A stretch of DNA of 64,000 nt. It comes from Microbacterium pseudoresistens. Its GTDB lineage: Bacteria > Actinomycetota > Actinomycetes > Actinomycetales > Microbacteriaceae. The notes under the pieces are model-generated. The model made no database searches. It saw nothing but the letters and a program-made list of their open reading frames with translations, and was not told the DNA's origin. The stretch covers positions 1,240,001 to 1,304,000 of the forward strand of contig NZ_JACCBH010000001.1 in NCBI RefSeq assembly GCF_013409745.1, in the 5' to 3' direction. Each line of letters starts with the position of its first letter. The stretch's first letter is position 1. A program made the translations under genes and the position numbers. Shown piece after piece: positions 1 through 64,000 of the stretch.

Positions 1-1002
1 TTCCGCACCCCGGCTGCGCAGCTGTTCCTCCTGCAGCGCGACCCCGAGGGCGACGACGTGATCTTTCGCACCGACCTCTCGGGCGAGAAGGCGGTGCCCG
101 TGTTCCGCAGCGAGAGCATCACCGACTTCCGCACCACCGACGACCGCCTCGTCGTGGCGACCGAGGTCGACGGCCTCTCGCAGCTGCGGGTGATGGACCG
201 CGACGGCGCGAACGAGAAGGAGCTCGCCCTTCCCGGCACCGGGTACGTCGCACGGCTGCAGGTCTCCGAGCGCGGCGGGCTCGTCGGCTACACGTACACG
301 GATCAGAACGTGAGCGCCGACAGCGGCCGCGCCGGCGTGCTCGTGACGCAGTCGCTGAAGGGGGGCGAGCCGACGATCGTCGAACTGCCCGACAACACGC
401 CCAGCATCGCCGAGTGGCAGTTCGTGCCCGACTCGTCCGCGGCGCTGTTCATCGACTTCACCGGCACGCTGTACATCGACGACCGCTCGGGCGATGCAGG
501 CCCCACCCCGCTCGGTCTCACGCAGACGATCGAGGGCATCTCGCGCGGCACATACACGGCCATCGTGCAGCGCGACTTCCAGCTGCTCGAGCTCGACCTC
601 GCCGACGGGTCGGTCAGCCCGCTGCCGGCGTCCGAGCCCGACTTCGGCATCCCGCGGACGATCATCCCCTTCCCCGGCGGCACGCTGCGCCACACCACGG
701 CGCGCGACGCGGCGGGACTGCCCACCGGGCAGGGCATCGTGCGGGTCGACGACGACGGTGCCGCGGAGATGCTGTACTCGGTCACCGGATCCGACGTCAT
801 CGTGCAGGCGTGCGCCTCTCCCAGCGGCCAGTACGCGGCGATCGTCGTTGCGCCGAACCTCGTCGAGAACCGCCACGACCGCTCCCTCCTGCCGCTGCCG
901 ATGACCCTCCAGATGCACATCCTCGACACGAGGACCGGTGATGAGCAGGTGGTGCTGTCGGGCTTCGACCCGTCGTGGTGCGCGACCGGGCCCCGGCTGT
1001 GA
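1..1002 (+). CDS. Beta-propeller (TolB/WD40-like) protein, 5' end outside window
   Basis: The frame is open from the first base, so the N-terminus lies upstream; a GTG at 58 is only an internal codon. The 333 visible residues are a series of short repeats alternating beta-rich stretches with D-G/D-D-G turns (for example DRDGAN, DDRSGD, VDDDGA), typical of TolB or WD40-like propellers that are often extracytoplasmic in actinobacteria. No catalytic motif is visible. The TGA stop at 1000-1002 overlaps the GTG start of the following DNA glycosylase (GTGA), so the two are translationally coupled. Its role is unknown; coupling to a repair gene need not mean a shared function. Reliability is good for the reading frame and moderate for the fold. 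Confidence 0.7.
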   Translation, partial: FRTPAAQLFLLQRDPEGDDVIFRTDLSGEKAVPVFRSESITDFRTTDDRLVVATEVDGLSQLRVMDRDGANEKELALPGTGYVARLQVSERGGLVGYTYTDQNVSADSGRAGVLVTQSLKGGEPTIVELPDNTPSIAEWQFVPDSSAALFIDFTGTLYIDDRSGDAGPTPLGLTQTIEGISRGTYTAIVQRDFQLLELDLADGSVSPLPASEPDFGIPRTIIPFPGGTLRHTTARDAAGLPTGQGIVRVDDDGAAEMLYSVTGSDVIVQACASPSGQYAAIVVAPNLVENRHDRSLLPLPMTLQMHILDTRTGDEQVVLSGFDPSWCATGPRL

Positions 1003-1685
1003 CCGGGATGCGCCGCGCGACACGCGCCGACCTCGAGGGGCTCCCTGTGCAGGTAGCCCCGCGGCTGCTCGGCGCGCACCTGCGCACGGTCGTCGACGGG
1101 GTGGAGGCGGTGCTGCGGATCACCGAGGTCGAGGCCTACCACGGCCGTGGCACGGGTGAGACGCCCGATCCCGGATCGCACGCGCGCATGGGCCCCACTG
1201 CCCGCAACGCGACGATGTGGGGCGAGCCGGGGCACTTGTACGTGTACCTCAGCCACGGCATCCACTCCTGCGTCAACGTCGTCTGCGGGTCCGAGGGCAC
1301 CGCGGGCGGAGTGCTGCTGCGGGCGGGCGAGGTGATCGGGGGACTGGATGCCGTGGCCGGCCGCCGCGGTGCCGCGTCTCCGCTGCGCCCCACGGCGGTG
1401 CGCGATCTCGCCCGCGGGCCGGGCCGGTTCGGGCAGGCGTCGGGGCTGCGGCATCCGCGGCACGACGGCATCGACGTGATCGGCGGGGCGGCGAAGGAGG
1501 GCGCGATCGCCGAGTTGTGGCTGGGCGACCCGGTCGCCGACGTCTCGAGCGGGCCGCGCGTGGGGGTCGCCGGGATCGCGGGCACGGCGGCGTTCCCGTG
1601 GCGGTTCTGGATCACGGGCGATCCGACGGTGTCGCCGTTCCGCTGGGGACGCGGCGCAGCCGAAGCCGCCGCCATGCTAGACTGA
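999..1685 (+). CDS. DNA-3-methyladenine glycosylase (AAG/MPG family)
   Basis: Base-excision repair enzyme that flips out and removes alkylated purines such as 3-methyladenine and hypoxanthine. The 228-residue length fits the MPG family. Diagnostic sequence: [10 protein letters not shown], with the Glu expected to activate water, then [14 protein letters not shown], then [18 protein letters not shown], where the family normally has YVYxxYG(M/I)xxCxNvV; here YG is replaced by SHG. The GTG at 999 overlaps the upstream TGA by four bases; an ATG at 1008 is an alternative start. The stop lies about 140 bp before rpmB, so it is probably the last gene of its operon. Confidence 0.9.
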
Positions 1686-1786
1686 CTCCTTGTCTGTGCA
1701 CGCTCCTGTGCGCAGTTCGCATCCCTCCCTCTTCCCAGCGGCCCCGGTCGTGCCCGAAGAAGCGGGATGCCGACAAGGGATCTTGG

Positions 1787-1806
1787 GTGAGACCGTCCGG
1801 TCTCAC
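1787..1806 (+). promoter_or_regulatory. Perfect inverted repeat in the rpmB leader
   Basis: GTGAGACC and GGTCTCAC are perfect complements separated by GTCC, ending 21 bases before the rpmB ATG and just upstream of its AAGGAG ribosome-binding site. As RNA it would form an 8-bp hairpin with a tetraloop; as DNA it is a 20-bp operator-like palindrome. There is no U-tract, so it is not a standard terminator. Possible roles are control of the zinc-independent ribosomal gene cluster or a binding site for a ribosomal protein; the sequence does not decide. Confidence 0.5.
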
Positions 1807-1827
1807 GGTATTGAAGGAGTCACCACT

Positions 1828-2064
1828 ATGGCAGCAGTGTGCCAGGTGACCGGTGCTGTTCCCGGCTTCGGTCACAACGTCTCGCACTCGCACCGCCGGA
1901 CGAAGCGTCGCTTCGACCCGAACGTGCAGCGCAAGACCTACTATGTGCCGTCGCTCGGCCGTAAGGTCACCCTGAACGTGTCCGCCAAGGGCATCAAGGT
2001 GATCGACGCGCGCGGCATCGACAACGTCGTGAAGGACCTGATCGCGAAGGGTGTGAAGCTCTAA
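1828..2064 (+). CDS. rpmB: 50S ribosomal protein L28, zinc-independent form
   Basis: A 78-residue L28 beginning MAAVCQVTG and carrying the family signature [16 protein letters not shown]. It has only one cysteine (residue 5) and lacks the CxxC pairs of the zinc-binding actinobacterial L28, so it belongs to the C-minus type. The ATG at 1828 is chosen because AAGGAG lies eight bases upstream and the protein starts exactly as homologues do; the frame is open further upstream but that stretch is not conserved. A possible -10 box TAGACT (1679-1684) lies at the end of the glycosylase gene. The stop TAA overlaps the rpmG ATG by one base (TAATG). Confidence 0.96.
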
Positions 2065-2234
2065 TGGCGAAGAAGGCGCAGGACGTCCGTCCGATCATCA
2101 AGCTGCGTTCGACGGCAGGAACCGGGTACACCTACGTGACCCGCAAGAACCGTCGCAACACCCCCGACCGCATCGTGCTGAAGAAGTACGACCCGGTGGT
2201 CCGCAAGCACGTCGAATTCCGAGAGGAGCGTTGA
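2064..2234 (+). CDS. rpmG: 50S ribosomal protein L33, zinc-independent form
   Basis: A 56-residue protein starting [19 protein letters not shown] and containing the L33 core [20 protein letters not shown]. It has no cysteine at all, so the zinc ribbon of C-plus L33 is missing. Translation starts at the ATG overlapping the rpmB stop codon, and the TGA at 2232-2234 is three bases before rpsN, so rpmB-rpmG-rpsN form one tightly packed operon. In Streptomyces and mycobacteria a comparable cysteine-free set is induced by zinc limitation through Zur; no Zur box was recognised here, so this may instead be the constitutive set. Confidence 0.95.
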
Positions 2235-2237
2235 TCC

Positions 2238-2543
2238 ATGGCTAAGAAGAGCAAGATCGCGCGCAACACGCAGCGTGAGGCTGTCGTCGCCCGCTACGCC
2301 GAGCGCCGCGCCGAGCTGAAGAAGGCCCTGGTCGACCCCAACTCGACCGACGAGCAGCGCGAGGCCGCCCGTGTCGGCCTGCAGAAGCTGCCCCGCAACG
2401 CTTCGCCTGTGCGTCTGCGCTCGCGCGATGTCATCGACGGCCGCCCCCGCGGCGTGCTGTCGAAGTTCGGCATCTCGCGCGTCCGCTTCCGCGACATGGC
2501 CCACCGCGGCGAGCTGCCCGGTGTGACCAAGTCCAGCTGGTAA
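2238..2543 (+). CDS. rpsN: 30S ribosomal protein S14, long zinc-independent form
   Basis: A 101-residue S14 of the long type without cysteines; the short zinc-binding S14 is about 61 residues with CxxC motifs. N-terminus [10 protein letters not shown], middle [14 protein letters not shown] and C-terminus [18 protein letters not shown] are characteristic. It is the last gene of the rpmB-rpmG-rpsN unit, preceded by GAGAGGAG eight to ten bases upstream of the ATG, and is followed by a strong hairpin terminator. Confidence 0.96.
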
Positions 2544-2560
2544 GCACCCAGAGCGTTTCA

Positions 2561-2591
2561 GGGGCGGGGATCTTCGGATCCCCGCCCCTTT
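2561..2591 (+). terminator. Rho-independent terminator after rpsN
   Basis: Perfect 12-bp stem GGGGCGGGGATC / GATCCCCGCCCC closed by a TTCG tetraloop and followed by TTTCG, starting 17 bases after the rpsN stop. Confidence 0.85.
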
Positions 2592-2629
2592 CGCATCCTC
2601 TGCCCGTCGCGCGGGCCGCATGCTCGGGA

Positions 2630-2693
2630 GGAGTTCTCGTGCTCGGGAGGATTCTTCCCCTCGGAGTGTCCTCCCGAACGTGAGTTCTCCTCC
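2630..2693. repeat. 64-bp dispersed repeat, copy 1
   Basis: Begins GGAGTTCTCGTGCTCGGGAG and ends CCCGAACGTGAGTTCTCCTCC. It matches the copy at 3650-3713 over all 64 positions with five mismatches, all in the centre. Each copy is itself an imperfect inverted repeat (CTCGGGAGGA near the left, TCCTCCCGAA near the right, GGAG/CTCC at the ends), so it could fold into a hairpin or be a small palindromic element. The two copies bracket the broken gene at 2803-3624. Nothing else is recognisable between the rpsN terminator and that gene. Confidence 0.8.
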
Positions 2694-2802
2694 AGAGAAG
2701 CACACGCCGGGTCTTCCTCCCCATCCCGCCGCTGGAACTTCTTCTGCACCGAACGCGGGTTCCCGACTCGGATGCGTCTGCGCGCTGCGCGAGGATCGGG
2801 CG

Positions 2803-3624
2803 ATGGATCCGATCGCACAGCTGCGCGAACGCAACGGAATCGCCCGGGTCGACACGTTGCGTCGGGCAGGTGTGAGCGCGCACGCGCTGCGCAGGGCACG
2901 CGAGCAGGGGCTGGTGCACTCGGCGCGTCGCGGATGGGTCGCGCTTGCGGATGCGGATCCGATGCTGCTCGCCGCGGCTCGCCGGGGCGTGGTGCTCAGT
3001 TGCATCACTCTGGCGGCGCGGCGCGGCCTCTGGGTGCTCGACCACGATGAGCCCCATGTCGCGGCGCCGCCGAGCTCCGGCCACGCGCGCACGAGCAAGG
3101 GCGTCATCCACTGGAGCGCCCCGGTGTTCCCTCGCGATCCGGAGACGTGGGAGGACTCGCTCGAGAACGCGCTCATCCTCATCGCGCGGTGCCAGCCGTA
3201 TGAGGCGGCCCGGGCGGTGTGGGAGTCGGCGGCGAAGAAGGGGCTGCTCGACCGAGACGTGATGCGGCGTACGCCGCTGCCGCCGGCGGCGCGCGAGCTG
3301 GTCGACGATGCGCATCCGTTCGCGGATGCGGGCACCGAGAGCATCTTCCTCACCCGGCTGGGGTGGCTGAAGGTGCCGCTGGTCCCGTAGGCCTGGGTGC
3401 TCGGTCATCGCGTGGACTGCCTCATCGGCGAACGGCTCATCGTGCAGATCGACGGCGGCCATCACGTGGGCGCCCAGCGCACCTCCGACATCGATCACGA
3501 CGCGCGGCTGATGCTCCGCGGATACCACGTCATCCGGGTGAGCTATGTGCAGCTGATGCACCGGTGGCCCGAGGTGCAGTTGCTGATCATGACGGCGATC
3601 GCGCAGGGACTACACCGGGCGTGA
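2803..3624 (+). pseudogene. AbiEi-like/DUF559 protein gene interrupted by one nonsense codon
   Basis: The frame starting at ATG 2803 reads a winged-helix, AbiEi-antitoxin-like N-terminal half (MDPIAQLRERNGIARVDTLR), stops at TAG 3388-3390 (codon 196), then continues in the same frame through a DUF559 endonuclease-like domain (VDCLIGERLIVQIDGGHH, with the acidic and His residues expected of a PD-(D/E)XK-like fold) to TGA at 3622. Across the stop the sequence reads LVP-stop-AWVLGHRVD; restoring Q (CAG to TAG is one C-to-T change) gives a full 273-residue protein of normal length for this actinobacterial family. An N-terminal fragment of 195 residues could still be made. Flanked by the 64-bp repeats. 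Family role is unclear, though such proteins are often listed with abortive-infection or Vsr-like nucleases. Confidence 0.8.
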
Positions 3625-3649
3625 GGGCCGACCTGCCGCAGGATCCGGC

Positions 3650-3713
3650 GGAGTTCTCGTGCTCGGGAGGATCCTTGCCCCCGGAATCTCCTCCCGAACG
3701 TGAGTTCTCCTCC
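3650..3713. repeat. 64-bp dispersed repeat, copy 2
   Basis: Second copy of the element at 2630-2693, same orientation and length, 59 of 64 positions identical. It starts 25 bases after the end of the broken DUF559 gene. The remaining stretch up to hup (3714-3922) is comparatively AT-rich, with GAAAAACAGG and TACATT (3831-3836) as possible promoter pieces, but no convincing -35/-10 pair was found. Confidence 0.8.
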
Positions 3714-3922
3714 CGGGGCGGGGATGGGGCGGACGGCGAAATTTGTGACGGATGTGACGGATGTGGTGCGACACGCGGTCAGAAAACGTCAAAACCCGCG
3801 AAATGACGCGGAAAAACAGGCTGTGGTTGGTACATTCAAGGCGGTCGATCGACCGTCGGGGGGCATCCGCTCTTCCGGACTGAAGAAACACGATGCGACG
3901 TACTTCGTCGCTGGAGGATGAA

Positions 3923-4210
3923 ATGGCTGACAAGTCCATCACCAAGACCGAGCTCGTCGCGAGCATCGCCAGCGCCACCGGACAGAGCCAGGCCGCCGTT
4001 TCGGGCGTTCTCGACGCGCTGTTCTCGACCGTCTCCGACGCTGTCGCCAAGGGCAGCAAGGTCTCGATCCCCGGCTGGATCGCCTTCGAGCAGGTCGCCA
4101 CCGCCGCCCGCACCGGCCGCAACCCGCAGACCGGCGCCGAGATCAAGATCCCGGCCGGCAAGCGCGTCAAGGTGACCGCCGGCTCCAAGCTCAAGGCCGC
4201 CGTCAAGTAA
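3923..4210 (+). CDS. hup: HU family DNA-binding protein
   Basis: Nucleoid-associated protein of 95 residues that bends DNA as a dimer. The N-terminal dimerisation helices (MADKSITKTELVASIASATG) and the arm region ARTGRNPQTGAEIKIPAGK, with the conserved RNP and GxxI(K)IPA pattern, are clear. The ATG at 3923 is preceded by GGAGG at 3914; a longer reading from ATG 3893 adds residues not seen in HU. This is the short form without the lysine/alanine-rich tail found in mycobacterial HupB. A 15-bp hairpin follows the stop. Confidence 0.95.
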   Translation: MADKSITKTELVASIASATGQSQAAVSGVLDALFSTVSDAVAKGSKVSIPGWIAFEQVATAARTGRNPQTGAEIKIPAGKRVKVTAGSKLKAAVK

Positions 4211-4221
4211 GACGATTCGCT

Positions 4222-4262
4222 GTTCGAGGCCGCCCCGTCCGTACGGAGGGGCGGCCTCGAAC
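4222..4262 (+). terminator. Terminator hairpin after hup
   Basis: GTTCGAGGCCGCCCC (4222-4236) pairs perfectly with GGGGCGGCCTCGAAC (4248-4262) around an 11-base loop. No T-tract follows, as is common in actinobacteria. Confidence 0.75.
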
Positions 4263-4295
4263 ATGCCCGGGGGTCGAGTTCACAGCGCCACGACC

Positions 4296-4301
4296 TAGGC
4301 T
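4296..4301 (+). promoter_or_regulatory. -10 box for a probably leaderless transcript
   Basis: TAGGCT ends six bases before the GTG start at 4308, which places the expected transcription start on the start codon. No clear -35 was found. The same spacing occurs before dcd (27994-27999). Confidence 0.4.
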
Positions 4302-4307
4302 GGTGAG

Positions 4308-6410
4308 GTGACCCGGCCCTCCTCTCCGCCTCGGGCGGATGCGCGTGCGATCCTGCGTGTGGCGGGCCCGGCGATCCTGATCGTCACGGCGGTCGCGACC
4401 ATGCTCGTGGCTCTGTGGCTGGGCGGCGGCGCTGCGCCGACCGTCATCGCGGATGCCGGCCCCGTCGTGCGCTGGACCCTTCCGGTCGTCAAGCTCCTGA
4501 GCAACCTCGGCGCCGCGGCGATGCTCGGCTCGCTCGTGCTGGCCCTGTTCGCGCTGCGGGCCGGCGATCGCTCCTTCGACGTCGCCATGGACACCGCCTC
4601 GGTCGGCGCCGCGGTGTACACGGTCGCCTCGGCGATCGCCGCCTTCTTCACCTTCTTGCTCGCCTTTCCCGTCACCGTCGACACGGGCCCTGAGTTCGGC
4701 GCCCAGTTCGGCCGGTTCCTCACCGAGCTCGACCTCGGCCGGGCCTGGCTGATCACCGTCATCGGCGGGGCCATTGTCACGATCGCCACCTTCGCGTTCC
4801 GCTCGTGGACGATGGCCCTGCTCACGGCGCTGCTGGCCGCCGCCACCTTCGTGCCGCTGGCCACGCAGGGCCACGCCGGCGAGCTGTCGGGGCACGAGAT
4901 GGCCGTCAACTCGCTGCTGCTGCACACCCTCGGCGCCGCCGTGTGGGTCGGCGGGCTCCTCCTGCTCATCGTGCTCCGCGGCACGCGCACCGACCTCGCC
5001 GCGGCAGAGGAGCACCCCGTGCGCGGCAAGGAGCGGCCGGTGGCCATCGGCGCCGTGCTGCGCCGCTACTCCGCACTCGCGCTCGTCGCCTACATCGTGA
5101 TCGCCGTCTCGGGCATCGCGCGCACCGTGATCTCGGTCGGCACGTGGTCGGGGCTGTGGACCCCGTACGGTGCGCTCGTCGCGGCCAAGGCCGTGCTGCT
5201 CGTGCTCCTCGGATGCTTCGGCGCCTGGTACCGCACCCGCCTCATCCCGCGCATCGACGCATCCGCGGAGGGGCGCACGGGCAAGGGTGCCGCGGCGCGG
5301 CGCACGACAGCACTGCGGTCGTTCTGGACTCTCGTGCTCGCCGAGCTCGCGCTGATGGGCGCCGCATCCGGTGCGGCCGTCGCCCTCGCCCGCACCCCCC
5401 CGCCGACGGGAGACCAGGTGCCGACCGCGCGCACGCCGGCGGAGTTCCTCACCGGATCGCCCGTGCCGCCCGAGCTCACCTTCGGCCGCTGGTTCACCCA
5501 GTGGGATCTCGATCTCATCTGGGCGCTCGCCGCCGTGTTCGGCGCCGTGCTCTACCTGCTCGGCGTGAGGCGGCTGCGCCGCCGGGGCGACGCATGGCCC
5601 ATCCACCGCACGATCCTGTGGCTGGCGGGCATGCTCCTGCTGCTGTGGGTCACCGGCGGCGCGGTCAACGCGTACCAGGAATACCTCTTCAGCGTGCACA
5701 TGCTCGGGCACATGATCCTGTCCATGGCGCTGCCGCTGTTGCTCGTCTCCGGCGCCCCGGTCACGCTCGCGCTGCGGGCGATCGACAAACGCGACGATGG
5801 TACGCGCGGCGCCAGGGAATGGATCCTCTGGGCGGTGCACACTCCTTTCTCGCGCGTCGTGACGCATCCGTTCGTCGCCGCGGCGATCTTCGTGCTGTCG
5901 CTGTGGGCGTTCTACTTCACCGACATCGTGCGCTGGGTGATGAACGACCACCTCGGGCACGAGTGGATGACGATCCACTTCCTCATCGCCGGATACCTGT
6001 TCGTGCTGAGCCTCATCGGCGTCGACCCCGTGCCGTACCGTCTGCCGTATCCGGGCCGGCTCATCACGCTGATCGCCGTGATGGCGACGCACGCCTTCTT
6101 CGGGGTGGCGATCATGATGCAGACGGGCCTGATCGTCGCCGAATGGTTCGGGTCGATGGGGCGCACGTGGGGGGCGACGCCCATGGAGGATCAGTACGTC
6201 GGCGGTGGGATCGCCTGGTCGGTGGGGGAGATCCCCACGCTCATCCTCGCCATCACCGTGGCGATCCAGTGGAGCCGCAGCGACGCGCGCGCCGAGAAGC
6301 GCCGAGATCGTCACGCCGACCGTACCGGCGACGCCGAGCTGGCGGAGTACAACGCGCACCTCGCCGAGCTCGCCGAGCGCGACCGACGCCTGGCCGAGCG
6401 CGGCCGCTGA
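4308..6410 (+). CDS. Fused copper-resistance CopD / cytochrome oxidase assembly CtaG membrane protein
   Basis: A 700-residue polytopic membrane protein. Residues about 15-365 form a CopD-type half with a run of hydrophobic helices (LRVAGPAILIVTAVATMLVA; the GHAGELSGHEMAVN segment bears conserved His). Residues about 400-640 form a caa3_CtaG half (WDLDLIWALAAVFGAVLYLL; VHMLGHMILSMALPLLLVSG; DHLGHEWMTIHFLIAGYLF) with paired histidines suited to copper. This fusion is standard in actinobacteria and is thought to move copper across the membrane for the CuA/CuB sites of cytochrome oxidase. The C-terminal 50 residues are highly charged and cytoplasmic. The start is GTG 4308, six bases after a -10 box with no Shine-Dalgarno. 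It stands alone between the hup terminator and a convergent gene. Confidence 0.9.
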   Translation: MTRPSSPPRADARAILRVAGPAILIVTAVATMLVALWLGGGAAPTVIADAGPVVRWTLPVVKLLSNLGAAAMLGSLVLALFALRAGDRSFDVAMDTASVGAAVYTVASAIAAFFTFLLAFPVTVDTGPEFGAQFGRFLTELDLGRAWLITVIGGAIVTIATFAFRSWTMALLTALLAAATFVPLATQGHAGELSGHEMAVNSLLLHTLGAAVWVGGLLLLIVLRGTRTDLAAAEEHPVRGKERPVAIGAVLRRYSALALVAYIVIAVSGIARTVISVGTWSGLWTPYGALVAAKAVLLVLLGCFGAWYRTRLIPRIDASAEGRTGKGAAARRTTALRSFWTLVLAELALMGAASGAAVALARTPPPTGDQVPTARTPAEFLTGSPVPPELTFGRWFTQWDLDLIWALAAVFGAVLYLLGVRRLRRRGDAWPIHRTILWLAGMLLLLWVTGGAVNAYQEYLFSVHMLGHMILSMALPLLLVSGAPVTLALRAIDKRDDGTRGAREWILWAVHTPFSRVVTHPFVAAAIFVLSLWAFYFTDIVRWVMNDHLGHEWMTIHFLIAGYLFVLSLIGVDPVPYRLPYPGRLITLIAVMATHAFFGVAIMMQTGLIVAEWFGSMGRTWGATPMEDQYVGGGIAWSVGEIPTLILAITVAIQWSRSDARAEKRRDRHADRTGDAELAEYNAHLAELAERDRRLAERGR

Positions 6411-6434
6411 CCCACCGCATCCCCCGGACGGGCG

Positions 6435-7508
6435 TCAGGCGCCGTCGCCGAGGTCGGGCGAGCCGACGCTGATGGATGCGCTGCCGTCGGGGAGGATGAC
6501 GATCGTCCCGTCGAGGCGGAACGGCACATCCTCATCCATCTCGGTGATTGACCCGTCGAAGAGCGACTGCACCTCGACCGTGATGTGAGCCGTCGCCGAT
6601 GTCGGCGGGATCTTCCAGTTCGCGCCGTCGGGCACGACGGTGACCTGGGGCATCGCCACGATCGACCACGTGGGCAGTTCGGTGATGCGGTTGTTGATCG
6701 CCATGCCGAACGGGCACGAGGTGGGCTGCAGCACCTGCTGGGTGGTGCACTGGGTGAGGAACGAGTCGACCTGCTCCTGCACGACGGCGATGAACTCCTT
6801 CGTCGCCTCGGCCTGCAGGTCCAGTGGCGTGGTGGCGAGCGGAGTGTCGGCGAGCAGGCTCACGCCCTTCGTCTTCGCGATCGCCGTGTCGACGCTCACC
6901 GAGTACAGCCCGGGCGAGAACACCAGCAGCGGCACGGGCTCGAGCGGGGGCGCATCCACCCCTGCCGCCGCCACCTGGCGACGGTCGAGCTCGAAGCCGT
7001 TGACCGTGAACTGCTCGGAGCCGCGCAGCGTGAGCTCGATCACGGCGAGCGGGCTTGTCGAGAAGCGCCAGGCGGGGACGACGCCGATCCAGCCGTCCTG
7101 CCGCACGCGGAAGGTTGTCGAGCCGTCGTGCCCGCCCGCCACGTACGACGCGGTGACGACGGTGTCGTCGCCGTCGCGATGCTCGTCGGTGATGGCGATG
7201 TCGGTGAGGGTCGACAGCGCGGCCTGACGCAGCAGTGCGTCGGAGGCGTTGGTGTCGATATCGGCGTGGCCCTGCGCGGTGCGCTCGAGGGCGACGCCCG
7301 ACACCTGCAGCGCGTCGGCCGCACGGCCCTCGGAGATCAGCCCCAGATAGTGCTGCACGAATGCCGAGGGGCTGTAGAAGGAGCGATACATCGCCGCTGC
7401 GCCCGCCGCGAGTGCGGCGATGAGCACGAGGCCGATGACGGCGAGCAGGGCCAGGTCCGTCGACAGACGGGCGGATGCGCGTCGTCGACCGGCGCGGGGC
7501 TGCTGCAT
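6435..7508 (-). CDS. Membrane-anchored extracytoplasmic protein, function unknown
   Basis: 357 residues starting MQQPRAGRRRASARLS, with one hydrophobic helix at about 18-42 (LALLAVIGLVLIAALAAGAAAMY) after an Arg-rich cytoplasmic end, giving an N-in anchor and a large outer domain. The outer part holds a region resembling lumazine/NTF2-like export-associated folds (FVQHYLGLISEGRAADALQV) followed by two beta-rich segments. Two cysteines (TQCTTQQ and TSCPFG) could form a disulfide outside the cell. No enzyme motif was found. The start is the first ATG after a non-conserved open stretch. Its 3' end faces the CopD-CtaG gene. Confidence 0.6.
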   Translation of the reverse strand: MQQPRAGRRRASARLSTDLALLAVIGLVLIAALAAGAAAMYRSFYSPSAFVQHYLGLISEGRAADALQVSGVALERTAQGHADIDTNASDALLRQAALSTLTDIAITDEHRDGDDTVVTASYVAGGHDGSTTFRVRQDGWIGVVPAWRFSTSPLAVIELTLRGSEQFTVNGFELDRRQVAAAGVDAPPLEPVPLLVFSPGLYSVSVDTAIAKTKGVSLLADTPLATTPLDLQAEATKEFIAVVQEQVDSFLTQCTTQQVLQPTSCPFGMAINNRITELPTWSIVAMPQVTVVPDGANWKIPPTSATAHITVEVQSLFDGSITEMDEDVPFRLDGTIVILPDGSASISVGSPDLGDGA

Positions 7509-7605
7509 GCTCGTCAGTCTAGGGATGCGCTGCTGAGGCGAGACTGACAGTGGCCGCGCCGCACGGCCGTACCATGGGATCGCACCCCCTTGGAGATCCC
7601 GCACC

Positions 7606-8997
7606 GTGACGCTTCCCGCCCTGTCGCCCGAGCAGCTCGAGCTGTTCCGGCTCATCGAAGACACCGCGTCGCACGTGTTCGTCACGGGCCGGGCGGGCAC
7701 GGGAAAATCGACGCTTCTGCAGCACTTCGCCGCGTCGACGTCGAAGACCATCGCGATCTGCGCACCCACCGGTGTGGCGGCGCTGAACGTCGAGGGGCAG
7801 ACGATCCACTCGCTGTTCCGGCTGCCGATCGGGCTCATCGCCGACACGGAGCTCACCCAGAACGACGCGACCCGGCGCATCCTCAAGGCCATCGACACGC
7901 TCGTGATCGACGAGGTGTCGATGGTCAACGCCGACCTCATGGACGGCATCGACCGCGCGCTGCGTCAGGCCCGCGGCAAGCGGGCCGCGCCGTTCGGCGG
8001 GGTGCAGGTGGTGATGTTCGGCGACCCGTACCAGCTCGCCCCCGTGCCGCCGCGCGGCGGCGACGAGCTGCGCTACGTGCGCGACCACTACCGCTCGTTC
8101 TGGTTCTTCGATGCGAAGGTGTGGGCGGGGGCCTCGGGCGACGGCGAGGGAGACGGGCTCATCGACCTGGGCCGCCACGGCGCCGAGCTGCACGTGCGTG
8201 AGCTGCGCCACATCCACCGGCAGTCGGATGCGGGATTCAAGGCGATGCTCAACGCCGTGCGCTACGGCCGGGTCACGGCCGAGATCGCCGGGGCGCTCAA
8301 CGCCGCGGGCGCGCGCACGCCGCCCGAGCCGGGGCCGGCCGAGACGCCGATCATCACGCTCGCCACGCGCAACGACATCGTCAACACCATCAACCGCCGC
8401 CACCTCACCGCGCTCGCCGGGCGCGAGCAGACGGCGCAGGCTGAGATCAGCGGCGACTTCGGCAAGGGCGAGGCGAACTATCCGGCCGACTCCGAGCTCA
8501 AGCTCAAGGTCGGCGCGCAGGTGATGTTCCTGCGCAACGACACCGGCGCGCAGGGTGACCCGCCGCGCTGGGTGAACGGCACGATCGGCACGGTCACGCG
8601 CATCCTCGGCGGCACCGTGCGCGTCGACATCGACGGCGAGGAGGTCGATGTCGAGCCGGCCGTGTGGGAGAGATACAGGTACGCGTACAACCCGGGCTCC
8701 CGCACGCTCTCCCGGGAGGTGGTGGCCGAGTTCACGCAGTTCCCGCTGCGGTTGGCGTGGGCGGTGACGATCCACAAGTCGCAGGGCAAGACGTACGACC
8801 GGGCGATCATCGATCTCGGATCCGGTGCATTCGCGCCCGGACAGACCTATGTCGCGTTGTCGAGGCTCACGACGCTCGACGGGCTGTACCTGTCGCGCCC
8901 GTTGCGGCCGAGCGATATCCGGGTCGATCCCGATGTGACGCGCTTCATGCGCCAGGCGTGGGAGGCGCAGCAGGCCTCGACGCCTGCGGTGACCTGA
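7606..8997 (+). CDS. PIF1/RecD-like ATP-dependent DNA helicase
   Basis: 463-residue superfamily 1B helicase. Walker A GRAGTGKST lies at residues 28-36, motif Ia APTGVAALN follows, then Walker B VIDEVSMVN at about 99-107 and motif III FGDPYQLAPVPP. Near the C-terminus AVTIHKSQGKTYDRAIIDLG and YVALSRLTTLDGLYL are helicase motifs V and VI with the arginine finger. This is the minimal PIF1-like form common in bacteria, which unwinds 5'-to-3' at forks or structured DNA. The GTG start at 7606 lies about 100 bp from the divergent membrane protein; a weak GGAG precedes it. Confidence 0.88.
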   Translation: MTLPALSPEQLELFRLIEDTASHVFVTGRAGTGKSTLLQHFAASTSKTIAICAPTGVAALNVEGQTIHSLFRLPIGLIADTELTQNDATRRILKAIDTLVIDEVSMVNADLMDGIDRALRQARGKRAAPFGGVQVVMFGDPYQLAPVPPRGGDELRYVRDHYRSFWFFDAKVWAGASGDGEGDGLIDLGRHGAELHVRELRHIHRQSDAGFKAMLNAVRYGRVTAEIAGALNAAGARTPPEPGPAETPIITLATRNDIVNTINRRHLTALAGREQTAQAEISGDFGKGEANYPADSELKLKVGAQVMFLRNDTGAQGDPPRWVNGTIGTVTRILGGTVRVDIDGEEVDVEPAVWERYRYAYNPGSRTLSREVVAEFTQFPLRLAWAVTIHKSQGKTYDRAIIDLGSGAFAPGQTYVALSRLTTLDGLYLSRPLRPSDIRVDPDVTRFMRQAWEAQQASTPAVT

Positions 8998-9010
8998 GGC
9001 GGGATGCGGG

Positions 9011-9658
9011 TCAGGCGGCGCCGCGGACGGCGTCGAGCTCCTGGAACAGCTGCGTGTTGAACTCGTAGGCGCGCAGCACCTCATCGATCACGCGCTCGCG
9101 CTCGGCCTGATCCCACGGCGCAGCGTCGAGCTGCTCGCGGTACACGTCCTTGAACGCGCCCGGGTCGGCGATGTCGTCGAAGACGTAGAAGCCGATGCCG
9201 TTGGTCTCGAAGCCGAAGCGGCGCTGCATGACCCGGCCGATGAACAGACCGCCCGAGAGGTCACCGAGGTAGCGGGTGTAGTGGTGGGCGACGAAACCGC
9301 CGGGCCAGGTGGCGCCGACCTCGCGGATGCGCGCGACGTAGCGCTCGGTGACGGGAAGCGGCGCGATGCGCTCGCGCCAGTCGGGCCCGATGAGGAACTC
9401 GAGGTCGGACTCGAGCGCCGGAAGCCGGGTGAGGGCGTCGCTGAGGAACACCGATGCGACGGGATCGGTGCGCATCCGCTCGGCGGCCGATTCCAGCGCT
9501 TCGTAGATGAAGTAGTGCTGCGCGACGAGCGAGATGTAGTCTTCGCGCGATCCCTCGCCCTTGAGCAGGTCGGACATGAAGCCGGCGTGCTCGCTGCGCG
9601 AGTGCGAACCGGACGAGCGCTCGCGCAGGGCGGCGGAGAACGAGATGATGTCGGCCAT
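9011..9658 (-). CDS. Biliverdin-producing heme oxygenase
   Basis: 215-residue all-helical enzyme that opens heme to biliverdin, CO and iron, used to obtain iron. The proximal heme ligand is the His of GSHSRSEHAGFM; the distal helix reads YTRYLGDLSGGLFIGRVMQR, with the family signature GDLSGG; FYVFDDIADPGAFKDVYREQLD follows. Closest in type to corynebacterial HmuO. The start is ATG 9658: TACAAT ends six bases upstream, suggesting a leaderless mRNA, while GGAGG is only one base away. An upstream ATG (9694) would add 12 residues across the putative iron box. A DUF2470 gene lies upstream on the same strand. Confidence 0.9.
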   Translation of the reverse strand: MADIISFSAALRERSSGSHSRSEHAGFMSDLLKGEGSREDYISLVAQHYFIYEALESAAERMRTDPVASVFLSDALTRLPALESDLEFLIGPDWRERIAPLPVTERYVARIREVGATWPGGFVAHHYTRYLGDLSGGLFIGRVMQRRFGFETNGIGFYVFDDIADPGAFKDVYREQLDAAPWDQAERERVIDEVLRAYEFNTQLFQELDAVRGAA

Positions 9659-9664
9659 GCCTCC

Positions 9665-9682
9665 ATTGTAAGGGTTGCCTAA
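9665..9682 (-). promoter_or_regulatory. -10 box and possible DtxR/IdeR-like iron box of the heme oxygenase gene
   Basis: Read on the minus strand, TTAGGCAACCCTTA (9682-9669) resembles a DtxR/IdeR half-plus-half site (TTAGGTTAGCCTAA; 10 of 14 matches) and runs into TACAAT (9670-9665), a good -10 box ending six bases before the ATG. A repressor here would block the promoter. The match is imperfect, so this is only a candidate. Confidence 0.35.
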
Positions 9683-9745
9683 TATCCCGCACATCCCCGA
9701 TTTCCCAGGGTGACGCGGGAGAGAAGGCCGGGGTGGTGCCGTCGC

Positions 9746-10057
9746 TCAGTGCGGGCGCGGCTCGACGCCCAGGCGAGCGCACGCGGCGTCGTAGAGCGCG
9801 ACCACTTCGCGGCGCACCTCCGGGCGTTCGGTGATCGATCCGCTCGGCCACGGCACGCGCAGCTTCGCCGGCTCCGCGTCGGGCTGTTCCACGCGCCAGT
9901 CGCCGCCGTCTCCGTCGAGCCCGGTCATGGTCGCGGCGGTCGCATCCGGGGCGCCGAAGGCGCGCACGATGAGCAGGTTGTCGTCGGTGTGGTCGTCGTT
10001 CATGTGGCGGAGGATCGCGGAGACGACCTCGTCGGAGAAGGCGGTGGGCATGCGCAC
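9746..10057 (-). CDS. DUF2470 domain protein (heme-utilisation associated)
   Basis: 103 residues made almost wholly of a DUF2470 domain: an N-terminal helix with ILRHMNDDHTDDNLLIVRAFG, where HMNxDHxxdl is the family signature, followed by the beta segment ATMTGLDGDGGDWRV and a C-terminal helix EVRREVVALYDAACARLG. In HugZ-type heme oxygenases this domain forms the C-terminal part that contacts heme. It lies 87 bp upstream of the heme oxygenase gene on the same strand, which supports a role in heme handling. Starts at ATG 10057 or, two codons later, ATG 10051 are both possible. Confidence 0.75.
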   Translation of the reverse strand: MRMPTAFSDEVVSAILRHMNDDHTDDNLLIVRAFGAPDATAATMTGLDGDGGDWRVEQPDAEPAKLRVPWPSGSITERPEVRREVVALYDAACARLGVEPRPH

Positions 10058-10157
10058 ACTCTACGTCGCCCACCCGCCCCGATGTCACGATGCGAGATCA
10101 TCCCTGCGACGGATGCTGTGGCGAGGGGGCGACACCATAGACTCTGTCCAGACATTC

Positions 10158-11495
10158 ATGGGGGTTCAGGTGCACGCTTCTTCCTCTCGCCGTGCGCGGC
10201 GCGCGGCGGCCGCAGCCGTCGCGCTCGCTCTTCTGCTCAGCGGATGCACGGCGGAGGCAGCCCCTGCCTTCACCCCCAAGGCCCAGACGGAGGCCGACCT
10301 GCCCGCCGATGTGCAGGGTCAACTGCAGGGCGTCGTCGAGAAGGCGATGGCCGCCACCGGGTCCTCCGGAGCGATCGTCGGGGTGTGGGTGCCGTGGAGC
10401 GGCACGTGGGTCGCGGGGCTGGGCACCTCCGACGGATCGACGCCCGTGACGACCGACATGGCCTTCCGCATCGGCGATGTGACGCGGCTGATGACGTGCG
10501 ACGTGCTGTACGCGCTCGCCGACCGCGAGATCGTCTCGCTCGACGACCCGGTGACGAAGTACGTCAACGGCGTGGCCGACCTGACCAGCGTCTCCCTGCT
10601 CGATCTCTGCAACGGCGCCGCCGGCCTCGGCTCCTCGGAGCCGACCCTGCGCCCGGGATGGCTGACCAACCCGAACCGGGTGTGGTCGGCGAAGGAGGAG
10701 GCCAGCTACGGCCTCGAGCGCGCACGCGTGGCACCGGGCACGGAGTACCGCGACTCCGACGCCGGCTACCTGATCCTCGGTGAGGCACTGGAGCGCGCCA
10801 CCGACAAGTCCGCGGCCGAGCTCATCCGCACCTATGTCACCGCTCCGCTCGGGCTGGACGACACCCAGCTCCCCTCCCGGGCGCCAGCGGCGCCGTCGAC
10901 GGGTCCGGTGCTCAACGGCACTTATCTGCCTCCGGGGCCGGAGGGTGCGGGGCTGGATTGCACAGCGCCGATCGACGTGACGGTGAGCTCGTCGAGCATC
11001 GGCTTCACCGATTCGGGTGTCGTCTCCACGATCGACGACCTCGGCCTGTATCTGCAGGCGGAGGCGGCGCAGGCGCTGCGCATCAAGGACAAGCCGGCCC
11101 GGTTCGGCTCGCCGCTGCCCGCCGCCGCCGATGCGCCGTCGTGGTATCAGGCCACCGGCGGCGCCTTCCTGCTGGGCACCATGATCGGGCAGCACGGCTG
11201 GGCGCCCGGGTACCTCACCGCCGGTTACTCCGATCCGGAGACGGGTCTCACCGTCGCCGTCGTGCTGAACAACGCCAACGACATGAACGGGCTCGTCGAC
11301 CTGCTCGCCCGCCAGCTCGCGGCCATCGCCTCCAAGGCGCCGGCTGCCGACGGGGCGACGGCGCCCGAGTTCGCCCTGCCGTTCACGGCCGAGCAGTACG
11401 ACGAGCTCATCACCGCCAACGCTGTGTGCCCGCTGCCGCAGCCGGAGGCCGAGGTTCCGGCCGACGAGGGTGAGCCGGCGAGCGACGAGGGATAG
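10158..11495 (+). CDS. Serine beta-lactamase-fold lipoprotein lacking the catalytic Ser and Lys
   Basis: 445 residues with a lipoprotein signal peptide ending LLLSGC (Cys 30), so it is anchored outside. The body aligns with the class C beta-lactamase / DD-peptidase family (PF00144): FRIGDVTRLMT at 104-114 stands where FRIGSxxKxxT carries the nucleophile, and IVSLDDPVTKYV follows as expected. Here Ser is Asp 107 and Lys is Arg 110. The second motif (YSN) reads YRDSDAGY, while the third, HGWAPGYLT, is kept. It therefore cannot act by the usual acyl-enzyme path and may bind peptidoglycan or act as a regulator. The C-terminal 40 residues are acidic and Pro-rich. A -10-like TAGACT lies at 10138; GTG 10170 is an alternative start. 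Confidence 0.8.
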   Translation: MGVQVHASSSRRARRAAAAAVALALLLSGCTAEAAPAFTPKAQTEADLPADVQGQLQGVVEKAMAATGSSGAIVGVWVPWSGTWVAGLGTSDGSTPVTTDMAFRIGDVTRLMTCDVLYALADREIVSLDDPVTKYVNGVADLTSVSLLDLCNGAAGLGSSEPTLRPGWLTNPNRVWSAKEEASYGLERARVAPGTEYRDSDAGYLILGEALERATDKSAAELIRTYVTAPLGLDDTQLPSRAPAAPSTGPVLNGTYLPPGPEGAGLDCTAPIDVTVSSSSIGFTDSGVVSTIDDLGLYLQAEAAQALRIKDKPARFGSPLPAAADAPSWYQATGGAFLLGTMIGQHGWAPGYLTAGYSDPETGLTVAVVLNNANDMNGLVDLLARQLAAIASKAPAADGATAPEFALPFTAEQYDELITANAVCPLPQPEAEVPADEGEPASDEG

Positions 11496-11535
11496 TCGCG
11501 CGGCCCGATGCGCGGCGGCAGATCGAGGGAGCGAC

Positions 11536-12552
11536 ATGGCGCTGATCGACAACGGCATCTATGTGGACGGCATCCGCACCGAGAACCCGACCTCGCTGTC
11601 GGAGACCTTCGAACTGATGCATGCCCGTGGCGGCATGGGATGGATCGGCCTGTACCGGCCCAGTGAAGACGAGGTGCGCCAGGTGGCCGCGGAGTTCGGT
11701 CTGCACGAGCTCGCGGTCGAAGACGCGTTGCGCGGGCACCAGCGGGCAAAGCTGGAGCGCTATGGCGACACGCTCTTCCTCGTGCTGCGCCCGGCCCGCT
11801 ACCTCGACGACCTCGAAGAGGTGGAGTTCGGCGAGCTGCACGTGTTCGTCGGCAAGAACTTCGTCGTCACGATCCGGCACGCCGAATCCCCCGGCCTCAA
11901 GCGGGTGCGCGAGCGGATGGAGAACGACCGAGAGCTGCTCGCGGGCGGACCCGAGGCGGTTCTCTATGCGATCCTCGACCAGGTCGTCGACGAGTACGCC
12001 CCCGTGATCGCGGGCCTGTCGAACGACGTCGATGAGATCGAGGCTCAGCTGTTCGTCGAAGGATCCGACGTGTCGCAGCGCATCTACGAGCTCTCCCGCG
12101 AGGTGGTCGAGTTCCAGCAGGCCACGCAGCCGCTTCGCGAGATGACGGAGGCGCTCCTGCGCGGATCGGAGAAGTACGCCGTCGATATCGAGCTGCAGCG
12201 TTACCTGCGCGACGTGCTCGATCACACCATCCGCATCGGCGATCGCGCATCGGCCTTCCGCACCGCGCTGGACAGCGCGCTCACGGTGGAGTCGACGATC
12301 GTCGCGCGGCGGCAGAACGACGAGATGAAGAGGATGACCGAGGAGAGCATCCGCCAGGGCGACGAGATGAAGAAGATCTCCAGCTGGGCGGCCATCCTGT
12401 TCGCCCCGACGATCGTCGGCGGCATCTACGGCATGAACTTCGACACCATGCCGGAGCTGAAGTGGTACTTCGGATACCCGATGGCGATCGGGCTCATGCT
12501 CGCCATGGGTGTGGCGTTGTACGTCGTGTTCAAGAAGCGCGACTGGCTCTGA
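11536..12552 (+). CDS. corA: CorA-type magnesium/cobalt transporter
   Basis: 338-residue channel-forming Mg2+ transporter. It has the large cytoplasmic N-terminal alpha/beta domain (VAAEFGLHELAVEDALRGHQRAKLERYGD, with the typical HELAVED and RxKxE pattern), a long stalk helix, and two C-terminal membrane helices, the first ending in the signature YGMN (about residue 300) and the second MAIGLMLAMGVALYVVF followed by the basic end KKRDWL. The start is ATG 11536 with GAGGGAG upstream; a frame extension further upstream overlaps the previous gene and is not conserved. Confidence 0.93.
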   Translation: MALIDNGIYVDGIRTENPTSLSETFELMHARGGMGWIGLYRPSEDEVRQVAAEFGLHELAVEDALRGHQRAKLERYGDTLFLVLRPARYLDDLEEVEFGELHVFVGKNFVVTIRHAESPGLKRVRERMENDRELLAGGPEAVLYAILDQVVDEYAPVIAGLSNDVDEIEAQLFVEGSDVSQRIYELSREVVEFQQATQPLREMTEALLRGSEKYAVDIELQRYLRDVLDHTIRIGDRASAFRTALDSALTVESTIVARRQNDEMKRMTEESIRQGDEMKKISSWAAILFAPTIVGGIYGMNFDTMPELKWYFGYPMAIGLMLAMGVALYVVFKKRDWL

Positions 12553-12555
12553 CGC

Positions 12556-13581
12556 TCACCGCGTGGTCAGGGCGATCGCGGCGAGGGTCGTGGCGGTGAC
12601 AAGCACCCAGAGGATCGCGCCGAGGGTCAGCGGGCGCCATCCTGCGCGGCGCAACGCGGCGACGTCGATCGACAGGCCGATTCCCGCCAGCGCCACGGCG
12701 ATGAGGAAGACGCTCGCCGTGACGGCACCGTCGTGCACGGGCGGCGGGAGCACACCGAGCGAGTTGACGACGGCGACGATGAGGAAGCCGAGGAGGAACC
12801 AGGGCACGAGTCGCACGATGCGCCCCGCGGTGAGCGGCTGCCCGGCCGCGTCTCGCCGTGCTTCGATCACCGACAGTCCGATGCTCACGGGGATGATCAT
12901 CAGCGCGCGCACGAGCTTGACGACCACGGCGAAGCCGAGCGCCGATGCCCCGAAGACTCCTGCCGCGGCGACCACCGAGCTCGTGTCGTTCACGGCCGTG
13001 CCCGCGAGCAGGCCGAACGTGTGCGCATCCATGCCGAGGGCGTGCCCGAGGAGGGGGAAGAGCGCGACGGCGAGGATGTTGAACAGGAAGATCGTGGAGA
13101 CGGCGTAGGCGACGTCGGCCCCCGCGGCGGCGATGACGGGCGCGACGGCGGCGATCGCCGAGGCGCCGCAGATCGCGGTGCCCACCCCGATCAGGGTGCG
13201 CAGGTCGCGCACGACGCCGAGCATCCGTCCGACTCCCCAGGCGGCGAGCAGGCACACGACGAGCGAGCTGAGCATCACGGGCAGCGATTCGAGGCCCACC
13301 CGGCCGATGCTCGACAGCGACAGCTGCGCGCCGAGGAGCACCACGGCGAGCTGCAGCAGGAACTTGCTGGAGAAGGTGATCCCAGGGGCGAGCAGCGAAC
13401 CGGGCTTGCGCACCAGCGCGACGAGCAGCCCGATGACCACGGCCGGAAGAGCCGAGCCGAGCACCGGGACGAGACGTCCGACGACCGTGGCCACCAGGGC
13501 GATCGCCACGGTCATCGTGAGGCCGGGGACGCGGATGCCCACGGCATGGAGCAGGGGAGGGCGGACGGTCTGCGGAGGCAT
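12556..13581 (-). CDS. YeiH/UPF0324 family putative sulfate exporter
   Basis: 341-residue membrane protein with about ten helices. The family signature GVGTAICGASAIAAVAPVI is present, along with GLLAGTAVNDTSSVVAAAG and the C-terminal VALAGIGLSIDVAALRRAGWRPL. YeiH proteins are annotated as putative sulfate/sulfite exporters. ATG 13581 is preferred because GGAG lies upstream; ATG 13620 would add 13 residues without a ribosome-binding site. It is divergently arranged with a LysR regulator, the same pairing as YeiE/YeiH in E. coli, where the regulator responds to sulfite. Confidence 0.85.
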   Translation of the reverse strand: MPPQTVRPPLLHAVGIRVPGLTMTVAIALVATVVGRLVPVLGSALPAVVIGLLVALVRKPGSLLAPGITFSSKFLLQLAVVLLGAQLSLSSIGRVGLESLPVMLSSLVVCLLAAWGVGRMLGVVRDLRTLIGVGTAICGASAIAAVAPVIAAAGADVAYAVSTIFLFNILAVALFPLLGHALGMDAHTFGLLAGTAVNDTSSVVAAAGVFGASALGFAVVVKLVRALMIIPVSIGLSVIEARRDAAGQPLTAGRIVRLVPWFLLGFLIVAVVNSLGVLPPPVHDGAVTASVFLIAVALAGIGLSIDVAALRRAGWRPLTLGAILWVLVTATTLAAIALTTR

Positions 13582-13691
13582 GCTTCCAGTCTCCGCCGGT
13601 GGGCGCTGTCGCGGAAGCATCGCGGGCCGATGGGGATACAGCCTGTGACTGTAGGCTGGGATCAGTCGTCGACAAGAGGGGGCCGTCGCGG

Positions 13692-14750
13692 GTGGATGCC
13701 GACGAGACGAGAACGCCGGCCGGTCTGCACAGTGCCGGCCTTCACAGTGCTGGCCTTCACAGTGCTGGCCTTCACACCGCGGGCGACCTGCCCGACATCG
13801 CTGCGCTGCAGCTGCTCACCGCCACCGTCGTGTGCGGGTCGATCTCGGCCGCGGCGCGCGAGCTCGGCATCACCCAGCAGTCGGCATCCGCCCGGCTGCG
13901 CTCGATCGAGCGTCGGTTCGGGCTGGAGCTGTTCCACCGCACGCCCGCGGGGGTGCGCACGACGCCGGCGGGCGAGGCGGTGGCGTCGTGGGCCGAGGAG
14001 GTGCTCGTCGCCGCGGAGCATTTCCGTGTGGGCGTCGAGACACTGCGTGACGAGCAGCGCCGCCAGCTCGTAGTCGCGGCGAGCCAGACCGTGTCGGCCC
14101 ATCTGCTGCCCGCGTGGCTCGTGGCGCTCCGCGCGCGACAGGTCGAGGCGGGGATCGCACCGACCGCGGTGCGCATGCTGTCGGGCAACAGCGCCGACGT
14201 CGAGGCGGCGGTGCGGGCGGGCGATGCCGATCTGGGGTTCGTCGAGTCGAGCGTCGTCGCCCCCGACTTCTCGCGCTCCGTCGTCGCGCAGGATGCGCTC
14301 GTGGTCGTCGTGGGCGTGCAGCACGCGTGGGCGCGGCGGGCCCGGGTGTCGCCCGGGGAGGTCGCGGATGCGGCGCTCGTCATGCGCGAGGAGGGCAGCG
14401 GCACGCGGCGCTCCTGGGAGCAGACGGCGCGCGAGCGCCTGGGGCGGAGCCCTGCCGATCCCGTCGCCGTGCTGCCGACCAGTGCGGCGGTGCGCTCCGC
14501 GGTGGCCGAGGGCGTCGGTCCTGCGGTGCTCTCGCGGCGCGCCGTCGCCGATGATGTGCACCTGGGCCGACTGCGGGAGATCCCGTGGGCCGATGAGGCG
14601 GTGCTGCGCCCGATCACCGCCGTGTGGCGCGGAACGGCGCGCGACCTGTCGCCGGTCAGCCGCCGCCTGATCGAGATCGCAGCGCAGGCGTCGCGCGTCG
14701 AGGCGGCGCGGTATCGTCGGCGTGCGGATGGTCCGCATCCGAGGGACTGA
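13692..14750 (+). CDS. LysR family regulator (YeiE/CysB-like)
   Basis: 352 residues. An unusual 30-residue leader contains four AGLH(S/T) units, then the LysR helix-turn-helix starts at LPDIAALQLLTATVVCGSIS and continues AAARELGITQQSASARLRSIERRFGLELFHRTPAGVRTT. The effector-binding domain follows (LVVAASQTVSAHLLPAWL; DLGFVESSV; VVVVGVQHAWARR). The likely start is GTG 13692 with AGAGGGGG upstream; the frame is open further but runs into the yeiH promoter. A -10-like TAGGCT lies at 13652-13657. It probably controls the divergent YeiH gene; the next gene downstream is only 14 bp away and may be co-transcribed. Confidence 0.88.
   Translation: MDADETRTPAGLHSAGLHSAGLHSAGLHTAGDLPDIAALQLLTATVVCGSISAAARELGITQQSASARLRSIERRFGLELFHRTPAGVRTTPAGEAVASWAEEVLVAAEHFRVGVETLRDEQRRQLVVAASQTVSAHLLPAWLVALRARQVEAGIAPTAVRMLSGNSADVEAAVRAGDADLGFVESSVVAPDFSRSVVAQDALVVVVGVQHAWARRARVSPGEVADAALVMREEGSGTRRSWEQTARERLGRSPADPVAVLPTSAAVRSAVAEGVGPAVLSRRAVADDVHLGRLREIPWADEAVLRPITAVWRGTARDLSPVSRRLIEIAAQASRVEAARYRRRADGPHPRD
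13719..13778 (+). repeat. Four tandem 15-bp repeats in the LysR gene
   Basis: Four in-frame 15-bp units; the second to fourth read GCYGGCCTTCACAST-like and encode AGLHS, AGLHS, AGLHT, preceded by a first diverged unit AGLHS. Copy-number changes would keep the frame and only lengthen or shorten the N-terminal leader. Confidence 0.85.
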
Positions 14751-14764
14751 GGCGAGGGACGCAC

Positions 14765-16054
14765 ATGGATGCCGTGGTGCTGATCGGCATGGTCGCCGTG
14801 CTGCTGTGGTCGCTCGTGTCGCACCGGGTGGAGCGCTGGGGGGTGGCGGGACCGGCCGGGCTTCTCGTGCTCGGGGCTGTCTCGGTCGTGTGGGATGTCG
14901 AGGGGTTCGCGGGGGTGATCGACCGGCCGGCGAGCGAGAAGGTCGTCGAGGTCATCCTCGCCGTGCTGCTGTTCGTCGACGCCACCGAGGTGAAGGGCGG
15001 GATCTTCGGAAACGAGGGACGGGTCACGCTGCGGCTCGTGCTCATCGCCCTGCCGCTGTCGCTGCTGCTCGCTGCTGGGGCAGCGGCCCTGCTGCTGCCG
15101 ATGACGCTTCCGCTCGTGGCGATCCTCATCGCGTGCATCATCATGCCCACCGATTTCGCACCGGCGGCGAAGATCCTGCGGATGCGTCATGTTCCGGATC
15201 GGGTGCGCCAGATCCTCAATGTCGAGAGCGGGTACAACGACGGGCTGGTCTCGCCGCTGTTCGGTATGGCGCTGCCCGCCGCGGTCGTATGGTCGGCGTT
15301 CGAGCACGCACCCGACGGGGTCGAACCGGGCGAGGAGGAACTGGTCGCGCGGGTCGAGCAGTTCATGGAGGCGTTCCTCAACGCCGTGCCCGCGGCCGTC
15401 GTCGCGATCCTGATCGGAGTCGCTCTGGGGTTCGGCGTCGGCGTCCTGGTGCGGATCGGTCGACGGCACGCGTTCATCGCCGACGAAGGTGTGCGCTTCG
15501 TGATGGCCCTGCTGCCGCTGGTCGCCTACGGCATCTCGGTGATCCCGATGCTCAACGCCAACGGGTTCGTCGCGGCTTTCGTCGCCGGGCTCGCCTATCG
15601 CAGTGCCCGCACGCGCGGCGAGGAGCGACCGGCGATCGCCCATGACGAGCTCGTGCTCGTGGAGGAGGTCGGAACCCTCGCATCGTCCTTCGTCTGGTTC
15701 GTGCTCGGCGGTGCGGCCGTGCTCGCCTTCGCCTCGGGGATGTCGTGGCAGATCATCCTGCTGGCGCTGCTCGCGCTCACCGTGCTGCGGGTGGCGCCCG
15801 TGTACCTCTCGCTTATGGGCAGCACGCTGGGTCGTCGAGATCGCCTGCTCGTGGGCGCTCTCGGACCGCGCGGCACCGCGTCGATCGTGTTCGGCCTGCT
15901 CGCCTACAATGCCCTGCCCGACGACGAGGGTGTGGTCGTGCTGATGGTGATGGTGGCGACGGTGGTGGGCAGCATCCTCCTCCACGGGATCCTGGCTCCG
16001 CTGCTTCTGCCGAGGGTGAGCGCGCGCGAGGTCAGGGCGCCGCTGCCGCACTGA
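14765..16054 (+). CDS. NhaP-type cation:proton antiporter (CPA1 family)
   Basis: 429-residue protein with about 12 membrane helices. The sequence IIMPTDFAPAAKILRM and LNVESGYNDGLVSPLFGMALP corresponds to the CPA1 core, where an (N/G)D pair within a membrane helix carries ion and proton; here it is ND in SGYNDG. LVGALGPRGTASIVFGLLAYN is the conserved last-helix motif of NhaP proteins. It exchanges Na+ or K+ for H+ across the plasma membrane. The ATG at 14765 follows GAGGGAC and lies 14 bp after the LysR gene, so the two are probably one transcript. Confidence 0.88.
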   Translation: MDAVVLIGMVAVLLWSLVSHRVERWGVAGPAGLLVLGAVSVVWDVEGFAGVIDRPASEKVVEVILAVLLFVDATEVKGGIFGNEGRVTLRLVLIALPLSLLLAAGAAALLLPMTLPLVAILIACIIMPTDFAPAAKILRMRHVPDRVRQILNVESGYNDGLVSPLFGMALPAAVVWSAFEHAPDGVEPGEEELVARVEQFMEAFLNAVPAAVVAILIGVALGFGVGVLVRIGRRHAFIADEGVRFVMALLPLVAYGISVIPMLNANGFVAAFVAGLAYRSARTRGEERPAIAHDELVLVEEVGTLASSFVWFVLGGAAVLAFASGMSWQIILLALLALTVLRVAPVYLSLMGSTLGRRDRLLVGALGPRGTASIVFGLLAYNALPDDEGVVVLMVMVATVVGSILLHGILAPLLLPRVSAREVRAPLPH

Positions 16055-16131
16055 GCGGTTCGCGTCAACGGCAGGATGCGTGCGGCTTAGACTGACCGCG
16101 TGCGGGCGGGGGCCCGCGGGCGGAGGACGAC

Positions 16132-17538
16132 ATGACCGACTTCGTGGGCGACACGGCGCGGATGCTGCCGAAGGGATTCCGGATCGGCGCGGCCACCGCA
16201 TCCGCGCAGGTCGAAGGAGCCGCGACCGCGGGGCGGCGCACGCCGAGCGTGTGGGATGCGTTCGCCGCGCAACCAGGGCGCATCCTCGACGGCAGCACGC
16301 CGGCCGTCACCGCCGACAGCTTCCACCGGTACGCGGAAGACGTTGCGCTGCTGGCCGAGCTCGGCGCGGACGCGTATCGGTTCTCGCTCGGATGGACCCG
16401 TCTGCAGCCGGGCGGGCGCGGGCCGCTGGATCCCGAGGGCGTCGCGTACTACGACCGCCTCATCGATGAGCTGCTCGCTGCCGGCATCGAGCCGTTCGTC
16501 ACGATCTCGCACTGGGATCTGCCCGTGGAGTATGAGCGGGGCTGGCTCGACCGCGGTACCGCCGAGGCTCTGGGCGAGTTCGCCGGGCTGGTCGGTGAGC
16601 GCTTCGGCGACCGGGTGGCGGCGTGGATCACGATCAACGAGCCCGCCACCGTCACGCTCAACGGTTACGCCCTGGGCATCCACGCTCCGGGCGAGGCGCT
16701 GCTGTTCGACGCGCTGCCCACCGTGCATCACCAGCTGCTCGGGCACGGGCTGGCCGTGCAGGCGCTGCGGGCGGCCGGGGTGACCGGCGGCATCGGGATC
16801 ACGAACGTGCACTCGCCCGTCGTCGCCGCATCCGATTCGCCCGACGATGCGGCGATGGCCGCCCTGTTCGACATCGTGCACAACCGCGTGTTCGCCGACC
16901 CCGTGCTGCTCGGCCGGTACCCCGAGGTGCCCGAGCAGTTCGCGGAGTTGTTCGGTGCGTTCGGCAGTGTTCCCGAGGCGGATCTTGCGACCATCGCGCA
17001 GCCACTGGACTTCTACGGGCTCAACTACTACATGCCCACGCGCATCGCCGCGGGCGCAGGAACGGGGGAGAGCCCCGACGGCGAGGCGGCCGCCATGGCA
17101 GAGCTGCCCTTCCGTCTCGAGGCGCTCGACGAGCATCCGACCACGGGCTTCGGCTGGCCCATCGCGCCCGAGTACTTCGGCATAGCGCTCGCCGAGGTGC
17201 GCGAGCGCTACGGCGATGCCCTGCCGCCGGTGTACATCACCGAGAACGGGGCGAGCTTCGCCGACGCCGCGGATGCCGAGGGCCGGGTCGACGACCCGGA
17301 CCGGATCGCATACCTCGCGGCGCATCTCGGATCCGCGCTCGCCGCGGTCGCTCCCGGCGGTGCCGCCGAAGGCGTGGAGCTGCGCGGCTACTTCGTCTGG
17401 TCGCTGCTGGACAACTGGGAATGGGCGGCCGGCTTCACCCAGCGGTTCGGCATCGTCCGCGTCGATTTCGACTCGGGCCGGCGCATCCCGAAAGCCTCGT
17501 ACCGCTGGCTGCAGGAGGTCCTGCGCCGTCGCGGGTGA
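16132..17538 (+). CDS. Family 1 beta-glucosidase
   Basis: 468-residue (beta/alpha)8 retaining glycosidase acting on cellobiose or aryl beta-glucosides in the cytoplasm. N-terminal FRIGAATASAQVEGA is the GH1 signature. Acid/base is Glu 170 in TINEPATVT; nucleophile is Glu 371 in YITENGASF. The C-terminal FVWSLLDNWEWAAGFTQRFG lines the glucose-binding site. GGAGG lies seven bases before the ATG. A -10-like TAGACT (16088-16093) precedes it, so it is likely a single-gene transcript. The following 135 bp (17539-17673) hold no convincing gene; on the minus strand a short frame ending HIVILTDRPAVNAALDAF may be a remnant. Confidence 0.95.
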   Translation: MTDFVGDTARMLPKGFRIGAATASAQVEGAATAGRRTPSVWDAFAAQPGRILDGSTPAVTADSFHRYAEDVALLAELGADAYRFSLGWTRLQPGGRGPLDPEGVAYYDRLIDELLAAGIEPFVTISHWDLPVEYERGWLDRGTAEALGEFAGLVGERFGDRVAAWITINEPATVTLNGYALGIHAPGEALLFDALPTVHHQLLGHGLAVQALRAAGVTGGIGITNVHSPVVAASDSPDDAAMAALFDIVHNRVFADPVLLGRYPEVPEQFAELFGAFGSVPEADLATIAQPLDFYGLNYYMPTRIAAGAGTGESPDGEAAAMAELPFRLEALDEHPTTGFGWPIAPEYFGIALAEVRERYGDALPPVYITENGASFADAADAEGRVDDPDRIAYLAAHLGSALAAVAPGGAAEGVELRGYFVWSLLDNWEWAAGFTQRFGIVRVDFDSGRRIPKASYRWLQEVLRRRG

Positions 17539-17673
17539 GCGGAGGTCGCCATCAGACCCGACCGTGCCGTGCTCGATGAGCGAACGCGTCGAGCGCGGCG
17601 TTGACGGCGGGGCGATCGGTCAGGATGACGATGTGGAGAATCCGGTGGACGGTTGAGCCGCGGTCTTCTTCGA

Positions 17674-18654
17674 TCAGTCGCGCACGCGATTCTCGCGAAC
17701 GACGACGTCGCTGACGAGCGCGCGAGGTGGGTGCTCGGAAGAAAGCCGGGCAACTGTGTTTGTCGCGTTGGAGGCACCGCATGCCGCACCCACAGTGAGG
17801 TGCTGTGCCCACGACGAGTGCGGGTGGTGGAGGAAACTCCACACGAGCCCTGCGGTGAAGGCATCACCAGAGCCGACAGAGCTTCGAGTATTGACGCGCG
17901 GTGGGACGATCTCCAGCACCTCCATTGAGGTGCGCGCCTGCGCGGAACCCGATCCGTTGGTGATGATCACGGTCTCAGTGCCGTCCTGCAGCCACTTGGA
18001 GACCAGCTTTTCCGAGCTTGTCGATGCCGCGGATGCGAGGTCTGCCAGTTCATCACGGTTGACCTTCACGATGGTCGGCACAGCCTCCGCGCCGTAGGCG
18101 AGCGCGGCACCATGCGCGTCGAGAAGCGACGGTACACCGGCAGCTCGAGCTGCTCGGATCCAATCTGCGTAGAACCCCGATGGGAGGCCCGGCGGCAGAC
18201 TGCCTGTACAGATGACGAACGTCGCATCGTCGATTGAGGTGGCGGCCAGTGCATGCAGTGCTTCTCGCTCGGCGTCGTCCAGTACCGGTCCAACTGCGTT
18301 GTAGACGGTCGCATTCTCTGGGTCTGACTGATCTACGAGCACTTCGTTGACACGCGTCCACTCGGAGATCGCGACTGTCTCGGCCTCGAGGTTCTCCGCA
18401 GTCATCAATGCGGCCTGCAGTTCGCCAGTAGGACCTCCGAGCGGGCCGACAAGAATCGGCGACAGGACACGTTCGGTGTCGCTGATCGCGAACTCGGGGG
18501 TCGCGAGTTGCTGGAGTACGCGCGCGACGTTCACGCCCTTCCCTCCTGCGAGTGTTTCGCTGCGCGTGAGCCGGTGGACGGCGCCGGGGGTGTTGGTGGG
18601 CACGACGAGCAGTCGCTCGATGGCCGGATTGAGCGAAGCGACTACGACCTTCAT
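17674..18654 (-). CDS. PfkB family hexose kinase (1-phosphofructokinase type)
   Basis: 326-residue ribokinase-fold kinase. MKVVVASLNPAIERLLVV and LAGGKGVNVARVLQQL (the GGKGxNvA motif binding the sugar) are typical of 1-phosphofructokinase and tagatose-6-phosphate kinase; the C-terminal RSSVGSGDAFTAGLVWSF holds the catalytic Asp and anion hole. The ATG overlaps the stop of the FGGY kinase upstream by four bases (ATGA). It is the last gene of the six-gene leftward operon. With an FGGY kinase and an aldolase alongside, the likely job is a second phosphorylation before cleavage. Base composition here is less GC-rich than in the flanking housekeeping genes. Confidence 0.88.
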   Translation of the reverse strand: MKVVVASLNPAIERLLVVPTNTPGAVHRLTRSETLAGGKGVNVARVLQQLATPEFAISDTERVLSPILVGPLGGPTGELQAALMTAENLEAETVAISEWTRVNEVLVDQSDPENATVYNAVGPVLDDAEREALHALAATSIDDATFVICTGSLPPGLPSGFYADWIRAARAAGVPSLLDAHGAALAYGAEAVPTIVKVNRDELADLASAASTSSEKLVSKWLQDGTETVIITNGSGSAQARTSMEVLEIVPPRVNTRSSVGSGDAFTAGLVWSFLHHPHSSWAQHLTVGAACGASNATNTVARLSSEHPPRALVSDVVVRENRVRD

Positions 18655-20003
18655 CGTGCACTCGAATTCTCGTGGGCGGAGCGGGCGAGGTGCGCCGCAC
18701 CGATCGCGACAGCTTCCCCGAGCTCGCTGACATGCAGCGCGATGCCCCACATCTGCTCGCGATGCTGCACCAGCTCCGCGCGTTGGAACAATGAGCCGGT
18801 GAGTGTTACGGAGTCGATGTTCGGCAGTGTCCTCCCTGCGAGCAGAGCGAGCGTATCGCCGATGCGCTGTGACAGCTGTGAGACGCATGAGCGTACGATC
18901 TGCTCGGGGGCGTCTTCCGCACGTGCGCCGGTGATGGTGAACAGCTCGTCATTGATCTGGCGCAGGTCGGTGACGGTGAACTCAACCGTGTCTGCGCCTG
19001 CGTTCGTTCCTCCGGTATCAGGATTGATAGCAGCGAGAAGACGGTCGAAATCGCCGTCCAGGAGTTGGTCGGCGAGCTGCTGAAGGATCTTGCCCGTGGG
19101 CAGGCCCCACCCGAGAACGTTCTGTCCCTCGAGCCATCCGGGCTCAACATCCGCGCACAGGGCCCACAGCTCCTCGTTCGGCAGTGTAGAGGTACCGGTG
19201 ATCATGACGTACTCAGCGGTTCCGATGGAATCGAGGACGGTGCAGTTCGTGAGCATGGCGTTGGCGTAGGCAGCCAACACCTGGTCGTGGCCACCGACAT
19301 AGACCGCCGCGTCGTCGGCGAGCTCGACCCCGGGAAGGCGGTCTGCGCGGATAGCTCCAAGCCGTGTTCCGGGGTGGGCGACTGGCACGATGAGCGACGA
19401 GGCGAGGCCCAGGCGATCCAGCGTGGGTTGGTGCGGCTTGAGGGTGGCGAGGTCGAACAGCTGGCTGTGGGTGACCTGCGTCGTGCTCGCCGCCCATTCG
19501 CCGGACAAGCAGAATCCGAGAAAACTCCCGAAATCAACCCAGTGCGCGGTGCGAGCCCACACGGGAGCGTCCTGCGTGCGGAGCTGCGCGATGCGTTCGG
19601 GGGTCTGGTTGTCGCGGAACCGCATGCCGGAGACCGAATAGTGCTGCGGTGAGTCCAACCAGGCGACGTCCTGAGGGACGAGAACGCGCCGGGGCCACGT
19701 CTCCCACCATGCACGGGACCCAGCGAGGGGTGCGCCGTGCTCATCGACAGGGAAAGACTCCTCCTGCCCGAACGTTCCGATAGAGATTGCAGCAAGAGCG
19801 CCGGAGTATGCCGCAAGCGTTGCGGCATACTCCATGACGAGCTCTTGGACGTGAGTCCACACGGCGTCGCCGTGGTGGTAGGTTTCGCCGTTGGTCACGG
19901 ACGCCGGTGTGCGCACTCGGAGGGGGTCGAGCACGAGCCCCTCCGCCGTGATGCCGACGACTTTGATGTGCGTCGTGCCGACGTCAATTCCCAGAAACCA
20001 CAT
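18651..20003 (-). CDS. FGGY family carbohydrate kinase
   Basis: 450-residue sugar kinase. N-terminal FLGIDVGTTHIKVVGIT is the phosphate-1 loop of the actin-like fold; SIGTFGQEESFPVDEHGAPL is the substrate-side motif; VYVGGHDQVLAAYANAM and SVTLTGSLFQRAELVQHR correspond to the FGGY adenosine region. Members phosphorylate ribulose, xylulose, fuculose, glycerol or AI-2; the substrate cannot be read from sequence. It lies three bases after the aldolase stop and overlaps the PfkB gene. LsrK, which phosphorylates AI-2, is of this family and also sits with an LsrF-type aldolase and an ABC importer, an analogy worth noting. Confidence 0.88.
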   Translation of the reverse strand: MWFLGIDVGTTHIKVVGITAEGLVLDPLRVRTPASVTNGETYHHGDAVWTHVQELVMEYAATLAAYSGALAAISIGTFGQEESFPVDEHGAPLAGSRAWWETWPRRVLVPQDVAWLDSPQHYSVSGMRFRDNQTPERIAQLRTQDAPVWARTAHWVDFGSFLGFCLSGEWAASTTQVTHSQLFDLATLKPHQPTLDRLGLASSLIVPVAHPGTRLGAIRADRLPGVELADDAAVYVGGHDQVLAAYANAMLTNCTVLDSIGTAEYVMITGTSTLPNEELWALCADVEPGWLEGQNVLGWGLPTGKILQQLADQLLDGDFDRLLAAINPDTGGTNAGADTVEFTVTDLRQINDELFTITGARAEDAPEQIVRSCVSQLSQRIGDTLALLAGRTLPNIDSVTLTGSLFQRAELVQHREQMWGIALHVSELGEAVAIGAAHLARSAHENSSAR

Positions 20004-20006
20004 GTG

Positions 20007-20846
20007 TCAGCCCGAAACCTGCGCCGGGGCGACATCGTGATGGACGACCTGACGCAGACCTCGCAGCACCCGTGCGGGGTCTTCAGCACGAAAAACGCGA
20101 CGGCCGAACATAACACCCGCTGCGCCCGCTTCGATGGAGTCGGCGGCCAGCTGGTAGGTCTCCTCCGGCGACTCGCCGCCGGGCCCACCCGCGACGAGGA
20201 TCGGCGCATAGCAGGTCTCGACAACCGGGGCGAAGCGCTCCACGGATCCGTTCCAGATGACTTTGACGATGTCTGCGCCGATGTCAGCGGAGATCCGACA
20301 GTACAGGCTGAGCACCTCCGGGGAGACTGCACCGTCCCCTTCTGCTTCCAGTGCAGAACGCGGCTCGATGATGACAGCCAGGCCGAGGCGCTCGGCGTCT
20401 CGCACGATGCGGGCGTTCCGCTCGACCTCTGCCCGCTCGAGGGTGCTGTCGCGCTGACCGAGGTACATGTAGGTCATGACCGCATCGATACCCGAGGCGG
20501 CGACCTCTTCGAGAGAGGCGAGCTGCGCGAGCACGCCCTCGCTGCGTCCGTCCTGACCGGGTGTGTAGATACGGCGGCCGTGGTTCTTCCAATCCAAGTG
20601 GAGCACGAAACCGGGGCGGTTGCGTCCTGCGAAGAAGTCCTCCGTGTGGCGGACCATCCCTGGTGAAACCATGACGCCGTCAGCTTCATCGAGCTGGGCG
20701 AAGACGTTGGCGATCTCCGCCTTCGTCCTCAGGCCGGCCGGAGGCCCGCTCATGACTCCATGCGACGCGGCGACCACCACGCCTCGTTTGGTCGCGGCAT
20801 CCAGTACGCGGCCGAGGCGGATCTTCTTACCAGTGCGGGAATCCAT
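20007..20846 (-). CDS. Class I aldolase of the DhnA/LsrF (DeoC/LacD) family
   Basis: 279 residues starting MDSRTGKKIRLGRVL, matching the LsrF/DhnA opening (RLxRIFNPKTGK). VVAASHGVMSGPPAGLR replaces the LsrF segment AFDHGYFQGPTTGLE. The Schiff-base lysine is expected in ADIVKVIWNGSVERF; the phosphate site is ILVAGGPGGESPE plus GVMFGRRVFRAEDP. Members cleave or form C-C bonds in phosphorylated ketoses. ATG 20846 is preceded by AAAGGG; an earlier ATG adds 11 non-conserved residues. It lies between the binding-protein gene and the FGGY kinase in one operon. Confidence 0.85.
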   Translation of the reverse strand: MDSRTGKKIRLGRVLDAATKRGVVVAASHGVMSGPPAGLRTKAEIANVFAQLDEADGVMVSPGMVRHTEDFFAGRNRPGFVLHLDWKNHGRRIYTPGQDGRSEGVLAQLASLEEVAASGIDAVMTYMYLGQRDSTLERAEVERNARIVRDAERLGLAVIIEPRSALEAEGDGAVSPEVLSLYCRISADIGADIVKVIWNGSVERFAPVVETCYAPILVAGGPGGESPEETYQLAADSIEAGAAGVMFGRRVFRAEDPARVLRGLRQVVHHDVAPAQVSG

Positions 20847-20909
20847 CAGAACCCTTTCTTCTTCATGGGCCGGCCGCACGAGATGCGGCCGGCCCGTGGA
20901 TGGTTGGTG

Positions 20910-21908
20910 TCAGCTCGCCGGGCAGTCGAAGCTGTACAGATACTTCTGGATCTCAGGGTCATCGAGGTTGTCGGCTGTGGCGACGACCGCTCCGGTGGTG
21001 ATGACCTCCTCGACCTTGTCGCCGTTGAGCGCGTTGAAAGCCTGCTCGGCAGCCTGTACTCCTTCGTCGTACGGCTTCAAGACCACTTGAGCGAACACGT
21101 CGCCGTTGCGGATCTGGTCGATCCCGGGAGGGTTGGCATTGAACCCGACGACCTTCACCTTGTCCTGCACCGCGGCGGACTTCAGCGCGGCGACGGCCCC
21201 CTCGGTGTTGAAGGCTGCGGTGCTGAAGATGCCGACCAGGTCCGGGTTGGCGGCAATGGCCGCTGACACGATGGATTCCGCGGTCTGCACGCTGTTGTTC
21301 GAATACTGCTGACCGAGGTAGTCGATGCCGTCGATCGCGCTGACCGCGTCGGCGAAGCCCTCTTCTCGGGCGTCGGTGGTCGTGACCCCGGCAGTCAGGT
21401 TCACGGTGAGAACCGAACCGGACTCGCCGCCGAGAGCTTCGGCGAGAGTGTCTGCCGCGACCTTCCCCGCCTCCTCGTTGTCCGAAGACACCTGTGACTC
21501 GGCGATGGATGGGTCATCAAGGGTGGTATCGACGAGGATGACCTTGATACCGGCGTCGACTGCCTCGCGCAGCGGGGCGTACAGGGCCTTGCTGTCGGTG
21601 GGCGCGATGATGATGGCGTCCGGGCGGGTGGCGATGACGGACTGGAGGATCGGGATCTGGTCCGTCGGGCTGAAGCTGTTGGGTGCCTGGACATCGACCG
21701 TGGCGCCGTTCTTGTCCGCGACGGCCTGGACGCCGCACGCGACAGAGCCGTAGTAGGCATCGTTCGCTACGCCGGGAATGAGGGCGATGCTATAGGAGCC
21801 GCCCTCACCGCTTTCGTCCGGGGCGGAGCCGCTGCTCGCGCATCCTGTCAGTGACGCCAGGAGCGCAGTCGCAGCAAGGGCTGCGGTGACCTTGCGGGTC
21901 TTCTTCAT
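20910..21908 (-). CDS. Sugar ABC transporter substrate-binding lipoprotein (RbsB/FrcB type)
   Basis: 332 residues with a lipoprotein signal ending LASLTGC (Cys 23). The mature part is a periplasmic-binding-protein type 1 fold: YSIALIPGVANDAYYGSVACG, then TRPDAIIIAPTDSKALYAPL and IKVILVDTTLDDP, as in ribose-, fructose- and AI-2-binding proteins. The protein captures the sugar outside the cell for the permease and ATPase encoded just upstream. GAGAGAA precedes the ATG. It is the third gene of the operon. Confidence 0.92.
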   Translation of the reverse strand: MKKTRKVTAALAATALLASLTGCASSGSAPDESGEGGSYSIALIPGVANDAYYGSVACGVQAVADKNGATVDVQAPNSFSPTDQIPILQSVIATRPDAIIIAPTDSKALYAPLREAVDAGIKVILVDTTLDDPSIAESQVSSDNEEAGKVAADTLAEALGGESGSVLTVNLTAGVTTTDAREEGFADAVSAIDGIDYLGQQYSNNSVQTAESIVSAAIAANPDLVGIFSTAAFNTEGAVAALKSAAVQDKVKVVGFNANPPGIDQIRNGDVFAQVVLKPYDEGVQAAEQAFNALNGDKVEEVITTGAVVATADNLDDPEIQKYLYSFDCPAS

Positions 21909-21948
21909 TGTTCTCTCCTTCAGAGTGATGGATGGTGCGGTACTCGGG

Positions 21949-22971
21949 CTAACGGCGCGGTGAACGGGATCGTCGGCGAAGCTGGTCGAGATACACCGCG
22001 GCGACGAGGACGACTCCGACGGCGAAATCGCGCCAGAAGCTGTTCAGCCCGACGATGACAAGACCGTTGGCGAGCGTCGCGGGGATGAGGGTTCCGACGA
22101 CGGTGCCGATCATCGTTCCGATACCGCCGAAGAGGGAGGTGCCGCCGATGACGACGGCTGCGATGACGTTGAGGTTGTCAGTCGCGTGGCCGGCGAGCGT
22201 GGTGGTTCCAAACTTCGCGTAGCTGAGGATTCCCGCGACACCTGCGAGCATCCCGGCGATCGCGTAGACCTTGAGGAGGTGGCGGTCGACGTTGACTCCG
22301 GCACGACGGGCGGCCTCTGCATTCGAGCCGACGGCATAGGTGTGACGTCCGAAGCGGGTGGCCCAGAGGACGAGGCCGCCGATGAGAGCAACGGCGACAG
22401 CGATGATGACGAGGATCGGGATGCCGATCACCCGACCGAACCCGACGGAGTCGACGAGTTCCATCGGGACGTTCTTCAGGTCGTTGCCGTTGGTGATGAT
22501 CTGCGCCAGGCCTTGGGCAGCGCCATAGGAACCGAGTGTTGTGATCAGTGGTGGGACGCGGAGCTTCGTGATCACGAGTCCGTTGACGCAGCCCCAGGCG
22601 ATACCGGCGATGAGCGCTGCGACGATGCCCGCGATGCTCGCGCCCCATCCGGCGCTGCCGAACCACTCCATCACTTTGGCGGCGATGACCCCGGAGAAGA
22701 CGAGAACGGAACCGACTGAGAGGTCAACGCCACCAGTGATCAACACGAACGTCGCGCCGACAGCCATGACCAGCAGCAGGGCGGCGTTGATGAGGATCTG
22801 CGTGAAGTTCTGCGCGGTGAAGAACGACCGGAAGTTCAGTGTGGCGAAGACGGCGACGATGAGGACCAGGACGAGGGTGATGTCCGTGGCGCTGCCGAGG
22901 ACACGTGGGAGGGCAAACCTGCGGCTGGGTGCGTGGGTCGTCTCGGTCTTGGTGGTTTCACCGATGCTCAT
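21949..22971 (-). CDS. Sugar ABC transporter permease (RbsC/FrcC type)
   Basis: 340-residue membrane protein with about ten helices. LVMAVGATFVLITGGVDLSVGS is the hallmark of ribose-type permeases, and VIGGTSLFGGIGTMIGTVVGTLIPATLANGL is their conserved C-terminal loop. The ATG overlaps the ATPase stop by four bases (ATGA, 22968-22971), giving translational coupling. It works with the single-domain ATPase upstream, probably as a homodimer. Confidence 0.92.
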   Translation of the reverse strand: MSIGETTKTETTHAPSRRFALPRVLGSATDITLVLVLIVAVFATLNFRSFFTAQNFTQILINAALLLVMAVGATFVLITGGVDLSVGSVLVFSGVIAAKVMEWFGSAGWGASIAGIVAALIAGIAWGCVNGLVITKLRVPPLITTLGSYGAAQGLAQIITNGNDLKNVPMELVDSVGFGRVIGIPILVIIAVAVALIGGLVLWATRFGRHTYAVGSNAEAARRAGVNVDRHLLKVYAIAGMLAGVAGILSYAKFGTTTLAGHATDNLNVIAAVVIGGTSLFGGIGTMIGTVVGTLIPATLANGLVIVGLNSFWRDFAVGVVLVAAVYLDQLRRRSRSPRR

Positions 22972-23735
22972 GCCGCGCTCTCCTGCGTCCATGCGCCGGT
23001 CATCGCTCCGACGATCTGTTCCTCGTTGGTCTCCGACGTCTTCAGCTGCGCAACTCGACGGCCGAGCCGCAACACCTCGATGCGGTCCGCAACCTGGATG
23101 ACGTCCGGGAGGCTGTGGCTGATCAGGATGACGGATCGGCCGGACTGACGAACCAGATCGATGAGCGTTAGCACCGCCTGGGTCTGCGGAACGCCCAGTG
23201 CAGCAGTGGGTTCGTCCATGATGACGAGTTTGTTCGCCCAGGTCACCGCACGGGCGACAGCGACGCTCTGCTGTTGTCCACCGGAGAGGTTGCTCACGGG
23301 AGCGGAGACATCCTTGATCTTTACTCTCAGGTCCGTGAGGACCTGAGAGGCTTCGTCGCGCATGGACCTTTTCGCGAGGACTCCCATCGCTCCCAGAAGT
23401 CCGCTGCGGACGCGTTCGCGACCGAGGAACAGATTGCTGGGAGTGTCCAAGTCGGGAGCGAGGGCAAGGTCTTGATAGACGGTTTCGATGCCGAGTGCTT
23501 GGACCTCTTTGGGGTGCCATCCACCGATGGGGCGACCTTCGAAGAGCACCTCGCCGGAATCGGGTGTGTTCACCCCGCAGATCGTCTTAATCAAGGTGCT
23601 CTTGCCCGCACCGTTGTCCCCCATCAGGGCCACCACCTCGCCGGCGTGAATCTCGAAGCTCGCTCCACGTAGTGCTTCAACGGCGCCGAAGTGCTTGACC
23701 ACCTCGCGGGCCTCGAGGAGAGGAGTCGTCGTCAT
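22968..23735 (-). CDS. Sugar ABC transporter ATP-binding protein, single domain (FrcA-like)
   Basis: 255 residues with one nucleotide-binding domain: Walker A GDNGAGKST, Q-loop VYQDLALAP, signature LSGGQQQSVAVARA, Walker B KLVIMDEPTAAL and H-loop LISHSL. RbsA-type partners usually carry two fused domains of about 500 residues; the single-domain form resembles FrcA of fructose importers. First gene of the leftward operon. Two starts are possible, ATG 23735 (chosen) or GTG 23753; neither has a strong ribosome-binding site. Confidence 0.9.
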   Translation of the reverse strand: MTTTPLLEAREVVKHFGAVEALRGASFEIHAGEVVALMGDNGAGKSTLIKTICGVNTPDSGEVLFEGRPIGGWHPKEVQALGIETVYQDLALAPDLDTPSNLFLGRERVRSGLLGAMGVLAKRSMRDEASQVLTDLRVKIKDVSAPVSNLSGGQQQSVAVARAVTWANKLVIMDEPTAALGVPQTQAVLTLIDLVRQSGRSVILISHSLPDVIQVADRIEVLRLGRRVAQLKTSETNEEQIVGAMTGAWTQESAA

Positions 23736-23810
23736 AGTTTTGCCAATCTGCACTGATCAGAATCTTGATGGATGCCAGCTAAGCGTAGTTATGCCTAAAA
23801 CACAACATGT

Positions 23811-23839
23811 TTGATGCTTAAAATTCAGTAGACTGAATA
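23811..23839 (+). promoter_or_regulatory. Promoter and palindromic operator for the FAD oxidase gene
   Basis: TTGATG (23811-23816), a 17-base spacer and TGAATA (23834-23839) form a plausible promoter. Inside lies the palindrome ATTCAGT-AG-ACTGAAT (23823-23838), a good candidate operator for the YhfZ-like regulator encoded downstream. The whole divergent region (23736-23887) is notably AT-rich and also holds AACATGTT (23804-23811) and inversely repeated TAAGC/GCTTA, so a shared control of both operons is likely. Confidence 0.5.
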
Positions 23840-23887
23840 TTGAGAGCTGTGTAAAGTGAGTCCATCGACCAACGAAGGAGTTCCGTC

Positions 23888-25282
23888 ATGACCACCACTC
23901 TTGCGACGGGCGCGCTCGTGGATGCGCTCGGCGTCGACGCCGTCCTCACGGCCGATTCTGTACGGGACGCCGCTAGCCACGACACGTGGCCGGTTGCGAC
24001 GGTGTGGCAGAAGCTCGGCCGGCACCCGTACCGCCCCGACATGGTGGTGCGAGTGAGGAGCGTCAAGGAGATCCAGTCGGTCGTGAACATCGCGAGGGAA
24101 TCCAAGACTCCTCTCACCGCCCGTGGGCTCGGGTCCTCGGTCACGGGCCAGCCGCTTCCGATGCGCGGCGGCATCGTTCTGGACACGTCCGGACTGGTGG
24201 GAGAACCCAGCCTCAATGAGGTCGACGCCACAGTCACCGTCCCCGCGGGAGTAATGGGCGGCGACCTGGAAACGTGGCTGAACGAGCGCGGTTACACCCT
24301 CAACCACTTTCCCCAGTCCCTGTACCGCTCCACCCTCGGCGGCTGGGTGGCGACGCGGGCGACCGGTCAGTTCTCATCGAAGTACGGCGGCATCGAGAAC
24401 CTTCTGATCTCCTACGAGTGCGTTCTCGCCGACGGCACCGTGGCGTGGCTCGGGCAGCGGCCGCGGGCGGCGATGGGACCCGACCTCAAGCAGCTGCTGA
24501 TCGGCTCGGAAGGGACCCTCGGCATCGTCACCGGAGTGACGCTCAAGGTGTTCGCGCAAGCCGAAGCGCGCTCCATCGACGCATTCGTGCTCCCGGATGT
24601 CCAGGCGGGCATCGACGCGATGCGCGAGATCGCACAGGCTGAGCTCAAGCCTTTCCTCGTGCGTTTCTATGATGCGGATGAGGCTCGCCACGCTGCCCCG
24701 GGGGCGGCGGCTGATGCTCCACTGCTGTTCCTCGGTTCTGAAGGGGTGGGTGGCGTGGTCGAAGCGGAGTTCGCCGCTCTCACCTCTATCGTCGAGCGTC
24801 ACGGCGGATCGTCTATCGGCGCGGAGCCTGTGCGTGGGTGGCTCGGCAGACGCTTTGACTTCTCCACCGTCGAGAACCTGCTCGCTACGCCGGGCGGATA
24901 CGCGGAAACAGTGGAGATCGCCAACATGTGGAGCCGACTGCCGGCGATGTACGACGAGCTCAAGACAGCGCTCGCTCCGTACGCCGACGAGGTCCTTGGT
25001 CACTTCTCGCACATCTACGAACAGGGATCGTCCCTGTACATGATCCTCCTCGGGCACGCCTCCAACGACGAAGAAGCACTTGATCGACTCGAGACCATCT
25101 GGGCAACCGCGATGGAGATCGTCGTCGCCCATGACGGCGAGGTCTCCCACCACCATGGCGGTGGCCTGGCCCGCCAGGCGTGGGTGGAACGCTCCCTCGG
25201 AACCGGCTTCCCGGTCCTGCAGAAGATCAAGGCGGCGCTCGACCCCGAAGGAATCCTCAACCCTGGCAAGCTCGGCATGTGA
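23888..25282 (+). CDS. FAD-linked oxidase (glycolate oxidase / alkyl-DHAP synthase-like)
   Basis: 464-residue flavoenzyme of the VAO/PCMH fold. FAD-binding features: LTARGLGSSVTGQPLPMRGG (pyrophosphate loop), then STLGGWVATRATGQFSSKYG and LLIGSEGTLGIVTGVTLKVF. The C-terminal motif GEVSHHHGGGLAR matches alkyl-dihydroxyacetone-phosphate synthases and GlcD-like enzymes. It likely oxidises a hydroxy acid or polyol, or handles a DHAP-type intermediate. It is divergent from the sugar operon and its stop overlaps the regulator ATG by one base (TGATG). GAAGGAG precedes the start. Confidence 0.85.
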   Translation: MTTTLATGALVDALGVDAVLTADSVRDAASHDTWPVATVWQKLGRHPYRPDMVVRVRSVKEIQSVVNIARESKTPLTARGLGSSVTGQPLPMRGGIVLDTSGLVGEPSLNEVDATVTVPAGVMGGDLETWLNERGYTLNHFPQSLYRSTLGGWVATRATGQFSSKYGGIENLLISYECVLADGTVAWLGQRPRAAMGPDLKQLLIGSEGTLGIVTGVTLKVFAQAEARSIDAFVLPDVQAGIDAMREIAQAELKPFLVRFYDADEARHAAPGAAADAPLLFLGSEGVGGVVEAEFAALTSIVERHGGSSIGAEPVRGWLGRRFDFSTVENLLATPGGYAETVEIANMWSRLPAMYDELKTALAPYADEVLGHFSHIYEQGSSLYMILLGHASNDEEALDRLETIWATAMEIVVAHDGEVSHHHGGGLARQAWVERSLGTGFPVLQKIKAALDPEGILNPGKLGM

Positions 25283-26298
25283 TGACGGCTACGACGGATT
25301 TTGCCGGCCCGCAGGGCATGGTGGGCAACAATAGGGTCATGCCGACCGCTCCCGCTTCCTCCGTGAGGAACACGAGCGACGTGCAATCGACCCTTGCTCG
25401 AGTGCTGCTCACGCGCGAAGTCGGGCAGCGCATACCGACTGTGCAGTATCTTCAGCAGACCGTGCGAGCAGGCACCGGAACGGTGATGAAGGCGCTTCGC
25501 GCGTTGGAAGCGAATGGTGCCATCAGTCTCTCCTCACACGGGCACCAGGGAACGATGCTGGTCAGCCGTGACGCGGGAAAGCTGTGGAATGAAGCTCATC
25601 TTGGGAACTTCGCTCTCCTCATGCCGCCGCCCGGTCCCGTCGAGCAACAGGGAATCCTCGACACCGTCCAGAGTTCTCTTGCCAGCCAGGGAGTCCCTGT
25701 AGTGGTTTCAGCGCTCGCCGGTGCGCGACGACGCCTCGAGGAGGTCTACTTCGAACGTACCGATGCTGTTGTCGTCTCCGCGGCGGCGTTCGCACGGCAC
25801 CAGGAAGACTTCCCCGGCCTGGCAGCAGTCGTACTCGGCGATTCGACGTTCTATTCGGCCGGGTCCCTCGTCGTCGTGGAGCGACATGGCGGTCACTCAG
25901 CTGGTCGCCTCCGGGTCGGGATCGACCGTGCGTCGCACGACCACCAGCTTCTGACCGAGACGGAGTTCGCAGACCTAGACGTGGAGTTCGTCGATGCACG
26001 ATTCGTGACCGGTCCCGCGGCAGTCCTTCGGGGGCGCGTTGATGCAGCGATCTGGCACAGCATGCCGACTGTCATCTCCCCGCAACTCGCAGGCCTCCGG
26101 GTTCGCTCTGTCAGTGACGCCACTCTGGACGCGACTCGCGACGTGTCGAGGGCAGTTCTCGTGACTCGTAGCTTGGACGCCGGTGCCAGCGCACTTATCC
26201 GCGACGTCACGCCGGCCAGCATCGCCAAGGCCCAGAGTCGCCTCCTTCGGCTGGCCGTCGATAACGAGGAAGATGACGCCTCGTCACGATTGTCATAG
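25282..26298 (+). CDS. YhfZ-like GntR-type transcription regulator
   Basis: 338 residues. Residues about 30-95 are a winged helix (VLLTREVGQRIPTVQYLQQ; GTGTVMKALRALEANGAISL) with the YhfZ linker SHGHQGTMLVSRD. The remainder fits the YhfZ_C effector domain, a periplasmic-binding-protein-like fold (LGNFALLMPPPGPVEQQG; GVPVVVSALAGARRRLEEV). ATG 25282 overlaps the oxidase stop; ATG 25339 is an alternative start nearer the helix-turn-helix. As the only regulator in the block it probably controls both divergent operons through the palindrome at 23823. Confidence 0.8.
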   Translation: MTATTDFAGPQGMVGNNRVMPTAPASSVRNTSDVQSTLARVLLTREVGQRIPTVQYLQQTVRAGTGTVMKALRALEANGAISLSSHGHQGTMLVSRDAGKLWNEAHLGNFALLMPPPGPVEQQGILDTVQSSLASQGVPVVVSALAGARRRLEEVYFERTDAVVVSAAAFARHQEDFPGLAAVVLGDSTFYSAGSLVVVERHGGHSAGRLRVGIDRASHDHQLLTETEFADLDVEFVDARFVTGPAAVLRGRVDAAIWHSMPTVISPQLAGLRVRSVSDATLDATRDVSRAVLVTRSLDAGASALIRDVTPASIAKAQSRLLRLAVDNEEDDASSRLS

Positions 26299-26404
26299 CC
26301 GTGGTGCACGCACGGTCGACGTTCTGGAGGTCTGAACTCTCTCAAGAGCGTCTTGAACAGGCTTGGAATCCGGGTCTGCCCGAGGAGCGGGGAGAGACAG
26401 GCGG

Positions 26405-26475
26405 AGGGGCTGACGGGAATCGAACCCGCGCTGTCTGCTTGGGAAGCAGAAGTTCTGCCATTGAACTACAGCCCC
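26405..26475 (-). tRNA. tRNA-Gly (anticodon CCC)
   Basis: Acceptor GGGGCTG pairs with CAGCCCC; the anticodon arm is TCTGC-TTCCCAA-GCAGA, giving anticodon CCC; the T arm is CGGGTTCGATTCCCG. 71 bases with discriminator T (given on the minus strand); CCA is not encoded. The stretch between the regulator gene and this tRNA (26299-26404) holds no gene. Confidence 0.95.
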
Positions 26476-26519
26476 GAGGCCTTGCGGCGTCTGGCCAGCA
26501 TAACAAACCCCTGAGCGGC

Positions 26520-27875
26520 TCACCGTCGGGTGAAGCGCGCGCGCACCCGGGCGCCGAGGAAGAGGCCGATGGATGCTCCGGCGGCGAGGCCGATTCCGAT
26601 CGCGGCGGCGAGCGTGAGCGAGCTGGCGGCGGCGCCGTCGGTGTGCACGAGGGCGAGGAGGCCGCGGAACACCGCCATTCCGGGCACGAGGGGCACGATG
26701 GCCGCGGTCGTCACCGCGATCGACGGCACGTGGAGGCCGTACGCGATGAGGATGCCGACGAAGCTGGCGATGAGCGCGCCGATGGCGCAGGCGGCGGCCT
26801 CGTTCAGCCCACCGGTCGTGGCGAGAAAATGGCTCACGATCGCCACGGCGCCGAGCACGGCGCTGACGAGGATGATCCGTATGCCGGATCCGTTATACAC
26901 CGCGACGGCGACGGCCACGATGACGGCGCCGAGGATCTGCTGCACGAACGACCCGAACGGCGGCGCATCGCTCGGCAGCACCATCGTGTAGCCGAGCACA
27001 CGGGCGAGCTCCAGCCCGACGAGGATGCCGGTGACCACGCCCACCGTGTGCATGGTGAGCTCGAGCATCCTGCCGAGCGCGGTCAGGGCGAACCCATCGA
27101 TGGCGTCTTGCGCGGCGCCCACGACGGTGAGCCCAGAGAGCATGAGCACGATTCCGGCCGAGACGATGATCGACGGGCGCACTCCGTCGAACGGCTCGAT
27201 GCCGGCGGCGGCGAGCGCTGAGACGAGCACGGCGACGGCGGTGGTCACGAACCCGCCCACCATCTGGTTGAAGAAGATCGGCACCCGCAGCCGGGTCAGC
27301 CACTCCTGGGTGGCCGCGGCGGCCAGGGCCGCGACGAAGGTGAGCGCCGTGAGCAGCCACGATCCGCCGAGCATGATGCTCACCCCGGCGGTGAGCAGCG
27401 CGCGCGAGAACACGACGACGACCGGCCGGTACAGGAACGGCGCGCGCCGGATCGCCCGGTACGACGCCTGCACGCGATCCAGGTTGGGATCGCTGCCGAT
27501 CTCGGCGACGAGCGCCTGCAACCGCTGCAGCTTGCGGTGATCGGGGATGGTGGCGCGCACGACCCGCATCAGGGTGAACGGCCGATCCTGGTCACCGCGG
27601 TGATAGCCCACGGTGATGGCCGTGTAGGTGATGTTGACGTGCACGCCGGAGAGACCGAACGCCGTGGTGACATCGATGAGCGCCCTGGTGACCTCGTTCG
27701 CAGACGCTCCGTGGGCGAGCATAGAGTCGCCGATCCGCATGACGAGATCGAGGATGCGCACCGTCATCGCCTCGTCGACGATGGGCAGGTGCTCGGTGGG
27801 AGCGACCTGCGACGGATCCATGTGGATCGCGCGCTGCACCGAGGCGAGCAGCCGACGGCGATGATCCGGACTCAT
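26520..27875 (-). CDS. ThrE family threonine/serine exporter
   Basis: 451-residue protein joining both halves of the ThrE family. The N-terminal part, about 35-260, is cytoplasmic then membrane (VRILDLVMRIGDSMLAHGAS; TYTAITVGYHRGDQDRPF), matching DUF1212. About ten hydrophobic helices follow, with the second half (DUF3815) including IAVTTAAIVPLVPGMAVFRGLL, the conserved PlvPG(m) motif. Such proteins export threonine and serine by proton exchange in corynebacteria. ATG 27875 is used; the longer frame upstream runs through an inverted repeat and is not conserved. Confidence 0.88.
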   Translation of the reverse strand: MSPDHRRRLLASVQRAIHMDPSQVAPTEHLPIVDEAMTVRILDLVMRIGDSMLAHGASANEVTRALIDVTTAFGLSGVHVNITYTAITVGYHRGDQDRPFTLMRVVRATIPDHRKLQRLQALVAEIGSDPNLDRVQASYRAIRRAPFLYRPVVVVFSRALLTAGVSIMLGGSWLLTALTFVAALAAAATQEWLTRLRVPIFFNQMVGGFVTTAVAVLVSALAAAGIEPFDGVRPSIIVSAGIVLMLSGLTVVGAAQDAIDGFALTALGRMLELTMHTVGVVTGILVGLELARVLGYTMVLPSDAPPFGSFVQQILGAVIVAVAVAVYNGSGIRIILVSAVLGAVAIVSHFLATTGGLNEAAACAIGALIASFVGILIAYGLHVPSIAVTTAAIVPLVPGMAVFRGLLALVHTDGAAASSLTLAAAIGIGLAAGASIGLFLGARVRARFTRR

Positions 27876-27893
27876 GGCTCCATTATCGCGAGC

Positions 27894-27961
27894 GCACGGC
27901 TTGTCGCCGAGTGTGCGGATTCTTCCGGGAAAGACGTCGTGCACTCGGCGACAAGCCGTGC
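27894..27961. repeat. Long inverted repeat between thrE-like gene and dcd
   Basis: Two perfect 20-base arms (27894-27913 and 27942-27961), beginning GCACGGCTTGTCGCCGAGTG, separated by 28 bases. It sits 19 bases upstream of one start and 45 upstream of the other, so it covers the divergent promoters. Could be a REP-like element or a dimer operator. Confidence 0.75.
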
Positions 27962-27993
27962 AATCGGGAGGGGCGTCGCGGGGGCGCCCGCAC

Positions 27994-27999
27994 TAGGCT
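27994..27999 (+). promoter_or_regulatory. -10 box of dcd, leaderless arrangement
   Basis: TAGGCT followed by six bases (GAACCC) and the GTG start of dcd; no Shine-Dalgarno is present in between. Confidence 0.45.
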
Positions 28000-28005
28000 G
28001 AACCC

Positions 28006-28611
28006 GTGCTTCTCAGTGACCGCGACATCCGGACAGAACTGGCCTCGGGCCGCGTCGCCCTGGATCCGCACGAGCCGGAGATGATCCAGCCCTCGAGCAT
28101 CGACGTGCGCCTGGATCGCTACTTCCGCCTTTTCGACAACCACAAGTATCCGTTCATCGATCCCTCCGAGGACCAGCCCGAGCTCACACGGCTGATCGAA
28201 GTAGATCCGGATGAGCCGTTCATCCTGCACCCGGGCGAGTTCGCGCTGGGGGCGACCTTCGAGCAGATCACGCTGCCCGACGACATCGCCGCACGCCTGG
28301 AGGGGAAGTCGTCGCTGGGTCGGCTCGGTCTCATCACGCACTCCACGGCGGGCTTCATCGACCCGGGGTTCTCAGGGCACGTCACGCTCGAGCTCGCCAA
28401 CGTCGCCACCCTGCCGATCAAGCTGTGGCCGGGCATGAAGATCGGGCAGTTCTGCTTCTTCCGCCTGAGCTCGCCCGCCGAGCACCCCTACGGATCCGGC
28501 ACCTACGGCAATCGCTACCAGGGCCAGCGCGGGCCGACGGCTTCGCGCTCGTTCCAGAACTTCCATCGCACGGATGTGGGCACCACCGACCTCGGATCCG
28601 CAGGAGGCTGA
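28006..28611 (+). CDS. dcd: dCTP deaminase (probably bifunctional dCTP deaminase/dUTPase)
   Basis: 201-residue trimeric enzyme converting dCTP to dUTP and, in actinobacterial forms, on to dUMP for thymidylate synthesis. [12 protein letters not shown] is the standard N-terminus. [20 protein letters not shown] has the phosphate-binding Arg and Ser, and [14 protein letters not shown] the catalytic Glu. The C-terminal tail [17 protein letters not shown] closes over the nucleotide. GTG start with a leaderless-type promoter. The next gene begins two bases after the stop. Confidence 0.94.
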
Positions 28612-28613
28612 CC

Positions 28614-29138
28614 ATGCGCAACGACGGCGGAGAGAGCGGAGCCGGAGCCGGTTCCGCGGATGCGGCGGCGTCGACGGCGGCGGAGTCTGCTCCTGCGGAG
28701 TCCGCCGCCCCGGTGCCCGGCCTCCCCGCGAACGACATCGCCGAGGCCGTGGTTCCCGACATCGACATCCCGGAACCCGACATCCCGGAGCCCGTCATTC
28801 CCGAGCCCGAGGTCTCGGCCCAGAAGGTCGAAGCGTTCGAGGTTCCTCCTCCGGAGATCGACGTCGAGGCGGCCGCGGAGGGCGCCTCGAGCCCCCTCCC
28901 GAGGATGCGCTCCGACCGCCCGCGCCGCGACCCCTTCGTTCCCGTGGTGCGCGACCCCGGCATCCCCGCGTCGGCGGTCACGACCTACGTCGACACGACG
29001 GCGGCCGACGATGCCGTGCAGGCTCGGCGCAGCGCCGTGCTCACGGGCATCCTCGTCGTCGCCGGCCTCGTGCTTCTCGGCGCCGCCGTGGTCGCACTCG
29101 TCGTGCTCACCCCCGTGGTGTTCAGCAGACTGGCATAA
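28614..29138 (+). CDS. Acidic, Pro-rich protein with a C-terminal membrane anchor
   Basis: 174 residues, starting MRNDGGESGAGAGSADAAAS. Residues 1-110 are low-complexity Ala/Glu/Pro with a stretch of IPEPDIPEPVIPEPE-type repeats (about 43-62); a basic patch PRMRSDRPRRDPF follows; a single hydrophobic helix (AVLTGILVVAGLVLLGAAVVALVV) ends six residues from the C-terminus. It has a strong AGGAGG site and follows dcd by two bases, so the two are co-transcribed. No family was recognised. Confidence 0.65.
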   Translation: MRNDGGESGAGAGSADAAASTAAESAPAESAAPVPGLPANDIAEAVVPDIDIPEPDIPEPVIPEPEVSAQKVEAFEVPPPEIDVEAAAEGASSPLPRMRSDRPRRDPFVPVVRDPGIPASAVTTYVDTTAADDAVQARRSAVLTGILVVAGLVLLGAAVVALVVLTPVVFSRLA

Positions 29139-29271
29139 CCCCGGCGCTCTTCGATCCGGTGCTCGTCGATCCGCCGCGCGCGGATCCGGTGCTCGAGGAC
29201 TCCGGACGATCGGTCGGATCGCGAAGACGCACGGTCGGGTGCGCCGGCCCCAGGCACATGAGGCTGGAATC

Positions 29272-30486
29272 ATGACCACGACCGCACCCCTTCCCGTCGC
29301 GATGACGACACGCACCCCGCGACTGCCGTACGGCGCGCTCATCGCGATGATGACGATGAGCTTCCTGCTCGTCACCGCCGAGTTCCTGCCCAACGGACTG
29401 CTCACCGACATCTCGACCGCGCTGCGCGTCACCCCCGGGCAAGCCGGGCAGATGGTGACGGTCACAGCGCTCGCCGGGCTCATCGCCGCACCGACCGTCG
29501 GACTCGTCTTCCCCCGCCTCGATCGACGCCGCCTGCTCGTGGGGCTCGCGCTCGCCGCAGCCGTCTCGAACGTCGTCGTCGCGATCGCCCCGAACCTGCC
29601 GCTCGTGCTCGTCTCACGTCTCCTGCTCGGAGCGGCGATCTCCGGGTTCTGGGCCATGTCGATCACCGTCGCCGCCCGCATCGCGGGGCAGGAGAGGCTC
29701 GGCCGCGCGGTCATGTTCACCTCGGCCGGCGCATCGCTGGCCACCGTCGCCGGGGTGCCGCTGGGGGTGATGCTCGGCGAGCTGCTCGACTGGCGCACCG
29801 TGTTCGCCCTCGCCGCCGCGGCTTCGCTGCTGCTGGCCATCGCGCTGCGGGCGCTGCTGCCCTCGGTGCCCGCCGACGGCGCGGCCCGCCTCTCGACGCT
29901 CGTCGAGGCCGCGCGCCGTCCGGGCATCGCCCTGGGTCTTGCCGGACACGTGCTCGTCGTGTTCGGGCACTTCCTCGCCTACACGTACATCCGCCTCGCC
30001 CTCGACCGCGTGCAGGCCGACGGCGCACCGATCGATGCCGGAACGGTCATCCTGCTGCTGTCGGTGTTCGGCGCCGGCGGATTCATCGGCAACATCGCGA
30101 TCGGCCTCGTCATCGACCGCACCTACCGGATGCTCGCGGTCGCGACCCCGCTCGTCATCGCCGTGGCGACACTGGGTGTGATCCTCGGCGCCGCTTCGCC
30201 GTGGACGGTGGCGGCGGTCGCCTTCGTGTGGGGCTTCTTCTTCTCGTCGTGGATCCTCATCGTCAACACCTGGGTCGGGCACCGCATGCCCGATCGGCTG
30301 GAGGCGGGCGGGAGCATCGTCGTCGTCGGATTCCAGGGCGCCATCATGCTCGCCGCGGGACTGGGAGGTCTGCTGATCGACGGCCTCGGCGTCGAGGCGG
30401 TGTATGCGACCGGCGCGGTGGCGCTCGTCGCGGGCGCGGCGCTCTTCGGGCTCTCGAACCGTGCGTCGGCGAAGCGGGGCTCCTGA
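29272..30486 (+). CDS. MFS transporter, DHA1-type drug or sugar efflux
   Basis: 404 residues with 12 predicted helices. FLLVTAEFLPNGLLTDISTAL and GFWAMSITVAARIA resemble the NepI/SotB/AraJ branch of the drug:H+ antiporter-1 family, exporters of purine ribonucleosides, arabinose or drugs. ATG 29272 is the first start after the preceding gene; no clear ribosome-binding site is seen (GGCTGGAA). The 133 bp upstream hold two similar GATCCGGTGCTCG units and no gene. It converges with an AraC regulator gene 12 bp away. Confidence 0.85.
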   Translation: MTTTAPLPVAMTTRTPRLPYGALIAMMTMSFLLVTAEFLPNGLLTDISTALRVTPGQAGQMVTVTALAGLIAAPTVGLVFPRLDRRRLLVGLALAAAVSNVVVAIAPNLPLVLVSRLLLGAAISGFWAMSITVAARIAGQERLGRAVMFTSAGASLATVAGVPLGVMLGELLDWRTVFALAAAASLLLAIALRALLPSVPADGAARLSTLVEAARRPGIALGLAGHVLVVFGHFLAYTYIRLALDRVQADGAPIDAGTVILLLSVFGAGGFIGNIAIGLVIDRTYRMLAVATPLVIAVATLGVILGAASPWTVAAVAFVWGFFFSSWILIVNTWVGHRMPDRLEAGGSIVVVGFQGAIMLAAGLGGLLIDGLGVEAVYATGAVALVAGAALFGLSNRASAKRGS

Positions 30487-30498
30487 GCGGGTCCGACC

Positions 30499-31449
30499 TC
30501 AGGCCGTGGCGAGGAAGGCGGTGCGCGAGGTGCGCCAGGCCGACGGGGTGAGGCCGGTGTGGCGGCGGAACGCGCGGCTGAAGCCCTCGTCGGATCCGTA
30601 TCCCAGCTCCCGCGACACCGCGCTCACGCCGAGCCCGCGCTCGAGCAGCTCCTGCGCCGCGCGCATCCGCACTTCGGCCACGTAGCTGCCCGGGGAACGG
30701 CCGTACGCACTGCGGAAGCGCTCGGCGAACACCGAGCGCGACATCGCGCCCACCGAGGCGAGGCCCTCCACGGTCCAGTCGTGTCCGGGGTCGGCCTCGA
30801 CCGCCGCCACGACCCGGTCGAGGAACGGATCGTTCGACAGCGAGGGCCAGCCCTCCGGCGCGCAGCCATGACCGGCCCAGGCGCGGATGATCGACGCGAG
30901 CAGCGTGCGCATCAGCAGGCGGCAGATCACCTGATCGCCCTCGCGGGCGAACGGGCCGTCGGGTTCGATCGTGCGGGCGATCGCCGCCGCGGCGGGTTCG
31001 AGCTGCTCGAAGCGCTGCACGGCCGCGACATCGGGCAGCAGATCCGCGATGTGCTCGGCGCCGGTCGGGAACTCGATGCTCGACACGAGCAGCTCGGCAT
31101 CCGTCTCGGCGTTCATCACGAGCGGGCGCCTGCCGAGCGACAGCGCGATGTCGCCGGAGGCGAGCTGGGGCACCCACAGCGCCGCACCGCCGTCGCACAC
31201 CACGCTCGCGTGCGTGCCCCGCGAGGCGTGAGCGGTGCGCACTCGGCGTGCCTTCTCGATCGGATCGGCGTGCAGAGCGCCGGAGAGCACGAAGACGACG
31301 CTGAGCCCGTCGGTGCCGAGCGGAAGGACGCCGCCCGCGGCGAGCGAGACGCGCTGCTGGCGGCGGATGCGCACATCCACGGCGGCGAGCACGGCATCCA
31401 CGCCGTCGCGGTCGAGCGGCGCGGCCGGGCGGTCGATCGTCGTGGTCAT
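30499..31449 (-). CDS. AraC family transcription regulator
   Basis: 316 residues. The N-terminal cupin-type part (about 30-190; VSLAAGGVLPLGTDGLSVVFVLSG) resembles AraC proteins with a cupin_6 domain. The C-terminal 100 residues contain two helix-turn-helices: WTVEGLASVGAMSRSVFAERF and VSAVSRELGYGSDEGFSRAFRRHTGLTPSAWR, the classic AraC signature. It may regulate the convergent MFS gene. ATG 31449 lacks a strong Shine-Dalgarno. Confidence 0.88.
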   Translation of the reverse strand: MTTTIDRPAAPLDRDGVDAVLAAVDVRIRRQQRVSLAAGGVLPLGTDGLSVVFVLSGALHADPIEKARRVRTAHASRGTHASVVCDGGAALWVPQLASGDIALSLGRRPLVMNAETDAELLVSSIEFPTGAEHIADLLPDVAAVQRFEQLEPAAAAIARTIEPDGPFAREGDQVICRLLMRTLLASIIRAWAGHGCAPEGWPSLSNDPFLDRVVAAVEADPGHDWTVEGLASVGAMSRSVFAERFRSAYGRSPGSYVAEVRMRAAQELLERGLGVSAVSRELGYGSDEGFSRAFRRHTGLTPSAWRTSRTAFLATA

Positions 31450-31515
31450 GCAGAGGCGAACCGTGCGCGAACGGCGGCTATTCCGCGGGTGCCGTGCACG
31501 ACGACGGGCGAGCGC

Positions 31516-32211
31516 TCAGCCGTTGAAGTGGAGGTGGATGTGGCGCGGGCCCTGGAACGGGCGTCCGCCGACACCGCGACGGGGATCGTCGTGGTGCTCG
31601 TGCGGCGCGCCGTGCCCGCGGTGCCCTCGGAATCCGCGGGGTCCGAAACCGGGTGCGAATCCGTCGAACTCGTCGCGGCGGCGGGGGTGCTCACCGTGCT
31701 CACCGTGGCAGGCGTGCTGCGCGCGGTGCGAGTGGCGACCACCGTGGCGGTGGTCGTCGCGGCCTCGACGGTGACGCGCGCCGTGGCGACGCGGGCGGGG
31801 GAGCCGGGCTCCTTCCTCCCAGCCGAACTCGCGGGCGATCTTCTGCAGGGCGGAGGTCATGGCCTCGAACTCTTCGGGCTCCACGGCTCCGGCCACGCGG
31901 GAGCGGATGCCGTCGACGATGGCGGCGAGGCGCTCCTTGGCCGTGCGACCCGCGTCGGTCAGCGTCAGCTCGTCGGCGTCGACCCAGCCGAGTGCGACGA
32001 GACGCCGCAGCTTCGCGGGGTGCACGGGGCGGCCGGTGTCGACTGATCCGTCGACGCGGTTGAGCAGCCGCCAGTCGCGGCGGGTGACGCCCTCGTTCTC
32101 GAAGGCGGTCGCGAACTCGGCGGCCATGAGCCGGTCGACGGCCTTGATCCAGTAGCCGAACGGGCGGGAAGAGGAAGTGGTCTGGGGGGTGATGTTGTCT
32201 TCGCTGTTCAT
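31516..32211 (-). CDS. MarR-like winged-helix regulator with a His/Arg-rich tail
   Basis: 231 residues. The first 140 form a winged-helix, MarR/PadR-like core (RPFGYWIKAVDRLMAAEFAT; GVTRRDWRLLNRVDGSVDT; KLRRLVALGWVDADELTLTDAGR). The last 80 are a low-complexity tail with about 20 histidines in HRRGRDDHRHGGRHSHRAQH-like runs, ending RHIHLHFNG, which suggests metal binding. ATG 32211 has AAGGA five bases upstream; an earlier ATG (32232) would add seven residues. It is divergent from a second His-rich MarR gene with 86 bp between. Confidence 0.75.
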   Translation of the reverse strand: MNSEDNITPQTTSSSRPFGYWIKAVDRLMAAEFATAFENEGVTRRDWRLLNRVDGSVDTGRPVHPAKLRRLVALGWVDADELTLTDAGRTAKERLAAIVDGIRSRVAGAVEPEEFEAMTSALQKIAREFGWEEGARLPRPRRHGARHRRGRDDHRHGGRHSHRAQHACHGEHGEHPRRRDEFDGFAPGFGPRGFRGHRGHGAPHEHHDDPRRGVGGRPFQGPRHIHLHFNG

Positions 32212-32297
32212 GGGAAGTCCTTTACTTGTCATCTGTCATGTACATGCAGTGTGACATAGAAGATGGATGCATGTCAAGTCGCATGTAAAATCGGGGG
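32212..32297. promoter_or_regulatory. Divergent promoter/operator region of two His-rich MarR genes
   Basis: 86 AT-rich bases. CATGTACATG (32237-32246) is a perfect 10-bp palindrome, framed by TGTCA (32235) and TGACA inverted copies; ATGCATGTCAAG and GCATGTAAAA repeat the CATGT half-site. On the plus strand TAAAAT lies six bases before the ATG at 32298 (leaderless type). On the minus strand TTGACA occurs at 32278-32273. Overlapping control by one or both regulators is likely. Confidence 0.5.
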
Positions 32298-32828
32298 ATG
32301 ACCGCCCCCGATCCGATCGACGCCATCGCCACCGCTCTCGCCCGTCTGCGCGGCCGCGGCCCGCGGGGGATGTTCGGACCCGGCCGCCCCGGCGGGCCGC
32401 ATGGGCACGACGGCCACCACCCGCATCACGGGTTCGGCGGTCGCGGCCCCGGCCCCGCGAGCGGTCGCGGCGGCCCCTGGGGTCCGGATGCCGGACGCCA
32501 CGGAGCCCCGGCCCGGCTCCGGATGCTGGAGGCGCTCGCGAAGGAGGCGCTCAGCGTGAGCGCGCTCGCCGAGGCGATCGGGGTGGATCAGCCCCGCGCA
32601 TCCCGCCTCGTGCAGCAGGGGGTCGAGCGCGGATGGGTGCGACGCGAGGCCGACCCCGACGACGCCAGGCGCACGCGCATCGTGCTCACCGATGACGGTC
32701 GCAGGCTCTTCCGCAGCGTGCGCGGGGAGCGGCGCGAGGCGCTGGGCGCGGCGCTGGAGGCGCTCACCGAGGCTGAGCAGGCCGAGCTCGCGCGCCTGCT
32801 CACCAAGCTCGCCGACAACTGGCGCTGA
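32298..32828 (+). CDS. MarR family regulator with a His/Gly-rich N-terminal segment
   Basis: 176 residues. After a short helix (DPIDAIATALARLRGRG) comes a Gly/Pro/His-rich stretch, about 22-70, with GPHGHDGHHPHHGFGGRG that could bind metal. Residues 75-170 are a MarR winged helix: MLEALAKEALSVSALAEAIG, VDQPRASRLVQQGVERGWVRR, then the wing DARRTRIVLTDDGRRLF. It faces the other His-rich regulator across a shared promoter region. A metal- or redox-responsive pair is a reasonable guess only. Confidence 0.8.
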   Translation: MTAPDPIDAIATALARLRGRGPRGMFGPGRPGGPHGHDGHHPHHGFGGRGPGPASGRGGPWGPDAGRHGAPARLRMLEALAKEALSVSALAEAIGVDQPRASRLVQQGVERGWVRREADPDDARRTRIVLTDDGRRLFRSVRGERREALGAALEALTEAEQAELARLLTKLADNWR

Positions 32829-32837
32829 GCGTCGCCT

Positions 32838-32902
32838 GAGAAACCCCGTTCTGCGCGAGAAACCCGCTCCGACGGGGTTTCTCGCGCAGAAACGGATTTC
32901 TC
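32838..32902. terminator. Bidirectional terminator palindrome between convergent genes
   Basis: Perfect 17-bp arms (32849-32865 and 32875-32891; TTCTGCGCGAGAAACCC) around a nine-base loop, flanked by an outer GAGAAA/TTTCTC pair. It reaches into the stop codon of the leftward MFS gene, and lies 10 bases after the MarR stop. Confidence 0.7.
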
Positions 32903-34346
32903 ACCGCGGGTCGCCTGCTCCGGCGCGCTCTTTCACGGGCAGGAGCAGCAGCAGGCCGATCAGCAGCACGAGCACGATGCCGAGGATGCCGAACGCCGTC
33001 GCGCTGGTGAGCACGATGAGCAGAGTCCAGGTCCCCGACGCCATCCAGCTCGCCGCGCGGCCCGTGGTCGCGTACAGCCCGAAGATCTCGCCCTCGCGCC
33101 CCGCCGGGGTCACCCGGGCGAGGAACGAGCGGGCCGCCGCCTGCGCCGGCCCGACGAAGGCGCACAGGATCAGCCCGCCGATCCAGAACACCGTCTTGCC
33201 GGTGTCGACGAGCAGGAACACGGCGAGTCCGGCGACCACCATGCTGGCCAGAGCGGTGAGGATCACACGTTTGGGTCCGAAGCGGTCATCGAACCGCCCG
33301 GCGATGATCGTGGAGACGCCCGCGATGAGGTTGGCGGCGATGCCGAACAGCACCAGCTCCATGAACTCGAATCCGAAGACGGCCTTCGCGATTACGGCCC
33401 CGAAGGCGAACACCCCGCCCAGCCCGTCGCGGAACACGGCGCTGGAGAGCAGGAACCAGAACGTGGGGCGCGTCTCGGGCGCACGGTACAGGCCGATGAC
33501 GTCTTTGACGAGCAGTCCGTACGAGGCGAAGAAACCGACCTGCCGATCGGGTCTGCCCAGCGAGGGCTCGGGCACGTTGAGGAAGATCGGTATGGAGAAC
33601 ACGATCGCCCACACCGCGCATCCGACGGCGATGAGGCGGAAGGGGAGTCCGTTGTCGGTCGACATCCCGAACCAGTGCACAGTGTCGAGGATGACGACGA
33701 TCACCAGCGCGATGATCCCGCCGATGTAGCCGAAGCCCCAGCCCAGCCCCGAGATGCGCCCGACCGTCTTCGGATTGGCGATGCCGATGAGCATGGCGTT
33801 GGAGTTGACCGCGGCGATCTCGCCGAAGACCGCGCCTGCCGAGATGAGCGCGACGCCCAGCCAGAACAGGGTGGGCACGGGCTCGACGAACCACAGTCCG
33901 AACATGCAGACCACGAGCGCGCCGGTTCCGATGCCCAGCCACAGCTTCTGCCGTCCCGCCGCGTCGGCGCGCTGGCCGAGCACGGGGGCGATGAGCAGGA
34001 TCGCGAACGCCGCGATCGTCGACCCGAGACCGAGTCCGCTGGTCAGGCCCGCGATGGCGGCCTCTTTCACGGGATCCTTGTCGTCGAGTGCGGCGATGTC
34101 GGCGGGCAGGAACGCGTCGGTCGTGAGGTACAGCGCGGTGAAGATGAAGGTGAGGATGACGGTGTTGAACGGCTGCGTCGCCCAGTCCCAGAGCGCCCAC
34201 GAGTAGATCTGCTTCTTGCTGGCCTGTTCGTCGCCGCGCAGGTCGAGCCCGATCACGGCGACCGCACCGCTGTCGGCGGTGGCCCCCGGCACGGGCGGGC
34301 GCGGGCTGTCGATCGGATCCTCGGCGGGATGCTCGGACGCACTCAT
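32901..34346 (-). CDS. MFS transporter of the UMF1/Atg22-like type
   Basis: 481 residues, about 12 helices. The opening KKQIYSWALWDWATQPFNTVILTFIFTALY is the signature of the UMF1 (Atg22-like) branch of the major facilitator superfamily, and the central SGLGWGFGYIGGIIALVIVV is also characteristic. Substrate unknown; Atg22 exports amino acids from the yeast vacuole, but bacterial members are uncharacterised. ATG 34346. The gap to the next gene upstream (34347-34487) holds nothing recognisable. Confidence 0.85.
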   Translation of the reverse strand: MSASEHPAEDPIDSPRPPVPGATADSGAVAVIGLDLRGDEQASKKQIYSWALWDWATQPFNTVILTFIFTALYLTTDAFLPADIAALDDKDPVKEAAIAGLTSGLGLGSTIAAFAILLIAPVLGQRADAAGRQKLWLGIGTGALVVCMFGLWFVEPVPTLFWLGVALISAGAVFGEIAAVNSNAMLIGIANPKTVGRISGLGWGFGYIGGIIALVIVVILDTVHWFGMSTDNGLPFRLIAVGCAVWAIVFSIPIFLNVPEPSLGRPDRQVGFFASYGLLVKDVIGLYRAPETRPTFWFLLSSAVFRDGLGGVFAFGAVIAKAVFGFEFMELVLFGIAANLIAGVSTIIAGRFDDRFGPKRVILTALASMVVAGLAVFLLVDTGKTVFWIGGLILCAFVGPAQAAARSFLARVTPAGREGEIFGLYATTGRAASWMASGTWTLLIVLTSATAFGILGIVLVLLIGLLLLLPVKERAGAGDPR

Positions 34347-34487
34347 GCTCGAAGTCTGGCCTCACCGGGTGAACGGGCGGTAGCGGCGCGCCGCCCCGCC
34401 GGAGCACCCGAGGCCGGTCATCGGCGGTCGGGCGCCTCCGACGAGGCGGCGCGGGGCTCCGTGGAGACAGAGCGGAGTACGAGGGCG

Positions 34488-35993
34488 TCAGTGCGCGGGA
34501 TCGCGCGGATCCACGACCCGTACGGTGCCCGTGGGCACGATCTCCACTTCGTTCTCGTCGGCGTCGACGAGCTTGCCGTCCACGAAGTGGTCGCCCTCCT
34601 CGAGCGCCTCGAGGAACTCCTCCGGCACGGCGCGCGTGGCGGCGGCCACGAACACGCTGCGGTCGCCACGGCTGTTCGAGCGGCGCACGAGGTGGTTGAA
34701 GATGATGTTCAGCAGGATGGCCATCATCGTCGTCGAGCTGATCGCCGAGTCGAAGATCACCGAGAACCAGCTCGGGAAGGCGTGGTAGATCCCGGGCAGC
34801 ACCAGCGGTAGCAGGCCGAAGCCGAGCGAAACGGCGACGATGATCAGGTTGAGGTTGTTGCGGTAGTCGACCTTCGACAACGTCGCGATGCCGCTCGCGG
34901 CCACGGTGCCGAACAGCACGACGCCCACGCCGCCCAGCACGGGCGAGGGGATCGCGGCGACCACGCGGCCGAGCACGGGCAGTACGCCGAGGATCACCAG
35001 GATCACACCACCGGCGGCCACGACGAAGCGGCTCTTCACACGGGTGATGGCGACCAGGCCCACGTTCTGCGCGAACGCGCTCTGGGTGAACGAGTTGAAC
35101 ACCGGCGAGACGGCGCTGGAGAGCATGTCGGCGCGCAGACCCGCGGCGATCCGCTTCGCATCGACCTTGGTGCCCACGACCTCGCCGACGGCGAGGATGT
35201 CGGCGGTGGTCTCGGTGAAGGTCACCAGGATCACGATGAGCATCGAGATGATCGCCGCGATGTCGAAGGTGGGCAGGCCGAAGGCGAAGGGCGTCGGCAG
35301 GGCGAAGATGTCGCCCTGACCGACCTGCGAGAAGTCCGCTTTGCCGACGATGACCGCGAAGATCGTGCCGAGGAACAGGGCGAGCAGGATGCTCAGGCGC
35401 GCGATCGCCGCGGTGCCGAACTTCGTCAGCAGCACGACGAGCAGCAGCGTGAAGGCGGCCAGGCCGATGTTCGAGACCGATCCGTAGTCGTCCGCGGTGC
35501 TGTCGGAGCCCATCGACCATCCGGCCGCCACGGGCAGCAGCGACAGACCGATGGAGGTGATGACGGTTCCGGTGACCACCGGGGGGAAGAACCGGACGAT
35601 CATCGCGAACGCGGGTGCGATGAGGAGGCCGATCACGGAGGCGACCAGTACGGCGCCCATCACCGCCTGGATGCCGCCGTCTCCCTGGATCGCGAGCATC
35701 GTGGCGACGCCCGAGAACGACACGCCCTGCACGAGCGGCAGCTTGGAGCCGAAGAACGGCACGCCGACCGTCTGAAGGATGGTCGCGAGGCCGCCGATGA
35801 ACAGCGCGCACGCGATGAGGGTGCCGATCTCGGCCTGCGACATGCCGCCGGCCTGGCCGATCACGAGCGGCGGTGCGATGATGCCGCCGTACATCGTGAG
35901 CACGTGCTGCAGCCCGTAGGCGAAGCTCGGCAGGATGCCGAGTCTGGCGTCTTCAGGTCGCGCGTTGCGTTCTGCGGTCTTCTTCTCTGCCAT
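34488..35993 (-). CDS. NCS2 family purine (xanthine/uric acid) permease
   Basis: 501-residue nucleobase:cation symporter. PSFAYGLQHVLTMYGGIIAPPLVIG is the NCS2 opening, with QHVLxM; the key sequence QVGVPFFGSKLPLVQGVSF-type motif is present (VGVPFFGSKLPLVQGVSFSG). NSFTQSAFAQNVGLVAITRVKSRFVV is the xanthine/urate-type motif (xQNxGxxxxTxVxSR). The C-terminal 60 residues are a charged cytoplasmic tail. Upstream lies an AT-rich promoter with a possible operator at 36035. Confidence 0.9.
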   Translation of the reverse strand: MAEKKTAERNARPEDARLGILPSFAYGLQHVLTMYGGIIAPPLVIGQAGGMSQAEIGTLIACALFIGGLATILQTVGVPFFGSKLPLVQGVSFSGVATMLAIQGDGGIQAVMGAVLVASVIGLLIAPAFAMIVRFFPPVVTGTVITSIGLSLLPVAAGWSMGSDSTADDYGSVSNIGLAAFTLLLVVLLTKFGTAAIARLSILLALFLGTIFAVIVGKADFSQVGQGDIFALPTPFAFGLPTFDIAAIISMLIVILVTFTETTADILAVGEVVGTKVDAKRIAAGLRADMLSSAVSPVFNSFTQSAFAQNVGLVAITRVKSRFVVAAGGVILVILGVLPVLGRVVAAIPSPVLGGVGVVLFGTVAASGIATLSKVDYRNNLNLIIVAVSLGFGLLPLVLPGIYHAFPSWFSVIFDSAISSTTMMAILLNIIFNHLVRRSNSRGDRSVFVAAATRAVPEEFLEALEEGDHFVDGKLVDADENEVEIVPTGTVRVVDPRDPAH

Positions 35994-36034
35994 CGATGGC
36001 CCCGATCATCCTCGATCCACGGTTCGAAAGTTTC

Positions 36035-36052
36035 TATCCACAATGCGGAATA
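36035..36052 (-). promoter_or_regulatory. Possible operator upstream of the purine permease gene
   Basis: On the minus strand TATTCCGCATTGTGGATA, an imperfect palindrome (TATTCC/GGATA), in an AT-rich stretch that contrasts with its surroundings, about 42 bases before the permease start. Purine-catabolism regulators of the IclR/AllR type bind sites of this size; the cognate regulator is not in the window. Confidence 0.35.
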
Positions 36053-36147
36053 AAGTTTTCGATTTGAGTGCGATCGTAGAGCGGTCGACAGCACGGGGTC
36101 AACCCCCAGTTCAGGGTCGACGACGCGCACGGCGATACGGTCGGGAC

Positions 36148-36720
36148 ATGACGGATGCCGCAGGCGCACGGCGAACGATCGTGCTCGTCGAGGGCGAGAG
36201 CGACCGGCGCGCGCTCGCCGCCGCCGCGCGCGTGCTGCGTCTGCCGCTGCCGCAGGACGTGTCCGTGGAGGTGCTCGGCGGCATCACGAATCTGCGCCGC
36301 AGACTCGCCGAGGCCGACGCGGGCACGGCGGATGTGCGCACGATCGGCCTCTACGACGCCTCCGAGGGCGAGCATGTGCAACGGGTGCTCGTCGACGCGG
36401 GCCGCCTCGCGCTCGGCGCCGATCCGGCGACGGCGGGGTTCTTCGGCTGCGACCGCGACCTTGAAGACGAGGTGATCCGCGCCGCGGGGCCCGACCTCGT
36501 GCTGCGCATCCTGGATGTCCGTGGCGAGCTCGCCCGCTTTCGCGTGTTCCAGGGGCAGCCGGCGCAGCGGGTGCGGTCGGTCGAGGCGCAGCTGCACCGC
36601 TTCGCGGGCACGGCGGGCGGACGAAAGACGCATTTCGCCGCCGATATCGTCACGGTGCTCGCGCCGGCGGCGATCCCCGCACCGTTGCGCGCCCTGATCA
36701 CGGCCGCCCGCACCGCCTGA
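36148..36720 (+). CDS. Stand-alone TOPRIM domain protein (OLD-nuclease-like)
   Basis: 190 residues made of a TOPRIM fold: the catalytic Glu in TIVLVEGESDRRALAAAARVL, an Asp pair region GLYDASEGEHVQRVL and FFGCDRDLEDEVIRAAG with the DxD of the family. It lacks the ABC ATPase half found in full OLD-family nucleases. Similar short proteins occur in actinobacteria without a known role. Start ATG 36148; the earlier open frame overlaps the permease promoter. It ends 26 bp before a convergent gene remnant. Confidence 0.7.
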   Translation: MTDAAGARRTIVLVEGESDRRALAAAARVLRLPLPQDVSVEVLGGITNLRRRLAEADAGTADVRTIGLYDASEGEHVQRVLVDAGRLALGADPATAGFFGCDRDLEDEVIRAAGPDLVLRILDVRGELARFRVFQGQPAQRVRSVEAQLHRFAGTAGGRKTHFAADIVTVLAPAAIPAPLRALITAARTA

Positions 36721-36746
36721 TCGGTGCTGACCGGGCAGCGTTCGTG

Positions 36747-37022
36747 TCAGTGGGCGGTCGTGATGCCGACGGTGTCGTGGATGAGCACGGCGGCCGTGTG
36801 CGCGCCGGCGCCGGCGGCGACGATGAGCTGCTGCGGCCCCGGCGAGGCGGTGTCGCCCGCCGCATGCAGCCCGGGCTCGCTCGTGCGACCCGACCCGTCG
36901 GTCACGAGGTGCCCATCGGCATCCTGCGCGGGCGAGAGTCCGGCGAGGAAGGAGGTGTCCAGCGACCACTCCGGGCGCACGAAACCGCCGTCGAGCGGCA
37001 CGATCGGCCTCGATCGGGGCAA
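36747..37022 (-). pseudogene. C-terminal remnant of a thioredoxin-reductase-like flavoprotein
   Basis: The 91-residue frame ends with TSEPGLHAAGDTASPGPQQLIVAAGAGAHTAAVLIHD, the second FAD-binding motif (GxxAAGD) and last helix of FAD/NAD(P)-dependent pyridine nucleotide oxidoreductases of about 300 residues. The N-terminal FAD GxGxxG, the CxxC and the NADPH domain are missing; upstream DNA (37023-37110) does not encode them in any frame. Very likely a degraded gene. Confidence 0.7.
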
Positions 37023-37110
37023 AGATCCATCGAAAGGTTGACGAATCGCGCCGATGCGCGCGCCCTCGACTTCCTAGGCTGGTGGATGCCCCGCATCCCC
37101 GAGGAGAACC

Positions 37111-37572
37111 GTGTTCACCACCCCAGCCCGCCTGTTCCGCGTGCTCGCCGTCGCCGAGGCGATCACCTGGACCCTGCTGATCGCCGGCCTCGTCATCCGC
37201 GCCGTCGGCGGCCCGGCCGTCGCCGTCACCATCGCCGGCGGCATCCATGGGTTCGTGTTCCTCTCCTATGGCGCGACGGCCGTGCTGCTGGCGTTCCACC
37301 AGCGCTGGAGTGTGGGTGTCGCGGCGCTCACGATCGCCAGCGCGATCGTGCCCTACGCGACCATCCCGGTGGAGATCTGGCTGCACCGCACCGGTCGGCT
37401 CGACGGCTCCTGGCGGCTGGATGAGACCGCCGACCCGCGTGATCGCACCTGGTACGACCGCACGATGCGCTGGTTCCTGCGTCATCCGTGGGTGCTGGTC
37501 GTGCTCATCGCCGTCCTCGTCGCGGCGATCTTCACGGTCCTGCTCATCCTCGGTCCTCCCGGAGGCAAGTGA
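37111..37572 (+). CDS. DUF3817 small membrane protein
   Basis: 153 residues with four hydrophobic helices. The opening LFRVLAVAEAITWTLLIAGLVI and IHGFVFLSYGATAVLLAFHQRW match DUF3817 (YdzA-like) integral membrane proteins of unknown function. The GTG at 37111 has GAGGAG eight bases upstream; TAGGCT at 37075-37080 is a good -10 box. Its C-terminal end overlaps the VapC remnant. Confidence 0.75.
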   Translation: MFTTPARLFRVLAVAEAITWTLLIAGLVIRAVGGPAVAVTIAGGIHGFVFLSYGATAVLLAFHQRWSVGVAALTIASAIVPYATIPVEIWLHRTGRLDGSWRLDETADPRDRTWYDRTMRWFLRHPWVLVVLIAVLVAAIFTVLLILGPPGGK

Positions 37573-37889
37573 TCGCGTGCGCGCACTTCCAGGACGCCGT
37601 GCCCTTGGTGTCGTCGCGCTTGTTGGAGGTCGAACTTCATGCCGCTTCGCAAAGACGCGGCATCGTCCGTGCGCACGTCGATGAACTTCTGAGTCGCATA
37701 TCACTCGTCGCGCTGGACGACGATGTCGTCGATCGGGCAGTGCCATCGCAGTCGGGTCTGCGCAGCCTCGATGCGCTTCATCTGGCGACAGCGGTGGATA
37801 TCGCCCACCGACTCACAGGGATGCTGTCGTTCGACGCAGAGGTGAATCGCGCCGCTCGCTGTCACGGTCTCGCCAGCGCGTTCGAATGA
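37569..37889 (+). pseudogene. N-terminally truncated VapC-type PIN toxin
   Basis: Reading from GTG 37569 gives 106 residues: LVSSRLLEVELHAASQRRG, then LDALHLATAVDIAHRLTGMLSFDAEVNRAA, the latter with the PIN-domain acidic residues (SLDALHLATA and the SFD(xx)xNRAA end). The first 25-30 residues, with the first catalytic Asp (usually in an xYVDTSALxK start), are replaced by the end of the DUF3817 gene. No VapB antitoxin is next to it. It is probably inactive, formed by a deletion joining the two genes. Confidence 0.7.
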
Positions 37890-37907
37890 AGACCGGGGCC
37901 CGTCAAA

Positions 37908-37928
37908 GTTGAGCCCGTTCATATCAAG
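37908..37928 (+). promoter_or_regulatory. Distal HAIR-like HspR site
   Basis: GTTGAGC, seven bases, TATCAAG: 10 to 11 matches out of 14 to the HAIR consensus (CTTGAGT-N7-ACTCAAG). Lies upstream of the dnaK -35 box. Confidence 0.6.
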
Positions 37929-37934
37929 TTCACC

Positions 37935-37963
37935 TTGACACGGATCGACCCGCGTCATACACT
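37935..37963 (+). promoter_or_regulatory. dnaK operon promoter
   Basis: TTGACA (37935-37940), a 17-base spacer and TACACT (37958-37963) form a near-consensus housekeeping promoter. Its -10 overlaps the proximal HAIR site by two bases, and the first HAIR copy ends seven bases before its -35, so HspR would sit on both sides. Confidence 0.75.
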
Positions 37964-37982
37964 TGAGCCATCGCGACTCAGG
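37962..37982 (+). promoter_or_regulatory. Proximal HAIR element (HspR operator)
   Basis: CTTGAGC, seven bases (CATCGCG), ACTCAGG: 12 of 14 matches to the HAIR consensus. It overlaps the -10 box and expected transcription start of dnaK. HspR encoded at 41536 is the presumed ligand, acting as repressor with DnaK as co-repressor. Confidence 0.8.
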
Positions 37983-38025
37983 TTTGTCGCGCCAGACTTC
38001 ATCAGACCTCACAAAGGAGAAACAC

Positions 38026-39888
38026 ATGGCACGTGCTGTCGGTATCGACCTCGGTACGACCAACTCGGTCGTCAGCGTCCTCGAGGGTGGCGAGCCCAAG
38101 GTGATCGCCAACGCCGAGGGCTTCCGCACCACCCCCTCGGTGGTCGCCTTCACCAAGGACGGAGAGGTGCTCGTCGGCGAGACCGCCAAGCGCCAGGCCG
38201 TCACCAACGTCGACCGCACGATCGCCTCGGTCAAGCGCCACATGGGCACCGACTGGTCCTTCGACGTCGACGGCAAGAAGTGGACGCCGCAGGAGATCTC
38301 CGCGCGCATCTTGCAGAAGCTCAAGCGCGACGCCGAGTCGTACCTGGGCGACACCGTGACGGATGCCGTCATCACCGTACCCGCGTACTTCAACGACGCC
38401 GAGCGCCAGGCCACCAAAGAGGCCGGCGAGATCTCGGGCTTGAACGTCCTGCGCATCATCAACGAGCCCACCGCCGCGGCCCTGGCCTACGGCCTGGACA
38501 AGGGCAAAGAGGACGAGCTCATCCTCGTTTTCGACCTCGGTGGCGGAACCTTCGACGTCTCGCTGCTCGAGGTGGGCAAGGACGACGATTTCTCCACCAT
38601 CCAGGTGCGCGCCACCTCCGGTGACAACCGCCTCGGCGGCGACGACTGGGATCAGCGTCTCGTGGACTTCTTCATCAAGCAGTTCAAGGACTCCACCGGC
38701 GTCGACGTCTCGGGTGACAAGATCGCTCTGCAGCGCCTCAAGGAGGCCGCAGAGCAGGCCAAGAAGGAACTGTCGTCGTCGACCTCGACGAGCGTCAACC
38801 TGCCGTACCTGTCGCTGACCGAGAACGGCCCGGTGTCGCTTTCCGAGACGATCACCCGCGCCAAGTTCGAAGACCTCACCAAGGACCTCCTCGACCGCAC
38901 CAAGAAGCCGTTCGAGGATGTCATCCGCGAGGCCGGCATCAAGGTGAGCGACATCTCGCACGTCGTGCTCGTGGGCGGATCGACCCGTATGCCCGCCGTC
39001 GCCGAGCTCGTCAAGCGCGAGACCGGCAAGGAGGCCAACAAGGGCGTCAACCCGGATGAGGTCGTCGCCGTGGGCGCGGCACTCCAGGCCGGCGTCCTCA
39101 AGGGCGAGCGCAAGGATGTGCTCCTCATCGACGTCACCCCGCTGAGCCTCGGCATCGAGACCAAGGGCGGCATGATGACCAAGCTCATCGAGCGCAACAC
39201 GGCCATCCCGACCAAGCGCAGCGAGACCTTCACCACAGCTGACGACAACCAGCCGTCGGTGGCCATCCAGGTCTTCCAGGGCGAGCGTGAGTTCACCCGC
39301 GACAACAAGCCGCTGGGCACGTTCGAGCTCACCGGTATCGCCCCCGCTCCCCGCGGCGTGCCGCAGGTGGAGGTCACCTTCGACATCGACGCGAACGGCA
39401 TCGTGCACGTGTCCGCCAAGGACAAGGGCACGGGCAAGGAGCAGTCGATGACGATCACGGGCGGCTCGTCGCTGTCCAAGGACGACATCGACCGCATGGT
39501 GCGCGAGGCGGAGGAGAACGCCGCCGACGACAAGAAGCGCCGCGAGGCCGCCGAGGTGCGCAACCAGGCCGAGAGCCTGGCGTACTCGATCGACAAGCTG
39601 CTCACTGAGAACGACGAGAAGCTGCCCGAAGACGTCAAGACCGAGGTCGCCGCGGACGTCGAGGCCCTCAAGACGGCCCTGGCCGGCGAGGACGACGACG
39701 CCGTGAAGACCGCGTTCGACAAGCTCAACCAGTCGCAGACCAAGCTCGGCGAGGCGATCTACGCGCAGGCCCAGGCCGATGCGCAGGCCGCCGGCGGGGC
39801 GCCCGAGGGCGCACCGGCCGAGGAGGGCTCCGCGGATGAGGATGTCGTCGACGCCGAGGTCGTCGAGGACGAGGACGAGAGCAAGTAA
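38026..39888 (+). CDS. dnaK: Chaperone DnaK (Hsp70)
   Basis: 620-residue ATP-dependent chaperone. The nucleotide domain opens [20 protein letters not shown] and includes [18 protein letters not shown] and [14 protein letters not shown]; the substrate domain begins around residue 380 with the conserved [14 protein letters not shown]; the lid and an acidic C-terminal tail ([14 protein letters not shown]) finish it. ATG 38026 has AAAGGAGA upstream. First gene of dnaK-grpE-dnaJ-hspR. Confidence 0.98.
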
Positions 39889-40532
39889 TGACCGACAAGC
39901 ACTTCGACGAGAACGAGCCCGTCGAGGAGCCGCGTGAGGGGTCGGAGGCGAATGCCTCCGGCCCCGCGCCGGATCCGGAGACGGACGCCGCGGGCCAGAG
40001 CGTGAACGATGAGGGCACGAACGGCGAGGGCGCGGATGACGAGCTCACGGTGGACGACATCCTCGCCAGCGAGCAGACGCCGGAGGCCGCGGCGGAGGAC
40101 GCCGCACTCGCGGATGCCGAGAACGCGCTGCTGACAGACCTCAAGCGCCTGCAGGCCGAGTACGCCAACTACCGCCGGCGCACCGAGGAGCAGCGCGCGA
40201 TCGACATCGAGCGCGCCAAGGGCGAGGCGGCGAAGGGCCTGCTGCCCGTGCTCGACGACCTCGACCGCGCCGGCCAGCATGGCGACCTCGTGGAGGGCAC
40301 GCCCTTCGCCGTGATCGCCGACAAGGTGCGCTCGGTCGTGGAGCGCCTGGGGGTGGAGGCATACGGCGCCGCGGGCGACGAGTTCGACCCGCAGCAGCAC
40401 GAGGCCATCTTCCAGCAGCCGACTCCCGGTGCCGAGAAGGCGACGATCCTCGAGGTCGTCGAGGTCGGCTACCGCCTCGGCGGCGTGGAGCTGCGCCCGG
40501 CGAAGGTCGTCGTCGCGGTTCCCGCCGACTGA
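39888..40532 (+). CDS. grpE: Nucleotide exchange factor GrpE
   Basis: 214 residues. An acidic, disordered first 75 residues precedes the long dimerising helix (LLTDLKRLQAEYANYRRRTEEQ) and the beta-wing domain, which includes GLLPVLDDLDRAGQHGDL and EFDPQQHEAIFQQPTPG, matching the GrpE signature, and ends GGVELRPAKVVVAV. It releases ADP from DnaK. ATG overlaps the dnaK stop (TAATG). Confidence 0.96.
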   Translation: MTDKHFDENEPVEEPREGSEANASGPAPDPETDAAGQSVNDEGTNGEGADDELTVDDILASEQTPEAAAEDAALADAENALLTDLKRLQAEYANYRRRTEEQRAIDIERAKGEAAKGLLPVLDDLDRAGQHGDLVEGTPFAVIADKVRSVVERLGVEAYGAAGDEFDPQQHEAIFQQPTPGAEKATILEVVEVGYRLGGVELRPAKVVVAVPAD

Positions 40533-40542
40533 GGGGTGATCG

Positions 40543-41529
40543 ATGGCTAGCCAGGACTGGTTCGACAAGGACTTCTACAAGATCCTCGGCGTCTCCAAAG
40601 ACGTCTCCGATGCGGATCTGAAGAAGACGTATCGCAAGCTGGCGCGCAAGTACCATCCCGACTCGAATCCGGGCGACACCGCCGCGGAGGCGAAGTTCAA
40701 GGAGATCAGCGAGGCGTACGCCGTGCTCAGCGACAAGGAGCAGCGTACGGAGTACGACCAGATCCGCGCGATGGGATCCGGTGCACGGTTCACCGCGGGC
40801 GGCTCCGGCGGGGGTGGCGGCTTCGAAGACGTGTTCAGCATGTTCAACCAGGGCAGGCAGGGCAACGCGAACTTCGACGACATCTTCTCGATGTTCAACC
40901 AGGGCGGCGGGGGCGGATCCTTCGGCTCGGGCCGGTTCGGGCAGTCCAGCGGCGGCTACCGCGGCTTCGGCGGTCCGCAGCGCGGCGCCGATGTCACCGC
41001 GCGTACGACGCTCGACTTCGCCACGGCGGTGAACGGCGACACGATCACGCTGCAGGGAGAGGACGGCAAGCCGTTCAAGGTCAAGATCCCGGCGGGGGTG
41101 AAAGACGGGCAGAAGATCCGTCTGCGCGGCCGCGGCCGGCCGTCTCCGGACGGCGGGGAGAGGGGCGACATCGTCGTGCTCGTCACGGTGCGCCCGCATC
41201 CGGTGTTCACCCGTGATGGGCTCAACCTGCGTGTGACGGTGCCGGTGACCTTCACCGAGGCCGTGCTGGGTGCGACGATCGAGGTGCCCACGCTGGGCGG
41301 CGATCCGGTCAAGCTCAAGGTGGCGCCTGGTACGCCCTCCGGCCGCGTGCTCCGGGTCAAGGGCCGTGGCGTGAAGTCGACCAAGGGCACGGGCGACCTG
41401 CTCGCCCAGCTCGAGGTGGCCGTTCCCTCGCACCTCGACGCCGCGGCGAAGGAGGCGCTGGAGCGCTTCCGTGAGGCCGCGCCCGCCGAGAACCCGCGCG
41501 CCGACCTGATGTCGAAGGCGCGGGGATGA
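40543..41529 (+). CDS. DnaJ-type cochaperone without the zinc finger (CbpA/class B-like)
   Basis: 328 residues. J domain at 9-75 with the HPD motif in ARKYHPDSNPGD; a Gly/Phe-rich linker with a duplicated segment (EDVFSMFNQGRQG and DDIFSMFNQGGGG); then the two beta-sandwich domains (RTTLDFATAVNGDTITLQG; FTEAVLGATIEVPTLGG; GDLLAQLEVAVPSHL). The protein has no cysteine, so the four CxxCxGxG repeats of class A DnaJ are absent. GrpE ends ten bases upstream; the ribosome-binding site is GAGGGGTGA-like and weak. Confidence 0.92.
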   Translation: MASQDWFDKDFYKILGVSKDVSDADLKKTYRKLARKYHPDSNPGDTAAEAKFKEISEAYAVLSDKEQRTEYDQIRAMGSGARFTAGGSGGGGGFEDVFSMFNQGRQGNANFDDIFSMFNQGGGGGSFGSGRFGQSSGGYRGFGGPQRGADVTARTTLDFATAVNGDTITLQGEDGKPFKVKIPAGVKDGQKIRLRGRGRPSPDGGERGDIVVLVTVRPHPVFTRDGLNLRVTVPVTFTEAVLGATIEVPTLGGDPVKLKVAPGTPSGRVLRVKGRGVKSTKGTGDLLAQLEVAVPSHLDAAAKEALERFREAAPAENPRADLMSKARG

Positions 41530-41535
41530 TCGACA

Positions 41536-41994
41536 ATGGCTGAGCACATGGATGCCGACACCCCGGTGTTCGCCATCGCCGTGGCCGCCGAGCTGGCGGG
41601 CATGCATCCGCAGACGCTGCGGCAGTACGACCGCATCGGCCTCGTCGTGCCCCGGCGCACGCGGGGCGGATCGCGGCGGTATTCGACACGTGACATCGCT
41701 CAGCTGCGCGAGGTGGCGCAGCTGAGCAGCGAGGGGATGAGCCTGCCGGCGATCGCCCGGCTGCTCGACCTTGAAGACGAGGCGCGTCATCTTCGCCGTC
41801 GCGTCGCCGAGCTCGAACAGGAGCTGCGCCGCGAGCGGGAGAACCGTCCCGGAGTGCGCGTGTTTGCCGCCGGAGCGGAGGGCTCGATCGTCACCGTGCC
41901 GTCGGGCCGGCGCATCCGCCGCTCCACCGAGATCGTGCTGTGGCGCCCGCGTCGGGCGCCCGCCGATGATCCGGACGACTCGTCGCGGGACTGA
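41536..41994 (+). CDS. hspR: Heat-shock repressor HspR (MerR family)
   Basis: 152 residues. MerR-type winged helix at about 10-80 (AIAVAAELAGMHPQTLRQYD; GLVVPRRTRGGSRRYSTRDI; LREVAQLSSEGMSLPAIARLL), then a coiled-coil (LRRRVAELEQELRRERENR). The C-terminal 50 residues are not conserved. It represses this operon through the HAIR sites upstream of dnaK, and needs DnaK to bind, giving a feedback thermometer. Confidence 0.92.
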   Translation: MAEHMDADTPVFAIAVAAELAGMHPQTLRQYDRIGLVVPRRTRGGSRRYSTRDIAQLREVAQLSSEGMSLPAIARLLDLEDEARHLRRRVAELEQELRRERENRPGVRVFAAGAEGSIVTVPSGRRIRRSTEIVLWRPRRAPADDPDDSSRD

Positions 41995-42070
41995 TCGCCC
42001 CGCATCCTTCCCGCCGAAACCCGTCCCGCCCGAACCCTTCCTGCCCGAACCCGCGAGACGACGCCTCCCG

Positions 42071-42103
42071 CCCGAGACCGCGTGATCCGCGCATGGTCTC
42101 GGG
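42071..42103 (+). terminator. Hairpin after the heat-shock operon
   Basis: CCCGAGACC (42071-42079) pairs with GGTCTCGGG (42095-42103). The stretch between hspR and this hairpin (41995-42070) contains several degenerate CCCGCCCGAACCC units and no gene. Confidence 0.55.
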
Positions 42104-42158
42104 ACGCAGATGCCGTCTCGCGGTCAGGATCCGGCCCGAGGGCATAGGCTGGCTGACG

Positions 42159-43619
42159 ATGAGGATGACGCGCCGTACGCTGCTGGTCGGCGCCGGAATG
42201 GGCGCCGTCTCCGTGCTGCTCGCGTCGTGCGTGCCCGAGCCGACACCCACGAAGACCTCCACGCCCAAGCCCACCCCGACGCCGCCGCCGAGTCCGATCC
42301 CGACCCCGGCGGCGTTTCAGCGCAGCGCGTGGTCGGCCGATCCGTTCTCTCGCGGCGCGGCGAGCATCACGCCGGTCGGCGCCCAGGCGGGGCTCCGCGG
42401 TGTGCTCGCCGAGCCGGTGTCCGAGCGCATCTTCCTCGCCGGCGAAGCCACCGACGAGGACGCCCCGGGAACCATGCGCGGCGCCGTGAGCTCGGGCAAG
42501 CGCGCGGCCGACCATCTGCTGGCCGTGGCCGGTGGCGACGAGCGGATCGCCGTGATCGGCGCGGGTCTCGCCGGGGCTGCGGCCGCGGCGCGTGTGGCAG
42601 CCGCCGACGTGAACGTCACCGTCTTCGAGGCGCGTGATCGCACGGGCGGTCGCACCCACGCGATCACCGACGACGCCTGGCCCGTGACCGTGCAGCTGGG
42701 CGGCTGGCTGCTGAGCCGCGGTGACGACGAGCTGCGCGCGGGACTGGAGGACATCGGCATCCGCGTGGCCGACCTGCAGGGCGAGGGCTGGTTCGGCGAC
42801 GACGGCGCAGAGATCGCCGTCGAGCCGTCGGGCCAGGATCCGCTGGCCGGCGCGGTCGAGGCGGCGAAGAACCTCCCCGCCGACGTCTCGCTCGCCGATG
42901 CGCTCGCCGAGACCGGCGCCGACCTCGACGACCCGATCCTGCAGGCGACGCTCGCTTACTGCAGCGCGTTCTCCGGCGCCGAGGCCGACGAAGCGTCGGC
43001 GTGGTTCCCGCCCGTGCTTCCGACCCTGGAGCTGGCGGCACCGCTGGGCGATCCGACCTCGGTGATCGCCGAGTCGCTCGACGGCGTGCAGCTGACGCTG
43101 TCGTCGCCGGTCACGCGCATCGCCTACGACGATTCGGGGCTGAGCCTGCGCTTGGGCACGGGGGAGTCGCTGTCGTTCGATCGGGCGATCGTCACCGCGC
43201 CGCTCGGCGTGCTGCAGCAGCAGGGGATCGAGTTCGACCCGCCGCTGCCGTTCGCCTACCGCGGTGCCATCTCCGCCCTGGGGATGGGACGCATCGAGAC
43301 CGTGTGGATGCGGTTCGACGAGCCGTTCTGGCAGACCGAGGCCGCCGTGTGGCACCTCGTCGACACCGGCGAGAGCGCGGCGGACGCATCCGGCGGCGAG
43401 GCGGCCGAGGAGAGCGCAGGCCACGCCGCAGACGACGAACCCGCGCCCGTTGTCGTGCGCACCTGGATCAACCTGAGCGCGGTCACCGGCGATCCCGTGC
43501 TCGTCGGGATCGTCGGCGGCGATGCCGCCGGGGCTTTCGCCGAGCTCGACGACGCCGCCGTGCTCGCCGCGGCCGCCGAATCGCTCGCGCGCTTCACCGC
43601 CGAGCCCGACGAGAGCTAG
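42159..43619 (+). CDS. Secreted amine-oxidase-like flavoprotein, apparently circularly permuted
   Basis: 486 residues. A twin-Arg-like, lipoprotein signal (MRMTRRTLLVGAG ... LLASC, Cys 24) and a Pro/Thr-rich linker (25-51) come first. Residues 55-122 then read AWSADPFSRGAASITPVGAQ and IFLAGEATDEDAPGTMRGAV, a motif that in flavin monoamine oxidases is at the C-terminus (W-DP-sGs, fFAGEat, GTvhGA). Only after it comes the FAD Rossmann motif AVIGAGLAGAAAA (131-143) and RTGGRTH (161-167). The C-terminus stops where that block should follow. So the order of segments is rotated. It probably binds FAD and oxidises an amine or similar substrate outside the cell. A -10-like TAGGCT lies at 42145. ATG 42159 is chosen for the signal sequence. 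Confidence 0.8.
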   Translation: MRMTRRTLLVGAGMGAVSVLLASCVPEPTPTKTSTPKPTPTPPPSPIPTPAAFQRSAWSADPFSRGAASITPVGAQAGLRGVLAEPVSERIFLAGEATDEDAPGTMRGAVSSGKRAADHLLAVAGGDERIAVIGAGLAGAAAAARVAAADVNVTVFEARDRTGGRTHAITDDAWPVTVQLGGWLLSRGDDELRAGLEDIGIRVADLQGEGWFGDDGAEIAVEPSGQDPLAGAVEAAKNLPADVSLADALAETGADLDDPILQATLAYCSAFSGAEADEASAWFPPVLPTLELAAPLGDPTSVIAESLDGVQLTLSSPVTRIAYDDSGLSLRLGTGESLSFDRAIVTAPLGVLQQQGIEFDPPLPFAYRGAISALGMGRIETVWMRFDEPFWQTEAAVWHLVDTGESAADASGGEAAEESAGHAADDEPAPVVVRTWINLSAVTGDPVLVGIVGGDAAGAFAELDDAAVLAAAAESLARFTAEPDES

Positions 43620-43645
43620 ATCGAGGCGAGCGAGATCGAGCGGGG

Positions 43646-44350
43646 CTAGCGCCCGCGTGCGCGCAGTGCCCGCGCCCGGCGCAGGGCGCGCCGGGGCACC
43701 CCCTGCCAGTGCAGCGGCCGGATGCGGCTGATCAACACGAGGATCGACGCGATGAGGGCGAAGATCGCCAGCGCGATCGCCGAGGTGGCGGCGAATTCCC
43801 CGAATCCGCTCACCTGACGCAGGTCGAGGAAGTAGTACGGATACCAGCCGATGAGCGTGCCCCGCCACATCGTGAATCCGCCCCAGACGAGGGGGAACAC
43901 GAGCGAGATCGGCACGACGACCCACGGCACGCGCCGGTGCCCAGGGCTCACGATCCATCCCAGCGCCGTGCAGGCCGGCAGCCAGTAGTGGATGAGCAGA
44001 TCGGACCACGGCACGTACATGCGGATGCCGTGCAGCTCGGCCTGCCACACGATCAGCGCGAAGGCGATCCCGGCGGTGATGGTCCAGGTGAGCACGAGTG
44101 CGAGGCCCACCGTGACCCACCGCGGATCGGTGGCGCGCCGGAAGGCGACGATGCCGGCGGCGATCAGCAGCAGCATCAGCGCGATGTTGGACTGCACGGT
44201 GAGATAGGCGAAGAAGTTCTCGCCCGCGATTGTCTGCGAGCCCAGACCCCACAGAAGTCGATGCGTCAGAGCGATGAGGCAGACGGCGGCGGTGAGCAGG
44301 CGTGCCAGGGCGACGACGGTCCGAGCCCTCACCGTCCAGTCGCCTCCCAC
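43646..44350 (-). CDS. Pr6Pr family membrane protein
   Basis: 234 residues with six hydrophobic helices and a basic C-terminal end. FFAYLTVQSNIALMLLLIAAG and LLIHYWLPACTALGWIVSP are the core of the Pr6Pr family, found in actinobacteria and of unknown function. The start may be GTG 44350 or GTG 44332, the latter with GGGAGG upstream. It is convergent with the amine-oxidase-like gene. Confidence 0.75.
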   Translation of the reverse strand: MGGDWTVRARTVVALARLLTAAVCLIALTHRLLWGLGSQTIAGENFFAYLTVQSNIALMLLLIAAGIVAFRRATDPRWVTVGLALVLTWTITAGIAFALIVWQAELHGIRMYVPWSDLLIHYWLPACTALGWIVSPGHRRVPWVVVPISLVFPLVWGGFTMWRGTLIGWYPYYFLDLRQVSGFGEFAATSAIALAIFALIASILVLISRIRPLHWQGVPRRALRRARALRARGR

Positions 44351-44462
44351 TGCGGGAGCACGCCTCCCGCCCCTGGAGAGAGTCTACGTAGTCCGCGTCG
44401 GGTGCCGATCCGCAGGGGTGAGAGTGGCGGCTAGATGGTTGAAGTTGCCCTCCGGATCTGTT

Positions 44463-44474
44463 GAAATCGATTTC
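44463..44474. promoter_or_regulatory. LacI-type operator before the GH183-like lipoprotein gene
   Basis: GAAATCGATTTC, a perfect 12-bp palindrome with a central CG, 27 bases before the ATG at 44502. TTGAAG, 17 bases and TGAAAT overlap it as a possible promoter. The same core occurs at 45654 and, nearly, at 63344. Confidence 0.75.
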
Positions 44475-44501
44475 TGATCCGATCCCAGGGAGTGTGATCC
44501 G

Positions 44502-45632
44502 ATGCGCAGGTCTTGTTGCACGGCGGTGCTTGCGGCCGTCGCCCTGATGGCACTGTCCGGATGCTCCACCGATCAGGTGACGCTTGATCCGAACCCCGAC
44601 AAACCGTTCGTCCTGGGCGGCGTGTCCGAGCTCACCGAGATCGCGCAGCTCACGGGGCCCGGTGCGATCAACGACACCGAGTCGGTCATGGTGGCCGGTA
44701 CGGATCTCGGCTCCATGGTCAACGTCGGCGACCGGACGCTGTTCCTGTTCGGCGACACGTTCGGCGAGCGCGATCCCGACTCGACCGGCGGGCAGGGAGA
44801 CATGTGGCGTTCCAACACAGGGGCGTGGACGACGGATGACGACCCGGCCGACGGCATCGAGTTCGACGGCTGGGTCGACGATGCCCTCGGAATCGCCGCG
44901 CCCTTGATCGAGGGCGATCACCAGGGCAACGATGCGGGCGGCGAGGTGACGAAGATCCCGACCTACGGCTTCACCGTCGGGTCGAACATCTACGTCTCGT
45001 ACATGTCGGTGAAGCACTGGGGCGCGGCCGGCGACTGGGATGCGAACTACGCCGCACTGATCGTGTCGCACGATGACGGCGAGACCTGGGAGCAGGTGGA
45101 AGGGGTTCAGTGGCCGGGCGACTCGGATTTCGTCCAGTTCGCGGCGGCTCAGGTCTCTGACGGGGCGCGGGACTGGGTGTATCTGTGGACGATCCCGGCC
45201 GGGCGATTCGGCAACGTTCATCTGATGCGCGTACCCGCGACTCCGGAGTCGGTCGAATCGCAAGCGGCGTACGAGTACTTCGCGGGCACGGATGACGGGG
45301 ATCCGATGTGGAGCACGGAGCTCAGCGAGGCAGCACCGGTGGTCGAGGGGACGATCGGCGAGCTCTCGGTCGTGTGGTCGTCGTATCTCGAGCGGTGGCT
45401 GATGACATACTCCGACGGCGGTGACGCGATCATCCGCGAAGGCGTGACCCCGTGGGGGCCGTGGGGTGATCCGCTCGTGCTCGTCCCGGGGGATCAGTAC
45501 GACGGGCTCTACTCGCCGTACATGAATCCGCGCTATGTCGACGACGACGGCCGCCGGATCTACTTCACCCTCTCGTTGTGGGGGCCGTACAACGTCTTCT
45601 GGTTCTCCGCGGAACTGGACAGGATCGAATGA
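44502..45632 (+). CDS. DUF4185 (GH183-type) lipoprotein, probable endo-D-arabinanase
   Basis: 376 residues with a lipoprotein signal (LMALSGC, Cys 21). The mature protein is a five-bladed-propeller type DUF4185 domain: VGDRTLFLFGDTFGERDPDS, then WRSNTGAWTTDDDPADGIEF, and late YSDGGDAIIREGVTPWGPWGD with SPYMNPRYV. Family GH183 members from Microbacterium cut D-arabinan of mycobacterial arabinogalactan and lipoarabinomannan. Here, anchoring outside the cell and a shared operator with the ABC/GH116 operon next door fit that role. The substrate is inferred from family and context, not seen directly. Confidence 0.78.
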   Translation: MRRSCCTAVLAAVALMALSGCSTDQVTLDPNPDKPFVLGGVSELTEIAQLTGPGAINDTESVMVAGTDLGSMVNVGDRTLFLFGDTFGERDPDSTGGQGDMWRSNTGAWTTDDDPADGIEFDGWVDDALGIAAPLIEGDHQGNDAGGEVTKIPTYGFTVGSNIYVSYMSVKHWGAAGDWDANYAALIVSHDDGETWEQVEGVQWPGDSDFVQFAAAQVSDGARDWVYLWTIPAGRFGNVHLMRVPATPESVESQAAYEYFAGTDDGDPMWSTELSEAAPVVEGTIGELSVVWSSYLERWLMTYSDGGDAIIREGVTPWGPWGDPLVLVPGDQYDGLYSPYMNPRYVDDDGRRIYFTLSLWGPYNVFWFSAELDRIE

Positions 45633-45645
45633 CTTCAGGTCGGTG

Positions 45646-45674
45646 TTGTGCTTGAAATCGATTTCGTCTAATCT
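45646..45674 (+). promoter_or_regulatory. Promoter with LacI operator in its spacer
   Basis: TTGTGC (45646-45651), exactly 17 bases, TAATCT (45669-45674). The spacer contains GAAATCGATTTC (45654-45665), the same perfect palindrome as at 44463. A repressor here would block RNA polymerase directly. The mRNA leader to the ATG at 45782 is about 100 bases. Confidence 0.75.
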
Positions 45675-45781
45675 GACGTGCAGGTCGTCGGAGACCACCA
45701 CGGGTCTTCGATCACGTCAAGGTCGACGGGGCCTGCCACAGCAACGACTCACCGAGGAGTCGCGTTCCTGAGGAGGGACAG

Positions 45782-47098
45782 ATGCACAAGAACACCAAGA
45801 GGCTTGGACTTGCGATCACGGCCGCCGCTGCATCCGTGATCTTGATGGCGGGCTGTTCCGGCGGGGGCGGCGGCGGTGGCGCCGCGGGCGATCCGGAGAG
45901 CGGCGACCTGACCTTCGTCTACATGGGCGACACTGACCAGCAGAAGGCCTTCAACTCCCTGTTCGCGGAGTTCAACAAGCAATACCCCGACATCAAGCTC
46001 AAGGCACAGGGCATCCCGAGCGGCGACTGGGCGACCTTCTCGAACACGGTGGCCACCCGGCTCGCGGGCGGTCAGAAGATCGACATCATCCAGGTCGCGA
46101 CCGAGGGTCAGCGGATGTTCGCCTCCAAGGGCGTCCTCGAGCCGCTGGCGCCCTTCATCAAGGAGGACCAGAAGTATGTCGACGACTACTGGAACGACAT
46201 CAACCCGCGGCTGAAGGAGTTCAACGAGACCTACGCATCGGACCCCGATGGTGAAACCGTTTTCATCCCCGGGGGTTACAACACGATGGGGATGTACCTG
46301 AACAAGCGGGTGTTCGAGGCGGCGGGAGTCGCCATCCCCGAGGACGGCAACTGGACCTGGGATGAGTTCCACACCGCCGCCCAGCAGATCAAGGAGAAGA
46401 CGGGTGCGTACATGCTCCCCGCCGGCTCCGGATACTTCGATACCGTGATGCCGTGGCTGACCACGAACGGCGGGAGCACCTTCACCGATGACTGGGAGAC
46501 CCCGACCTACGACAGCCCTGAGGCCGTCGAAGCCGCCGAGTTCGCCCGCAGCCTCGTCGAAGAAGGGCTCGCTCCCGAGCCCGGCGGCCAGTTCGACACG
46601 AACGCCGCGTTCGCCCAGGACAAGCTCGCGATCATCAACGGAGGCCGTTGGCCCACGATCGCGATCCGCGACCTCGACATGGTGGAGAACACCGTGTTCG
46701 TGAACTGGCCGACGAAGGTCGGCAACGGATCGCCCGTCGGATGGGACGCGTGGAACATCACCAAGAACAGCCAGAACAAGGAAGCGGCCTGGACGTTCAT
46801 CAAGTTCCTCATGTCGGAAGAGGCCAGCCAGTACTTCGCGAGCGTCGGCGGAACGATCGTTCCGGCGCGCGACTCCGTCGCCGTGTCGAGCTTCTTCACC
46901 GACGACGCTCCCGAGCACAGCGTGCGACTGAGTGAGGCGATGGACTTCGCCACTCCGATCCCGTCGATCGATCGCGGCGCTGAGGCGCAGAAGCTGATCG
47001 AAGAGACCTGGACGACGATCATCTCCGGTCAGGGCGATGCCCAGGAGACGCTGTCCAAGGCGCAGAAGGAGCTCGAAGGCCTTGTCGGCAGCAAGTGA
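45782..47098 (+). CDS. ABC transporter oligosaccharide-binding lipoprotein
   Basis: 438 residues, signal ending ILMAGC (Cys 25), followed by a Gly run. Family 1 solute-binding fold (PF01547/13416): LTFVYMGDTDQQKAFNSLFAEFNKQ, IDIIQVATEGQRMFASKGVL, and WTWDEFHTAAQQIKEKTG. First gene of a five-gene operon, likely capturing arabino-oligosaccharides released outside the cell. AGGAGGGA is an ideal ribosome-binding site. Confidence 0.92.
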   Translation: MHKNTKRLGLAITAAAASVILMAGCSGGGGGGGAAGDPESGDLTFVYMGDTDQQKAFNSLFAEFNKQYPDIKLKAQGIPSGDWATFSNTVATRLAGGQKIDIIQVATEGQRMFASKGVLEPLAPFIKEDQKYVDDYWNDINPRLKEFNETYASDPDGETVFIPGGYNTMGMYLNKRVFEAAGVAIPEDGNWTWDEFHTAAQQIKEKTGAYMLPAGSGYFDTVMPWLTTNGGSTFTDDWETPTYDSPEAVEAAEFARSLVEEGLAPEPGGQFDTNAAFAQDKLAIINGGRWPTIAIRDLDMVENTVFVNWPTKVGNGSPVGWDAWNITKNSQNKEAAWTFIKFLMSEEASQYFASVGGTIVPARDSVAVSSFFTDDAPEHSVRLSEAMDFATPIPSIDRGAEAQKLIEETWTTIISGQGDAQETLSKAQKELEGLVGSK

Positions 47099-47102
47099 CG
47101 CC

Positions 47103-48008
47103 ATGATGGTGCGGCGGCCCGGGGCATCGCTCCGGCGCCGCCGCACCACCATCGCAGGATGGTTCTTCGTCAGCCCGGCGCTGCTGCTGTTCCTCGTCTT
47201 CATTGCGGGACCGTTCGTCTTCGCCATCGCCCTGGCGCTGTTCAAGTGGGATCTGCTGACCGAGCCGAGCTTCGTCGGCGCGAAGAACTTCGTCGACCTG
47301 TTCTCGGATCCAGTGCTGCCCACGGTGCTGATGAACACGTTCGTCTTTGCGGCCGCATCCGTGGTGACGCACCTCCTGTTCGGCCTGCTGCTGGCCATCG
47401 CGGTGAACCGCATCATCAGCCGCGCCTTCGGCTACTTCCTCCGGGTGGCGATCTTCTTCCCGTTCCTCATCTCGTGGGCGGCGGTGTCGTTGCTGTGGAA
47501 GTACGTGCTCGATCCGACCTTCGGTTACGTCGCGCAGTACGCGGCGATGATCGGGATCGACCTTCCGAACTTCTTCGCAGACCCGGCCTGGGCGCTTCCG
47601 GCGATCATCTTCATCGATCTCTGGCACACGCTCGGATTCACCTTCATCATCATGCTGGCCGGCCTGCAGACCGTTCCGCGCGAGTTGATCGAGGCCGCGA
47701 AGACGGATGGCGCGACGGCCTGGCAGACGTTCTGGAACGTGACGCTGCCGCTGATGTCGCCCACGCTGTTCTTCGCCACGATCATCACGTTCATCGGTGC
47801 CTTCCAGATCTTCGACCCGATCCAGATCATCACCCGGGGCGGGCCGCAGAACTCCACGAAGACCATCGTCATGTACCTGTACGAGAAGGGCTTCCAGGCC
47901 TTCGACATGGGGTATGCGGCGGCCGTGGCCCTCCTCGTCTTCGTGATCGTGATGGCCGTCACGCTGCTGCAGTTCCTCGGCCGCAGGAAGTGGGTGTTCG
48001 AATCGTGA
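47103..48008 (+). CDS. ABC sugar permease, MalF/UgpA type
   Basis: 301 residues with six helices. After basic MMVRRPGASLRRRR comes GWFFVSPALLLFLVFIAGPFVFAIALALF; the EAA loop is ELIEAAKTDGATAWQTFWNVTLPLMSP, which docks to the ATPase. It partners with the permease at 48005, whose GTG overlaps its stop (GTGA). Confidence 0.93.
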   Translation: MMVRRPGASLRRRRTTIAGWFFVSPALLLFLVFIAGPFVFAIALALFKWDLLTEPSFVGAKNFVDLFSDPVLPTVLMNTFVFAAASVVTHLLFGLLLAIAVNRIISRAFGYFLRVAIFFPFLISWAAVSLLWKYVLDPTFGYVAQYAAMIGIDLPNFFADPAWALPAIIFIDLWHTLGFTFIIMLAGLQTVPRELIEAAKTDGATAWQTFWNVTLPLMSPTLFFATIITFIGAFQIFDPIQIITRGGPQNSTKTIVMYLYEKGFQAFDMGYAAAVALLVFVIVMAVTLLQFLGRRKWVFES

Positions 48009-48895
48009 CTGTCACCAACGAGATCGTCGGCGCACCGGACCTGCTGACCCGCGTCGACCGGTCGCGGCGCACGCGCAGGCACGCGGCGGACCGCATCGTC
48101 GCCGTCATCCTGTTCATCTTCGGCGTGCTCATGCTGTCGCCGCTGATCTGGCTGGTCATGACCAGCCTGACCGACCGCGCCGCGGCATTCGCGTCACCGC
48201 CCAAGTGGCTGCCGATACCGTTCACGATGGAGAACTTCGGCAAGGTCTTCGAACTGATGCCGATCGGGCAGCAGTTCCTCAACTCGCTGATCGTCGCCGT
48301 CATCAGCACCGCGGGGTCGCTGTTCTTCTCGCTGCTCGCGGCGTACGGCTTCGCGCGCATCCGATTCCGCGGGAGCGGGACGCTCCTGGTCATCATGCTC
48401 TCCGCGCTCATGGTGCCGGCCCAGCTGCTGATCATCCCGATCTTCATCATGATGCGGGAGCTGAGCCTGGTCGACACGCTGGCGGCGCTGTGGCTGCCCG
48501 CACTCGTCAACGTCTTCCAGATCTTCTTCCTCACGCAGTACTTCAAGACCATTCCGCGAGAGCTGGACGAGGCGGCGACGATCGACGGCGCCGGACACGG
48601 ATGGATCCTGTTCCGGATGCTGCTGCCGTTGTCCGGCCCGGCGATCGCCGCGCTCGCGATCCTCGGCTTCGAGGCGTCATGGAACGCCTACTTCGCACCG
48701 CTGATCTTCCTCGCCAGTCCGGAGAACATGACCCTCCCGCTGGGTCTGGTCGTGCTCCAGAACGGGTTCGGGGCCGCACCCGCCGTCGTGGTGTTCGCCG
48801 CGATCACCATGGTCGTGCTGCCGCTGCTGATCCTCTTCCTCGCATTCCAGCGTCAGTTCGTCGAGAGCGTCGCCGCGACGGGGCTGAAGGGGTGA
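48005..48895 (+). CDS. ABC sugar permease, MalG/UgpE type
   Basis: 296 residues with six helices, starting at GTG overlapping the previous stop. MLSPLIWLVMTSLTDRAAAFA is the MalG-type first periplasmic part; the EAA loop is ELDEAATIDGAGHGWILFRMLLPLSGP. No ATPase gene is in this operon, as is common in actinobacteria where one MsiK/UgpC-like ATPase serves many importers. Confidence 0.93.
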   Translation: MTVTNEIVGAPDLLTRVDRSRRTRRHAADRIVAVILFIFGVLMLSPLIWLVMTSLTDRAAAFASPPKWLPIPFTMENFGKVFELMPIGQQFLNSLIVAVISTAGSLFFSLLAAYGFARIRFRGSGTLLVIMLSALMVPAQLLIIPIFIMMRELSLVDTLAALWLPALVNVFQIFFLTQYFKTIPRELDEAATIDGAGHGWILFRMLLPLSGPAIAALAILGFEASWNAYFAPLIFLASPENMTLPLGLVVLQNGFGAAPAVVVFAAITMVVLPLLILFLAFQRQFVESVAATGLKG

Positions 48896-49614
48896 CCGTG
48901 TCGTATGAGGCAGCGCCGCGCAGGATCGATCCGATTCTGCTGCGTCTTCCGGCGGCGCTGTGGTCGGCATTGCCGCGGTTGGTCGTCGCGGGGGCGCTCT
49001 TCATGCTCGCTCTCGTCGCATCGAGCGGCCTGCCCGGCGGGTTCGCGGTGCTCGCGCCGCTCATCGCCGCGGTTCTCACCGCCGTGCCCACGGGGTGGGC
49101 GATGGCACGCATCAGCACCGACGTCTTCGACGCGCAGGTGGCCTCGCCGGCGGTTCGATACGGCCGTGCGCTCCTTCTGATCGGTGGGCCGGGAGCGACG
49201 GTGAGCCTGACGGCATGCGCGGCGATGATCACGCCGACGATGCCGGCCTTCTCGTTCGTGAGCATCGTCGGCGTCGTCCTCACCGGGGTGGCCGTGCTGG
49301 TCGTGTCCGTCGCTCTTCCCCTGTCGACGGTGAGATCCGAAGCGCTGTCCTCGATCCTCGTCGCCGCCTTCTACGCGGTTGCTCGCCGACCGATCCCCCC
49401 GGTCGCCGTGCTCGTCGCACTCGGCGCCGCGACCTGGGCGTCGACGACCTGGGCGCCCAGCGCCCTCGTCCTGATCCCCGCCGTCGCGGTCGTGCTCTCC
49501 TTCGCCGCCGCCTGGACGGTTCTGCCCGCGGTGGGCGTGCGTCTTCCCGAACTCGCCCCCGTCACATCACGCGCCCTGCCGACCATTACGCACACCACAC
49601 GAGGATTACGATGA
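48892..49614 (+). CDS. YesL-like (DUF624) membrane protein
   Basis: 240 residues with five to six hydrophobic helices, typical of the YesL/DUF624 group that accompanies polysaccharide-derived sugar importers. Conserved landmarks are the end of helix 2 (AVPTGWAMARISTDVFD) and the C-terminal-side PLSTVRSEALSSILVAAFYAVA. Function unknown; possibly aids transport or sensing. GTG 48892 overlaps the permease stop (GTGA) and its own stop overlaps the GH116 ATG (ATGA). Confidence 0.7.
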   Translation: MTVSYEAAPRRIDPILLRLPAALWSALPRLVVAGALFMLALVASSGLPGGFAVLAPLIAAVLTAVPTGWAMARISTDVFDAQVASPAVRYGRALLLIGGPGATVSLTACAAMITPTMPAFSFVSIVGVVLTGVAVLVVSVALPLSTVRSEALSSILVAAFYAVARRPIPPVAVLVALGAATWASTTWAPSALVLIPAVAVVLSFAAAWTVLPAVGVRLPELAPVTSRALPTITHTTRGLR

Positions 49615-52166
49615 CCGATCCCGACGAGACCCCTTCGCTGCCGCACGAGGACTCTCTGCTGCATCAGGATTCTCTGCTGCATCAGGGCCTCGCCCACACC
49701 GAAGCGCCGGCGTTGGCCATGCCGGTCGGAGGCATCGGCACCGGTGGATTCGCCGTCGCGGCGGACGGTTCCATGCGCCAGTGGCAGCTGACGGGAAAGC
49801 CGAATCATCGGGGCGCGCTCCCCGGGACCGCATTCTGGATCCGCGCGACGCAGATCGAGCCGCCGGTGGATTTCACCGCGATGCTCCAGGGGACTCCGCA
49901 AGACGATCCGGCCGCACCGCTCGTGACAGACGGCGAGGTACCCGAATGGATGCGCGACGCGGCCGAGCGCGTCGGCACGTTCCGGAACGCGGCATTCTCG
50001 GGAACGTACCCGTTCGCAGAGGTGGCGCTGTCCGACGAGCGCAGCCCGGTGGCGGTGACGCTGCGGTACTTCAATCCGATGGAGCCGGGCGACGTCGAGT
50101 TCAGCAGCCTCCCGGGTGCCGGTGTGCAGATCCGCATCGAGAACACGAGCGATGTCGATGTGCACGGTACCCTCGCAGGCTCGATGCTGAACGCGGTCGG
50201 GTGGGACGGCGTCACCCCCATCGGGGCGACGGCCCCGGGCCTCGGCGGCAACGTCAACCGGTTGCGTCGCGCCGGCGGATGGACATCCGTGGTGATGGAC
50301 AACCCCGCCCTGACCGAGACGGATCCGTTCGCCGGGCAGATGGTCATCGCGACCGATGACGCCGATGCCGCGGTGCTGCCGCGATGCACCGGTGTGGACC
50401 ACCTCGTGACCTTCCTCGAATCGCGCGCCCTCAACACCGGTGTGTCGCGGCTCCGTCAGGCGCCGATGATCGCCGACCCCCAGCTGAACGCGCCGGCGAG
50501 CGGCGTCGGTCCGAGCCCCGCCGGGACGTCGTGGCTCGGGGTGGTCGGCGTGCCGTTCCGGCTGGCGCCCGGAGAATCCCGCACGATCCGCTTCGCGCTC
50601 ACCTGGTACTTCCCCAATCGCATGGTCGACATCGAGCAGTTCGGCCAGAACTCCGCGGAGTGGGGATCGACGCGCTTCTATCTCGGCAACGCCTACGCGC
50701 TGCGTCATCCGGATGCCGTGGCCGTGCAGGAGACGTTCGCCACGCAGTGGGACGAGCTGGTGCGGCGCACGTCGGCGTGGACGCAGACGCTCATGGATTC
50801 CGATCTCGACGAGCGCATGGTCGATCGGATGGCGGCCCAGGCCGCACTCGTGCGCAGCCCGACGTGCTTCATCGGCGCCGACGGGCGCTTCTACGGATAC
50901 GAGGGCTCGCTCGGTGCGTCCACGGTCATGTGGGCGGCGAGCTTCGGCGGATCCTGTCCCCTCAACTGCACGCACGTCTGGCAGTACGAGGCCGCTCTGG
51001 CCGGCCTGTGGCCGGAGCTCGAGCGGAACATGCGCGATACGGAGTTCGATGTGCTGCAGGCCCCCTCGGGGGCGATCCCGCATCGACTGCGCGTGCCGAC
51101 GTATCTTCCGCAGATGCACGACGAGATCATCGGGGGGCCCGAAGAGCCCGCCCTCGACGGCATGCTCGCCACCATCCTGAAGACTCTGCGCGATGTGCAG
51201 CACGGGGCGGGCAAGGACTGGCTGGAGGGGCGTTGGGACGCGATCATCCGGCTCTACCGCCACGTCGTGGAGAAATGGGATCTCCACGACGACGGCGTGC
51301 TCCACGGGATCCAGCCGAGCACGCACGACATCGATCTCGCCGGGATCAACCCGTTCATGGGCACGCTGTGGCTCACGGCGCTCCGAGCGCTCGAGGAGCT
51401 GGCCTCGATCGTGGGAGACGATGAGACCGGTGAAGACGCCCGGCGGCGCTTCCTCTCCGGGTCCGCAGCGTACGACGAACGCCTGTTCCGGGACGGGCAC
51501 TACATCCAGGTGCTGGAGGACGGCGACCCCGACGAGTTCCAGTGGCTGACCGGAACGCTCAGCGACCAGGTCATCGGCCAGTGGTGGGCGCACCAGCTCG
51601 GTCTCGGGTACATCCTGCCGGAGGAGCACATCCGTAGCGCGCTGCGTCACATCGTGAAGACGAACCTCCGCCACGGGTTCGACGACTTCGCGCACATCTA
51701 TCGCGTCTATGCCGATGCTGCGGACGACTCGGGTCTGCTCATGTGCTCGTGGCCGGCGGGCGGGCGACCGGAGGTGCCCACGCGGTACGCCGACGAGGTG
51801 TGGAGCGGCGTGGAGTATCAGGTCGCCGCGCACTGTCTGTACGAGGGGCTCGACGAAGAGGCGCAGAGCATCCTCGATGCCATGTGGACCCGGTCCGACG
51901 GGCGTCGGCGCAATCCGTACAACGAGATCGAGTGCGGCGACCATTACGTCCGCGGCATGGCGGGGTGGACCGTGCTTCAAGCAATGACCGGTGTGCACAT
52001 CGATGAGCTGGCCGGAACGATGGTCGTGTCTCGGGACGGCCGCTGGCCGTGGATCTCGTCGACGGGATACGGCCTGGTGCAGGTCACCGAAGACTGCGTC
52101 GACATCGACGTCCGCGCGGGTAGCGTCGACCTCTCCGTTCAGCGTGCCGCGCGGGCCGAAGCCTGA
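49611..52166 (+). CDS. GH116 family glycosidase, probable exo-beta-D-arabinofuranosidase
   Basis: 851 residues, no signal peptide, so cytoplasmic. An N-terminal beta-sandwich (ALAMPVGGIGTGGFAVAADG) precedes an (alpha/alpha)6 barrel with the GH116 markers: YGYEGSLGAST (Glu 431, candidate nucleophile), CPLNCTHVWQYEAALAGLWP, HDIDLAGINPFMGTLW (Asp candidate acid/base) and ADEVWSGVEYQVAAH. Known members cut beta-glucosides or, in Microbacterium, beta-D-arabinofuranosides; the operon setting supports the latter. Residues 12-26 hold a short duplicated SLLHQ. Last gene of the operon. Confidence 0.82.
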   Translation: MTDPDETPSLPHEDSLLHQDSLLHQGLAHTEAPALAMPVGGIGTGGFAVAADGSMRQWQLTGKPNHRGALPGTAFWIRATQIEPPVDFTAMLQGTPQDDPAAPLVTDGEVPEWMRDAAERVGTFRNAAFSGTYPFAEVALSDERSPVAVTLRYFNPMEPGDVEFSSLPGAGVQIRIENTSDVDVHGTLAGSMLNAVGWDGVTPIGATAPGLGGNVNRLRRAGGWTSVVMDNPALTETDPFAGQMVIATDDADAAVLPRCTGVDHLVTFLESRALNTGVSRLRQAPMIADPQLNAPASGVGPSPAGTSWLGVVGVPFRLAPGESRTIRFALTWYFPNRMVDIEQFGQNSAEWGSTRFYLGNAYALRHPDAVAVQETFATQWDELVRRTSAWTQTLMDSDLDERMVDRMAAQAALVRSPTCFIGADGRFYGYEGSLGASTVMWAASFGGSCPLNCTHVWQYEAALAGLWPELERNMRDTEFDVLQAPSGAIPHRLRVPTYLPQMHDEIIGGPEEPALDGMLATILKTLRDVQHGAGKDWLEGRWDAIIRLYRHVVEKWDLHDDGVLHGIQPSTHDIDLAGINPFMGTLWLTALRALEELASIVGDDETGEDARRRFLSGSAAYDERLFRDGHYIQVLEDGDPDEFQWLTGTLSDQVIGQWWAHQLGLGYILPEEHIRSALRHIVKTNLRHGFDDFAHIYRVYADAADDSGLLMCSWPAGGRPEVPTRYADEVWSGVEYQVAAHCLYEGLDEEAQSILDAMWTRSDGRRRNPYNEIECGDHYVRGMAGWTVLQAMTGVHIDELAGTMVVSRDGRWPWISSTGYGLVQVTEDCVDIDVRAGSVDLSVQRAARAEA

Positions 52167-52466
52167 CGTCGACCCCGGCCGACAGTGTCGATATCCTCAT
52201 CGGCGCCATGCGGACGCCGCCTATGCGTGATCGAGTCGCTGATCATCACCCGTGTACGTGACGAGGAGCCGGTTGCCCCTGAGCAGCCTGCGGGTTTCGT
52301 ATAGGGCTGCGCGTCGCCTGCCACTGTGACGAAGACCGCGTGCGGCAACGGTCACGGTCTGATATCGTTACCAATCTAATTCTTGATGTCGTTATCAAGG
52401 CAGTGCACGATGAATCGCGATCGAGGTCGTGAGTACATCGTGACCGAACAATGACCAAGGGAGGTC
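52167..52466. other. Intergenic region with operator-like repeats
   Basis: 300 bp without a gene, less GC-rich than its left flank. CGTTACCAAT (52366-52375) equals the right half of the operator at 59453. TTGAT-GTCGTT-ATCAA (52383-52398) is a separate LacI-type palindrome. The ribosome-binding site GGGAGG lies just before the ATG at 52467. No clear -35/-10 pair or terminator for the GH116 operon was found. Confidence 0.5.
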
Positions 52467-53843
52467 ATGAAGATGAAAACATGGAAGTCAGTACATCGGA
52501 GCCGCCGCGTGGCTGTCGTTGCCTTGGCGAGCACAGCACTGTTTTCGGTCATGCTTGCAGGTTGCTCGAGTTCACGTTCGAACGATCAGAGCGACGTTGC
52601 CGCTGACGGGTGTGACAACGACGTCTACGCTCAGGCGGGCATAGATTGGCAACAATACTCTGGTGAGACGATCACGTTGTCTGCGCAGGAGCACCCATGG
52701 TGGAATACAGTCGAGCCTCTGATTCCGTGCTTTGAAGAACTCACGGGGATCACCGTCGATGCTTCGGTCTTGGGCGAGGACCAGTACGTTTCCAAGATTG
52801 CTGTCGAGCTCTCGTCCGGTTCCTCGACCCCGGACGTATTCATGGTCAACCAGTTCGGTCAAGCTGCCGGTTCCGGCTGGCTCGAGCCGTTGAACGAGTA
52901 CCTCGATGACGGCGCCGTCACAGACGCGGACTGGTATGACTTCGAGGACTTCTTCGAAGGGGCGTCGGACTACGGTCGCGAAGATGACAAGCAGCTCGCG
53001 CTACCCATCACGGCGGAAGCCCAGATGCTGTTCATCCGTGATGATCTGGTTCCGGATGCTCCGACGACCTTCGACGAACTGGTGGCTGCTGCCGAGGCGG
53101 CCAACAAGGATGGTGTGGCGGGATTCGGATCCCGAGCTGTTGCAGCGGCAAACCAGACGCCGTGGCCCTTCGGCGGGTTCGCATTTTCCTCAGGAGGGGA
53201 GTACTTGGACGCCGCCGGCACGCCGCAGTTCGCCTCTGAGGCGAACGTCCAAGCGCTGACGCTGTACTCCGAACTTCTCACGCAGTACGGTCCCGCAGGC
53301 GTGTCGGGATGGGGCTTCCAGGAGAACCAGCAGGCGATGCAGCAGGGCACTCTCGCGATCTGGACCGACTCCTCCACCTTCCTCGGAAGCCTGAAGGATC
53401 CTGAAGCGTCGCAGTATGCGGAAGAGATCAACGCCTACCCCTTCCCGGCGGGTCCGTCTGGAGTGAGTTCACCCAATGCCTGGTTCTGGACGATCGGGAT
53501 GAACTCGAAGAGTGAGCACAAGGACGCCTCATGGCTCTTCATGCAGTGGGCCACGAGCGCCCCGGTGAGCGAAGCCGGCGCAGAGAACGGCGCATCGCCG
53601 GCGCGCCGCGCGGCGTGGGACAGCGACGGCGTCAGCGCGATGATCGGAGAAGACAACGCGCAGCGCACAAAGGAAGCGCTGGACTCTGTCGATTCGACGC
53701 CGTTGGCCAACGCGTGGAAGCGCGATGCGTGGAGCCAGATGTCCGATCCTCTTGCCCGTGCCATCAACGCAGCTGTCACCGGAGGGGACCCGGAGTCGGA
53801 GTTGCGTTCTGCTCAAGCCTCCGCTGAGAAGGTGGCACCCTGA
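52467..53843 (+). CDS. ABC transporter sugar/polyol-binding lipoprotein
   Basis: 458 residues; signal ends SVMLAGC (Cys 33). Family 1 solute-binding protein: QYSGETITLSAQEHPWWNTV, TPDVFMVNQFGQAAGSGWLEP, and QLALPITAEAQMLFIRDDLV. The close link with a zinc alcohol dehydrogenase suggests a polyol or sugar. First gene of a four-gene operon; codon use is less GC-rich than in the GH116 operon. Confidence 0.9.
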   Translation: MKMKTWKSVHRSRRVAVVALASTALFSVMLAGCSSSRSNDQSDVAADGCDNDVYAQAGIDWQQYSGETITLSAQEHPWWNTVEPLIPCFEELTGITVDASVLGEDQYVSKIAVELSSGSSTPDVFMVNQFGQAAGSGWLEPLNEYLDDGAVTDADWYDFEDFFEGASDYGREDDKQLALPITAEAQMLFIRDDLVPDAPTTFDELVAAAEAANKDGVAGFGSRAVAAANQTPWPFGGFAFSSGGEYLDAAGTPQFASEANVQALTLYSELLTQYGPAGVSGWGFQENQQAMQQGTLAIWTDSSTFLGSLKDPEASQYAEEINAYPFPAGPSGVSSPNAWFWTIGMNSKSEHKDASWLFMQWATSAPVSEAGAENGASPARRAAWDSDGVSAMIGEDNAQRTKEALDSVDSTPLANAWKRDAWSQMSDPLARAINAAVTGGDPESELRSAQASAEKVAP

Positions 53844-53845
53844 CG

Positions 53846-54799
53846 ATGCCCCCCGGCGACAGCGCAGTCCTGGTGGACACAGAGGTCTCGAGTCCCACCG
53901 CCCCAGAACCGCTTCGTTGGTCGAAGACGGTGCGGGGGTCGAGACGGATCGCGCAGGGGCTGGCGATCACGCCGTTGGCGACGTTGCTGGCTGTGCTCAC
54001 GATCATTCCGACCGTCTACATCCTGGTTGTGAGCTTCACGAACGCGGCCGCGACCAATCCGGACACGACGTTCGTAGCATTCGACAACTACATTTCTCTG
54101 TTTGCTGACTCTGCATATTGGGTCACGATGTTGCGCACGCTGCTGTTCGTGGTGGCTGCGGTATCGATCCAGGTGGCCGTCGCGCTCGCGCTGGCGCTCG
54201 CGATGGCCGAGATCAAGCGCGGTGGCGCGTTCCTGCGCGCGCTGATACTTCTGCCTATGGCGGCGGCACCGATCGCGATGCTCTTCAACTGGCGTCAGAT
54301 ACTCAACGCCGCATACGGGCCTGTGAACTACGTGCTCACGTCTCTGGGGCTGCCGGGTCCGGATTGGCTGGGGGATCCGGCACTCGCGCTGCCGACGCTC
54401 ATCGCCGTAGACACCTGGCAGTGGACGCCCTTCGTCTTCATCATCCTCGCAGGAGGCCTCGCCACGATACCCCATGACGTGCACGAGGCCGCGTCGGTCG
54501 ATGGAGCGAGTGCGTGGCAGCGATTCTCGCAGATCACGCTGCCGATGCTGATGCCATATGTACTCGTGGCGGTCTTGTTCCGCACGATCGATGCTCTCAA
54601 GACATTCGACAGCGTGCAGGTCCTGACCTCTGGAGGACCCGGGTCGGCGACAACCATGCTGAACTACTCAATTTTTCAACAAGGAATCAGCTTCCTCGAC
54701 TTTGGAAAGGCTACGGCCTCGGCTGTCATCTTTCTGCTCCTGTGCATCCTGTTGACAAATCTTCTGTTGAAAGCGCTGACACGGAAGGAGAGCGTGTGA
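53846..54799 (+). CDS. ABC polyol/sugar permease, first subunit
   Basis: 317 residues, six helices; EAA loop DVHEAASVDGASAWQRFSQITLPMLMP. N-terminal 45 residues are cytoplasmic. Starts two bases after the binding-protein stop; its TGA overlaps the next GTG. Resembles MalF/SmoF-type partners. Confidence 0.92.
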   Translation: MPPGDSAVLVDTEVSSPTAPEPLRWSKTVRGSRRIAQGLAITPLATLLAVLTIIPTVYILVVSFTNAAATNPDTTFVAFDNYISLFADSAYWVTMLRTLLFVVAAVSIQVAVALALALAMAEIKRGGAFLRALILLPMAAAPIAMLFNWRQILNAAYGPVNYVLTSLGLPGPDWLGDPALALPTLIAVDTWQWTPFVFIILAGGLATIPHDVHEAASVDGASAWQRFSQITLPMLMPYVLVAVLFRTIDALKTFDSVQVLTSGGPGSATTMLNYSIFQQGISFLDFGKATASAVIFLLLCILLTNLLLKALTRKESV

Positions 54800-55620
54800 A
54801 CTCCCGGTCGCGTTCACGCATCACACGAGTGATAGGCATCGCGGTGTTCCTTCTGTGGACGCTCGTTCCCGTTTATTGGCTCGTGGCGACATCGCTCAAG
54901 GCCCCCTTGGAGACGACTCGGAATCCCCCCGTTTGGATTCCCTCACTCGACATCAGTGCGTACACCACGGCGCTTGCCGAGCCGCAGCTGGTGCGGGGGC
55001 TGTTCAACAGCGCAGTAGTGGCTGTTGGAGCAACCGCCGTCAGCGTCTTGTTCGGGGCGCTTGCAGCATACGGTGTCACTCATCTGGCCATGCGGCGGAT
55101 GCGAAACTTCGAGTTCTGGGTGCTGTCCTCACGAATGGCGCCGCCGGTGGCCGTGGCGATCCCGTTCTTCCTCATGTTCAACGGGATGCACCTGAACGAC
55201 ACCCTCATCGGATTGATCTTGGCGCACATCGTGCTCGTTGTCGGAATCGTCTGCTGGATCCTTATCGAGAGTTTCCGCGGATTGTCGCCCGAACTGCTGG
55301 AAGCCTCTCTCGTGGACGGTTGTGGTTACGGCAGGGCGTTCCGCTCTGTTCTGCTTCCGTTGGCTTTGCCGGGCATCGTCGCTGCCGCGTCGATCTCATT
55401 CCTGCTTTCTTGGAATGACTTCTTCTTCGCGCTTGTGCTTTCAGGAAACAACTCGGCGACGGCGCCGCTCGCGATCTATCGGGCCATCGGCTACAACAAC
55501 ATCGATCTGGGTCAGCTGGCGGCGACATCAACCATCGTTCTGATTCCGACGGTGCTGGTGATCGGTTTGTTCCAGCGCCAGCTGGTCTCGGGCCTGACGA
55601 TGGGAGCTGTCAAGGGATGA
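54796..55620 (+). CDS. ABC polyol/sugar permease, second subunit
   Basis: 274 residues, six helices; EAA loop LLEASLVDGCGYGRAFRSVLLPLALP; LVPVYWLVATSLKAPLET opening is MalG-like. GTG start overlaps the previous stop (GTGA) with AAGGAG upstream. As with the other importer, no ATPase gene is nearby. Confidence 0.92.
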   Translation: MNSRSRSRITRVIGIAVFLLWTLVPVYWLVATSLKAPLETTRNPPVWIPSLDISAYTTALAEPQLVRGLFNSAVVAVGATAVSVLFGALAAYGVTHLAMRRMRNFEFWVLSSRMAPPVAVAIPFFLMFNGMHLNDTLIGLILAHIVLVVGIVCWILIESFRGLSPELLEASLVDGCGYGRAFRSVLLPLALPGIVAAASISFLLSWNDFFFALVLSGNNSATAPLAIYRAIGYNNIDLGQLAATSTIVLIPTVLVIGLFQRQLVSGLTMGAVKG

Positions 55621-55645
55621 TGAAGGAACTCCAAAGAAGGGCTGC

Positions 55646-56695
55646 ATGATGAAAGCGATTCTGATGCCGGGCGATCGCCGCATCGACATTGTGGAACGGC
55701 AGACTCCTGATGTCGGAACCGGCGAAGTTCTCCTCGAGATGAAGGCTGCGGGACTGTGCGGGAGCGACTTGCACATGCAGTTTCAGCCCCCGCACGAGCA
55801 GCGTTACGGAAGTTTTTACGGACTGAAGACGGACCCGGATATCGTCCCGGGGCACGAGGCCGCCGGAGTCGTGGTGGAAGTCGGCCCGGGTGTCATCGGG
55901 CTGAAAGTCGGCGACCGTGTTGCTGTGCATCACATGGGCGGCTGTGGCCACTGCGAGCAGTGCCGACGCGGGTGGGATATCAACTGCCCGAACAAATGGG
56001 GAATATACGGGCTGAATGTGCCTGGTGCGATGCAGGACTACATGGTCGTGCGGGCACGCGATTGTGTGATCGTGCCGGACGAGATCTCGCTATCGGAGGC
56101 CTGCTACTACTCGTGCGGTGCCGGCACGGGATTTCTTGCACTGCGACGCGGAGACTTCGGTCTCGGCGACACCGTGGCGGTTGTCGGGCTCGGTCCGGTC
56201 GGCCTTGCCGCCGGCTACTTCGCCGCACGTTCCGGTGCCGTCGTCGTGGGATATGACACGCAGAACGCGCGCAACGAGTTTGCGATGTCGCTGGGATTCA
56301 GCGCTGCGATCAACCCTCTGCACGACGATGATGGAGTACTCCAGGAGGTGACTCGTGGTCGTGGCGCAGACGTTGTCGTCGAGGCTACAGGCAAGACGGC
56401 CGGACGCGAGACCGCGCTTGATGCGGCGGCCCTGTTCGGTCGTGTCGTCTGTGTCGGGTTCACCGATGAGATCAGTTCTGTGCACCTGCAGCGCGGGGTA
56501 CTGCAGAAGCAGGTCGACGTCCGCGGTTCGTGGATGTTCCCCATCCATGAACTCGAGCGAATGATGAATTCGATGGCGCTGCAAGGTACATCGATCGAGC
56601 CTCTGATCGCGTCGACGTACTCGCTCGATCAAGGTCAAGAAGCGTGGAACGCTTTCGACAAGGGCGCGCTGGGAAAGACCGTCATCGCCTGGTGA
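55646..56695 (+). CDS. Zinc-dependent medium-chain dehydrogenase (polyol type)
   Basis: 349 residues. The catalytic zinc site begins AAGLCGSDLHM and GHEAAGVVVEVG; the structural zinc lobe is GGCGHCEQCRRGWDINCPNKW; the NAD(P) fold has VAVVGLGPVGLAAGYFAA. Similar to sorbitol, L-iditol or threonine dehydrogenases. It likely oxidises the imported polyol to a ketose. Two adjacent ATGs (55646, 55649) are possible starts; AAGAAGG is upstream. Confidence 0.9.
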   Translation: MMKAILMPGDRRIDIVERQTPDVGTGEVLLEMKAAGLCGSDLHMQFQPPHEQRYGSFYGLKTDPDIVPGHEAAGVVVEVGPGVIGLKVGDRVAVHHMGGCGHCEQCRRGWDINCPNKWGIYGLNVPGAMQDYMVVRARDCVIVPDEISLSEACYYSCGAGTGFLALRRGDFGLGDTVAVVGLGPVGLAAGYFAARSGAVVVGYDTQNARNEFAMSLGFSAAINPLHDDDGVLQEVTRGRGADVVVEATGKTAGRETALDAAALFGRVVCVGFTDEISSVHLQRGVLQKQVDVRGSWMFPIHELERMMNSMALQGTSIEPLIASTYSLDQGQEAWNAFDKGALGKTVIAW

Positions 56696-56705
56696 GACGA
56701 AAATG

Positions 56706-56737
56706 TAGACCGCGCGGAGAAGATCCCGCGCGGTCTA
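56706..56737. terminator. Bidirectional terminator between convergent operons
   Basis: TAGACCGCGCGG (56706-56717) pairs with CCGCGCGGTCTA (56726-56737), with ATCATTTCGG after it and AAAATG before, between the dehydrogenase and isomerase stops. Confidence 0.8.
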
Positions 56738-56750
56738 TCATTTCGGTCCG

Positions 56751-58556
56751 TCAGTCGTCGCTCGTGCGCGACCCTCGTACATAGGCCTTGATGGTGGCGA
56801 GGCGCTCGCTGCGGGTCCGCTCGGTCCGTTCGATCCGGTAGCGGCCGACGGATGCCGGAACGATGAACGTCTCGGCGTAGTGGACGACGTAGGGTTCGAA
56901 CGCCCCTGTCGGGCTCACCACCCGAGCCTCGTCACCCTCCACGAGGTTGATGACGTTGACGGTGCCGTCGGTGTCGTGATCGGCGCTCTGGGCGAACCAG
57001 TGGCGGCGCGTCTCGATGAACTCGAGCGCGTGCAGGCCGGTGCGCTCCTCGATCGTGCCGCCGTCGTTGCTGATCGTCTCGACCTGGCCGATAAGGTTCT
57101 CGTTCACCCAGTCGGTGTCGCGATCCCACTGGATGTTGCGAGAACCGTGATCGAGATGCACCGGGCGCGGGATGCCGTCGAGTCCGACCCGACCCCAGTC
57201 CCACAGCTTGAACGTGAAGATGAACGGCGTCGCCGAGATCTCGAGTACCATCGAGTTCGCGCCCGAGCAGTGGATCGTGCCGGCCGGGATGGCGAAGTGG
57301 TCGTGCTTGCGAGCCGGGAAGGAGTTGATGTACTTCTCGGCGGGGAAGGGCGTCTCACCCTGTTGTGCGGTGGCGAGGTCGGCGAGCATCGCGTCTTGAT
57401 CGATGCCGTTCTTCGTGCCGAGGTAGACCACCGCATCGTCAGCGGCATCCAGCAGATAGTAGCTCTCGTCCTGCGTGTACGGCATGCCGAACGTGTTCTG
57501 GATGTAGTCGGTGAGCGGATGCACCTGCAGGCTGAGGTTGCCGCCGTCCATGGTGTCCAGGAAGTCGAAGCGGATCGGGAACTCGGCGCCGAATCGCGCG
57601 AAGGTCTTGGCGCCGAGCAACTCGACGGGCCTGGCGGACACGAGGTCGAGCGACGGGATCTCGATGACCCCGCCGTCGCCCGCCAGGAGCAGCGAGTTCT
57701 CCTCGGGCACGCAGTCGAAGCACCAGGCGTAGTTGTCCTTGGACGGGTCGAGGCCGATGAGCGACTTCATCCACTGGCCGCCCCACACTCCAGGGTCGAA
57801 GAACGGCACGACGCGGAAGGGGCGAGTGGCGGCATCCCGAAGCGCGGTGCGGAACGCCTCACCGGTGATCATGCCGGCGTCGGGGGAATCGGGGTGGGGC
57901 TCTGCTGGAGCGATCGCGTTGCCGTCGACGACGAAGTCGACGGTGTCGAAGAGGGAGCGCTTGTGCCGGTCGGCGACGCGCCACTCGACGAAGAACCCGC
58001 GCTTGTACTTGCGGAGGATGTCTTCGCCCGAGTTGTCGGCTCGCCAGTTCGTCGCCCCGGCGCGCAGACGCAACTGGATCTCCCAGCGGGCCATGTCGAC
58101 CAGGACGGTCGAGGTCTTCTCCTCGACGCGATCGGCGAGCAGAGCGGCGCCCCACCCGATCACGAGCGTCCTGTCGGCGATGGTGGATGCCAGCTCGTCG
58201 AGTTTCGCGTCGTCGTAGAAGTCGGTGAGGGTGAAGTGGCTCATGACGCCGAAGACGCGGTCGTCCGTGAGATTCGAGGCGATCAGCTGCTCTACCTCGG
58301 CGACCGGGTGCGCGGCATCCTCGACGTTCACCACCGTCCAGTCGGGCAAGGACTCCTGGAGCTGTGCCGTGAGCGCCGGGATGTCGACGCCGGGATAGGT
58401 GTCGACGAGCAGAACGGTCGCGGTCTCGGCGGCGGCCCGCCACGCAGCGGGTCCGCGGAGGATGCGCTCACCGCCGGGGAGCGGCACGGTGGGCTGGGTG
58501 TCGTAGCGACCGCGTTCGGTGCGTCCGTCGTGCATGTCGCTGATCGGGGTGGTCAA
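56751..58556 (-). CDS. Class I mannose-6-phosphate isomerase-like protein with a P-loop-kinase-like N-terminal domain
   Basis: 601 residues, about 200 more than a plain isomerase. Residues 1-215 form an alpha/beta domain without Walker A (ATVLLVDTYPGVDIPALTAQL, WTVVNVEDAAHPVAEV, VIGWGAALLA) resembling an uridine-kinase-like fold. From about 225 (PFFDPGVWGGQWMKSLIGLD) comes the cupin-type PMI core: MDGGNLSLQVHPLTDYIQ and the later HDHFAIPAGTIHCSGANSMVLE with the zinc-binding His/Glu. The TTG at 58556 is taken as start because AGGAG lies six bases upstream and it overlaps the ROK stop (TTGA); ATG 58535 is the alternative. It would interconvert mannose- and fructose-6-phosphate. Confidence 0.75.
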   Translation of the reverse strand: MTTPISDMHDGRTERGRYDTQPTVPLPGGERILRGPAAWRAAAETATVLLVDTYPGVDIPALTAQLQESLPDWTVVNVEDAAHPVAEVEQLIASNLTDDRVFGVMSHFTLTDFYDDAKLDELASTIADRTLVIGWGAALLADRVEEKTSTVLVDMARWEIQLRLRAGATNWRADNSGEDILRKYKRGFFVEWRVADRHKRSLFDTVDFVVDGNAIAPAEPHPDSPDAGMITGEAFRTALRDAATRPFRVVPFFDPGVWGGQWMKSLIGLDPSKDNYAWCFDCVPEENSLLLAGDGGVIEIPSLDLVSARPVELLGAKTFARFGAEFPIRFDFLDTMDGGNLSLQVHPLTDYIQNTFGMPYTQDESYYLLDAADDAVVYLGTKNGIDQDAMLADLATAQQGETPFPAEKYINSFPARKHDHFAIPAGTIHCSGANSMVLEISATPFIFTFKLWDWGRVGLDGIPRPVHLDHGSRNIQWDRDTDWVNENLIGQVETISNDGGTIEERTGLHALEFIETRRHWFAQSADHDTDGTVNVINLVEGDEARVVSPTGAFEPYVVHYAETFIVPASVGRYRIERTERTRSERLATIKAYVRGSRTSDD

Positions 58557-59431
58557 TGCGTCTCCTGGTCTATGGCGGTCGTCGGATGCGCCTGGCGGGC
58601 GAGGGTGCTCAGCCCCCGGGCGACGGAGTACTCGGGTTCGGGCGGGACGATGAAGCGCGGCGCGGTCATCGACGGCCAGAGGTGCTCGCGCACGTGGTCC
58701 TCGATCGGGTAGCGGACCGCGTCGCCGGCGCGCAGGATGCCGCCGGAGAGGATGACGACGGTCGGGTCGTACATGTGGCAGAGCGTGACGACTGTCGTGC
58801 CCCAGACCCGTAGGAACTCGTCGCGGATCTCGGCACGCTCGTCGGACTCGAACAGGTCCTTGACCGTTCCCTGCTGGAGCGCCCAGCTCGATGCCAGCGC
58901 CTCTCCGCACCCGACGTTCCCGCACGGGCAGGTCGGCCCGTGGATGTCGGTCGTGACGTGTCCGCCGAGGATGCCGGCATGACCGGTGACGCCGCGCAGC
59001 GGGACGCCGTCGATTATCGCGGCGGTGCCGATGCCGGTTCCGAGGGTGACCAGCACGGCGTCGCGCTCGCCGGAGGCCGACCCCGTGGATGTCTCGCCGA
59101 TGAGCGCCGCTCGTGCGTCGTTCTCGACGACTGCCGGGAGGCCGAGTTCGTCCTGTGCCCACGAATGCAGGTCGAAGCCCTCGAGGAAGTCGTACTTGTC
59201 GTTGGCGTGCAGCATGAGCCCCGTCGCCGGGTCGACGACGCCGGGAACGGCGATGCCGACCGCGGTCGGCGTGACGTCGGCGCCGTCGATCAGCGCGAGC
59301 GATGCCGTGGCGGCCGCATCGAGGTCGGCGGTGCTGCCGGTGACGGGGATGGTGCCTGATGCCATGATGCCGGCGCCCTCGATGACGGCGAGCTTGATCT
59401 CGGTGCCACCGAAGTCGACGCACAGCTCCAT
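58553..59431 (-). CDS. ROK family sugar kinase
   Basis: 292 residues. MELCVDFGGTEIKLAVIEG is the ATP-binding DxGGT motif; VVENDARAALIGE and LVTLGTGIGTAAIIDG follow; the zinc motif CPCGNVGCGEALAS (CxCGxxGCxE) is intact. Substrates of this family include glucose, mannose and N-acetylmannosamine. Coupling to a mannose-6-phosphate isomerase argues for mannose or a related hexose. AGGAG precedes the ATG. Confidence 0.9.
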   Translation of the reverse strand: MELCVDFGGTEIKLAVIEGAGIMASGTIPVTGSTADLDAAATASLALIDGADVTPTAVGIAVPGVVDPATGLMLHANDKYDFLEGFDLHSWAQDELGLPAVVENDARAALIGETSTGSASGERDAVLVTLGTGIGTAAIIDGVPLRGVTGHAGILGGHVTTDIHGPTCPCGNVGCGEALASSWALQQGTVKDLFESDERAEIRDEFLRVWGTTVVTLCHMYDPTVVILSGGILRAGDAVRYPIEDHVREHLWPSMTAPRFIVPPEPEYSVARGLSTLARQAHPTTAIDQETH

Positions 59432-59452
59432 AACCGCACTCCTATCTCAACG

Positions 59453-59488
59453 ATTGGTAACGTTACCAATTTTGCCCGGGGGTGTCAA
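59453..59488 (-). promoter_or_regulatory. Promoter with perfect LacI operator for the ROK-isomerase operon
   Basis: On the minus strand: TTGACA (59488-59483), 17 bases, TAACGT (59465-59460). The -10 lies within ATTGGTAACGTTACCAAT (59453-59470), a perfect 18-bp palindrome. The LacI gene just upstream (59516-60541) is the evident regulator. Confidence 0.8.
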
Positions 59489-59515
59489 CACCTCTCGTGA
59501 GGGGCGAAGTGCGCC

Positions 59516-60541
59516 CTACCGCAGATGCATCCGCAGCTGCACGGGGAGCTCGACTTCGCGGGCTTCGCCGCCGTCTCCTGAGGCATCCAGCCTGTCCAGC
59601 AGCAGTCGTGCAGCCGTCCGCCCCAGTTCCCGCGGGTCGTGATCGATGACGCTGATCGGCACGGGCGAGAGCTCGGCGAGCTCGAAGTCGTCGAAGCTCA
59701 TGATCTCGGGATACTCCGACACCGGCTTGATCCCCGAGCCGAGCTGCCTGTTGATCTCCTTGAGTGCGCCGATGGCGTTGCGGTTGTTGGCGCAGAACAG
59801 CGCAGTCGGCGGGTTCTTCATACGCAGCATCGCCCTGGTGGCTTCGCGGGCCTGATCGACGGTCTGCTGTCCGGCGGCGATGAGCGCCGGATCGAGCGGG
59901 ATGCCGCGTTCCTCGAGAGCGCGGACGAATCCGGCGTGCCGACGGCGTCCGGTGAAGATCGAGAGCGTGTTGCCGAGGTATCCGATGCGCGTGTGGCCGG
60001 CGTCGATGAGTGCACTAGCTCCGCGATGCGCGCCGTCGTCGTCGGCGAGGACGACAGTGTCGGCATCCAGCCCGTCGATGCGCCGCGACGCCTGCACGAC
60101 AGGGACGCCCTGCTGCTGCGAGGCGGCGAGGTGGTCGGCGTCCGTGCTTGCCGGGACGACGATGAGCCCCTCGACCCGTCTCCCGAGGAAGTCGCTCACG
60201 AGGGCGTTCTCGCGGTCGGCGTCCTCCGAGGTGTTTCCGAGCAGGATGCGCCGGCCGGTCAGCGCCGCCTCCTCTTCGACGCCGAGCGCGAAGGTGCTGT
60301 AGTACGGGTTGGCGATGTTTGTGATGGCGACGCCGATGAGCCCGCTGGAGTGCCCCGGTCGGATGCTGCGCGCGTTCTCATTGCGGTGATAGCCGAGGTC
60401 GGCGACGGCGGCGAGGACGCGCTCCTGCACATCGGGCTTGACGTTGAGACCGCCCGAGAGCGTGCGCGAGACGGTCATCGGGCTCACGCCGGCGTGCTGC
60501 GCGACCTCCTTGATGGTCGGGCGGTGTGCCCGTGCGCTCAT
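59516..60541 (-). CDS. LacI family repressor
   Basis: 341 residues. Helix-turn-helix and hinge: RPTIKEVAQHAGVSPMTVSRTLSGGL, then RNENARSIRPGHSSGLIGVA. The sugar-binding core is periplasmic-binding-protein type 1 (GVAITNIANPYYSTFALGVE). ATG 60541 has GGAGG upstream; an earlier frame start adds 24 non-conserved residues. It should bind the palindrome at 59453 and, for itself, 60563. Confidence 0.9.
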   Translation of the reverse strand: MSARAHRPTIKEVAQHAGVSPMTVSRTLSGGLNVKPDVQERVLAAVADLGYHRNENARSIRPGHSSGLIGVAITNIANPYYSTFALGVEEEAALTGRRILLGNTSEDADRENALVSDFLGRRVEGLIVVPASTDADHLAASQQQGVPVVQASRRIDGLDADTVVLADDDGAHRGASALIDAGHTRIGYLGNTLSIFTGRRRHAGFVRALEERGIPLDPALIAAGQQTVDQAREATRAMLRMKNPPTALFCANNRNAIGALKEINRQLGSGIKPVSEYPEIMSFDDFELAELSPVPISVIDHDPRELGRTAARLLLDRLDASGDGGEAREVELPVQLRMHLR

Positions 60542-60562
60542 TCCTGCCTCCAGCCCGATGCA

Positions 60563-60577
60563 GGGAACGTTACCATT
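60563..60577 (-). promoter_or_regulatory. Likely autoregulatory LacI half-operator
   Basis: AATGGTAACGTTCCC on the minus strand: the left half and centre of ATTGGTAACGTTACCAAT with a degraded right half, 22 bases before the LacI start. Confidence 0.5.
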
Positions 60578-60630
60578 CACGCCGATTCCGGTGAACAACA
60601 CCGTGTCGGCCACTGGCGGGAGGCCGCTGT

Positions 60631-61002
60631 TCAGCCGACGCGAGCCTGTGTGGGGAGCCCACGTCGTTCGGCCTCCTGGATCAGCCGGGTCGCGGCATCC
60701 TTGAAGGTCTCGGCATCCGTGACGCCGTCCAGCAGGAGCGTCGCCGATCCGGTGCCGGGCGTCGATCCGTCCTTGACGAGGTAGTCGGCGCGTCCGAGGG
60801 ATGCGCGGGAGGCCGCGGCGTCTCTCAGATGCAGGACAAACGACCGTGAACCGTCGCCGACCCCCGAGATGCTGCTCCAGGGGAAGTCGACGCCCTGCCA
60901 GTGGGTGGCGTCCTCATCGGCGGCGAGTGCCGCATCGACCTTGCCCAGGGCAGCTTCGACCTCTCCGTTCCGCACGCCGCGGGGGCCGGTGCTCGACGTC
61001 AC
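60631..61002 (-). CDS. Small protein of unknown function coupled to the GH183-like gene
   Basis: 123 residues from GTG 61002, which overlaps (GTGA) the stop that the upstream lipoprotein would use in its repaired frame. Sequence features: EVEAALGKVDAALAADEDA, then WQGVDFPWSSISGVGDGSRS and TFKDAATRLIQEAERRGL at the end. No signal peptide or membrane segment; alpha/beta composition. No family recognised. Confidence 0.55.
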   Translation of the reverse strand: MTSSTGPRGVRNGEVEAALGKVDAALAADEDATHWQGVDFPWSSISGVGDGSRSFVLHLRDAAASRASLGRADYLVKDGSTPGTGSATLLLDGVTDAETFKDAATRLIQEAERRGLPTQARVG

Positions 61003-62176
61003 CCCGGAGCACCGTCGAGCGACAGCTCGCGCAGCCCGAACCAGTACGAGGTGACGCCTGCGGGAGCACAGGGGCAGACATTGGACTGCACACCCACAGC
61101 GTGCGCTCATCATCGGAGACGTATTTCGACGGGATCGTCGTGCCGTAGCCGCCGATGCGTTCGGCATCCCACGGATACTCGCCGAAGTCCTCGGAGAGGA
61201 ACAGCGTCCACGGACCCCAGGGCTCAGGCGACTCGTAGAACTCGAAGGTGAACTCCGTCCACGAGGTGTAGAGGTAGCGATCCCGCTTCGGCAGATACGT
61301 GACGCCGCCCTGGGAGAGGACGCTCAGGTCGTACGTGCCCTTCTGGGCGGTCGAATCACGGGGATGCCGGCGACGCTCATCGACGAGGACGGGGCGTTTC
61401 GCGCCGATGTCGTCGGTCCAGGTGGCCTCGTCGTCGCCGGGCTCGCCGGCGTAGAACTGCCACGTCGACGCATCCTGCACGGACTTCACCGGGACGCGGG
61501 CAAGGAAGAGCTCGGTGGGATCGGGGACGACGTCGGAGAAGGAGTCGCGCCAGTTGCCATCCAGTCCGTAGGCGTAGGCGTACGCCGGATCGGGCGCCGT
61601 CGCTGCATCCTGCCCGTAGTCCGCGAACCAGACGGTGGTGAACACGCCGCCATCGAACATCGGCGCCGCCTCATCCCAGGACCAGGACTTTCCGTGGTCA
61701 TCGCTGCGGGCGATGGTGGCCGCCGGCGCCTGGTTGAAGTCGGCGGCGAGGTCCTGCACCGCGAGATAGATCGCCCCGTCGATGCACAGCATCCCGGTCG
61801 GCTTTCGAGTGAACCCGTCGCCGGACCAGACCTGGCCGAGATCATCGCCGAGGGCGAGCACCTCGCCCTCGAGGTCGTCCTCATACGGACTCCCTGTGAC
61901 GCGGTTCATGACGATGTCGCTGAATTCGCCGCCGAAACCCGCGCCGTCGCCGTTCGCCGTGTAGAGCGCGTCGTCATCGGACCAGCAGTTGGGCCACAGA
62001 TCGCCGTCGGAGAAACTGGCCACGGTCGGCGCATCGGCCACTGCCGCTGTGAAGGCAGCACCGGGAAGAGGTGAGGGCGGAGCGAGCTGATCAGCACTCT
62101 CGCCCGCTGCGCATCCCGTCGCGATCAGCATGACGGCGAGCCCGGCGGCGGCCGACCCGCGTCGCGCACCCCGCAC
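60999..62176 (-). pseudogene. Second DUF4185-like lipoprotein gene with a +2 frameshift near its 3' end
   Basis: Begins at GTG 62176 with a lipoprotein signal (VMLIATGC, Cys 22). A sialidase/DUF4185-like propeller follows: SFSDGDLWPNCWSDDDALY, GFTRKPTGMLCIDGAIYLAV, ARSDDHGKSWSWDEAAPMF, YLYTSWTEFTFEFYESPEPW. At ERTLWV the reading continues into unrelated Arg-rich sequence to 60914; moving two bases (extra GT/TG in CTGCACACCCACAG, about 61088-61093 on the plus strand) restores LWVQSNVCPCAPAGV and SYWFGLRELSLDGAPG, the usual ending, with stop at 60999. So a two-base insertion broke it, or it is a read error. An active form would be a second secreted endo-D-arabinanase-type enzyme. Confidence 0.75.
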
Positions 62177-62181
62177 GGCGA

Positions 62182-63315
62182 TCAGCTCCGCGGTTCGCGC
62201 GGCGGCGTGGCGCCGATGTCAGGAACCGGAGCGGTTCCTAGGTGCACCTCCAGTTCGTCCGGCGTCGGTGTCTTGGGGCGCCGGGCGGTGGGACGATCGA
62301 GGTAGAACATGGCGGTCGAGGCGATGTCGTCGCGCAGGGGCAGGTAGCGCCATCCGCTGCGCCACCCGAGCGCCTGGATGTCGACCTTGGGGATGCCGGT
62401 GGCGAAGTGGATCGGGTCGAGCAGGTGCCAGCGGTACATGCCGAAGCGCTGCTGGCTCACGTACAGCCCGTCGGGGCGGATCACCTGCGGCATCCCGAGA
62501 TACGGCGTCGAGAAAGCCGTATATCCCTCGCCGGGAATATCGAAGTTCCACGCACCGCCGAAGTAGTCCTCGGTGCCGGTGCCCGCGATGGTCGGGTAGT
62601 CGGTGTCGCCGTCGAGGTAGAACTTGATCTCGCCTTCGCCCCACCACCCGTTGGAGTTCACACCCCAGGCGATGTAGGTGCCGACGTACTGTCCCTGCCC
62701 CTCGATGCCCTCCAGGATCACGTGCGGAGTCTTGTCCTCGAGGGGATTGGAGCGACGCCACTGCGCGTGGAAGTACCCGTCGTTCGAGTAGTCCCCGCCG
62801 ATCTCGTACGTGACCTGGTAGTACACCCGCACGTCGACGACGGAGGTGTTCTCGATCGTCAGGCGCGCGCCCTCGCGGAACGGCATGGGCCAGTATGAGT
62901 TGAAACCGCCGTGCGGGTTGGCGGCGATGGCCTGCGAGTTCACCTGCGCGAACACGCCCCAGCCGTTGCAGAAGAAGTCGCCGTAGGGCACCTCGACGGC
63001 GGGCTCCTCGGAGCCGTCCCAGTACGCGCGCAGCAGCAGCGTGCGCCAGTTGTCGGTGTGCGTCGTGATCCAGATGTGCGTGATCTTGCCGGCGCCCTCG
63101 ATGGACGCCAGCTCGAACGTCTCGCCCGCCTTGATGTCGACGCTGGGCGAGATCTTCCACCCCGGGCCCAGATCACGCGCGCAGTCGGCGCCCGTGCCCT
63201 CGGTGGCGCGCCCGCCGCCTCCGACGGAGCCGTCGAAGTTCTCCGGAGAGATGGATCGGGTCTGCACGGTGCGCAGGGCAGACAGCGAGGCGAGGTCGGA
63301 AGAGGGAAGGCTCAT
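62182..63315 (-). CDS. GH172 (DUF2961) glycosidase, probable exo-alpha-D-arabinofuranosidase
   Basis: 377 residues, no signal peptide. The DUF2961 jelly-roll core includes GGFNSYWPMPFREGARLTIEN and the catalytic region WWGEGEIKFYLDGDTDYPTI-AGTGTEDYFGGAW, with acidic candidates Glu 227/229 and Glu 249. GH172 includes difructose-anhydride enzymes and exo-alpha-D-arabinofuranosidases that trim arabinan. Next to DUF4185-like genes and under the shared LacI operator, the arabinan role is favoured. Starts at ATG 63315 seven bases after a -10 box, with no ribosome-binding site (leaderless type). Confidence 0.82.
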   Translation of the reverse strand: MSLPSSDLASLSALRTVQTRSISPENFDGSVGGGGRATEGTGADCARDLGPGWKISPSVDIKAGETFELASIEGAGKITHIWITTHTDNWRTLLLRAYWDGSEEPAVEVPYGDFFCNGWGVFAQVNSQAIAANPHGGFNSYWPMPFREGARLTIENTSVVDVRVYYQVTYEIGGDYSNDGYFHAQWRRSNPLEDKTPHVILEGIEGQGQYVGTYIAWGVNSNGWWGEGEIKFYLDGDTDYPTIAGTGTEDYFGGAWNFDIPGEGYTAFSTPYLGMPQVIRPDGLYVSQQRFGMYRWHLLDPIHFATGIPKVDIQALGWRSGWRYLPLRDDIASTAMFYLDRPTARRPKTPTPDELEVHLGTAPVPDIGATPPREPRS

Positions 63316-63322
63316 GGGTCAC

Positions 63323-63363
63323 ACCGTACTCAGTCGCGAAATCTGTTGCAATCGATTTCAACA
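63323..63363 (-). promoter_or_regulatory. GH172 promoter overlapping a LacI operator
   Basis: On the minus strand TTGCAA (63351-63346), 17 bases, TACGGT (63328-63323). The -35 is part of TGTTGCAATCGATTTCAACA (63344-63363), a 20-bp near-perfect palindrome sharing the ATCGAT centre with 44463 and 45654. It lies between the divergent GH172 and LacI genes. Confidence 0.7.
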
Positions 63364-63408
63364 GGATAACCTTGCACCAGGCGTCATCCGATGCCGCCGA
63401 AGGGAACC

Positions 63409-64000
63409 ATGGCGACGATCTATGACGTGGCGCGAGCGGCCGGCGTCTCACCGGCCACGGTCTCTCGCGTGTTCAACGGCGCCAGCGTCTCGGATGAGAA
63501 GGTCGCGGCGGTGCGCCACGCGGCCGGGCAATTGAAGTTCACGCCCAACCGCACGGCCCGCACCCTGCGGCGGCAGAGCTCCGAGGTGATCGCCCTCGTG
63601 ATCCCCGATATCGAGAACCCGTATTTCACCGAGATGGCGCGCGGCGTCGAAGATGTCGCGTCCGAGGCCGGCTATTCGGTCGTGCTGTGCAATTCGGATG
63701 CGCAGCTCGAGAAGGAGGCCACCTATCTGCGGATCGCGGTCGCCGAGCACATGTCGGGCGTCATCCTCGCTGCGGCATCCGATCACTCCGAGATCGCCGA
63801 GCTGACGGCGGCGGGGCGCCCCGTGGTCGCCGTCGACCGCAGCATCGGCGACGACGTCGACGGGGTGGTCATGGCCAACCGCGATGCGGGCCGGGCGGCG
63901 ACCGTGAACCTCATCGAGGCCGGGTACCGGCGCATCGCTCACATCGCAGGCCCCGAGCACATCGAGACGGCTGCCGACCGCGCCGACGGCTGGCGTCGCG
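63409..64000 (+). CDS. LacI family repressor, 3' end outside window
   Basis: 197 residues visible, open to the window end. MATIYDVARAAGVSPATVSRVFNGA is the helix-turn-helix; RTARTLRRQSSEVIALVIPD the hinge; then the sugar-binding core (IENPYFTEMARGVEDVASEAG). ATG 63409 has AAGGG upstream. It is divergent from GH172 with the operator between, so it is the best candidate regulator of all three GAAATCGATTTC-type sites. Confidence 0.9.
   Translation, partial: MATIYDVARAAGVSPATVSRVFNGASVSDEKVAAVRHAAGQLKFTPNRTARTLRRQSSEVIALVIPDIENPYFTEMARGVEDVASEAGYSVVLCNSDAQLEKEATYLRIAVAEHMSGVILAAASDHSEIAELTAAGRPVVAVDRSIGDDVDGVVMANRDAGRAATVNLIEAGYRRIAHIAGPEHIETAADRADGWRR

Follow-up and report, generated by a model that had tools for sequence, protein, structure and literature searches.

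The window analysed here is a stretch of 64,000 nucleotides from Microbacterium pseudoresistens (contig NZ_JACCBH010000001.1). Toward its end lie two blocks of glycosidase genes whose families recall the degradation of mycobacterial D-arabinan, and the question arises whether these blocks are one split system and whether that system is new. The first-pass annotation had regarded the region from 44.4 to 64 kb as a single system with blocks "9 kb apart"; the distance is indeed 8.7 kb (GH116 end at 52166, GH183b start at 60914). In our view the genes probably form a D-arabinan utilisation locus, a variant of the kind published for M. arabinogalactanolyticum, which would be controlled by the regulator LacI2 and into which a separate cassette was inserted. 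Since that system was published with importer, isomerase and kinase (Shimokawa 2023), the locus is not new as a kind. New are the operator that appears to tie the gene set together, the swapped importer and GH116, and a sugar cassette, unrelated to D-arabinan use, between the two blocks. The analysis established directly which genes are present, their synteny, the catalytic residues as judged by alignment, the distribution of the operator and the insertion junction.

Results

Endo- and exo-enzymes

GH183a (44502-45632, plus strand) is a putative surface lipoprotein endo-D-arabinanase. It matches the Pfam family DUF4185/GH183 with 273 bits (cut-off 39.5) and EndoMA1 (8hhv) with 160 bits in a sequence search of the PDB. 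The alignment to 8hhv, whose residue numbering was checked through the D51N difference in 8ic1, revealed equivalents of EndoMA1 Asp33, Asp51, Glu243, Trp138, Arg198, Leu292 and Tyr293. Of the residues by which a GH183 endo-D-arabinanase was recognised (Asp33, Asp51 and Glu243), GH183a keeps all three and GH183b is without Glu243. Judged by sequence, GH183a is not an ortholog of any characterised endo-enzyme.

GH183b (60914-62176, minus strand) is a candidate for a divergent DUF4185 lipoprotein that only just passes the Pfam cut-off (40.4 versus 39.5 bits) and has no match in the PDB by sequence. The three best matches of its predicted fold (mean pLDDT 79) are EndoMA1 (8ic1 and 8hhv) and the mycobacterial endo-D-arabinofuranase 8an0; the best, EndoMA1, reaches a query-normalised TM score of 0.52 at 15-16% identity. 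A Gln is aligned at the position of the third catalytic acid across the whole GH183b clade. The end of the reading frame departs from that of the homologues, which marks a frameshift at the 3' end that could be an assembly error. These two are the only GH183 (DUF4185) genes of the genome. By position they correspond, uncertainly, to MIAR_33320 and MIAR_33220, the two proteins of M. arabinogalactanolyticum for which no soluble product was available. This mapping is uncertain because the text of Shimokawa 2023 (PMC10509167) reports MIAR_33220 to be without homologue in the other Microbacterium PULs examined there, whereas GH183b-type genes occur in several of the Microbacterium loci compared here.

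GH172 (62182-63315, minus strand), the exo-alpha-D-arabinofuranosidase candidate, matches DUF2961/GH172 with 289 bits and ExoMA1 (8ic8) with 820.9 bits (E 1.9e-246); it is of the ExoMA1 type and has the equivalent of Asn253, the Asn in AWNF. GH116 (49611-52166, plus strand), the exo-beta-D-arabinofuranosidase candidate, is a rare, divergent version of ExoMA2. Its N-terminal and catalytic domains are matched in Pfam with 148 and 119 bits, and in the PDB ExoMA2 (8ic6) scores 341.5 bits, the next best entry 66 bits. When 19 GH116 proteins were aligned with MAFFT, equivalents of Glu431, Asp557, His446 and Arg483 were present, in motifs shared with 8ic6; the assignment assumes that residue numbers in the 8ic6 chain are offset by 4. 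A loss of the nucleophile, suggested by phmmer, which placed the ExoMA2 Glu opposite an Ala, was dropped because every one of the 19 proteins has Glu (YEG/WEG) at this position of the multiple alignment. Identity to the GH116 usually found in D-arabinan loci is only about 35%, and this version is present in 9 of 295 congeners. GH172 and GH116 occur together in 63 of the 295 Microbacterium genomes, GH172 without GH116 in one and GH116 without GH172 in two. In each genome the searches across the genus scored a small number of candidates (GH116 up to 3, PMI 4, SBP1 and SBP2 5, GH172 6), so that a second, poorly matching copy may have escaped such counts.

The glycosidase set named in the first-pass annotation is therefore present by Pfam, by PDB sequence search and, for the protein at 60914, by fold comparison: GH183 at 44502, GH116 at 49611, a GH183 fold at 60914 and GH172 at 62182. 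The Pfam models of GH183, GH116 and GH172 were matched, with DUF4185 at 60914-62176 barely above its cut-off. The set had been called sufficient for D-arabinan breakdown; its families match those so described, but the endo-enzymes here differ from the characterised ones. Lipoprotein endo-enzymes and signal-less exo-enzymes had also been proposed, and by eye a lipobox-like leader starts both GH183 proteins and is absent from GH172 and GH116. Use of D-arabinan is well supported by the families, the ExoMA1-type GH172 with its Asn253 equivalent and the almost complete pairing of GH172 with GH116 across the genus.

Importer and a small helical protein

The locus contains an ABC sugar importer made up of the solute-binding lipoprotein SBP1 (45782-47098) and the permeases A1 (47103-48008, scanned as 47037-48008) and B1 (48005-48895), all on the plus strand and matched in Pfam. 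It is likely a D-arabinan importer of a rare type. At E≤1e-50 the SBP1 type was found in only 7 of 295 genomes, and the importer is not of the orthologous type common to most other Microbacterium PULs. The permeases are 24-34% identical to those of the other Microbacterium PULs seen, a comparison that left out the M. arabinogalactanolyticum SBP. The importer genes named in the first-pass annotation are present, as are two LacI genes, but the importer is not an undescribed part of such systems: the published Microbacterium PUL already comprises an isomerase, a kinase and an ABC importer, and qRT-PCR in M. arabinogalactanolyticum showed that D-arabinose and an extract of mycobacterial walls induce it (Shimokawa 2023, PMC10509167).

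A small protein that travels with this importer type is encoded at 48898-49614 (plus strand). It is predicted to be all-helical (mean pLDDT 73) and is probably a membrane protein. Its label as YesL-like is not supported: seven members had no match in Pfam at E≤1, to YesL/DUF624 or any other model, and three had none in NCBIfam at E≤0.01.

LacI2 and its candidate operator

LacI2, a putative D-arabinan/D-arabinose repressor by Pfam and operator distribution, starts at 63409 (plus strand) and is cut by the window end at 64000, running on to 64389. Just past the window, in extended coordinates, Pfam predicts an FGGY kinase (64588-66099) and a FucI-type isomerase (Fucose_iso_C, 66318-67949); the pair could also serve L-fucose.

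A search of the whole genome (2.91 Mb) for the palindrome TGAAATCGATTTC with at most one mismatch gave five sites, each of them in the locus, and the reversed pattern used as control occurs nowhere in the genome. Within the window three matches compare with 0.05 expected. The sites precede GH183a (44463-44474, GAAATCGATTTC, matrix score 28.7 bits), SBP1 (45654-45665, inside a promoter-like spacer TTGTGC-N17-TAATCT), GH172/LacI2 (63348-63359, between the two genes and with one mismatch), the kinase (64531) and the isomerase (66257). With a matrix built from the sites of other genomes, these five score highest in 80 kb (26.9-32.5 bits on the best strand); the next score, 17.5 bits, lies inside SBP1.

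The operator is conserved in relatives. It stands before GH172 or LacI2 in 48/50 loci and before the kinase in 38/43, counts that include the window and in which several genomes appear twice, under a name and under a number. Before the gene labelled GH183a it was seen in only 29 of 44 loci, a label that also catches EndoMA-type paralogues. The exact site is present in 63 of 64 genomes with an ExoMA1-type GH172 and is absent from 8 of 26 named GH172 stretches, all eight from other genera and four without even a one-mismatch site. It is also found in 38 of 231 genomes without such a GH172, and the motif is thus not exclusive to D-arabinan use. Nine of these 38, chosen for having a site, were opened. 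Each of them has LacI2 together with kinase and isomerase, and the kinase is preceded by a site, so that the regulator is part of the D-arabinose core. A palindrome shared before a gene set and beside a lacI gene, and conserved in relatives, is what we expect of a LacI-type regulon, and this was found here. Likely, then, LacI2 is the D-arabinan repressor rather than the LacI at 59516, which lies within the window proper. With a strict sigma-70 consensus, 44300-63500 yielded no promoter and the compared stretch L002 a single match, which was unrelated; any statement on the promoter is therefore based only on the conserved flanks TTGcGC-N17-TA..cT around the operator. Among the literature matches listed for the operator strings, none was on the subject by title.

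An inserted sugar cassette

The two blocks are separated by a second gene group. On the plus strand it encodes a second sugar importer with SBP2 (52467-53843, Pfam and genus search) and two permeases (53846-55620), followed by a zinc-type medium-chain dehydrogenase (55646-56695). On the minus strand lie PMI, a class I mannose-6-phosphate-isomerase-like protein of 601 aa (56751-58556), a ROK sugar kinase (58553-59431) and LacI1 (59516-60541), the putative repressor of the cassette by Pfam and operator matrix. The idea that the 601-aa protein is an unknown glycosidase was dropped, as it matches mannose-6-phosphate isomerases and an annotated class I mannose-6-phosphate isomerase gene. A LacI1-type operator, TTGGTAACGTTACCAA, is found at 59454-59469, with weaker copies (3-4 mismatches) at 52359, 52383 and 60561. 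Copies with up to three mismatches are as frequent genome-wide as the reversed-pattern control (2 and 2 per strand), and only the exact site at 59454 stands on number alone.

A remnant of the GH116 3' end (60933-61005, plus strand) is a direct repeat of 52103-52175 (73 nt, 75% identity, blastn E 2e-11) and overlaps, on the opposite strand, the aberrant end of the GH183b frame. This duplicated end bounds the cassette and marks the insertion junction. In three close relatives (L123-L125) the two D-arabinan blocks are contiguous, PMI is near GH172 in none of 20 other genomes that hold both (one of them in small pieces), and the GC content is lower at 52-57 kb (0.60-0.65) than in the flanks (0.63-0.70). 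What splits the locus is thus a separate cassette of 8 kb that lies between GH116 and GH183b as an insertion and has an operator type of its own. A single system from 44.4 to 64 kb, as first proposed, was rejected because of the other operator type and other distribution of 52467-60541 and the insertion junction; the synteny in relatives, to which the first-pass annotation had pointed as a check, agrees with this.

Discussion

From the sequences we infer enzyme activities, the transported substrate, the pairing of LacI2 and LacI1 with their operators, the effector and the induction as follows. The lipoprotein GH183a would cut the alpha-D-arabinan of mycobacterial or corynebacterial arabinogalactan and lipoarabinomannan at the cell surface, and SBP1 with permeases A1 and B1 would import the fragments. 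In the cytoplasm GH116 may take off terminal beta-D-Araf and GH172 alpha-D-Araf. The FucI-type isomerase would convert D-arabinose to D-ribulose, and the FGGY kinase would yield D-ribulose-5-phosphate. LacI2 is supposed to bind the palindrome in the promoter spacer, to repress the units of GH183a, SBP1, GH172/LacI2, kinase and isomerase, and to leave the operator once D-arabinose or its product appears. The stretch 52467-60541 is a separate sugar cassette, probably for mannose, with LacI1 as its own putative repressor.

It is tempting to see the whole of 44-68 kb as one composite lipoarabinomannan locus in which the cassette burns core and cap mannose and the flanks burn D-arabinan, since the PMI-like protein and the ROK kinase suggest mannose catabolism. 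The neighbours of three cassette relatives were scanned: L140 carries GH38 and a GH76 gene preceded by a LacI1-type site, and L136 has a protein of the GlcNAc_2-epim family; moreover, PMI and GH172 co-occur in 21 genomes where 9.3 are expected (n=295; Fisher p 2.6e-5, which ignores relatedness). However, of the 21 only this genome has them together; in ten they are at least 340 kb apart on one contig and in ten on different contigs. Operator and repressor differ between the two parts, the genome itself is without GH76 and has its sole GH38 about 105 kb away, and a search of the 294 other Microbacterium genomes gave no SBP2 ortholog (37% at best). We consider this reading unlikely, and equally so what would follow from it, a mannose cassette inside a D-arabinan regulon, with two LacI switches for both sugars of lipoarabinomannan and an uncharacterised version of GH116 and importer.

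A locus in decay or used for scavenging, by which the cell mainly imports D-arabino-oligosaccharides released by others, seems similarly improbable. There are just two DUF4185 genes, one with a frameshifted end, no counterpart of EndoMA1 or EndoMA2, and a 2.9-Mb genome below those of most relatives listed; but the frameshift may be artefactual, GH183a is intact with all catalytic residues and an exact operator, and it is kept beside SBP1 or GH172 in five relatives with the same importer version (L123-L127). The LacI2-kinase-isomerase module of the nine opened genomes, which are without D-arabinanases, may hint at a substrate other than the mycobacterial or corynebacterial wall, such as another D-arabinofuranose glycan or a source of L-fucose or D-arabinose. 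Some of these modules are flanked by an SDR gene (L169), an MR_MLE gene (L163) or DHDPS-type genes (both), neighbours that presumably recall an oxidative fucose/arabinose path. We hold this to be the least probable reading, as GH183, GH172 and GH116 match the D-arabinan set reported to be induced by wall extract in a congener (PMC10509167). A variant D-arabinan locus with an inserted cassette thus remains our preferred reading.

Mycobacterial walls can be analysed with the help of enzymes that remove D-arabinan, and the locus supplies a second importer version, a second GH116 version and a divergent GH183 clade as candidates for testing. The operator, which marks one locus only in this genome, is a sequence handle toward further D-arabinan/D-arabinose genes, and operators can tell the parts of a "split" locus apart.

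Comparison with known systems

The same families act on D-arabinan in Dysgonomonas gadei and mycobacteria (GH183 and GH172; Al-Jourani 2023, PMC10115798). Unlike here, the settings are Bacteroidetes and mycobacteria, and the terms Microbacterium, GH116, regulator and repressor are absent from the main text of that paper. The LacI1-ROK-PMI genes resemble 13 cassettes (L130-L142) with the same three genes and operator type and, in most, the same order. Those cassettes are far from D-arabinan genes, and their companions are other importers, an unknown protein of 707 aa or, in L140, GH76/GH38, whereas here the three genes lie opposite an operon of importer and dehydrogenase that was not seen elsewhere in the genus.

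The closest likeness is to the PUL of M. arabinogalactanolyticum (Shimokawa 2023, PMC10509167), which likewise brings together GH183, GH172, GH116, isomerase, kinase and an ABC importer and for which surface endo- and cytoplasmic exo-enzymes were proposed. A regulator and operator are proposed here; the main text of that paper holds no such term. GH172 is nearly the same protein as ExoMA1. In contrast, there are only two GH183 proteins here, neither of the EndoMA1 type nor, by position, of the EndoMA2 type, and importer and GH116 are rare versions. GH116 is in the importer block, whereas in most relatives seen it lies between kinase and isomerase, and an 8-kb separate cassette sits inside the locus.

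Gene content and enzymes

The genome is a single contig of 2.91 Mb, of which the window covers 64 kb. Genes were called on the window and the next 16 kb, with coordinates counted on from the window start, and families were taken from Pfam scans. The plus strand carries GH183a (44502-45632), the solute-binding protein SBP1 with two permeases (45782-48895), a small helical protein (48898-49614), GH116 (49611-52166), and SBP2 with two permeases and a zinc-type dehydrogenase (52467-56695). A mannose-6-phosphate-isomerase-like protein (PMI), a ROK kinase and the putative repressor gene LacI1 (56751-60541) follow on the minus strand, as do GH183b and GH172 (60914-63315). Back on the plus strand are LacI2, the putative D-arabinan/D-arabinose repressor gene (63409-64389), an FGGY kinase (64588-66099) and a FucI-type isomerase (66318-67949). 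The kinase, the isomerase and the end of LacI2 lie past the window end and were therefore invisible to the first-pass annotation, which had proposed a split D-arabinan utilisation locus. That locus is real and its reading was largely correct, although what the genome carries is one variant of an already published system rather than a new system.

Other sugar genes are found nearby. At 18651-25282, Pfam identifies an FGGY-type kinase and a DeoC/LacD aldolase; by eye, a lipoprotein, a permease and an ATPase would form a ribose-type importer, and the opposite strand has an oxidase-like gene. Genes resembling those of an importer lie with an SDR gene at 77859-80000 (L002:17859-20000 of the extended window), and a solute-binding protein at G000:C1:1320460 of the same genome is 38% identical to SBP2.

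Both exo-enzyme candidates resemble characterised D-arabinan enzymes of Microbacterium arabinogalactanolyticum, GH172 closely. In a PDB sequence search, GH172 matched ExoMA1 (8ic8) with 820.9 bits over residues 7-373, and the alignment shows that it retains the Asn behind the specificity of ExoMA1 for D-arabinofuranose. A second, more distant GH172 clade (45-50% identity) is present in eleven Microbacterium genomes, for example G029, G026 and G138. The nearest match to GH116 was ExoMA2 (8ic6; 341.5 bits, next best 66 bits), and an alignment of 19 GH116 proteins contains equivalents of the nucleophile Glu431, His446, Arg483 and the acid/base Asp557, assuming that the numbering of the 8ic6 chain is offset by 4. 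For the endo-enzyme EndoMA1, GH183a has counterparts of Asp33, Asp51 and Glu243 and also of Trp138, Arg198, Leu292 and Tyr293; Pro141 has no equivalent in the alignment.

GH183b is a distant relative (Pfam DUF4185, 40.4 bits vs. a cut-off of 39.5) without a match in the PDB sequence search. Its predicted fold (mean pLDDT 79) best matches EndoMA1 (8ic1, 8hhv) and 8an0, and the position of Glu243 is a Gln (Q289) that is invariant across 15 sequences. From about 61.09 kb, in the 3' part on the minus strand, its frame diverges from the homologues, whose corresponding residues sit in another frame, and the odd tail has a pLDDT below 50 over most of its length. The end of the gene is either damaged by a frameshift or mis-assembled. 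No further DUF4185 gene was found in the genome at E<=0.001.

A different cassette splits the locus

The genes make up two loci, not one, with a separate 8-kb cassette in the middle. Among the seven fetched loci that carry the window's GH116 version (L123-L129), three are contiguous (L123-L125): GH183a, SBP1, the permeases, the small protein and GH116 lead directly to GH172, LacI2, kinase and isomerase, without the intervening genes of the window. The other four have no cassette either; in L126-L127 GH172 lies between GH183a and SBP1, and in L128-L129 GH116 adjoins LacI2. Within their reach, neither the 26 named stretches (L003-L028) nor the 27 numbered D-arabinan ones (L123-L129, L143-L162) contain a gene labelled PMI, ROK or LacI1; some genomes are in both sets. 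PMI was found in 43 of the 295 Microbacterium genomes. Twenty-one have both PMI and an ExoMA1-type GH172, close together (5.4 kb) only in the window's own genome; in ten they are at least 340 kb apart on one contig and in ten on different contigs, the latter including G162, which is in small pieces. A 73-nt direct repeat flanks the insertion, the GH116 end at 52103-52175 recurring at 60933-61005 beside GH183b (75% identity; blastn E 2e-11). A weak sign is the GC content of 0.60-0.65 across 52-57 kb, with 0.63-0.70 in the flanks. Searches of the other 294 genomes gave no SBP2 ortholog, the best match having 37% identity.

The cassette has a palindrome of a different type, TTGGTAACGTTACCAA: the copy before ROK, at 59454, is exact, and those at 52359, 52383 and 60561 are weaker. 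Genome-wide, the count at up to 3 mismatches equals the control. In other genomes, 11 of the 13 stretches with PMI have a site of this type (<=3 mismatches) before ROK; in L142 it precedes the PMI frame, and L140 has no called ROK of the cassette. Scans of the neighbours in three stretches showed GH76 and GH38 for L140, a protein of the GlcNAc_2-epim family for L136, and a weak DUF4185/DUF5005 protein with a GDSL esterase for L131. The own genome has no GH76 and one GH38, about 105 kb off. We infer that the cassette likely serves mannose or a mannoside. The dehydrogenase and PMI-like genes converge, and a strong hairpin with a T-rich tail between them (56706-56737) is likely a terminator.

In L131 (3418-10486), the LacI1-ROK-PMI cassette runs on into an importer and a frame some 707 aa long, which is followed by the DUF4185/DUF5005 protein and the esterase. 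This frame has no Pfam match in L131, the sole stretch in which it was scanned; frames of similar size are present in L130, L132-L135, L137-L139 and L141. Such a stretch is possibly an undescribed glycan cassette.

A proposed LacI2-type operator

The palindrome TGAAATCGATTTC occurs with at most one mismatch at five places in the genome, all within the D-arabinan locus: at 44462 before GH183a, 45653 before SBP1, 63347 before GH172/LacI2, 64531 before the kinase and 66257 before the isomerase. The reversed pattern gave no match genome-wide, and in the window three sites compare with 0.05 expected. Scoring of 80 kb by a matrix derived from 49 other loci (173 sites, 137 distinct) put these five at the top, the better strand of each reaching 26.9-32.5 bits; a site within SBP1 came next with 17.5 bits. 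Upstream of GH172 or LacI2, such sites are present in 48 of 50 loci; for the kinase the figure is 38 of 43, for a gene labelled GH183a 29 of 44, and for the stretches around the PMI cassette 0 of 13. A point against the assignment is that 8 of the 26 named GH172 stretches, all of other genera, lack the exact site, four of them even a one-mismatch site.

Of 64 genomes with an ExoMA1-type GH172, 63 have the exact site; of the 231 lacking this GH172, 38 do. Nine of these 38, picked for having sites, were opened (L163-L171): all have LacI2, kinase and isomerase together and a site before the kinase, and none has GH183, GH116 or GH172 of the D-arabinan locus within the stretch. In some, an importer is present and genes of SDR, DHDPS, MR_MLE or TctA type lie nearby. 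Therefore, the switch appears to belong to a core for D-arabinose, possibly for L-fucose as well, to which the D-arabinan genes were added. The operator flanks before the SBP genes read TTGcGC-N17-TA..cT, with a similar arrangement before the kinase. They suggest a repressor that acts by blocking the promoter spacer; under a strict consensus, a scan gave no promoter.

Comparison with the known system

The window's version of GH116 (at least 68% identity) is present in 9 of the 295 genomes, all nine with GH172, and other versions (32-40%) in 56; with at most three candidates scored per genome, no genome gave a second match at E 1e-60. Elsewhere in Microbacterium, the place of GH116 in most loci seen is between kinase and isomerase. 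The versions replace each other at the same kind of locus, which supports the same role. The SBP1 version was found in 7 of 295 genomes; Flexivirga caeni (L025) carries a relative of this importer (52-67% identity) as well as one of the small helical proteins.

In the main text of Shimokawa et al. 2023 (PMC10509167), the words LacI, 'regulat', 'repress', 'operator' and 'promoter' do not occur, and we found no account of a D-arabinan/D-arabinose LacI regulon or of the operator strings among the papers listed from the open-licence literature; matches there were the 2023 papers themselves or dealt with other subjects, such as a corynebacterial envelope stress response and GBA2 probes. New and testable are the proposed pairing of operator with repressor, the rarely found forms of importer and GH116, and the reading of the middle 8 kb as another cassette. 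The D-arabinan locus itself is of the same kind as theirs, which has four GH183 genes, GH172, GH116, an importer, an isomerase and a kinase and is induced by D-arabinose and wall extract.
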